DNA from: Bacteroidaceae bacterium
Lineage (GTDB): Bacteria; Bacteroidota; Bacteroidia; Bacteroidales; Bacteroidaceae
Length of the DNA: 28,643 nt
Reading direction: 5' to 3'
Assembly: GCA_017557475.1 (NCBI GenBank)
Contig: JAFYYO010000199.1
Location: forward strand, 1-28,643
Shown here: positions 1 to 28,643 of the stretch, in pieces
How the letters are laid out: each line of letters begins with the position of its first letter
Position numbering within the stretch: position 1 is the stretch's first letter
Translations under genes and position numbers: made by a program
The notes under the pieces: generated by a model
Seen by the model: only the letters and a program-made list of their open reading frames with translations
Databases searched by the model: none
Told to the model about the DNA's origin: nothing

Positions 1-606
1 CAGGCTTACGACTATCGTCACCTCAATGCAGACGGTTCTGCAGGCACAGTTCCCGACAGTCTGACGAACCTTTTCCATACTGCAGGAGGCCGAGAAGTTC
101 GCGATGGAGGCGGCATCAAGCCTGATATCGAGGTTAAGCCAGACAGCCTTCCTTCCATGATATCCGAGCTTGTGGCAAGCGACGAGTTCTTCGATTGGGT
201 GACTTCCTACTGCGCTGGTCATCCGACTATTGCCCCTGCTGGTGAGTTCAAGCTGAGTGATGAGGATTATGCGGCCTTTGCTGATAGCATAAGTGCAAGT
301 GGTTTCGAGGCAGGAAAGCCAGCAAAGGATGTGCTGAAGGTGCTTAGAGATGTGATTAAACGAGAAGGTTATCAGGAGGCGACGAAAGCCGAACTTGATG
401 CTCTCGAAGCGAAGCTGACCTACGATGTAAAGGCCGATTTGCTGCGTTTCCGCAAGCAAGTGGAGCCTTATCTCTGCGATGAAATCGTGCATCGCTACTA
501 TTTCCAGAAAGGCGGAGCTAAGCAACAACTCGTTGGCGACCCTTGTATCGAAAGAGCTTTGCAGGTTCTGGATAGCGACGAATACAATAAAGTGTTGACC
601 CCCTAA
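1..606 (+). CDS. S41 family C-terminal processing peptidase, 3' part only
   Basis: The reading frame is open from base 1, so the gene begins outside the window; the first in-window Met (base 157) is internal. Residues around 28-45 of the visible part read AGGREVRDGGGIKPD, the conserved stretch after the catalytic core of tail-specific (CtpA/Prc) proteases, where the protein returns to the core before its helical C-terminal tail. The Ser-Lys catalytic dyad would lie upstream and cannot be seen. Family members are periplasmic or exported proteases that recognise protein C-termini. The last ~150 residues are charged and helical, as in other Bacteroidetes members. The stop codon TAA (604-606) and the last residues lie inside a 25-base C-rich repeat, so the native C-terminus may have been altered by the repeat. 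The family is secure; the substrate is unknown. Confidence 0.85.
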   Translation, partial: QAYDYRHLNADGSAGTVPDSLTNLFHTAGGREVRDGGGIKPDIEVKPDSLPSMISELVASDEFFDWVTSYCAGHPTIAPAGEFKLSDEDYAAFADSISASGFEAGKPAKDVLKVLRDVIKREGYQEATKAELDALEAKLTYDVKADLLRFRKQVEPYLCDEIVHRYYFQKGGAKQQLVGDPCIERALQVLDSDEYNKVLTP

Positions 607-700
607 CCCCCTTTAGGGGGAATACCTAACTCAAAATGAGTAAATACAAAATAATAAACAGATTGCTACGATTTCTCCCCCTAAAGGGGGTCGGGGGGTC
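597..700. repeat. 25-base inverted repeat pair spanning a gene junction
   Basis: Bases 597-621 and 676-700 are inverted copies of one 25-base C-rich/G-rich sequence, matching at 23 of 25 positions by hand alignment. Each copy holds its own small palindrome (CCCCCTTTAGGGGG at 607-620; the CCCCCTAAAGGGGG core at 677-690). The left copy contains the stop codon of the S41 protease. The right copy is translated in the next gene, where it encodes residues LPLKGVGGS of the signal peptide. A transcript across this junction could fold into two small hairpins or one long one. A related hairpin without a long T tract occurs at 10978-10995. Confidence 0.8.
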
Positions 701-2141
701 TTTGGTCCTCTTGTTCTGTCTTAATGTTCAAGCACAAGATGCAGTTCCAACTGATTCGCTTGTTCAAGACGATATCGTTCGCGTGCTTGCTATCGGCAAC
801 AGCTTCTCTCAGGATGCAGTCGAGCAGTATCTTTGGGAGTTGGCAAACGAGGCAGGCGTGAAGATGATTATAGGTAATGCTTATCGAGGAGGTCAAGGTT
901 TTCAGTCACATTGGATAGATGTTACGGAGGCGAACAACACTTTCGAGTATCGCAAAGTTGTGAATGGAAGGCGCTCAAACAGGCCTCGTTCCTCGCTTGA
1001 AAGCATTATAACTGACGAGCCTTGGGGCTACATTACCTTCCAACAAGTGAGTCAGGAGTCGGGTCTCACAGCCACGTTTGAGCCTTACCTGACCTATCTC
1101 ATTGGGTACACTCAAGGTCTGCAGACAAATCCGAATGCCCGTTATGGCTATCATCAGACGTGGGCTTACTCGCACGACAGCACTCATGGAGGTTTCGCGA
1201 ACTATGGAAATCGCCAAGAAGTCATGTATGACAGTATCTGTCAGGCAGTTAAGTATGCCCTTCAGACGCATCCTGAGTTCAGCTTTATGGTGCCAAGCGG
1301 GACTGCAATACAGAATGCGCGAACCACTTACCTTGGCGACAATATGAATCGCGACGGCTATCATCTGGATCTCAAAATGGGCAGATATACGGCGGCTTGT
1401 GCTTGGTTCGAGACGATTACGGGCATTTCGCCAGTCGGTTTCGGCTATCGGCCCGAGGGCGTCGACTTCCTTGCAGCACATACTTGTCAAGTGGCTGCGC
1501 ACGAGGCAGTTGCGCGTCCTTTCAAACAGACCGTCCTCAGTCAGGAGGGTTTCCCTGCCGTCAACAATATTGTGCCGACAGGCTTGGTGAAGCTCAACTT
1601 CGGAGGCGAGCATACCGACGACCCTACTTGGAACGATATCACGCCCTCCATCCGCACTCACACCAGCATTTTGGACAGCAATATGAATCCGACAGGCATT
1701 CTCGTGACCTTTACTGGCGAGTTTGGAGGCTCGAACAAGAATGGAGCGACCTATACGACGACCAAGATGTTGATGCCTTCCGAAGTCTCTCAGTCCGCGC
1801 TTTGGGGCTACACTACAGGTAAATTTGGAGGCGGAGGACCTCGACAGAATGCCACAATTCGCCTGAGTCATCTCAATCCGCAGCTCAAGTACGAGTTCAC
1901 TTTCTTCTCCTCTCGCGACAAATCTCAGGACTTCCGTCAGACGAGTTTCATCGTTCAGGGCGAAGACATCGAGGCCGACGATATCCAATCTGCCAATAAT
2001 TCTAAGGAAACGGCGGTAGTGAAACATGTTCGCCCAACTGCTGACGGACAAGTGACAATAACGGTAATGCCAGGCTCGTACAACACCAGTCCGAACCAGT
2101 TCTACTACTTAAATGCGATGACCATCAAGACAAAGAAATAA
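636..2141 (+). CDS. Secreted DUF4886 (SGNH-hydrolase-like) protein
   Basis: A 501-residue protein with an N-terminal signal segment (hydrophobic GGSLVLLFCLNVQA, residues ~20-33). The mature protein starts with RVLAIGNSFSQDAVEQYL; GNSFS (residues 54-58) sits where SGNH/GDSL hydrolases carry their nucleophile block I. Further on, DGYHLDLKMGRY supplies a D-x-x-H pair like block V, so a Ser-Asp-His triad is plausible. This matches DUF4886 proteins, common secreted proteins of gut Bacteroidetes often linked to carbohydrate or ester metabolism. The C-terminal ~200 residues look like a separate beta-rich domain (GILVTFTGEFGG...). The chosen start gives a charged n-region (MSKYKIINR) before the hydrophobic core. 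Part of the signal peptide is encoded by a repeat. Substrate not inferable. Confidence 0.8.
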   Translation: MSKYKIINRLLRFLPLKGVGGSLVLLFCLNVQAQDAVPTDSLVQDDIVRVLAIGNSFSQDAVEQYLWELANEAGVKMIIGNAYRGGQGFQSHWIDVTEANNTFEYRKVVNGRRSNRPRSSLESIITDEPWGYITFQQVSQESGLTATFEPYLTYLIGYTQGLQTNPNARYGYHQTWAYSHDSTHGGFANYGNRQEVMYDSICQAVKYALQTHPEFSFMVPSGTAIQNARTTYLGDNMNRDGYHLDLKMGRYTAACAWFETITGISPVGFGYRPEGVDFLAAHTCQVAAHEAVARPFKQTVLSQEGFPAVNNIVPTGLVKLNFGGEHTDDPTWNDITPSIRTHTSILDSNMNPTGILVTFTGEFGGSNKNGATYTTTKMLMPSEVSQSALWGYTTGKFGGGGPRQNATIRLSHLNPQLKYEFTFFSSRDKSQDFRQTSFIVQGEDIEADDIQSANNSKETAVVKHVRPTADGQVTITVMPGSYNTSPNQFYYLNAMTIKTKK

Positions 2142-2246
2142 ACGATCCCAGTGTAGTTGCGAAACATAACACGTTATCTTTGCCAACATAACACGTTATA
2201 ATCGTTAACATAACACGTTATGTTTGCAATTTATCCACGTTAACTT
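2141..2246. repeat. Palindrome array A (22-base period) after the DUF4886 gene
   Basis: Three clear 18-base units (2163-2180, 2185-2202, 2207-2224) start with AACATAACACGTTAT. The last is the best palindrome, AACATAACACGTTATGTT: 8-base arms around AC. Unit starts are exactly 22 apart, with 4-base spacers tgcc and cgtt. One register upstream, 2141-2158 keeps the AAC...GTT ends; one register downstream, 2229-2246 keeps CACGTTA. These look like decayed edge units. The array begins at the last base of the stop codon. Seen directly; function unknown. Confidence 0.85.
2219..2226 (+). promoter_or_regulatory. Possible -7 box inside array A
   Basis: TATGTTTG at the junction of the third unit and its spacer fits the Bacteroidetes -7 consensus TANNTTTG and faces the gene at 2307. 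A second match, TATCTTTG, lies at 2175-2182. No convincing -33 box was found at the right distance from either, so these may be chance products of the repeat word. Confidence 0.3.
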
Positions 2247-2306
2247 TTTCGACATAGTACGCCTATTGATAATCAAGAACTTAACAAATCAACAAAAATA
2301 ACACAA

Positions 2307-2810
2307 ATGGCACAACAACAAAAACAGATTCAGATTCAATTCAGGCTGATGGATGTCCGTCAGCTACAGTTCGTCAACCTCGCAAATGAATGGCCTGAAG
2401 GTGAGATGCAAATCAACAATCAGCTTCAGTTCAACTGCGAAACCGACAAGCGTATCGTTCGTTGTAACGCAAACTTCGAGTACAAGAAGAACGACATCAC
2501 TCAGCTCATCTTAGGCGTTCAAACGGTCTTCGAGTTCACTCGCGACAGTTGGAGCTCGCTCTATCAACTCAATGAAGACCAATGGGTTCTGCCAGCAGGA
2601 CTGGTTCAGCACATGGCCGACATCACTATCGGAAGTGCTCGCGGCATTATGGCAGTTCGAAGCGAGGAAGCAGGCATTCCTAAACAGATTCTGCCACTCG
2701 TTAACCCAGGTCAGATGCTGCGCAACAACATCGCCTTCAAGCGCACTCCTCAGCAGAACAACAATCCTTCTGGTCCCATTCCAATGGACGGAACTCTCGG
2801 AAACGCCTGA
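2307..2810 (+). CDS. Small cytoplasmic protein, possibly SecB-like
   Basis: 167 residues, no signal peptide, Gln-rich start (MAQQQKQIQIQF) and an Asn/Gln/Pro-rich tail (TPQQNNNPSGPIP). The middle consists of alternating predicted strands. The section from about residue 97, LPAGLVQHMADITIGSARGIM, followed by ILPLVNPGQML, resembles the end of the SecB fold, where a helix with an Ala-Arg pair and an RG turn precedes a L-x-PVN-type strand. That likeness is by eye only. A SecB-type export chaperone, or a Bacteroidetes relative of that fold, is the best guess; an uncharacterised conserved protein is the fallback. It stands alone between a palindrome array and the der promoter. Confidence 0.55.
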   Translation: MAQQQKQIQIQFRLMDVRQLQFVNLANEWPEGEMQINNQLQFNCETDKRIVRCNANFEYKKNDITQLILGVQTVFEFTRDSWSSLYQLNEDQWVLPAGLVQHMADITIGSARGIMAVRSEEAGIPKQILPLVNPGQMLRNNIAFKRTPQQNNNPSGPIPMDGTLGNA

Positions 2811-2850
2811 TTTTTCTGGACTCTTTCACATAAGTCTAAAATATTTTTCG

Positions 2851-2858
2851 TACCTTTG
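2851..2858 (+). promoter_or_regulatory. Promoter -7 box for der
   Basis: TACCTTTG matches the Bacteroidetes sigma-ABfr -7 consensus TANNTTTG, 20 bases before the der start codon. No clear TTTG-type -33 box was identified at 19-21 bases upstream. The same box (TACCTTTG) precedes tig. Confidence 0.6.
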
Positions 2859-2878
2859 TCGCGCAAAATAGATAAAGT

Positions 2879-4189
2879 ATGTCAAATATTGTAGCCATAG
2901 TGGGTCGTCCGAATGTGGGCAAAAGTACCCTCTTCAACCGCTTGACGCAGACCCGTCATGCTATTGTGAGTGAGGAAGCAGGCACGACTCGCGACCGTCA
3001 GTACGGCAAATGCGAGTGGGGCAACCGTGAGTTCTCAGTCATCGATACTGGTGGTTGGGTTGTGGGTAGCGACGATATCTTCGAGGAAGAAATCCGCAAG
3101 CAAGTCACCCTCGCTACCGATGAGGCCGACGTCATCCTCTTTCTGGTTGATATCCAGAACGGCGTCACAGACCTCGACGAGGATGTTGCGAGCATCCTTC
3201 GCCGCTCGAAGAAGCCTGTCCTGCTCGTTTGTAACAAGATGGACAACAATGAGACCTACCTCGCTGCCGAGTTTTATTCCCTCGGACTTGGCGAGCCTCA
3301 ATGCATCTCAGCTGCAACTGGAAGCGGCACAGGCGACTTGCTCGACCTCGTAGTCAGCAAGTTCCCAAAGGAAAGCGATGCTCTTCCCGACGAGGACATC
3401 CCACGTTTCGCCGTCGTTGGTCGCCCGAATGCAGGCAAGTCGAGCCTCGTCAATGCCTTTATCGGCGAGGAACGAAATATCGTGACAGACATTGCTGGTA
3501 CGACCAGAGATAGCATCTATACGCGCTACGACAAGTTCGGCTTCGACTTCTATCTCGTTGATACTGCGGGTATCCGCCGTAAGAACAGAGTGAGCGAGGA
3601 CTTGGAGTTCTACAGCGTAATGCGCTCTATTCGAAGCATAGAGAACAGCGACGTCTGCATCCTCATGATTGATGCGACCAGAGGCATCGAGTCGCAAGAC
3701 CTCAACATCTTCCAAATCATACAGAAGAACCAGAAGAGCATCGTCGTGGTCGTCAACAAATGGGACCTCGTCCCCGACAAAGACACGAAGGTCATGAAGA
3801 CCATGGAGGACGCTATTCGTGAGCGTATGGCTCCCTTCACCGACTTTCCCATCATTTTCGGCTCAGCCCTCACGAAGCAACGCATCTTCAAGGTGCTCGA
3901 GACGGCAAAGGATGTCTTCCTGAATAGGCGACGCAAAGTCTCGACGCACAAACTGAATGAGGAGATGCTGCCGCTCATCGAGGCTTATCCGCCACCATCG
4001 ATGAAGGGCAAGTACATCAAGATAAAGTACTGCATGCAGATTCCTGACACGCGCGTTCCGTCGTTTGTATTCTACGCGAACTTGCCGCAATATGTCAAGG
4101 AACCCTACAAGAGATTCCTCGAAAACAAGATTCGCGAAAGGTGGGACTTCAGCGGATGTCCGATAAATGTATTCGTTAGGCAGAAGTAA
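2879..4189 (+). CDS. der: Ribosome biogenesis GTPase Der (EngA)
   Basis: A 436-residue protein with the tandem G-domain layout unique to Der. The first P-loop is GRPNVGKST (residues 9-17) with NKMD (119-122) as base-recognition motif. The second P-loop is GRPNAGKSS (181-189), with a DTAG switch II and a later NKWD. The C-terminal ~90 residues form the KH-like domain ([16 protein letters not shown]...). Der is an essential GTPase that helps assemble the 50S ribosomal subunit in the cytoplasm. Length and motif order are normal. It has its own -7 box just upstream and is followed after 5 bases by a lipoprotein gene, so the two are probably cotranscribed. Confidence 0.97.
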
Positions 4190-4194
4190 AAGGC

Positions 4195-4578
4195 ATGAAG
4201 AAAGTCGTTGTCTGTTGTCTGTTGTCCGTTGTCTTTCTTGCTTGCTCGAAAGGTCAGATGACGCATGAAGCTGCTCAAAAGGCTGCTGAGAAGTACTATA
4301 AGATGCTCATCAAGGGCAACTACAAAGGCTTCGTCAACGGATATGCAAGTGCCGAGAATATGCCCGAGGACTTCCGCAGTCAGCTTGTCGATGCGACGGC
4401 TCAGTTCATGACAAAGGATGATATGCGTCGCCTTAAGTCGGTCAAAGCCATAAGCGACAGCCTTTTGGAGGATAGTACGGCTTATGTGATGCTGCAACTG
4501 AACTTCAGCGACAGTACAAGCGAGCAGATAGAACTGCCTCTTATCCTAATGGAGAAAGGCTGGAAGATGAAATACTAA
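4195..4578 (+). CDS. Small lipoprotein, DUF4878/NTF2-like
   Basis: 127 residues with a lipoprotein signal: MKKVVVCCLLSVVFLAC, the final Cys (residue 17) in a plausible lipobox (VFLAC). The mature part (AAQKAAEKYYKMLIKGNYKGFVNGY...) begins with a helix and continues with strands carrying LQLNFSDSTSEQIELPLILMEKGWKMKY. This is the usual pattern of DUF4878/NTF2-like lipoproteins of Bacteroidetes. Function is unknown; the fold is a small cone-shaped ligand or protein-binding domain. The signal peptide codons contain four tandem heptamers (4207-4234). It lies 5 bases after der and 12 bases before the M16 protease gene. Confidence 0.7.
   Translation: MKKVVVCCLLSVVFLACSKGQMTHEAAQKAAEKYYKMLIKGNYKGFVNGYASAENMPEDFRSQLVDATAQFMTKDDMRRLKSVKAISDSLLEDSTAYVMLQLNFSDSTSEQIELPLILMEKGWKMKY
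4207..4234 (+). repeat. Four tandem heptamers in a signal-peptide region
   Basis: Four copies of GTTGTCT (third copy GTTGTCC) in tandem, translated as part of the hydrophobic core of the lipoprotein signal. Because the unit is not a multiple of three, gain or loss of one copy would shift the frame. Confidence 0.75.
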
Positions 4579-4590
4579 ATTAAATAACAT

Positions 4591-7392
4591 ATGAAAAAAC
4601 TCATCACTCTGCTGCTAATGCTCGTTATGGTATCAGCAGTAAATGCACAACAAATGCCGCCAGTTCCTCTTGACCCAGCAGTCAAGACAGGCAAACTCGA
4701 GAATGGTCTTACCTATTACATCCGCCATAATGAGTGGCCGGAAAAGCGTTGCGACTTTTACATCGCTCAGCGCGTCGGCTCAATGCAGGAGGAAGAAGAA
4801 CAGCGAGGCCTTGCTCACTTCCTCGAGCACATGTGCTTCAATGGCACGACGCACTTCCCTGGTGATGCCCTGAAGCAATACTTGGAGCGCATTGGTGTGA
4901 AGTTCGGTGAGAACCTCAACGCTTATACTTCCTTCGACGAGACGGTCTATAACATCAACCACGTCAACGTCGAGACACCTGGAGCCATTGACTCCTGTAT
5001 CCTTATCCTGCACGACTGGAGCCACGATCTCTTGCTCGAGGACAAGGAAATCGACAAGGAGAGAGGCGTCATCGAAGAGGAATGGCGCGTTCGTCGCAGT
5101 GCTCAACTGCGTCTTGTCGAGGCTGCATTGCCTACCATCTGCAAGGACAGCAAGTACGCAAACCGCATGCCTATCGGCACGATGGAGGTTGTGAAGAACT
5201 TCCCATACGAGACCCTTCGCAGTTATTACCGCAAGTGGTATCGTCCAGACCTGCAGGCTCTGGTTATTGTAGGCGATGTAGATCCTAATGCTATCGAGCA
5301 GAAGTTGCAGACGATGTTTGCCGACATTGCTCCTGCTCCTGCCGATGCTGCTGTTCGCGAAGAGTTCCCTGTGCCCGACAACCAGGAGCCTTTGGTCTTT
5401 ATCGGTCAGGACAAGGAGTTTCCAGGCATGGTGGCATCCATCATGTTCAAGGACGATCCTCTTCCCAGAGAAATGAGAGGAACGATGGTTTATGTTGCTC
5501 AGGACTTCGTTCAGGATGCTATCTCAGGCATGCTAAACGAGCGTCTTAATGAGATTACCCGTCAGGCAGACGCTCCCTTCTCAGGTGCAAGCGTCGGCTT
5601 TGGCGAATATGTTGTGGCAAAGACAAAGAACGCGCTTTCGCTTGATGTCAGCATGAAGGAGAACCGCTACACAGAAGGTATCAAGACAGCTTATCGTGAG
5701 TTGCTTCGTGCTTCAAGGAATGGCTTCACAGAAAGCGAGTATCAGCGCTTCAAGGACGAGTATCTCTCGCAAATCGATGCTGCTTATGAGGCTCGCGACA
5801 AGCGCACGAACACTTCCTTCGTCAATGCTTATGTCCGTCACTTCCTTGATAATGTTCCTGCAGCAGGCATCGAGTACATGCATCAATTGATGCACCAGAT
5901 TGTGCCCAACCTTCCTTTGTCGATGATTAATCAGGCTCTTGCAGAACTGCCTCAAGAGAATCGTGCCGTCCTCATCTTTATGCCAGAGAAGGAAGGACTG
6001 GCTTGTCCGACAGAGCAGGAGGTACTTCAGGCTATGACGGAAGTCGATGCAGAAGACATCGCAGCCTTTACCGAAGAGGTCAGCACAGAGCCTCTTGTGC
6101 CCGAACTCAAGAGCAAAGTGAAGGTCAAGAAGATAAGCGACGACATCTATGGCGCGAAGCTCATCACCTTGAGCAACGGCATGAAGATTCACGTGAAGCA
6201 GACCGACTACAGTCCCAACAAGATTAACTTCCGTGCAACATCTTGGGGAGGAAATAGCCTTTACAGTAACGACGAGTACATCAACTCTGGCAACGTCGGC
6301 CTTGTTCGTCAGGGAGGCTTGGGCAACTTCTCAGCTGTGGACCTCAACAAGAAACTCGCAGGCAAACAGGCAGGCGCTTCTGCCAACGTTGGCGTCCGTA
6401 CAGAAGGCATCGATGGCAACTGCGTGAAGAAGGACTTAGAGACGATGCTTCAGCTCGTTTACCTGAACTTCACCTCTCCTCGACGCGATGATGACGCCTT
6501 CACTTCTCAGATAGAGCGCACGCGCAACGCCTTGAAGAACCAGGACCTCAACCCGCAAACTGCTCTCCAGGATAGCATCATAAGCGTGGTTTACAATAAT
6601 GATGTGCGTGCAAAGCGTCTTAAGGAAGCCGACCTCGACCGCATCAATTACGACCGCTTGCTCGAGATGTATCGTGAACGCTTTGCCAATGCAGCCGACT
6701 TCGAGTTCTTTATGGTGGGCGACGTCAATGCCGATTCTGTTGCTCCACTGCTTGCAAAGTACCTCGGAGCACTGCCTGTAAAGGGCAAGAAGGAGGCGTA
6801 CAAGGTCATCGACCAGCGCATGACGAAGGGCGAACGCGAGTGCTACTTCACGAAAGAACAGGATACGCCGAACTCCTTGAACGTCTTCCTCTATCATGCT
6901 CCCATGAAGGAAACGCTCAGAAACGACATCCTTGTCGATATGCTCCAGCAGGCCATGACGATGCTCTACACGGAGACCGTTCGCGAGGACGAAGGAGGAG
7001 CCTATGGCGTGCCTGTCAACGGAGGCCTCAGCGACTATCCTGAAGAGGTTGCCACCATGCAGATAGTCCTGCCGACGGCTCCCGAAAAGCGCATTGCTAT
7101 GACGTCTGTCGTGAACGAAGGCATCAAGCAGATGATGGAGCAAGGTCCTTCTGAGGAGAACCTCGGCAAGATAAAGGAGTACATGCTCCGTTCTCATCAG
7201 GAAAGCCTGAAGGACAACGGATACTGGATGAACAGCCTTGTCTCGAAGATACGCTACGACCAGGACTTCGTGACGGGCTATGAAGAGTGTGTTCAGGGCA
7301 TTACCATCGAGGACATCAAGCAAGTTGCCAAGCAAATCTTCGGCAGCGGCAACCGTATAGTTGTCGGCATGGAAACACCGAAGGAGGATTAG
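4591..7392 (+). CDS. Secreted M16 family zinc metalloprotease (pitrilysin/insulinase type)
   Basis: 933 residues with a cleavable signal peptide (MKKLITLLLMLVMVSAVNAQ). The inverted zinc motif HFLEH lies at residues 76-80, with the third ligand expected 77 residues later at Glu157 in the DKERGVIEEEW stretch, so the N-terminal half is catalytically competent. The second half (from about residue 540, ITLSNGMKIHVKQTDYSPNKINF) repeats the M16 fold without the zinc motif. This is the single-chain active-plus-inactive layout of PqqL-type periplasmic members. It would degrade peptides in the periplasm. The length is typical. It follows the lipoprotein gene closely and is 30 bases before mlaE. Confidence 0.92.
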   Translation: MKKLITLLLMLVMVSAVNAQQMPPVPLDPAVKTGKLENGLTYYIRHNEWPEKRCDFYIAQRVGSMQEEEEQRGLAHFLEHMCFNGTTHFPGDALKQYLERIGVKFGENLNAYTSFDETVYNINHVNVETPGAIDSCILILHDWSHDLLLEDKEIDKERGVIEEEWRVRRSAQLRLVEAALPTICKDSKYANRMPIGTMEVVKNFPYETLRSYYRKWYRPDLQALVIVGDVDPNAIEQKLQTMFADIAPAPADAAVREEFPVPDNQEPLVFIGQDKEFPGMVASIMFKDDPLPREMRGTMVYVAQDFVQDAISGMLNERLNEITRQADAPFSGASVGFGEYVVAKTKNALSLDVSMKENRYTEGIKTAYRELLRASRNGFTESEYQRFKDEYLSQIDAAYEARDKRTNTSFVNAYVRHFLDNVPAAGIEYMHQLMHQIVPNLPLSMINQALAELPQENRAVLIFMPEKEGLACPTEQEVLQAMTEVDAEDIAAFTEEVSTEPLVPELKSKVKVKKISDDIYGAKLITLSNGMKIHVKQTDYSPNKINFRATSWGGNSLYSNDEYINSGNVGLVRQGGLGNFSAVDLNKKLAGKQAGASANVGVRTEGIDGNCVKKDLETMLQLVYLNFTSPRRDDDAFTSQIERTRNALKNQDLNPQTALQDSIISVVYNNDVRAKRLKEADLDRINYDRLLEMYRERFANAADFEFFMVGDVNADSVAPLLAKYLGALPVKGKKEAYKVIDQRMTKGERECYFTKEQDTPNSLNVFLYHAPMKETLRNDILVDMLQQAMTMLYTETVREDEGGAYGVPVNGGLSDYPEEVATMQIVLPTAPEKRIAMTSVVNEGIKQMMEQGPSEENLGKIKEYMLRSHQESLKDNGYWMNSLVSKIRYDQDFVTGYEECVQGITIEDIKQVAKQIFGSGNRIVVGMETPKED

Positions 7393-7422
7393 AGATTAGG
7401 GATTAGAGAATAGAGAGGAGCT

Positions 7423-8166
7423 ATGTTTATCGCCAAGTGGTTGGCCGCTTTCGGTCGTTATCTGCAGTTGATGGGCAGGGTGCTGAGCATTCCCGAAAGG
7501 TGGAGAATGTTCATGCGGCAGTATGTCCGTGAGATGGGCTCACTTGGTGTCGACTCCATTGGCATTGTGCTTTTGATAAGCTTCTTCATTGGAGCAGTCA
7601 TCTGCATACAGATAAAGTTAAACATTCAAAGCCCGTGGATGCCGGCTTTCACTACCGGCTACACCACCAGAGAGATTATGCTGCTTGAGTTCTCCTCGAG
7701 TATCATGTGTCTCATCCTTGCCGGAAAGGTCGGCTCGAACATTGCTTCCGAGATAGGCACCATGCGTGTGACGCAGCAGATTGACGCCTTGGAGATTATG
7801 GGCGTTAACTCTGCCTCCTTCCTTATCCTACCAAAAGTGGTGGCCATGATGACGATGGTGCCCTTCCTCGTTGTGTTCAGCATCGTGGCAGGCTTTGTCG
7901 GAGCGTACGCCACAGCCATCGCGGGCATCATCACGCCTGACGATTTGACCATCGGCCTCTTGCATAGCTTCAACCAGTGGTACGTCTGGATGAGCATCAT
8001 CAAGAGTATCTTCTTCGCCTTCATCATCAGTAGTGTGTCCTCGTATTACGGCTACTTCGTGGAGGGCGGCAGTTTCGATGTGGGTAAAGCGAGCACGAAT
8101 GCTGTCGTGTCGAGCAGTATGTTGATTCTCTTCTCAGATATATTCCTAACGTCATTGTTGTCGTAA
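7423..8166 (+). CDS. mlaE: MlaE-type lipid ABC transporter permease
   Basis: 247 residues with about five to six hydrophobic segments and the MlaE family signature region EFSSSIMCLILAGKVGSNIASEIGTMRVTQQIDALEIMGVNSASFLILPKVVAMM. The IASEIGTMRVTQQIDALE segment is the coupling part that touches the ATPase. MlaE permeases move phospholipids between the inner and outer membrane leaflets together with MlaF and an MCE (MlaD) protein. One base separates its stop from the mlaF start codon, so the two are translationally linked. No mlaD/MCE gene is present in the window. Confidence 0.92.
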   Translation: MFIAKWLAAFGRYLQLMGRVLSIPERWRMFMRQYVREMGSLGVDSIGIVLLISFFIGAVICIQIKLNIQSPWMPAFTTGYTTREIMLLEFSSSIMCLILAGKVGSNIASEIGTMRVTQQIDALEIMGVNSASFLILPKVVAMMTMVPFLVVFSIVAGFVGAYATAIAGIITPDDLTIGLLHSFNQWYVWMSIIKSIFFAFIISSVSSYYGYFVEGGSFDVGKASTNAVVSSSMLILFSDIFLTSLLS

Positions 8167-8167
8167 A

Positions 8168-8944
8168 ATGATTGAAGTCCAGCATCTATACAAGAGTTTT
8201 GATGACAGAGACATTCTCATGGACATCAACATGACCTTCCGCGACGGGCAGACGAACCTCATCATCGGTCAGTCGGGCTCCGGTAAGACTGTGCTGATGA
8301 AGAACATCGTCGGGCTCTTTACGCCTACAAAGGGGCAGATTCTCTACGACGGACGCGACTTCGTGAAGATGGACAAAAAGGAGCGGGTGATGATGAGGCG
8401 CGAGATGGGAATGATCTTCCAGAGTGCTGCACTCTTCGATTCCATGACTGTCTTGGAGAATGTAATGTTTCCGTTGGATATGTTCTCTGATATGAACCAG
8501 TCGGATAGAGTGAAGCGAGCGCGTTTCTGTTTGGAGAGAGTGAACCTGAAAGGTGCCGAAGACAAGATGCCTGGCGAGATAAGCGGCGGTATGCAGAAGC
8601 GAGTGGCGATTGCCAGAGCGATTGCCCTTAACCCGAAGTACCTGTTCTGCGACGAGCCGAACTCAGGCCTTGACCCCAAGACAAGCCTCGTTATCGACGA
8701 CCTCATCAGCAGTATTACCCACGAATACGGCATGACGACCATCATCAACACGCACGACATGAACTCCGTACTCGGCATTGGCGAGAGCATTCTCTTCATC
8801 TGTGACGGCCATAAGGAATGGGAAGGTTCGAAGGACGAGATAATGGGATCGACCAACGAAAAACTCAACTCCTTCATCTTTGCCAGCGATTTGCTGAGAA
8901 AAGTCAAGGAGGAGCAGGCGAACGGATTAGTGAATAGAGATTAA
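8168..8944 (+). CDS. mlaF: MlaF-type lipid ABC transporter ATP-binding protein
   Basis: 258 residues. Walker A GQSGSGKT at 34-41, Q-loop [16 protein letters not shown], signature [14 protein letters not shown] (SGGMQ 139-143) and Walker B YLFCDEP (158-164), followed by the D-loop NSGLDP and the switch His in NTHDM. SGGMQ rather than SGGQQ is typical of MlaF. It powers the MlaE permease from the cytoplasmic side. It begins one base after mlaE and is followed after 5 bases by lptB. Confidence 0.93.
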
Positions 8945-8949
8945 AGATT

Positions 8950-9741
8950 ATGGAAGAACAGGATAAATTGCAGCTCAGAAGCGAAGGTTTGGTCAAGATT
9001 TATGGCAAGCGAACCGTTGTGAACAACGTCACATTCGACGTTCATCAGGGCGAGATTGTGGGTTTGCTTGGTCCTAACGGAGCGGGCAAAACGACCTCTT
9101 TCTACATGACCACAGGCCTCGTTCTTCCCAACGACGGCCATATCTACCTGGGTGATGAGGAGATAACCGACCTTCCTGTCTATAAGCGTGCTCGCCTTGG
9201 CATCGGTTATCTTGCGCAGGAGGCCAGCGTGTTCCGTAAGATGAGCGTCGAGGACAACATAGCCAGCGTCTTGGAAATGACGGACTTGCCTCGCGAGGCT
9301 CAGCGCGAGAAGCTCGAAAGTCTTATCCAAGAGTTCCATCTCGAAAAGGTTCGCAAGAACATTGGAGACCGTTTGAGTGGTGGCGAACGACGCAGGACGG
9401 AGATTGCTCGCTGCCTTGCCATCGACCCGAAGTTCATCATGCTCGACGAACCCTTTGCCGGCGTCGACCCGATAGCTGTGGAGGACATACAGTACATCGT
9501 GTGGAAACTAAAGCAAAGGAACATAGGTGTTCTCATCACGGACCATAATGTGGAGGAAACCCTCTGCATCACCGACCGAGCTTACCTCCTGTTCGAGGGG
9601 CAGATTCTCTTCCACGGAACGCCTCAGGAACTGAGTGTCAACCCTGTTGTTCTCGACAAGTACCTGACCCGCAATTTCGTCTTGCGTTACAAGGACTTCC
9701 AGAGCATGGAGGAACAACGCGCGGAGGTCGGACAGGCATAA
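8950..9741 (+). CDS. lptB: LPS export ABC transporter ATPase LptB
   Basis: 263 residues. Walker A GPNGAGKT (41-48), signature [17 protein letters not shown] (SGGE 143-146), Walker B FIMLDEP (162-168), then the LptB hallmark [12 protein letters not shown] and the H-loop DHNVEETL. LptB hydrolyses ATP for the LptFG complex, which pulls lipopolysaccharide from the inner membrane into the Lpt bridge. The C-terminal ~25 residues ([21 protein letters not shown]) extend past the usual E. coli end. Its position directly after mlaEF puts two lipid-transport ATPases in one transcript. Array B begins right at its stop codon. Confidence 0.94.
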
Positions 9742-9756
9742 CAGGGCTAGTCGTCC

Positions 9757-9840
9757 AACTAGGCGTGGCTAGTTGGCAAACTAGACGTGCCTAATTCGCA
9801 AACTAGACGTGCCTAGTTGAGCAACTAGGCGTGCTTAGTT
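9757..9840. repeat. Palindrome array B (22-base period) after lptB
   Basis: Four 18-base units start at 9757, 9779, 9801 and 9823, exactly 22 apart. They are variants of AACTAGGCGTGCCTAGTT (8-base arms around GT); spacers are ggca, cgca and gagc. One register upstream (9735-9752) only the right arm, CTAGT, is recognisable, and that decayed unit overlaps the lptB stop codon at 9739-9741. Individual units differ from the consensus by one or two bases, mostly one arm at a time. No terminator follows before the next gene at 9897. Confidence 0.9.
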
Positions 9841-9896
9841 CAGAATCATCAAACAGAAGGAGAATTCAACACAGATAGTTAGACATACAATTAGCA

Positions 9897-10964
9897 ATGA
9901 AACGCCTTATTCTTATCCTATTATCATTGATGCCCATGCTGCTTTTCGCAAAGGGCGACAAGGACACACGCCTGGTCATCATCACTATAGACGGCCTTCG
10001 TTGGCAGGAAGTCTTCCAAGGAGCAGAAGAGAATCTTTTGTCCGACACCAAGCAAGTTCGCGACACAGAACTGTATCGCAGGACCTATTGGCGAGCTACA
10101 CAGGAAGAACGTCGAACTGTCTTGATGCCTTTCGTCTGGAACACCATCGCTACCCAAGGCACCATTATAGGCAACCGCAACCTCAGCAGCACGATGCTCG
10201 TGGCCAACAAGACCAATATCTCTTACCCAGGCTACTGCGAGATGATGACGGGAATGGTGGATGAAGCTATCACGAGTAATGACCCCGTTGCCAATCCTCA
10301 TGGCAACGTCCTGGAAGCAGCCAACAAGGATCCTCGCTACAAGGGAAGCGTCGTGATGTATGGCTCGTGGAAGTCCACACGTTATGCTATCCACAACGAA
10401 CAGGCGCATATCCCAGCCTGTGTGTCCTATGAGCAGAGCGTCGCAAAAAGCAAATCGCCTCGCTTGCAACTGGCAGAAAGGATGCTCGAAGGCATGCCCC
10501 ACTACTGGCGAAGCGAGCATTTCGATGCCTTTACCTACGTCTTTGCTCTCGAGACGCTGCTGGCAGATCACCCAAAGGTAATGTGGATCTCTTATGGCGA
10601 CTGCGACGAATGGGCACATGCCCGAAAGTACGACCTCTACCTTGATGGAGCAAAAGGTACGGATGCCTTTATCCGCGACATCTACGAAGCCTGCGAAGCC
10701 GACAAGTTCTACAAAGGCAAGACCGTCTATCTCGTTACTTGCGACCACGGACGCGGCTTTGGTGACGAGTGGGCGAATCACGGCAGCGGCACCAAGGGCT
10801 CCGAGGCTACTTGGCTCATGCTCTGGGGCAAAGGCATCAAGGCAAAAGGTGAACTGGGCGAAAGTGGCCCATTCTATACCAAGCAGGTCGCTGCCACCAT
10901 TGCCTCCATCCTTGATGTGGAGTTCACCCCAGACGATGGTGGTCCGATTATGCCTATCGAGTAA
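9897..10964 (+). CDS. Secreted alkaline-phosphatase-superfamily hydrolase
   Basis: 355 residues with a signal peptide (MKRLILILLSLMPMLLFAKG). The mature N-terminus RLVIITIDGLRWQEVF carries the metal-ligand Asp (D32) of the alkaline phosphatase superfamily. The nucleophile position is in NKTNISYPGYCEMMTG, where Ser109 aligns by eye with the Thr of phosphodiesterase-like members (TFPNH type). The remaining ligands fit YGDCDEWAH (D235/D237, H241), CDHGRG (D283, H284) and WANHGSG (H295). It could be a periplasmic phosphatase, phosphodiesterase or sulfatase-like enzyme; the substrate cannot be read from sequence. It follows array B and precedes the tig promoter, so it may be a single-gene unit. 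Confidence 0.8.
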   Translation: MKRLILILLSLMPMLLFAKGDKDTRLVIITIDGLRWQEVFQGAEENLLSDTKQVRDTELYRRTYWRATQEERRTVLMPFVWNTIATQGTIIGNRNLSSTMLVANKTNISYPGYCEMMTGMVDEAITSNDPVANPHGNVLEAANKDPRYKGSVVMYGSWKSTRYAIHNEQAHIPACVSYEQSVAKSKSPRLQLAERMLEGMPHYWRSEHFDAFTYVFALETLLADHPKVMWISYGDCDEWAHARKYDLYLDGAKGTDAFIRDIYEACEADKFYKGKTVYLVTCDHGRGFGDEWANHGSGTKGSEATWLMLWGKGIKAKGELGESGPFYTKQVAATIASILDVEFTPDDGGPIMPIE

Positions 10965-10977
10965 AGATACCCTCCGA

Positions 10978-10995
10978 CTCCCCCTCTAAGGGGAG
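10978..10995. terminator. Hairpin after the phosphatase gene
   Basis: CTCCCC (10978-10983) and GGGGAG (10990-10995) form a 6-base-pair stem 14 bases after the stop codon. No T run follows, so intrinsic termination is doubtful. The sequence looks like a degraded copy of the C-rich/G-rich repeat at 597-700. Confidence 0.4.
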
Positions 10996-11044
10996 CAGAA
11001 AGGTACTCCTGCTTGAAAAAGCTCAAATAAATTGCTCATTGTAC

Positions 11045-11075
11045 ATTGTACATTGTAAATTATTTCGTACCTTTG
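11045..11075 (+). promoter_or_regulatory. Promoter of tig
   Basis: -7 box TACCTTTG (11068-11075) preceded at 19 bases by ATTG (11045-11048), a fair match to the Bacteroidetes -33/-7 pair. Upstream bases 11039-11058 contain tandem octamers of the type CATTGTAC. The leader to the tig start codon is roughly 40 bases. Confidence 0.6.
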
Positions 11076-11119
11076 CACCCGCTTTAGCAGAAAAGGATAA
11101 TATTTAAACCATTACATAG

Positions 11120-12484
11120 ATGAAAATATCATTTGAAAACGTTGACAAGGTGAGCGCTCTGCTTACCCTAAACATCGAGAAGAAAGACTACGAGGATAAG
11201 GTAAAGACAGCCCTGAAGGACTTCAGTAAGAAGGCAAGCCTGCCAGGTTTCCGTCCTGGCAAAGTGCCTGCATCTCTGATACAGAAACGCTTTGGCACAG
11301 AAGTAAAGGCAGAGGAAATCAATAAACTCATCAGCGAAGAAGTAAACAAGTACATTCGCGAGAACAAGGTGAATATGCTTGCCGAGCCTCTTCCAAACGA
11401 AGAGAAGACTCCTCAGGTGGACTTCGAGACACAGGACGACTTCACCTTCGCCTTCGACATCGCTCTTGCTCCCGAGTTCGACGCCAAGCTCAGCAAGAAG
11501 GACAAGCTCACCTACTATGACGTCAAGGTTGATGATGCTATCGTTGATCAGCAGGTACAGAGCTACTGCCAGCGTGGCGGTCAGCACGTCAAGGCAGAGA
11601 GCTACGAGGCTCGCGATATGGTGAAGGGTACGCTCACACAGCTCAACACAAAGAACAACACCCTCAAGGACGGCATCACAGTCGAGGATGCAGTCATGCT
11701 TCCCGAGTACATGAAGGACAACAAGGAGAAGGCAAAGTTCGAGGGCGCAAAGCTTGGTGACGTCATCACCTTCAATCCTGCAAAGGCCTACAAGGATAGC
11801 GCTACAGAACTCGCCAGCCTCCTGCACATCACAAAGGAAGAGGCAGAGGGTATGAAGTCGAACTTCAGCTTCCAGATCAGCGAGATCATGCGCTTCGAGC
11901 CTGCAAAGGTGAGCCAGGAACTCTTTGACCAAGTGCTCGGCAAGGGCGTGGTGAAGAGCGAGGCAGAGTTCCGCAAGTTCATCGCCGACGACATCAAGAA
12001 GAACTTCAACAGCGAGTCGGAGTATCAGTTTACACAGGACCTGCGCGAGTATGTCTTGAACCGTGTCGGTAAGGTTGACTTCCCAGAAGCTCTCTTGAAG
12101 CGTTTCATGAAGCTCCGCAACGCAGACAAAGGTGAAGAGTACGTTGAGGATAACTTCGAAAAGAGCCTGCCCGAATTGCTTTGGCACCTTGCTAAAGAGC
12201 AAATCTGCGACCAGCTCGAGGTGAAGGTACAGCACGAAGACGTACTTGAGACAGCCAAGCGCTACACTCGCATACAGTTTGCACAATATGGCATGATGAA
12301 CCTCCCGGAAGAGACCGTCACCAACTACGCTGCCGAGATGCTCAAGAATGAGCAGCAGGCACAAGGTCTTGTGGAACGCACCGTCGAGAACCTCATGGCA
12401 GCCAAGGCCAAGGAAGCGGTAACGCTGAAGACTAAGGAAGTCACAATGGAAGAGTTCCGCAAGCTCACTGAGAAAGAGAAATAA
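11120..12484 (+). CDS. tig: Trigger factor
   Basis: 454 residues. The N-terminal ribosome-binding domain carries the signature GFRPGKVP (43-50) after a basic helix. A diverged FKBP-type region lies around residues 150-245 (YEARDMVKGTLTQL...), and the C-terminal half is the long helical chaperone arm (SQELFDQVLG..., then YVEDNFEKSLPELLWHLAKEQI). Trigger factor binds near the ribosome exit tunnel and holds nascent chains. The FKBP part looks degenerate, as is common in Bacteroidetes members. It heads the tig-clpP-clpX cluster. Confidence 0.93.
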   Translation: MKISFENVDKVSALLTLNIEKKDYEDKVKTALKDFSKKASLPGFRPGKVPASLIQKRFGTEVKAEEINKLISEEVNKYIRENKVNMLAEPLPNEEKTPQVDFETQDDFTFAFDIALAPEFDAKLSKKDKLTYYDVKVDDAIVDQQVQSYCQRGGQHVKAESYEARDMVKGTLTQLNTKNNTLKDGITVEDAVMLPEYMKDNKEKAKFEGAKLGDVITFNPAKAYKDSATELASLLHITKEEAEGMKSNFSFQISEIMRFEPAKVSQELFDQVLGKGVVKSEAEFRKFIADDIKKNFNSESEYQFTQDLREYVLNRVGKVDFPEALLKRFMKLRNADKGEEYVEDNFEKSLPELLWHLAKEQICDQLEVKVQHEDVLETAKRYTRIQFAQYGMMNLPEETVTNYAAEMLKNEQQAQGLVERTVENLMAAKAKEAVTLKTKEVTMEEFRKLTEKEK

Positions 12485-12493
12485 TAGCTCACT

Positions 12494-12505
12494 CGCGTAT
12501 ACGCG
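12494..12505. promoter_or_regulatory. Perfect 12-base palindrome between tig and clpP
   Basis: CGCGTATACGCG lies 9 bases after the tig stop and 17 bases before the clpP start. It could be a protein-binding site or an RNA hairpin; nothing in the sequence decides. Confidence 0.35.
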
Positions 12506-12522
12506 TTATTATATATAATGTA

Positions 12523-13194
12523 ATGGACAACGAATTTCGTAAGTTTGCTACCCGTCACTTGGGAATGAATAGCATGGTGCTCGACGACGTCATCAGCATG
12601 CAAAATCAGTACCTCAACCCTTACATCCTTGAGGAGCGTCAGTTGAACGTCACGCAGATGGACGTCTTCAGCCGTTTGATGATGGACCGCATCATCTTCC
12701 TCGGCACACAGATTGACGACTATACTGCCAACACCCTGCAGGCACAGTTGCTTTTCTTGGATAGTGCCGACCCTGGCAAGGACATCAGTATCTACATCAA
12801 CAGCCCAGGCGGAAGCGTTCATGCAGGACTTGGCATCTACGACACGATGCAGTTCGTTGCCAGCGATGTTGCTACCATCTGCACGGGTATGGCTGCAAGC
12901 ATGGCCGCCGTATTGCTCGTTGCAGGTAAGGAAGGCAAGCGCAGTGCCCTGAAGCACAGCCGTGTTATGATTCATCAACCGATGGGTGGAGCGCAGGGAC
13001 AGGCAAGCGACATCGAGATTACTGCCCGCGAGATACAGAAGCTCAAGAAGGAGCTCTACACAATCATTGCTGAACATTCTCACACCGACTTCGATAAGGT
13101 TTGGGCAGACAGCGACCGTGACTATTGGATGACGGCGCAGGAAGCCAAAGAGTACGGCATGATTGACCGTGTGATGACACGCAAAGAGGCTTAA
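12523..13194 (+). CDS. clpP: ATP-dependent Clp protease proteolytic subunit
   Basis: 223 residues with the Ser-His-Asp triad: Ser126 in TGMAASMAAVLL, His151 in SRVMIHQPMG, and Asp200 in DSDRDYWMTAQEA. The INSPGGSVHAG loop (oxyanion region) is intact at 92-102. ClpP forms the two-ring proteolytic chamber fed by ClpX. The N-terminal ~30 residues (MDNEFRKFATRHLGMNS...) are the propeptide-like extension seen in Bacteroidetes ClpP. It is followed by clpX after 23 bases, so the pair is almost surely cotranscribed. Confidence 0.97.
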   Translation: MDNEFRKFATRHLGMNSMVLDDVISMQNQYLNPYILEERQLNVTQMDVFSRLMMDRIIFLGTQIDDYTANTLQAQLLFLDSADPGKDISIYINSPGGSVHAGLGIYDTMQFVASDVATICTGMAASMAAVLLVAGKEGKRSALKHSRVMIHQPMGGAQGQASDIEITAREIQKLKKELYTIIAEHSHTDFDKVWADSDRDYWMTAQEAKEYGMIDRVMTRKEA

Positions 13195-13217
13195 GGATAG
13201 GAGAATAGGGAAAAGAG

Positions 13218-14459
13218 ATGACAGTCAAGAGGAAAAATCGTTGCTCTTTCTGTGGGCGCACTGAAGACGAGGTGGCTTTGATGCTGACAGGCATGAGCGG
13301 CTTCATCTGCGATGAGTGTGTCCGTCAGGCAGAGAAGATTGTCCGTGAGAACATGGGCAGCGAGGTTCGTCTCAAGGCAGGTGGCGCCGCAGGTCTTGAC
13401 ATGAACGATATCCCCAAGCCTCGCGACATCAAGGCTTTCCTCGACCAGTACGTCATCGGACAAGACAGTGCGAAGCGCTACTTGTCGGTTGCTGTCTATA
13501 ACCATTACAAGCGTCTTGCTCAGAAGGACGACGATGGTGTGGAGATAGAAAAGAGTAACATCATCATGGTCGGAGCGACGGGCACAGGCAAGACCTTGCT
13601 GGCTCGCACCATCGCAAAACTGCTCAAGGTGCCCTTCACCATTGTGGATGCCACTATTTTCACTGAGGCTGGCTATGTAGGCGAAGACGTGGAGAGCATT
13701 CTGACAAGGTTGCTGCAGGTGGCAGATTACGATGTTACGGCAACCGAACGAGGCATCGTCTTCATCGACGAGATAGACAAGATAGCTCGCAAACAAGACA
13801 ATCCAAGCATCACCAGAGACGTGAGTGGCGAAGGCGTACAGCAGGGACTCCTGAAGCTACTCGAAGGTTCTATCGTCAACGTGCCACCCAAGGGAGGTCG
13901 CAAACACCCAGATCAGGACTACATACACGTCGATACACGCAACATCCTCTTTATTTGTGGCGGTGCTTTCGACGGCATTGAGCGCAAGATAGCACAGCGC
14001 CTGAACACTCATGTGGTTGGTTATGACAGTGTGCAGAACCAGCAGCGTATTGACACGAAGGACTTGATGAAGTACATCGTGCCACAGGACTTGAAGAGTT
14101 TTGGCCTCATTCCCGAGATTATTGGCCGCTTGCCGGTACTGACTTATCTCAATCCTTTGGATCGAGAGGCTTTACGTCGCATACTGACTGAGCCCAAGAA
14201 CTCGCTTGTCAAGCAGCAGATAAAGCTCTTCGCAATGGACGGTATCAAGCTCTCTTTCGAGGAAGATGCGTTGGATTTCATTGTGGACAAAGCCGTAGAG
14301 TACAAGCTTGGCGCTCGCGGTTTGCGCAGCATTATGGAAAGCATAATGATTGAGGCACAGTATAGCGCCCCATCGAAAGACGAAAAGACGCTTTCCATAA
14401 CACGTCAGTACGCTGAGGAACAGCTCGAATTACAAAAAGAGAAGTTGTCGAAGTCATAA
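13218..14459 (+). CDS. clpX: ATP-dependent Clp protease ATPase subunit ClpX
   Basis: 413 residues. The N-terminal zinc-binding domain has Cys9, Cys12, Cys31 and Cys34. Walker A GATGTGKT at 119-126, Walker B VFIDEID at 181-187, and the sensor-2 GAR motif in [13 protein letters not shown] near the end. ClpX unfolds tagged substrates and threads them into ClpP. Length is normal for the family. The gene is the last of tig-clpP-clpX; recQ has its own promoter after it. Confidence 0.97.
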
Positions 14460-14473
14460 TTTCTCTTAAAACA

Positions 14474-14505
14474 TTTGGTGGTTTGCGCAAAAAGATATAT
14501 CTTTG
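14474..14505 (+). promoter_or_regulatory. Promoter of recQ
   Basis: TTTG (14474-14477), a 20-base gap and TATCTTTG (14498-14505) form a good Bacteroidetes -33/-7 pair. The start codon of recQ lies 29 bases downstream of the -7 box. Confidence 0.7.
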
Positions 14506-14534
14506 TCTTTAGCATTGTTCCTAATACCACCTAA

Positions 14535-16712
14535 ATGCACGAGATTAACCTGACAGAGCACCTGAAGCATTACTTTGGCTTCGACACCTTCAAGGGAGAT
14601 CAGGAAGCGATTATCCGTAACCTTATGGAAGGGAAGGATACCTTTGTCCTGATGCCTACTGGCGGAGGTAAATCCCTTTGTTATCAGTTGCCAGCACTCT
14701 TGAGTGAAGGTACGGCCATCGTCGTCTCTCCACTCATCGCCCTTATGAAGAATCAGGTGGATGCCATTCGTCAGCAGACTGCCGACGACGGCATCGCCCA
14801 CTATCTCAACTCTTCTCTTACCAAGGCACAGATAGATGCAGCGAAGGAAGACATCGCCGCTGGTCGCACGAAGCTGTTGTATGTGGCTCCCGAGTCGCTG
14901 ACAAAGGAGGAGAACATCCGTTTCCTCCAAGGCACGAAGATATCGTTCTATGCCGTCGACGAAGCGCATTGCATATCGGAATGGGGACACGACTTTCGTC
15001 CCGAGTATCGCAACATCCGGCCACTAGTCGACCAGATCGGCAAGGCACCCATCATCGCATTGACGGCTACGGCTACCGACAAGGTGCGTACAGACATCAA
15101 GAAGAACCTCGGTATCCCTGATGCAACGGAGTTCAAGAGTTCTTTCAATCGTCCGAACCTCTACTATGAAATCCGTCCGAAGACAAAGGATGTGGACAAG
15201 GACATCACGCGTTTTGTGCTTCAGAACAAAGGCAAGAGCGGCATCATCTATTGCTTGAGTCGTCGCCGTGTTGAGGAGTTGGCGGAGATGCTCCGTACCA
15301 ATAACATCCCGGCTCGCGCTTACCATGCCGGTATGGAGTCGGTGGAAAGAGCCGAGACACAGGATGACTTCCTCATGGAGCGCATTGACGTCATCGTTGC
15401 CACCATTGCTTTCGGCATGGGCATCGACAAGCCCGACGTGCGTTACGTCATTCATTACGACATCCCCAAAAGCCTTGAGGGCTATTATCAGGAGACTGGC
15501 CGAGCCGGAAGAGATGGCGGTGAAGGCATTTGTCTCACGTTCTTCTCGCCCCATGACCTGCGCAAACTGGAGAAGTTCATGCAGGGTAAGCCTGTTGCAG
15601 AGCAGGATATCGGTCGTCAGCTTCTGCAGGAGACGGCTGCCTATGCCGAGACTTCCATCTGCCGACGCAAGTTCCTCCTGCATTATTTCGGAGAAGAGTA
15701 CGAGCCCGAGAACTGTGGCAAGTGCGACAACTGCCTGCATCCACGTGAAAGGGTGAAGGCTACGAGCGAGCTCTTGCAAGTACTCAAGGTCATCAATGCC
15801 ATCAAGGAAGGCTTCAAGACACGGCACGTCATCGACATCCTCGTGGGCAACGAGACCGACGATGTCATCGCTCATCGCCACGAACAGCTCAGCTGCTTCG
15901 GTTGCGGAGACGAGCATGAGGCTTCATATTGGAATGCTGTCATCCGCCAGGCTATGATTTCAGGATACATCGAGAAAGGCATCGAGAACTACGGCTTGCT
16001 TAGTATCACGCCGGAAGGTCGCGACTACATGAAGGCTCCGGAAGAGTTCTACGTCATGGAAGACCGCGAGTTCGACGACTTCAACGACGTGGCAGGCGAA
16101 GGCACATCTGTGCTCGACGAGACGCTCTTCGCGATGCTCAAGGATCTCAGGCGCGATGTGGCTCGCCGCAAGAACTTGCCGCCTTACGTTATCTTCCAGG
16201 ATCCGTCGCTCGAGGATATGGCGACGTCGTATCCCACGACAGTAGAGGAACTCAAGAACATCAAGGGTGTGGGCGAAGGCAAGGCAAACCGCTATGGTGC
16301 CGAGTTCTGTCAACTCATCGCTCGCTACTGCGAGGAGAACGAAATCGACCGCTTCGAGGACTTCCGCATACGCACCGTTCCCAACAAGAGCGCCGACAAG
16401 ATCAGCATCGTGCAATCTGTTGACCGTCAGGTCGACCTTGAGGAAATCGCCAAGACCAAAGGGCTTACCCTGAGCGAACTGCTCGACGAAATCTACAGCA
16501 TCGTTGACAGCGGAACCAAGCTCAACCTGGATTATTACATCCGCGAGGTCATGGATCCAGACCACATGCAAGACATCTACGACTACTTCCGCGAGGCAGA
16601 GGACAACAACATCGACGATGCGCTCGACGAGTTCGCTGAAGACGAGGACGAATACACCGAGGAAGAAATCAAACTTGTCCGCATCAAGTTCCTTGCCGAG
16701 AACGGCAACTAA
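14535..16712 (+). CDS. recQ: ATP-dependent DNA helicase RecQ
   Basis: 725 residues. Walker A TGGGKS (42-47), DEAH box (142-145), motif VI QETGRAGRDG (~319-328), and the RecQ zinc site with Cys376, Cys394, Cys397 and Cys400. A winged-helix section follows, then an HRDC-like domain (DETLFAMLKDLRRDVARRKNLPPYVIFQD..., ~530-605). The last ~100 residues carry a helical domain and a very acidic segment (DDALDEFAEDEDEYTEEE), so the protein is longer than the ~610-residue E. coli enzyme, as in other Bacteroidetes. RecQ unwinds DNA 3' to 5' in recombination and fork repair. Confidence 0.95.
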   Translation: MHEINLTEHLKHYFGFDTFKGDQEAIIRNLMEGKDTFVLMPTGGGKSLCYQLPALLSEGTAIVVSPLIALMKNQVDAIRQQTADDGIAHYLNSSLTKAQIDAAKEDIAAGRTKLLYVAPESLTKEENIRFLQGTKISFYAVDEAHCISEWGHDFRPEYRNIRPLVDQIGKAPIIALTATATDKVRTDIKKNLGIPDATEFKSSFNRPNLYYEIRPKTKDVDKDITRFVLQNKGKSGIIYCLSRRRVEELAEMLRTNNIPARAYHAGMESVERAETQDDFLMERIDVIVATIAFGMGIDKPDVRYVIHYDIPKSLEGYYQETGRAGRDGGEGICLTFFSPHDLRKLEKFMQGKPVAEQDIGRQLLQETAAYAETSICRRKFLLHYFGEEYEPENCGKCDNCLHPRERVKATSELLQVLKVINAIKEGFKTRHVIDILVGNETDDVIAHRHEQLSCFGCGDEHEASYWNAVIRQAMISGYIEKGIENYGLLSITPEGRDYMKAPEEFYVMEDREFDDFNDVAGEGTSVLDETLFAMLKDLRRDVARRKNLPPYVIFQDPSLEDMATSYPTTVEELKNIKGVGEGKANRYGAEFCQLIARYCEENEIDRFEDFRIRTVPNKSADKISIVQSVDRQVDLEEIAKTKGLTLSELLDEIYSIVDSGTKLNLDYYIREVMDPDHMQDIYDYFREAEDNNIDDALDEFAEDEDEYTEEEIKLVRIKFLAENGN

Positions 16713-16738
16713 GATTTACTAACCACATGACGTCTTAA

Positions 16739-16822
16739 AACTAGGCACGCCTAGTTGGTCAATTAGCCCTGTCTAGTTTGCGAATTAGCCACGTCTAGTT
16801 TGGCAATTAGCCCTGCCTAGTT
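16739..16822. repeat. Palindrome array C (22-base period) after recQ
   Basis: Four 18-base units start at 16739, 16761, 16783 and 16805, exactly 22 apart. The first is AACTAGGCACGCCTAGTT, perfect 8-base arms around AC; the other three are AATTAGCC-type variants that keep the CTAGTT right arm, so an RNA hairpin would keep U-G wobble pairs. Spacers are ggtc, tgcg and tggc. One register upstream (16717-16734) a decayed unit keeps ACTA, CAC and GT. The word is the same as in array B. It lies between the recQ stop and a bidirectional terminator. Confidence 0.9.
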
Positions 16823-16836
16823 TTCCGATACAAAAT

Positions 16837-16870
16837 GAGCCCTCCACAATCATGCGATTGCGAAGGGCTC
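16837..16870. terminator. Bidirectional terminator between recQ and kbl
   Basis: GAGCCCT (16837-16843) pairs with AGGGCTC (16864-16870); an inner CAATC/GATTG stem extends the hairpin. TTTT follows on the plus strand, and the A run before the left arm gives a T run on the minus strand. It would end both convergent transcripts. Confidence 0.8.
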
Positions 16871-16892
16871 TTTTCGTCTGATAACTAAGAGG

Positions 16893-18080
16893 TTACTTCA
16901 ACACGCCGAGCTCCTTGCCGACCTTTATAAATGCAGCGATGCACTTGTCGAGGTGCTCGCGCTTGTGTCCTGCGGAGAGTTGAACGCGGATGCGCGCCTC
17001 GCCCTTCGGAACGACAGGATAGTAGAAACCAGTCACATAGATGCCTTCCTCCTGCATCTTGGCGGCGAAGATCTGCGAGAGTTTTGCGTCGTAGAGCATC
17101 ACTGCGCAGATGGCGCTCTGCGTAGGCTTGATGTCGAAACCTGCAGCTATCATCTTGTCGCGGAAGTAATTGACATTCTCCACGAGACGGTCATGCAGCT
17201 CGTTCGACTCCTTGAGCATCTTGAAGACCTCAAGCGAAGCGCCGATGATGCAAGGTGCCAGAGAGTTGGAGAACAGGTATGGACGAGAGCGCTGACGCAG
17301 CAAGTCGATAATCTCCTTGCGGCCTGTTGTGAAGCCACCAAGTGCACCGCCGAAGGCTTTGCCCAGCGTGCCTGTGTAGATGTCAACGCGTCCGTAGGTA
17401 TCAGTCAGTTCGCTGACGCCGTGACCAGTCTTTCCAACGACACCTGCAGAGTGGCTTTCATCCACCATTACAAGTGCGTCGTACTTCTCTGCGAGGTCGC
17501 AAATCTTGTCCATAGGAGCGACGTTACCGTCCATTGAGAACACGCCGTCGGTCACGATGATGCGGAAACGCTGTGCCTGTGCCTCTTGCAGACACTTCTC
17601 CAGCTCTTCCATGTTGGCGTTGGCATAACGATAGCGCTTTGCCTTGCACAGGCGAACACCGTCGATGATACTGGCGTGGTTGAGGGCATCGCTGATGATG
17701 GCGTCCTCTTCAGTAAAGAGAGGTTCGAACACACCGCCGTTGGCGTCGAAGCAAGCAGCATAGAGGATGGTATCCTCAGTCTTGAAGTAGTCGCTGATGG
17801 CTGCTTCCAGTTGCTTGTGGATGTCCTGTGTGCCGCAGATGAAGCGCACGCTCGACATGCCGAAGCCGCGTTCCTGCATCATCTTCGTGGCACCCTCGAT
17901 GAGGCGGGGATGGTCGGAGAGTCCGAGGTAATTGTTGGCACAGAAGTTCAAGACTTCCTTTCCTTTTACTTGGATAGCCGCTTTCTGTGGACTTTCGATG
18001 AGGCGCTCTTCTTTGTAAAGACCTGCTTCGCGAATCTCAGTGAGCGTCTGGCTGAGATGCTGTTTCATCTTTCCGTACAT
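16893..18080 (-). CDS. kbl: 2-amino-3-ketobutyrate CoA ligase (glycine C-acetyltransferase)
   Basis: 395 residues of the alpha-oxoamine synthase family. PLP lysine is Lys241 in YTGTLGKAFGGALGG, preceded by the cofactor Asp in VMVDESHSAGVVG (~206-215). LNFCANNYLGLSDHP and the 395-398 length fit Kbl better than the KAPA or serine palmitoyl synthases. It cleaves 2-amino-3-oxobutanoate with CoA to glycine and acetyl-CoA, the second step of threonine breakdown. The first step is encoded by the SDR threonine dehydrogenase at 20879, two genes away. A -7 box lies upstream, so it can be transcribed separately from the receptor gene. Confidence 0.94.
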   Translation of the reverse strand: MYGKMKQHLSQTLTEIREAGLYKEERLIESPQKAAIQVKGKEVLNFCANNYLGLSDHPRLIEGATKMMQERGFGMSSVRFICGTQDIHKQLEAAISDYFKTEDTILYAACFDANGGVFEPLFTEEDAIISDALNHASIIDGVRLCKAKRYRYANANMEELEKCLQEAQAQRFRIIVTDGVFSMDGNVAPMDKICDLAEKYDALVMVDESHSAGVVGKTGHGVSELTDTYGRVDIYTGTLGKAFGGALGGFTTGRKEIIDLLRQRSRPYLFSNSLAPCIIGASLEVFKMLKESNELHDRLVENVNYFRDKMIAAGFDIKPTQSAICAVMLYDAKLSQIFAAKMQEEGIYVTGFYYPVVPKGEARIRVQLSAGHKREHLDKCIAAFIKVGKELGVLK

Positions 18081-18117
18081 AGATATAAGTTGTTAGGTTA
18101 ATAGGTTATTCGTTGTG

Positions 18118-18125
18118 CAAAGTTA
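18118..18125 (-). promoter_or_regulatory. Promoter -7 box for kbl
   Basis: TAACTTTG on the minus strand matches TANNTTTG, 37 bases before the kbl start codon and in the gap after the receptor gene. A T run immediately precedes it. No clear -33 box was seen. Confidence 0.55.
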
Positions 18126-18161
18126 CAAAAAAACTATGAAAAGTGTGCTACGAACGTGGAA

Positions 18162-20267
18162 TTATTTCAAATGAATGTCGATTGGAACACTGACTTTGAA
18201 GCAGAAGTTCCTGCCCATAGCTGAGATGCCTTGCCTTCCAGTGGGGCTGCTCGTGTCGATATACTTCAGTCGGGAGAGGTGCGGCTGATAGCTCTTGTCC
18301 AATAGGTTCTGGCAGGAAAGGGTGAGTTCGATGCAGTTGTGACCGAAGATGTGCAGGTCCATGCCCGCAGAGAGGTTGAAGAGGGCATAGCTTGGAGTCG
18401 CCGTCTCGGTTTCATCGACTGCATAGAAGTGGTTCTGTCGCAGGTTGTATTCCATTCCGAAGGCAAGGAAAGTGCGACGGCAATGTCCTTTTGCGAAGTC
18501 CGGGAACTCGTAGCGAATGTCGCTCGTCCACTTCGGAGCAGGCATCATGGGCAGGTTCTTTGCTTCTTCCGGCTGATGAAGTTGAACGCCACAAACGTAG
18601 CTGAAGGCATTCTCGAAGTGGAGCGGATTGAAAGGATGTACGTCAATCGAGACCTCGCCGCCCATCAACCTTGCATCTCCTTGACGATATTGATAGGTAC
18701 GATAGCCGTCTGTCTCATAGGGAAGGCGAGCGAGGAAGATGTAGTCGTCAATCCAATTTGAGAAGAGCGACGCTTGAAGATTGACATAATGGGACGTATA
18801 GTCGAGTCCCAAATCAAGTTGCATACTCTTCTCAGGCTTGAGTCCACCATTGCCCAACTCGTATTGTATGCTGCCTTCATGCACGCCGTTCGAGGAAAGT
18901 TCGCTGACCGTAGGAGCTCGGAAGCCACGAGCCGCATTCAGACGAAGGTTGAGATGGTCGGTCACATTCCATACTGTACCCAGGCTCCCAGTTACGCCTG
19001 TGAAGTTCTTGCTCAAGGCCTCGAAGCGCAGCTCGCCATCCTCAATGAGGGAGGAAGTATTGAGGTGTCGGTTGTCGAAGCGTGCTCCGCCGGAGAAATG
19101 CCAATTCTTCAATTGCCATTCAGCCGTTGCGAAGAGGCCGATGTCGAAGAGGTGATGGTCGGGGATGAGGTACTCTTCGCCCTGATTAATGTTCCTTTGC
19201 CACATGCCGCCGATGCCTGTCGCAATCTTCCAGTCGTGAGGAAGTGTGTGGAGGTACTTGATGTCGTAGTTGACGGTATGCAGTCGCATAGCCAACTCGG
19301 CTTCCTCTTCCTCCTCGAACTCGCGGCGATAGTTCTGCTGATAACCAATGATGGCCTTCAGCGTGCCGTCGCCAAAGTACCAGGCATTGTCGCTGACGGC
19401 CTTGGTGTGAAGCACTTTTTGGAAAGGCGAAACGATGCTATAGCTCTTTCCATCGAAGTCTTCGCCCACCATTTCGCCTTCTGTGATGCCTGGCGTGAAG
19501 TTGACTCTCGAGAAGCGAAGCCAGGAATGTCCCCAGCTCCTGTTGATTCCGAACATGCCCTGAACATCGCGTTCCTTGAAGAAAGAGCCAGGTACATAGC
19601 CATCCACCTTGTTCTTGTAGCAGTGCGCGGCTTTGTCGAGGAAGTGCCAATTCCAGAGCCATCCGTCGATGTTGCCTGCAAAGCCGACCCGATAATCGTA
19701 GAGTCCGTTGTTCGTCTGGTATTGGCTTCCGACCTTTACCTGCATCGTGCCGTCTTCAAGAGGGTTCTCGGGATGCAGAATCATCACACCTGCGATGGCG
19801 TCGCTGCCGTACATGAGAGAAGCCGGACCTTTGAGAACTTCCACAGAATGCACTCCTTCCTCGTCGACTTCGAGTCCATGCTCGTCGCCCCATTGCTGTC
19901 CTTCCTGACGTATTCCCTGGTCAACGACGACAACTCGATTGTAGCCGAGACCTCGGATGACTGGCTTCGAGATGCCTGTTCCCGTACTTATCTGGGAGAG
20001 ACCGGGCAGGTGACCGACGGCATCGACGATGTTCGTGCCAATAGTAGCGTGCAGTTGTTTGGGCGAGACCACCATGAAGGGAGAGGCCGCATCCTTGAGT
20101 CTTTGTACGCCAGCAATGCCTTGAACGGTCACTTCGCTCAGGATGGCTTCCTTCATGGGGTTGATACTATCTTCCAGACAATCGCTGTGTTCGTGCACAT
20201 GTTGTGCAAAAATAGGTTGGGAAACTGCCAAAAGGCAGAGACTTATATATATAATAATGTGTTTCAT
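18162..20267 (-). CDS. TonB-dependent outer-membrane receptor, probably for a metal
   Basis: 701 residues with a signal peptide (MKHIIIYISLCLLAVSQPIFAQ). The plug domain follows (ASPFMVVSPKQLHATIGTNIVDAVGHLPGL..., PVIRGLGYNRVVVVDQGIRQEG, VEVLKGPASLMYGSDAIAGVM), then a ~550-residue beta-barrel ending in an aromatic-containing strand. No SusC-type CarboxypepD_reg domain precedes the plug. The mature N-terminus HVHEHSDC is His/Cys-rich, and the preceding gene encodes a Cys/His-rich membrane protein; both suggest zinc or copper uptake. That substrate is inference. The length (~700) fits ZnuD/OprC-like receptors better than siderophore receptors with signalling domains. Confidence 0.88.
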   Translation of the reverse strand: MKHIIIYISLCLLAVSQPIFAQHVHEHSDCLEDSINPMKEAILSEVTVQGIAGVQRLKDAASPFMVVSPKQLHATIGTNIVDAVGHLPGLSQISTGTGISKPVIRGLGYNRVVVVDQGIRQEGQQWGDEHGLEVDEEGVHSVEVLKGPASLMYGSDAIAGVMILHPENPLEDGTMQVKVGSQYQTNNGLYDYRVGFAGNIDGWLWNWHFLDKAAHCYKNKVDGYVPGSFFKERDVQGMFGINRSWGHSWLRFSRVNFTPGITEGEMVGEDFDGKSYSIVSPFQKVLHTKAVSDNAWYFGDGTLKAIIGYQQNYRREFEEEEEAELAMRLHTVNYDIKYLHTLPHDWKIATGIGGMWQRNINQGEEYLIPDHHLFDIGLFATAEWQLKNWHFSGGARFDNRHLNTSSLIEDGELRFEALSKNFTGVTGSLGTVWNVTDHLNLRLNAARGFRAPTVSELSSNGVHEGSIQYELGNGGLKPEKSMQLDLGLDYTSHYVNLQASLFSNWIDDYIFLARLPYETDGYRTYQYRQGDARLMGGEVSIDVHPFNPLHFENAFSYVCGVQLHQPEEAKNLPMMPAPKWTSDIRYEFPDFAKGHCRRTFLAFGMEYNLRQNHFYAVDETETATPSYALFNLSAGMDLHIFGHNCIELTLSCQNLLDKSYQPHLSRLKYIDTSSPTGRQGISAMGRNFCFKVSVPIDIHLK

Positions 20268-20374
20268 ATTGGGTTGTATGATGAATTATAATGTGTCCTC
20301 CGCTGCGCATACCAAGGTGTGGCAGTCTGGTTATTATTAATAAAGATGTAAAAAGCTCTTAGCCTTTTTCACTC

Positions 20375-20719
20375 TTAAGCAGTCGGGGGAGCACGAAGAC
20401 TGATGAATCCCGTGTTCGTCGGGCAAGTCAGCTGACGAAGTTGGGCATAAATGACCTTGCGTTTCGGCTGATAACAAAGCAGCGCTCCTATGGGTGTTGC
20501 CACATAGGTCAACGTGAGGATCTGACAAAGCACACATTGGTGCAACCCATCTGAAAGCTGTGTCAGATGGCCGTGGCATTGGTGGCTGACACACTCGGCA
20601 CATTCCGCCACTCCTTCCTGCGATGTTTCATGGATATGGAGCGACGAAAAGAGGAGCATCGGCACGTAGATCGCCAGCAGCACCCACGAAGCAATTTGTC
20701 TCTTTGTCATCACGTTCAT
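20375..20719 (-). CDS. Small Cys/His-rich membrane protein
   Basis: 114 residues. An N-terminal hydrophobic helix (IASWVLLAIYVPMLLFSSL, ~9-27) is followed by a segment dense in metal ligands: HIHE (28-31), Cys40, Cys43, Cys48, His49, His51, His60, Cys62 and Cys65, the last two in HQCVLCQ. A second hydrophobic stretch (ILTLTYVATPIGALLC) follows. Similar small proteins often precede TonB-dependent receptors in Bacteroidetes, some resembling DUF2946. It probably binds or senses a metal at the inner membrane. The first Met is almost on the predicted transcription start, so Met4 (base 20710) may be the real start. The receptor gene lies 107 bases downstream on the same strand. Confidence 0.65.
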   Translation of the reverse strand: MNVMTKRQIASWVLLAIYVPMLLFSSLHIHETSQEGVAECAECVSHQCHGHLTQLSDGLHQCVLCQILTLTYVATPIGALLCYQPKRKVIYAQLRQLTCPTNTGFISLRAPPTA

Positions 20720-20724
20720 TGGTG

Positions 20725-20732
20725 CAAAAATA
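20725..20732 (-). promoter_or_regulatory. Promoter -7 box for the Cys/His-rich protein and receptor
   Basis: TATTTTTG on the minus strand matches TANNTTTG. It ends only 5 bases before the annotated start codon, so the message would be leaderless or start at Met4 with a very short leader. Confidence 0.5.
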
Positions 20733-20803
20733 CGGCTTTTCTTTCAAACAAAAAAGCTCTTTTGACACAAAAAAGCAAGGTGATGAATGATTTCACATAA
20801 TTT

Positions 20804-20823
20804 ATACATCGTATGCGATGTAT
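20804..20823. promoter_or_regulatory. 20-base palindrome upstream of threonine dehydrogenase
   Basis: ATACATCG (20804-20811) and CGATGTAT (20816-20823) are perfect inverted 8-base arms around TATG. The palindrome ends 16 bases before the -7 box at 20840, so it covers the -33 region, a standard position for a repressor operator. TTCACA (20792-20797) and TGTGAA (20824-20829) form an outer inverted pair. Regulatory role is inference. Confidence 0.55.
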
Positions 20824-20839
20824 TGTGAATATATTTTTG

Positions 20840-20847
20840 TAATTTTG
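20840..20847 (+). promoter_or_regulatory. Promoter -7 box for threonine dehydrogenase
   Basis: TAATTTTG matches TANNTTTG, 31 bases before the start codon. The expected -33 region coincides with the 20-base palindrome and has no TTTG, which would fit a regulated or weak promoter. Confidence 0.55.
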
Positions 20848-20878
20848 CATTCGCAAAAATAAAACTAACAAATCACGA

Positions 20879-21832
20879 ATGAAAAATATTCTTATTATCG
20901 GCTCGACTGGACAGATTGGTTCGGAGCTGACGATGCATCTCAGAGGAATTTACGGTAACGAACATGTTGTGGCAGGCTACATCCCTGGAGCAGAGCCGAA
21001 AGGCGAACTCCTGGAAAGTGGTCCGTGTGCCCTTGCTGACGTGATTAAGGCAGAGAGTATTGCTGATGCGGTGAAGAAGTACAACATCGACACCATCTAC
21101 AACCTCGCGGCTCTCCTGTCGGTTGTGGCAGAGTCGAAGCCTCGTCTGGCTTGGAACATCGGCATCGACGGCCTGTGGAACATCCTGGAGATTGCTCGCG
21201 AGAATGGGTGCGCAGTGTTCACTCCTAGCTCTATCGGCTCGTTTGGATTGGAGACGCCCCACGATATGACCCCCCAGGACACCATTCAGCGTCCACGTAC
21301 AATCTACGGCGTGTCGAAGGTCACGACTGAACTGCTGAGCGACTGGTACTTCCATAAGTATGGTGTCGATACGCGCAGTGTTCGCTTCCCAGGCATCATC
21401 TCTTACGTCACACCTCCAGGCGGAGGCACTACCGACTATGCAGTTGATATCTACTACTACGCTGTTCGTGGTGAACGCTTCACTTGTCCCATCAAGGCCG
21501 GAACACACATGGACATGATGTATATGCCGGATGCCTTGCACGCGGCTACAATGTTGATGGAGGCTGACCCGACGCGTCTGAAGCATCGCAACGGCTTCAA
21601 CATCGCCGCTATGAGTTTCGATCCCGAAATGATATACCAGAACATCAAGAAGTACAAGCCGGAGTTCGAGATGGTCTATGATGTCGATCCCTTGAAACAA
21701 TCGATAGCAGAGTCTTGGCCCAACCTGATGGACGACAGCTGTGCACGTCAAGAGTGGGACTGGAAGCATCAGTATGGCCTCGACGAGATGACGAAGGACA
21801 TGCTCGACAAACTGGCTAAGAAACTTCTGTAA
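20879..21832 (+). CDS. L-threonine 3-dehydrogenase, SDR (epimerase-like) type
   Basis: 317 residues with an N-terminal Rossmann motif GSTGQIG (8-14) and the extended-SDR catalytic residues Ser118, Tyr143 and Lys147 (YGVSK). Downstream blocks PGGGTTDYAV, MDMMYMPDAL, FNIAAMSF and DPLKQSIAESWP match those of vertebrate TDH and the Flavobacterium-type threonine dehydrogenase, and set it apart from sugar epimerases. It oxidises threonine to 2-amino-3-oxobutanoate with NAD+, the substrate of Kbl encoded nearby. General annotation pipelines often label it only as NAD-dependent epimerase/dehydratase. It has its own promoter and probable operator, and ends at a strong terminator. Confidence 0.88.
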   Translation: MKNILIIGSTGQIGSELTMHLRGIYGNEHVVAGYIPGAEPKGELLESGPCALADVIKAESIADAVKKYNIDTIYNLAALLSVVAESKPRLAWNIGIDGLWNILEIARENGCAVFTPSSIGSFGLETPHDMTPQDTIQRPRTIYGVSKVTTELLSDWYFHKYGVDTRSVRFPGIISYVTPPGGGTTDYAVDIYYYAVRGERFTCPIKAGTHMDMMYMPDALHAATMLMEADPTRLKHRNGFNIAAMSFDPEMIYQNIKKYKPEFEMVYDVDPLKQSIAESWPNLMDDSCARQEWDWKHQYGLDEMTKDMLDKLAKKLL

Positions 21833-21867
21833 GCGAGATACTTAGTTTCTCAGCAAGACTAATAAGC

Positions 21868-21909
21868 AATAAGAGCGTGCCGCGTCAGAAAACGTAGCAC
21901 GCTCTTATT
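21868..21909. terminator. Bidirectional terminator between threonine dehydrogenase and lpdA
   Basis: AATAAGAGCGTGC (21868-21880) and GCACGCTCTTATT (21897-21909) form a perfect 13-base-pair stem with a 16-base loop. The A/T-rich stem base serves as T tract in both directions. It separates two convergent genes. Confidence 0.85.
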
Positions 21910-21912
21910 ATA

Positions 21913-21996
21913 AACGACACACGTGATGTTGCCCAACGACACACGTGAAGTTCCTCAACGACACACGTGTCGTTTGCCAACGACGCTGCAGTCGTT
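21913..21996. repeat. Palindrome array D (22-base period) after lpdA
   Basis: Four 18-base units start at 21913, 21935, 21957 and 21979, exactly 22 apart. The best is AACGACACACGTGTCGTT (21957-21974), perfect 8-base arms around AC. The first two keep the left arm but have decayed right arms; the fourth, AACGACGCTGCAGTCGTT, has a different centre. Spacers are gccc, cctc and tgcc. The last base of the array touches the lpdA stop codon (21997-21999, minus), and the terminator hairpin lies 3 bases beyond the other end, so the array fills the whole 3' untranslated region of the glycine cleavage operon. Confidence 0.9.
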
Positions 21997-23217
21997 TCAG
22001 TTCACCTCAATGAGCACCTCGGAAAGGGTAGGGTGAATGTGTACGGTTTCACGTAGCTGACGGAGCGTCGCACCCAGTGTGATGTAGGCGGTCACCTCTT
22101 GTACGAGGTCGGCAGCATGTGCTCCAAAGATGTGAGCGCTGAGTAGCTTTCCCTCCTCAGGCTCGCAGCAAAGCTTCACCATACCTTCCGTCTCGTTCAT
22201 TGCGAGAGCCTTTCCGTTGGCACGATAGAAGGCTTTGTGGCACTCAAACGCTGTGCCGGCTTCCTTCAACTGGTCCTCCGTCGGTCCGACACAAGCGGCT
22301 TCCGGCTCTGTGAATATGGCTGCAGGCATCACCTCGAAACGAATCTTGTCCTCGATGCCGAGAATGCGATTCACGACATGTATGCCCTGCATCTCCGCAG
22401 CATGAGCCAACATCTGACGACTATTCACGTCGCCGATGGCGTAAATGCCTTTCACGGTCGTCTCGAAATGCTCGTTGACGGCAACTCCCTTGCGCTCGTC
22501 AAAGTCGAAACCTGCATTCGCGAAGTCTGCCGATACGTTCGGCTTGCGACCTGTAGCCATAAGAATGACGTCGGCATCAATCTCCGAGAGATCTTGTACG
22601 GCTGTCTTCATGCGGAAAGTTATGCCGCGCTTCTCGAGGAGTTTCCGTAGGCGTTTGGCGATGTCGCTGTCCACCATAGGCAAGCACTCCTTAAGATATT
22701 CGATGACGGTCACTTCCGAACCGAAGCGTTGGAAGACGCTCGCGAACTCCATACCAATGACGCCTGCACCGATGATGCAAAGCTTTTGGGGACGTTCCTT
22801 CAGCCCGAGCAAGCCAGTAGAATCGACGACTTGCGGACTATCGGCTCCTGGGATGGGCAACATCTTAGGCGAACTGCCCGTTGCCACGATGATGTTGGGA
22901 GCCGTGTAGCCGCTCACGGTGTGTGCGTCGATGAAGACTCCTTTCTCTCGAACCAGCGTGATGTTGGGATGAGAAAGCAGCGTCTCGACGCCTCCACGCA
23001 GTGCCTCCACCACTTGCTGCTGCCTTTCAATGGCTTCAGCAAAAGTGGCAGAGTGTACGTAGGTCTTCGTCGGTATGCAACCAACATTGAGACAAGTACC
23101 GCCGACATTGACGTCTTCGAAGATAACGACCTTGAGTCCGTGCTTTGCAGCATAGACGGCGGCTTTGTAACCACCAGGTCCGGCACCGATTATGATAAGG
23201 TCTGAAGTATAATTCAT
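21997..23217 (-). CDS. lpdA: Dihydrolipoyl dehydrogenase (E3/L-protein)
   Basis: 406 residues from the chosen start MNYTSDLIIIG. FAD-binding GAGPGG (11-16), redox-active disulfide GGTCLNVGCIPTK (Cys42, Cys47), NAD-binding IGAGVIGMEFAS and the catalytic HPTLSE (His395, Glu400) near the end are all present. It reoxidises the dihydrolipoyl arm of GcvH with NAD+. The frame is open another 30 codons upstream, but that stretch (NSFNSFNSS) is translated from repeat DNA, so the internal Met is preferred. At about 406 residues it is somewhat shorter than the usual ~450-470. It is the last gene of the glycine cleavage operon, which suggests a dedicated E3. Confidence 0.93.
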   Translation of the reverse strand: MNYTSDLIIIGAGPGGYKAAVYAAKHGLKVVIFEDVNVGGTCLNVGCIPTKTYVHSATFAEAIERQQQVVEALRGGVETLLSHPNITLVREKGVFIDAHTVSGYTAPNIIVATGSSPKMLPIPGADSPQVVDSTGLLGLKERPQKLCIIGAGVIGMEFASVFQRFGSEVTVIEYLKECLPMVDSDIAKRLRKLLEKRGITFRMKTAVQDLSEIDADVILMATGRKPNVSADFANAGFDFDERKGVAVNEHFETTVKGIYAIGDVNSRQMLAHAAEMQGIHVVNRILGIEDKIRFEVMPAAIFTEPEAACVGPTEDQLKEAGTAFECHKAFYRANGKALAMNETEGMVKLCCEPEEGKLLSAHIFGAHAADLVQEVTAYITLGATLRQLRETVHIHPTLSEVLIEVN

Positions 23218-23231
23218 AGTGTTCTTTTTGC

Positions 23232-23353
23232 TGGAGTTAAAGGAGTTAAAGGAGTTATCGCGCTGTCGCGCTGGGGAGTTAAGGACAATAGATAGGGCAG
23301 CGGCCACAAGTATCGTCTTTAACTCCTTTAACTCCCTTTACTCCTTTAACTTC
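23232..23353 (-). repeat. Foldback (MITE-like) element, copy 1
   Basis: About 122 bases between gcvPB and lpdA. The two ends are inverted copies of GGAGTTAAAGGAGTTAA-type sequence. The core holds GACGATACTT...TCTATTGTC and a CGCG-rich inner hairpin. Reverse-complemented, it matches 27729-27854 at roughly 85 percent by hand alignment, with one 3-base gap. It starts 2 bases after the gcvPB stop codon. No transposase or clear target duplication is seen. Confidence 0.75.
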
Positions 23354-23355
23354 TT

Positions 23356-24876
23356 CTATTTGTTTTCCAACGATTTCCAGTAGGTTGTTACGGGTTGCTT
23401 CGCAGCCAGAACATCATCGACGCGACCGATGGGAGTATTGTGAGGAGCAGCCTTCACAAGCTCGGGATCTGTCTTGGCTTCCTCGGCAATCTTGCGCATC
23501 ACGGCAATGAAGGCATCAATCGTCTCCTTGCTCTCGTTCTCGGTAGGCTCAATCATGAGGCTCTCGTGGAAGAGTAGGGGGAAGTAGATGGTTGGTGCGT
23601 GGTAGCCGTAATCAAGCAAGCGCTTGGCGACATCCATCGTCGTGACGCCTGTCGTCTTGTCCACAAGTCCGTCGAAGACCACTTCGTGCTTGCACAAGCC
23701 CTTGATGGGAAGCAGGTAGTCGCCCTTCAAACTTTCCTTAATATAGTTGGCGTTGAGGGTTGCCAGAGGTCCTACCTCCTTGATGTTCTCACTTCCAAGC
23801 GACAGGATATATGCGTAGGCTTTCAGCATGACACCAAAGTTTCCGAAGAAGTTGCCGATGCTGCCGAGTGAAGAGTCTGTGCCCCAATCGACGATGAAGC
23901 CTTCCCATTCGGTCGGTCCGTCTTCGGGAATGTCGTAATTGACCACGACTTTCTTGACTCTTGGGGTAGGCAGGAACTGCTCCAAACCCTCGCGAACGCC
24001 GACTGGACCGCTGCCAGGACCGCCACCGCCATGAGGTGTGGAGAACGTCTTGTGCAGATTGATGTGCATGACGTCAAAGCCCATATCGCCAGGACGGCAT
24101 TCGCCGAGCAGCGCATTGAGGTTCGCTCCGTCGTAGTACATGAGGCCGCCAGCCTTATGAACGAGTTCCGTAATCTCCAAGACACGCGGTTCGAAGATGC
24201 CAAGCGTATTGGGATTGGTCATCATCATGGCTGCCACCTCGCTTCCCATTTCACTGAGAAGTTCGCGAAGATGCTCGACATCGACGGTTCCGTCGGCAAG
24301 ACTCTTGACCTCCACGACTTCGAGTCCGCAGACTGCAGCTGAGGCAGGATTGGTGCCGTGGGCAGAGTCGGGAATCAACACCTTAGTGCGTGCGGCATCC
24401 TTTCGGCTTTCGTGATAGGAGCGGATGACCATCAAACCCGTCAACTCGCCATGTGCTCCGGCACAGGGATTCAAGGTGAATTCCTTCAAACCGGCAAGCT
24501 CGGCAAGCGATTCCTGCAGATTATAATACACTTCCAGCGCACCTTGGCAGGTGACGGCGGGTTGCAAAGGATGCAATCCGGCGAAGGCCTTCATGCCGGC
24601 AATCTCTTCGTTGATGACGGGATTGTACTTCATGGTGCATGAACCGAGCGGATAGAAGCCGTCGTTCACGCCGAAGTTGTTATGACTGAGGTTGGTATAG
24701 TGACGCACGACAGTCAGCTCATCGCATTCCGGCAACCTTGCTGCTTCCTTGCGGCGAAGTGCTGCGGGAAGTTCTGCGGTTGTGTGCGTGCGGTCATAAT
24801 CCTGCGGAAGGGAGTAACCCTTGCGTCCTTTCTTCGACAACTCGAAGATAAGGTTTCCATATAATGTCCTGTTCAT
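23356..24876 (-). CDS. gcvPB: Glycine dehydrogenase (decarboxylating) subunit 2
   Basis: 506 residues, the C-terminal half of P-protein as a separate chain. The PLP lysine is Lys276 in HINLHKTFSTPHGGGGPGSG; the cofactor Asp is in LMYYDGANLNALLG (~246-256). With GcvPA it decarboxylates glycine and passes the aminomethyl group to the lipoyl arm of GcvH. Its ATG overlaps the gcvPA stop by 4 bases (ATGA, 24873-24876), so translation of the two subunits is coupled. Length and ends are normal for the two-subunit type. Confidence 0.96.
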   Translation of the reverse strand: MNRTLYGNLIFELSKKGRKGYSLPQDYDRTHTTAELPAALRRKEAARLPECDELTVVRHYTNLSHNNFGVNDGFYPLGSCTMKYNPVINEEIAGMKAFAGLHPLQPAVTCQGALEVYYNLQESLAELAGLKEFTLNPCAGAHGELTGLMVIRSYHESRKDAARTKVLIPDSAHGTNPASAAVCGLEVVEVKSLADGTVDVEHLRELLSEMGSEVAAMMMTNPNTLGIFEPRVLEITELVHKAGGLMYYDGANLNALLGECRPGDMGFDVMHINLHKTFSTPHGGGGPGSGPVGVREGLEQFLPTPRVKKVVVNYDIPEDGPTEWEGFIVDWGTDSSLGSIGNFFGNFGVMLKAYAYILSLGSENIKEVGPLATLNANYIKESLKGDYLLPIKGLCKHEVVFDGLVDKTTGVTTMDVAKRLLDYGYHAPTIYFPLLFHESLMIEPTENESKETIDAFIAVMRKIAEEAKTDPELVKAAPHNTPIGRVDDVLAAKQPVTTYWKSLENK

Positions 24877-26222
24877 ACCTTTGCCTCCTCTTCCTTAAAT
24901 TCCTGAATAATCTCGACGAGTTCGTCGATCTCTTCCGTTGAGCGCTGTTCTGTGACAGCCAGCATGAGCGTCTTTTCGCCGACCTTCACACCAGCGAGAT
25001 AGCCGTTGGCGGTACATTCGTCGAGGAGCGCATCGAGGTCTCCCTCGTAATCTACGCAGAACTCATTGAAGAAAGGCTGTCCCGGGAAAGTCTCCTTGAA
25101 CTTGCCTGTCGCGATGAGTTTGTCGCGAAGACTATGTGCGCCGGCATAGCTCATCTCTGCCACCTCACGAAGACCCTCTTTGCCCATGATGCTGAGGTAT
25201 ATTGTGACGTACAACGCCATGAGGCTCTGGTTGGAACAGATATTGGAGGTTGCCTTCTGACGACGTATGTGTTGCTCTCGAGCTTGCAGTGTCAAGACGA
25301 AAGCACGCTGGCCGCGATTGTCGAGTGTCTGTCCCACGATACGTCCTGGAAGTTTTCTCATAAGCTTCTCAGTACAGGCCATATAGCCCACACCAGGACC
25401 TCCGAAGGTCATCGGAATGCCGAGGCTCTGGCCTTCGCCTACTGCCACATCGGCTCCCCATTCAGCAGGAGTCTTCAGAATAGCCAGGTCGGAAGGATTG
25501 GCGTTCACAATGAAGATGCCCTTCTGCTCATGAATCGCGTCGGCAATACCTGTGTAATCCTCGACGATGCCGAAGTAGTTGGGCTGCTGGACGATGAGTC
25601 CTGCAACGCCGCCTTCTGCGATTTCTTTGTCGAGGGCGCTGCGGTTGAGGACGCCATTCTCAGCAGGAACGAGCTTGATGGGGAAGCCGTGGAAGTGCGC
25701 ATAGGTTTCTACGACGCGACGAACCTTTGGGTCCACCGTCTCGCTCACCAAGACGCAATTTGCTTTCTTGGCATTGCCCCAAGCCATCATGGCTGCCTCT
25801 GCTGTTGCCGTTGCGCCATCGTACATCGAGGCGTTGGCAATGTCCATGCCCGTCAGCTCTGCAATCATCGACTGATACTCGAAGATGTAGTGGAGCGTGC
25901 CTTGTGATATTTCGGCCTGATAAGGAGTGTACGAAGTCAGAAACTCCGAGCGTTGGATGAGGTTTTGCACTACACTTGGAGCATAGTGGTCGTAGCATCC
26001 AGCACCGGCAAAGCAGACGAGTTGCTGCGTATTGCCAAGTGCGGTCAGTTGTTCGAAGAAGAGTCGCAGGTCGGTTTCCGAGAGAGCTTCGGGCAGTTCA
26101 TAGTCTCTCTTGAACCGCGCAGCCTCAGGAATGTCGGCAAAGAGGTCGTGAACACTCTTCGAGCCGGTAGCCTTGAGCATCTCCTGCAAGTCCTCTTCCG
26201 TGTGTGGAAAGTACTTGAACAT
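24873..26222 (-). CDS. gcvPA: Glycine dehydrogenase (decarboxylating) subunit 1
   Basis: 449 residues, the N-terminal half of P-protein. Starts MFKYFPHTEEDLQEML, as typical for GcvPA, and includes FAGAGCYDHYAPSVVQNLIQRSEFLTSYTPYQAEISQGTLHYIFEYQSM and the glycine-rich MTFGGPGVGYMACTEKLMRKLPGRIVG segment. It forms the P-protein heterotetramer with GcvPB but lacks the PLP lysine. It starts 7 bases after gcvH and overlaps gcvPB by 4. Confidence 0.96.
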   Translation of the reverse strand: MFKYFPHTEEDLQEMLKATGSKSVHDLFADIPEAARFKRDYELPEALSETDLRLFFEQLTALGNTQQLVCFAGAGCYDHYAPSVVQNLIQRSEFLTSYTPYQAEISQGTLHYIFEYQSMIAELTGMDIANASMYDGATATAEAAMMAWGNAKKANCVLVSETVDPKVRRVVETYAHFHGFPIKLVPAENGVLNRSALDKEIAEGGVAGLIVQQPNYFGIVEDYTGIADAIHEQKGIFIVNANPSDLAILKTPAEWGADVAVGEGQSLGIPMTFGGPGVGYMACTEKLMRKLPGRIVGQTLDNRGQRAFVLTLQAREQHIRRQKATSNICSNQSLMALYVTIYLSIMGKEGLREVAEMSYAGAHSLRDKLIATGKFKETFPGQPFFNEFCVDYEGDLDALLDECTANGYLAGVKVGEKTLMLAVTEQRSTEEIDELVEIIQEFKEEEAKV

Positions 26223-26229
26223 GACTACT

Positions 26230-26610
26230 TTACTCTTTGCAATGTTCCTTATAGGCTTCTACATCCATGAGGGCATCGAGTTCCGAGGGGTCGGAGAGCT
26301 GCACCTTGATAATCCAGTTGGCAAAGGCGTCTTCGTTCAGAATCTCGGGTGTGTCCTCGAGAGCCTCGTTGACTTCAACAACTGTGCCGCTTACGGGAGA
26401 AATCAAGTCACTTGCTGCCTTTACGCTTTCAACGGCGCCAAACTCCTCGCCTGCAGTTACTTCGTCGTCCACTTCGGGCATATCGACATAAACCACATTG
26501 CCGAGAGCGTGCTGAGCATAGTCCGAAATACCAATGTAACCGTATTCGCCTTCAACGCGAATGTACTCGTGTGACTCGCTGTAACGGAGTCCTTCTTCAA
26601 ATTTAGCCAT
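26230..26610 (-). CDS. gcvH: Glycine cleavage system H protein
   Basis: 126 residues, normal length. The lipoyl-carrying lysine is Lys64 in GAVESVKAASDLISPVSG, inside the beta-hairpin of the lipoyl domain. GcvH shuttles the aminomethyl group between P-, T- and L-proteins. The lipoate ligase that can modify it is encoded at the head of the same operon. It lies 8 bases after gcvT and 7 bases before gcvPA. Confidence 0.97.
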   Translation of the reverse strand: MAKFEEGLRYSESHEYIRVEGEYGYIGISDYAQHALGNVVYVDMPEVDDEVTAGEEFGAVESVKAASDLISPVSGTVVEVNEALEDTPEILNEDAFANWIIKVQLSDPSELDALMDVEAYKEHCKE

Positions 26611-26618
26611 AATAATGT

Positions 26619-27698
26619 TTATTTTTTATAATGTTTATCGTAAAATTTCTTCTTGACCACTTTGCCTTCGAACACTTTCTTGCGGATCTGGACGGCAAGC
26701 GGAGTGTCGAGTTTGGCGAACTCTGTCTTGACGAGAGCCATGCAGACGCTCTTGTCGACGCTAAGGCAATGATAGCCCGTCGTGACTTCGCCGACCACTT
26801 CGCCCTCGGTGTTCAGGACAGCGTAGCCGTGACGAGGAATCGCTTTGTCTGCGAGTTCGATGCCGACAAGCTTTTGAGCGACGCCGTTTGCCTTCTGCTC
26901 GACGAGGGCTTCCTTACCGATGAACTCCTCTTTATCCAGCTTGCAGAACATCGAAAGACCAGCCATAACGGGAGAAATGTCTGCGCTGAGTTCGTCGCCA
27001 TACAGGGGAAGTCCGACCTCGAAGCGAAGTGTGTCGCGACATCCGAGACCGCAAGGTTTGCAACGACCACTTTCGATGAGCTTATCCCAAGACTTCTGGG
27101 TGAACTCGTGAGAACCATAAATCTCGAAACCATCCTCGCCGGTATAACCTGTACGGCTAATGATGATGTCGCCCACGACCTTTGCCGTATAGAATTTCAA
27201 CTCGCTGCAAGGGATTCCGAGCACTTCCTCTACGACCTTTTCGGCTTCAGGACCTTGTACTGCAAGCTGTCCGTAGAAGTCGCTTTGGTGGTCGAGTTTG
27301 ATGTCGAAGCCAGTTGTGTGCTCCTTCATCCAAGCCACATCCTTGTCGATATTTGCGGCGTTGATGACGAGGAAGAAGTCGTTGTCGCCCATCTTATAGA
27401 CCAGCAAGTCGTCGACTGTGCCGCCATTCGGATAGAGCATCATGCCGTAGTAGATTTGTCCGACTGGTGCTCCAGCCACATCATTCGTGAAGATGTGCTG
27501 AACATACTTCTCTGCATCAGGACCTGTGATGCGCACTTCGCCCATGTGACTCACGTCGAAGACGCCGCAATGCTGACGTACGGCATTGTGCTCGTCTGTG
27601 ATGCTCGAGTACTGGATGGGCATGATGAAACCGCCGAAGGGCGACATGAGTGCGCCGAGAGCCACGTGGCGGTCATAGAGACACGTTTTCTTTTCCAT
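26619..27698 (-). CDS. gcvT: Aminomethyltransferase (glycine cleavage T protein)
   Basis: 359 residues, the normal length. Begins LYDRHVALGALMSPFGGFIMPIQYSS; the folate and catalytic region NGGTVDDLLVY (91-101, with Asp96) and RTGYTGEDGFEIY are intact. The C-terminal barrel domain includes IGKEAL and GEVTTGYHCLSVDKSVCMALV. It transfers the methylene carbon from the aminomethyl-lipoyl arm to tetrahydrofolate and frees ammonia. It is separated from lplA by a repeat element, but no new promoter is evident, so it is probably read from the lplA promoter or from an unrecognised one in the A/T-rich bases 27699-27725. Confidence 0.96.
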   Translation of the reverse strand: MEKKTCLYDRHVALGALMSPFGGFIMPIQYSSITDEHNAVRQHCGVFDVSHMGEVRITGPDAEKYVQHIFTNDVAGAPVGQIYYGMMLYPNGGTVDDLLVYKMGDNDFFLVINAANIDKDVAWMKEHTTGFDIKLDHQSDFYGQLAVQGPEAEKVVEEVLGIPCSELKFYTAKVVGDIIISRTGYTGEDGFEIYGSHEFTQKSWDKLIESGRCKPCGLGCRDTLRFEVGLPLYGDELSADISPVMAGLSMFCKLDKEEFIGKEALVEQKANGVAQKLVGIELADKAIPRHGYAVLNTEGEVVGEVTTGYHCLSVDKSVCMALVKTEFAKLDTPLAVQIRKKVFEGKVVKKKFYDKHYKK

Positions 27699-27728
27699 AA
27701 TTATATATTGTATAAAATTGTTTTTCGG

Positions 27729-27854
27729 GGGGAGTTAAAGGAGTTAAGGGAGTAAAAGTAGTTAAGGACGATACTTCTGGCAGCGCCCCAGTCTATTGTC
27801 TTTAACTCCTCAGCGAGCATCGCGAGCGATAACTCCTTTAACTCCTTTAACTCC
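27729..27854 (+). repeat. Foldback (MITE-like) element, copy 2
   Basis: About 126 bases between lplA and gcvT, oriented opposite to copy 1. The ends are inverted GGAGTTAAAGGAGTTAA / TTAACTCCTTTAACTCC stretches; the core GGACGATACTTCTGG...TCTATTGTC and the inner CAGCGAGCATCGCGAGCG region correspond to those of copy 1. A further fragment, CCTTAACTCCTTTAACTCC, lies inside the lplA coding region at 27877-27895. Confidence 0.75.
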
Positions 27855-27855
27855 A

Positions 27856-28596
27856 TTATTCAGTCGTAGTTGTTTCCTTAACTCCTTTAACTCCCCAAAT
27901 GAAGTTTGGGTCGAGGTATTCTTGTTCAATTGTTTCGATGTTCTTGACGTCTTCTTCGGTCAGAAGGAACTCTTTGTCACAGAGCTTTTCTACGGCGAAC
28001 CGCTTGAATTCCTCGATGCTGATGTTCGTGTGCTCCTTGAGTAGGGTGATGCGTTGGCGTACACTTTCCACGCCATGCTTGTCGAGCTTCTGCTGAGGCG
28101 GCGTGATGGCGTTGAGCATATGACGCATGTCTGTGTCAAAGAGCATTGTGCCGTGAACGATACTATGGCCAGGAATGTGGTAGAAGGCATTGCCCGAGAC
28201 CTTCCGCTCGCCGATGAGCACGTCGTTGTTTTGCGTGGAGGTCGCCTCCAAGCCGAGTTCCTGGAGCATCTTCGTCACCATTTGCATGTACTCCTTGAAA
28301 GTGGTCTGCACCTGGTCGGAGCGAGTGATGTAGCTCATCATGACGTTCGAGCGGTCCGCATAGACGCAGCCGCCTCCGCTCTTGCGCCTGTAGAACTGGA
28401 TGCCGTGTTCGCGGCAATAGGGGATGTTCACCTCGTTTTCGATGACCTGATTTCTGCCGAAGATGACCGTCGGTTCCACTTGCCAGAGGAAGAACAGGTT
28501 GTCGCCCTCGTTGAGACTGCGAGCCGCCCATTCCTCCATTGCCAGATAGAAGGAGAGGCGTCGCGTTTCGTCTGTGGGCAGAACCAAGTGAGTCAT
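27856..28596 (-). CDS. lplA: Lipoate-protein ligase family protein
   Basis: 246 residues of the biotin/lipoate ligase fold. Lipoyl-AMP binding motif RRKSGGGCVYAD at 70-81 and catalytic lysine Lys132 in GERKVSGNAF. It would attach lipoate to Lys64 of GcvH and to other lipoyl domains. E. coli LplA is about 338 residues; here the C-terminal accessory domain is reduced, as in many Bacteroidetes relatives, so octanoyl transfer or partial activity cannot be ruled out. The last ~11 residues (GVKGVKETTTTE) are encoded by a fragment of the foldback repeat. It heads the glycine cleavage operon. Confidence 0.88.
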   Translation of the reverse strand: MTHLVLPTDETRRLSFYLAMEEWAARSLNEGDNLFFLWQVEPTVIFGRNQVIENEVNIPYCREHGIQFYRRKSGGGCVYADRSNVMMSYITRSDQVQTTFKEYMQMVTKMLQELGLEATSTQNNDVLIGERKVSGNAFYHIPGHSIVHGTMLFDTDMRHMLNAITPPQQKLDKHGVESVRQRITLLKEHTNISIEEFKRFAVEKLCDKEFLLTEEDVKNIETIEQEYLDPNFIWGVKGVKETTTTE

Positions 28597-28608
28597 TGAG
28601 GTTGTCGT

Positions 28609-28633
28609 TAGTCGCTTTGCGACTACAAAGATA
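28609..28633 (-). promoter_or_regulatory. Promoter and start-site palindrome of the glycine cleavage operon
   Basis: TATCTTTG (28633-28626, minus) is a consensus -7 box 30 bases before the lplA start. Directly after it, TAGTCGC and GCGACTA (28609-28625) are perfect 7-base inverted arms around three bases. The palindrome covers the expected transcription start, so it could be an operator or a 5'-end mRNA hairpin. The -33 region lies at or beyond the window end. Confidence 0.6.
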
Positions 28634-28643
28634 CTTCTTTTTC

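What the first reader, a model, noticed from the sequence alone, without database searches (positions are those of the whole stretch)
2141..21996. Arrays with one fixed geometry and locus-specific palindromic words
Four separate intergenic regions (2141-2246, 9757-9840, 16739-16822, 21913-21996) share the same build: 18-base imperfect palindromes, 4-base spacers, exact 22-base period, three to four good units each plus decayed edge units in register. The frame is AAC-N4-C-(AC or GT)-G-N4-GTT in the best units. The inner word differs: AACATAAC, AACTAGGC, AACGACAC arms, each with its complementary partner. A change of word at both arms together implies selection or a copying process that keeps the dyad. 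In RNA each best unit would fold as a 7-base-pair hairpin with a CACG or CGUG tetraloop. Spacers such as TGCC/GGCA make the GTT-spacer-AAC junction near-symmetric too, giving a dyad about every 11 bases, close to one helical turn. All four lie directly after a stop codon or in a 3' untranslated region. Ordinary REP elements share sequence between loci; these share geometry. I know of no named family with this description. Candidate roles: phased sites for a dimeric protein, 3' mRNA hairpin arrays, or a slippage and template-switch product with a recognised frame.
Basis: partly seen in the sequence, partly recalled or inferred. Interest (0 to 1): 0.88.

Follow-up and report, generated by a model that had tools for sequence, protein, structure and literature searches.

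The report
Fixed-geometry repeat arrays with changing words
A group of gut bacteria carries dozens of short DNA arrays after genes, all built on the same exact 22-base ruler, while the letters written on that ruler change from species to species, in some species at several sites together.

Summary
The four window arrays belong to a class found at about one array per 15 kb in sampled stretches of three relatives (122 in 1.84 Mb; 1-3 at periods 21, 23 or 25; 2 in Markov sequence). The peak at 22 also holds when palindromy is not used for detection.

Positions 4-7 of the 18-mer carry almost no base preference yet pair 0.63-0.77. RNA hairpins are disfavoured: in gene direction G-T and A-C mismatches are 95 and 99, with no strand bias or consistent T-tract. 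If one arm is a word known from another locus of the genome, a differing second arm is too in 0.41-0.82 of cases (control 0.04-0.28): the half-site looks like the evolving unit.

Arrays persist at orthologous 3' ends with recognisable edge units while interior words change. Words are shared between different sites of one species, but G033 and G014 carry most of this.

High abundance is limited to part of one genus. Y1 transposases do not track it. I favour phased dsDNA half-site arrays read by an unknown protein; a selfish satellite is the main rival.

The parts
2141..2246 (.). Array 1: units at 2141 (decayed edge), 2163, 2185, 2207, 2229 (decayed edge); word AACATAAC; begins at the stop codon of the gene 636-2141
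9757..9840 (.). Array 2: units at 9757, 9779, 9801, 9823; words AACTAGGC/AACTAGAC; begins 15 nt after the stop of the ABC-type ATPase gene 8950-9741 (called lptB here as a label, recalled)
16739..16822 (.). Array 3: units at 16739, 16761, 16783, 16805; words AACTAGGC/AATTAGCC; between the convergent genes 14535-16712 (recQ-like) and 16893-18080 (kbl-like; labels recalled)
21913..21996 (.). Array 4: units at 21913, 21935, 21957, 21979 (edge unit with CTGC core); word AACGACAC; between the convergent ORFs 20879-21832 and 21997-23307
16837..16870 (-). Terminator-like hairpin (15 pairs) of the gene 16893-18080, lying between that gene and array 3, so that array 3 is additional to it

Best explanation
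The arrays are double-stranded DNA lattices. Each 22-bp unit is two 11-bp half-modules in opposite orientation, so a dyad falls every 11 bp, about one helical turn. Each half-module carries an 8-base half-site, commonly of the form AA-NNNNN-C, next to an R|Y centre. I infer that dimers or oligomers of a DNA-binding protein, or of a small set of paralogues, read the half-sites cooperatively along one face of the helix, and that the arrays mark or insulate gene 3' ends and convergent boundaries. Half-sites come from the genome's current vocabulary. When the vocabulary shifts, interior units of arrays at orthologous sites are replaced in whole 22-bp steps while edge units change more slowly. Shown: fixed period, symmetry without strand or wobble bias, reuse of half-sites, persistence at orthologous 3' ends, 3' location, and a species-wide word in G033 and G014.
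For: Exact 22: palindromic segments 122 at period 22 versus 3, 3 and 1 at 21, 23 and 25 in 1.84 Mb; TRF without a palindrome criterion 37+87+68 at 22 versus 10+4+4 at 21 and 2+1+1 at 23, palindromy 5.3-5.8 of 8 versus 4.0-4.1 column-permuted. Unit numbers at one orthologous site differ by whole units. dsDNA level: GT 95 versus AC 99 mismatches in 57 codirectional arrays oriented by transcription; CACG 46 versus CGTG 40. Half-site vocabulary: among arm combinations found in one array only and with the left arm known from another array, the right arm is known too in 0.41-0.82 of cases, versus 0.04-0.28 with random bases at the same positions. Dialect. Position: 33, 57 and 12 arrays lie between convergent, codirectional and divergent genes; the same loci have 86, 259 and 109 such gaps of at least 80 bp; 41 of 57 codirectional arrays are nearer the upstream stop. 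Array-bearing 3' ends: 7 of 10 genomes at the lptB-like site and 12 of 15 at the second site.
Against: No protein was identified. A single protein of fixed specificity cannot read so many words, so several readers or a very plastic one are needed. At least one family (ATAAG in G001) is a dispersed repeat of about 40 or more places with conserved flanks, as expected of a mobile element. Arrays are absent at some orthologous sites (kbl-like 3' end: 4 of 15 with arrays). Co-occurrence over all shared gaps in my stretches is not significant (2 both, 12 one only, 47 none, p = 0.27). Without G033 and G014 the dialect effect is small (0.086 versus 0.055 expected, 69 of 3000 permutations as high) and below the likeness of one site across species (0.158); also without the window it is not significant (423 of 3000).
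Confidence: 0.42

Rival explanations
1. Selfish bacterial satellite. The arrays have no cellular role. They spread and homogenise by ectopic conversion or by an unknown enzyme that adds or exchanges DNA in 22-bp quanta; gene 3' ends are only where insertion is tolerated.
For: G001 ATAAG element: about 40 places (40 of 133 candidates scored) in one genome, weak matches in 2 of 10 relatives, with conserved flanks. In-register modules of three AATT-joined units inside AAC arrays. Patchy spread in the genus. The 3' preference also fits tolerance. Co-occurrence of arrays at shared gaps is not significant.
Against: At two 3' ends arrays occur in most genomes examined, at one of them with recognisable edge units, which independent insertion does not predict. 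No enzyme found: Y1-type transposases are absent at E<=0.001 from 8 of 13 array-rich genus genomes and present in array-poor ones.
Confidence: 0.36
2. Mutational by-product. Replication slippage keeps tandem copies alike and template switching between arms keeps palindromes, without selection or a dedicated machine.
For: Arms can match in different topologies: within a unit, nested across a three-unit element (nested 59 of 78 versus self 12 of 78), or left arm of unit i with right arm of unit i+1 (an array shared by L216 and L217 at the orthologous place), as fold-back copying from palindromic cores would give.
Against: Such processes act in all bacteria, but strong matches are restricted: 1 of 247 genomes sampled across the phylum at E<=1e-4, the query itself (at most 21 candidates scored per genome). 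Neutral arrays should accumulate 1-base indels, yet 21 and 23 are nearly empty. It does not explain words shared between unlinked sites in G033 and G014.
Confidence: 0.15
3. RNA structure: arrays of 3' untranslated hairpins that stabilise or terminate transcripts.
For: 3' position; predicted folds somewhat more stable than shuffles, z -1.5 to -4.0; strong pair covariation.
Against: No excess of G-U over A-C in the transcribed strand, no core strand bias and no consistent T-tract, single-unit hairpins are not the predicted folds, a separate terminator-like hairpin lies beside array 3, some arrays have poorly complementary arms at fixed spacing (G057 and G026), and no Rfam match in the window.
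Confidence: 0.05

Closest known systems
REP / BIME / REPIN elements
   Same: Short intergenic palindromes, high copy, often clustered, species-specific families
   Different: REP families share sequence; most sort into GTAG- or CGTC-tagged families, and GTAG ones are associated with transposase genes (abstract start and passages of PMC3733652). Here geometry is shared while words vary, and Y1-type transposases do not track the arrays.
BrickBuilt MITE of Porphyromonas gingivalis
   Same: Bacteroidales (recalled), intergenic, tandem short units (23 nt), unit-number variation between strains, leader and tail regions comparable to the flanks of the G001 ATAAG element
   Different: One sequence family with 19 loci in the reference strain, period 23, indels of 0-6 percent; inverted half-sites or several words are not described in the parts I read (passages, sections 5 and 8 of PMC4596501).
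Eukaryotic satellite DNA (centromeric)
   Same: Monomer length kept while sequence turns over and is homogenised within a species
   Different: Here dispersed at many intergenic sites in a bacterium, in very short arrays; analogy only, from general knowledge and one abstract start (PMC8122249).
CRISPR arrays
   Same: Regularly spaced, partly palindromic repeats
   Different: The spacers are 4 bases and recur, and neighbouring units vary in the repeat itself.

Membership tests
REP / BIME / REPIN | Members of a family share sequence across loci | tested here: inconclusive
   Words recur within a genome, but by reading at least a dozen unrelated words share one geometry, and words at one site differ between species
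REP / BIME / REPIN | GTAG or CGTC tag at one end | tested here: inconclusive
   Read by eye, not counted: most families have other spacers (TGCC, GGCA, TGCA, GCCC, AATT); CGTC occurs in the G001 ATAAG family and here and there elsewhere, and some units of the G002 TAGT/ACTA family contain GTAG
REP / BIME / REPIN | RAYT (Y1 transposase) in the genome | tested here: not met
   No PF01797 match at E<=0.001 in 8 of 13 array-rich genus genomes nor in G003; the genomes are draft, and CGTC-type REPs are not associated with transposases either (PMC3733652 passage)
BrickBuilt-type MITE | 23-nt direct repeats with leader, tail and terminal inverted repeats | tested here: not met
   Period 22, not 23; conserved flanks seen for one family; terminal inverted repeats not looked for systematically
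Intrinsic terminators | GC-rich hairpin followed by a T-tract in the transcription direction | tested here: not met
   T-run of 4 or more after 11 of 57 codirectional arrays; separate terminator-like hairpin next to array 3
Structured 3' UTR RNA | Wobble pairs kept in the transcribed strand | tested here: not met
   GT 95 versus AC 99
CRISPR | Near-identical repeats with unique spacers next to cas genes | tested here: not met
   4-base recurring spacers and varying repeats; cas genes not searched
Cooperative dimer-binding operators | A protein binds the dyads | not testable with these tools
   No binding data

The most novel reading that the evidence does not exclude
A bacterial protein-DNA recognition lattice with a geometric code: a fixed 11/22-bp ruler at many gene 3' ends, read by rapidly evolving DNA-binding protein(s), so that species rewrite their half-site vocabulary genome-wide while the ruler and many sites persist. 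This would be a bacterial counterpart of centromeric satellites or of fast-evolving reader-site systems.
Probability: 0.26. Interest if true: 0.95.

Novelty: categorically new. Interest (0 to 1): 0.84.

Why it matters
Bacterial repeat families are recognised by sequence. Here the conserved thing is a ruler, the letters change between species at orthologous sites, and in two species the same new word appears at every site examined. That makes concerted evolution of dispersed DNA sites in bacteria testable, points to an unknown reader or copying machine in a clade of rumen and gut Bacteroidales, and means that sequence-based repeat finders will miss such elements when species are compared.

Tried and rejected
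Y1/RAYT transposase as the driver: rejected. RNA hairpins and terminators: disfavoured. A nested whole-array hairpin: holds for the TACATGTA family (nested 59 of 78, self 12 of 78, other 57 of 156), not for the TCATGA arrays (nested 6 of 20) or the rest. In-register palindromes beyond array ends: no excess. Recurrent gene families beside arrays: clusters found, proteins not annotated, no mobiliser identified. Array co-occurrence at shared gaps: not significant, p = 0.27; the ABC-ATPase gap of G003 was missed there because its array scores 14.8 against a threshold of 15. DNA similarity: none for the array 1 region in phages and none for the array 2 region in plasmids. Rfam at gathering threshold: none in the window. 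Papers: searches gave no description of this pattern in the open-access library; subscription literature was not searched.

A mistake found on checking: I first took a four-unit block at L216:206 and L217:3897 for copies at different loci (note). L217 is held in the opposite orientation; the block is at the same orthologous place and identical over 84 bases. The confidence in the best explanation was lowered from 0.45 to 0.42 and the novel case from 0.30 to 0.26 because one search shows how far the dialect rests on two species.

Caveats. Arrays used for context, composition and vocabulary were detected by palindromy, so pairing rates are inflated; one search is the control without that choice. 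Gene calls were a longest-ORF heuristic; 15 of 125 arrays fell inside a predicted ORF and 8 at edges, and the gap counts come only from loci that hold an array. The control uses random bases, not a mutation model, and most one-array combinations with 3-5 mismatches have at least one arm not seen elsewhere. In one search some array limits were set by hand with short anchor strings, three arrays were left out (added), and the G058 array was left out of both. In one search, 15 of the 18 listed loci were examined (G040, G027 and one of two G026 pieces left out); G002, G026 and G057 fall under the palindrome threshold there, and these and G058 (partly masked) are counted by reading the 22-base repeats in the printed sequence. 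At the Der-like site, segments in G057, G040 and G019 also pass the score but look like AT-rich or unrelated sequence and were not counted. In searches over more than 40 genomes only 88, 26 or 21 candidates per genome were scored, and palindromic matches are listed on both strands.
Full report
OBSERVATION. The four arrays are at the stated places with exact 22-base period. In the window plus loci of three close relatives (L001-L003), the count of three-unit palindromic arrays is 9 at period 22 and 0 at the other periods from 18 to 40, apart from 33 (3) and 37 (2); Markov sequence gives 0.15.

SCALE. No whole genome is held for the window. RecQ relatives at 92-93 percent identity come from metagenome-assembled genomes labelled Bacteroidaceae or Bacteroidales. 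In stretches of three of them (511, 714 and 612 kb) a calibrated segment score finds 27, 55 and 40 arrays. The same score gives 3, 3 and 1 at periods 21, 23 and 25 over all three, and 2 in Markov sequence. One overlap duplicate was removed later, leaving 121 plus the 4 in the window. G004, with 76 percent RecQ identity, gives 4 in 260 kb; the 76 more distant loci (L005-L080) give 9 in 1.47 Mb, against 2 for period 23 there. Tandem Repeats Finder, blind to palindromes, finds 37, 87 and 68 arrays of period 22 against 10, 4, 4 at 21 and 2, 1, 1 at 23. Mean pairing is 5.8, 5.7 and 5.3 of 8, against 4.0, 4.1 and 4.1 in a column-permuted control. The distant set also peaks at 22 (21 arrays, against 9 at 21 and 2 at 23), so low-density relatives may be wider than the clade.

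ANATOMY. With the TACATGTA/TCATGA class excluded, positions 1-2 are A-rich, 8 is C-rich, and 9-10 are mostly R-Y. Positions 4-7 carry 0.03-0.05 bits but pair 0.63-0.77, where 0.26-0.27 is expected. On 57 three-unit segments, 84.0 percent of cells pair, against 48.8 when shuffled and 35-49 for slid partners; 452 cells have both sides changed, against 164. These rows were picked for palindromy, so the covariation is partly built in; one search is the check without that choice. Pairs of similar strong palindromes (at least 7 of 8) are mostly 22 or 44 apart: 54 pairs at 22, none at 21 or 23. Dissimilar pairs peak at 33 and 55, the second dyad 11 bp away. Terminal units have the CACG/CGTG core in 48 of 86 cases and interior units in 102 of 130 (p = 0.0005).

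WORDS. By reading, at least a dozen unrelated word families share the geometry. A class joined by AATT usually has three units (17 of 19 TACATGTA arrays, 7 of 7 TCATGA arrays). In the TACATGTA arrays unit 1 pairs with unit 3 (nested 59 of 78, self 12 of 78, other 57 of 156); in the TCATGA arrays it does not (nested 6 of 20, self 11 of 20). Mosaic arrays switch words without losing register, for example L135, L183, L119 and L124. Half-site reuse: among differing arm combinations seen in one array only, and given that the left arm is known from another array of the genome, the right arm is known too in 14 of 17 and 3 of 7 (G1), 19 of 34 and 9 of 22 (G2), 25 of 39 and 9 of 19 (G3) for 1-2 and 3-5 mismatches. 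Controls with random bases at the same positions give 0.28, 0.05, 0.24, 0.04, 0.27 and 0.09. Counted over all such combinations, with no condition on the left arm, both are known in 14 of 25, 3 of 18, 19 of 64, 9 of 65, 25 of 55 and 9 of 44. I read this as a half-site vocabulary with many rare words.

DNA, NOT RNA. Read in gene direction, 57 codirectional arrays have 95 G-T and 99 A-C mismatches. CACG and CGTG cores are 46 and 40; a T-run of 4 or more follows in 11 of 57. RNA folds of the window arrays pair across units, z -1.48, -3.41, -4.00 and -2.15. A 15-pair terminator-like hairpin lies between the 16893-18080 gene and array 3.

POSITION. Of 125 arrays, 57 lie between codirectional, 33 between convergent and 12 between divergent genes, 15 inside a predicted ORF and 8 at edges. 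Gaps of at least 80 bp in the same loci number 259, 86 and 109; a gap can hold more than one array. Codirectional arrays start a median 41 bp after the upstream stop and 41 of 57 are nearer to it.

ORTHOLOGOUS SITES. At the 3' end of the ABC ATPase gene (window array 2), arrays are present in the window, G003, G011, G014, G033, G041 (22-base core spacing, low palindrome score) and G002, and absent in G001, G026 and G057: 7 of 10. The words differ: AACTAGGC, AAGATCAC, AACTTCTGCAG, AACTTAAC, AACGCCGC and others. At the 3' end of the gene L104:13181-14884, 12 of the 15 genomes examined have 22-base arrays (G001, G002, G003, G011, G014, G018, G026, G030, G033, G041, G057 and G058); four of these twelve I count by reading the sequence, not by score. 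In most they start about 15 nt after the stop and have 3 to 7 units. First and last units are alike in many species; interior words differ. G007, G019 and G059 have none. The kbl-like 3' site (window array 3) has arrays in 4 of 15. Upstream of the Der-like gene (window array 1), the window and 5 of 14 relatives have arrays, one weak. A third site has arrays in 7 of 13 at the threshold used. Over all gene gaps shared between my stretches, co-occurrence is not significant (2 both, 12 one only, 47 none, p = 0.27).

DIALECT. Over 33 arrays at six sites in 12 genomes, mean shared 7-mers are 0.237 for different sites in one species (35 pairs), 0.119 for the same site in different species (107 pairs) and 0.063 for different sites and species (386 pairs); 0 of 5000 label shuffles within sites reach 0.237, maximum 0.186. 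With three arrays added that I had left out, the values are 0.220, 0.116 and 0.052, 0 of 3000. G033 (AACGCCGC at all four sites examined) and G014 (TTAAC/ATAAC words at all four) carry most of it: their own means are 0.579 and 0.440. G011 has 0.333 on one pair; the others lie between 0 and 0.147. Without G033 the test still gives 0 of 3000 (0.152 against 0.069). Without G033 and G014 it gives 0.086 against 0.055, 69 of 3000, and the same site across species is then more alike (0.158). Without the window as well it is not significant (0.073 against 0.055, 423 of 3000). So a genome-wide dialect is shown for two species and is open for the rest, whose genomes hold several families at once.

SPREAD. 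The covariance model finds matches at E<=0.001 in 18 of 61 sampled genus genomes, with 10 or more (both strands counted) in 13. At E<=1e-4 it finds matches in 11 of 201 sampled genomes of the family, 8 of them with 1-4 matches, and in 1 of 247 of the phylum, the query itself. First-look candidates are 569-1498 in ten array-rich genomes and 22-147 in most others; G015, G019, G058, G059 and G061 lie between, and G043 has 34 matches with only 113 candidates. Y1 transposases do not track this: 8 of the 13 have none at E<=0.001. One G001 family is a dispersed element with conserved flanks and about 40 places among the 40 of 133 candidates scored, with weak matches in 2 of 10 relatives.

INTERPRETATION. 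The lack of strand and wobble bias places the symmetry in double-stranded DNA, and half-site reuse makes the half-site, not the hairpin, the likely unit. An exact pitch kept through word changes needs either a reader that requires helical phase or a copier that works in 22-bp steps. Presence at certain 3' ends in most species with similar edge units argues against recent independent insertion; dispersed copies argue that some blocks do move. I put a phased reader first (0.42) and a selfish satellite second (0.36). Neither a reader nor a copier was found.

LITERATURE. Nine library searches gave no match to this description. The BrickBuilt paper (PMC4596501) was seen as passages and sections 5 and 8; PMC3733652 as abstract start and passages; PMC5771137 as passages; others as search listings only. 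Gene names used as labels (lptB, recQ, kbl, Der) are recalled from the protein sequences; no family search of window proteins was run.

Noticed in passing
L210, L212, L218 (3' end of the kbl-like gene in G057, G033, G019): Other tandem hairpin repeats of about 45-50 bp include a copy of the end of the gene (such as GGCGTGCTGAAGTAA) together with GCACGCCAAGG...CCTTGCGGCGTGC.
   Followed up: no
L216:206 and L217:3897 (G018 and G030): A four-unit GGTTAACC array, identical over 84 bases at the same orthologous place, in which the left arm of unit i matches the right arm of unit i+1; the nearby kbl-like 3' array differs by one unit between the two species.
   Followed up: partly
L133:8-205 (G002 contig 5 start): A nine-unit array of about 198 bp reads as one nearly perfect long inverted repeat around a three-unit TACATGTA block; it lies at a contig end, so an assembly artefact is possible.
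   Followed up: no
L185:18491 and L189:18580: At one orthologous site G002 and G003 both have the three-unit AATT-joined build but with different words (GCA-NN-TACATGTA and AAAT-NN-TCATGA).
   Followed up: partly
L316 (G058): 22-base repeats with the word AAGAGCCTAGCTCTT follow the L104-gene orthologue, next to a masked stretch.
   Followed up: no
L005-L080: Tandem repeats of period 22 are in excess over 21 and 23 in these more distant loci too, several with short palindromes such as ATTCCCACCCTGGGA.
   Followed up: no
window 23233-23257, 23317-23355, 27731-27767, 27830-27858: 9-base repeats GGAGTTAAA and their inverted form (CTTTAACTC, TAACTCCTT) lie in or near two gaps between minus-strand genes.
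   Followed up: no
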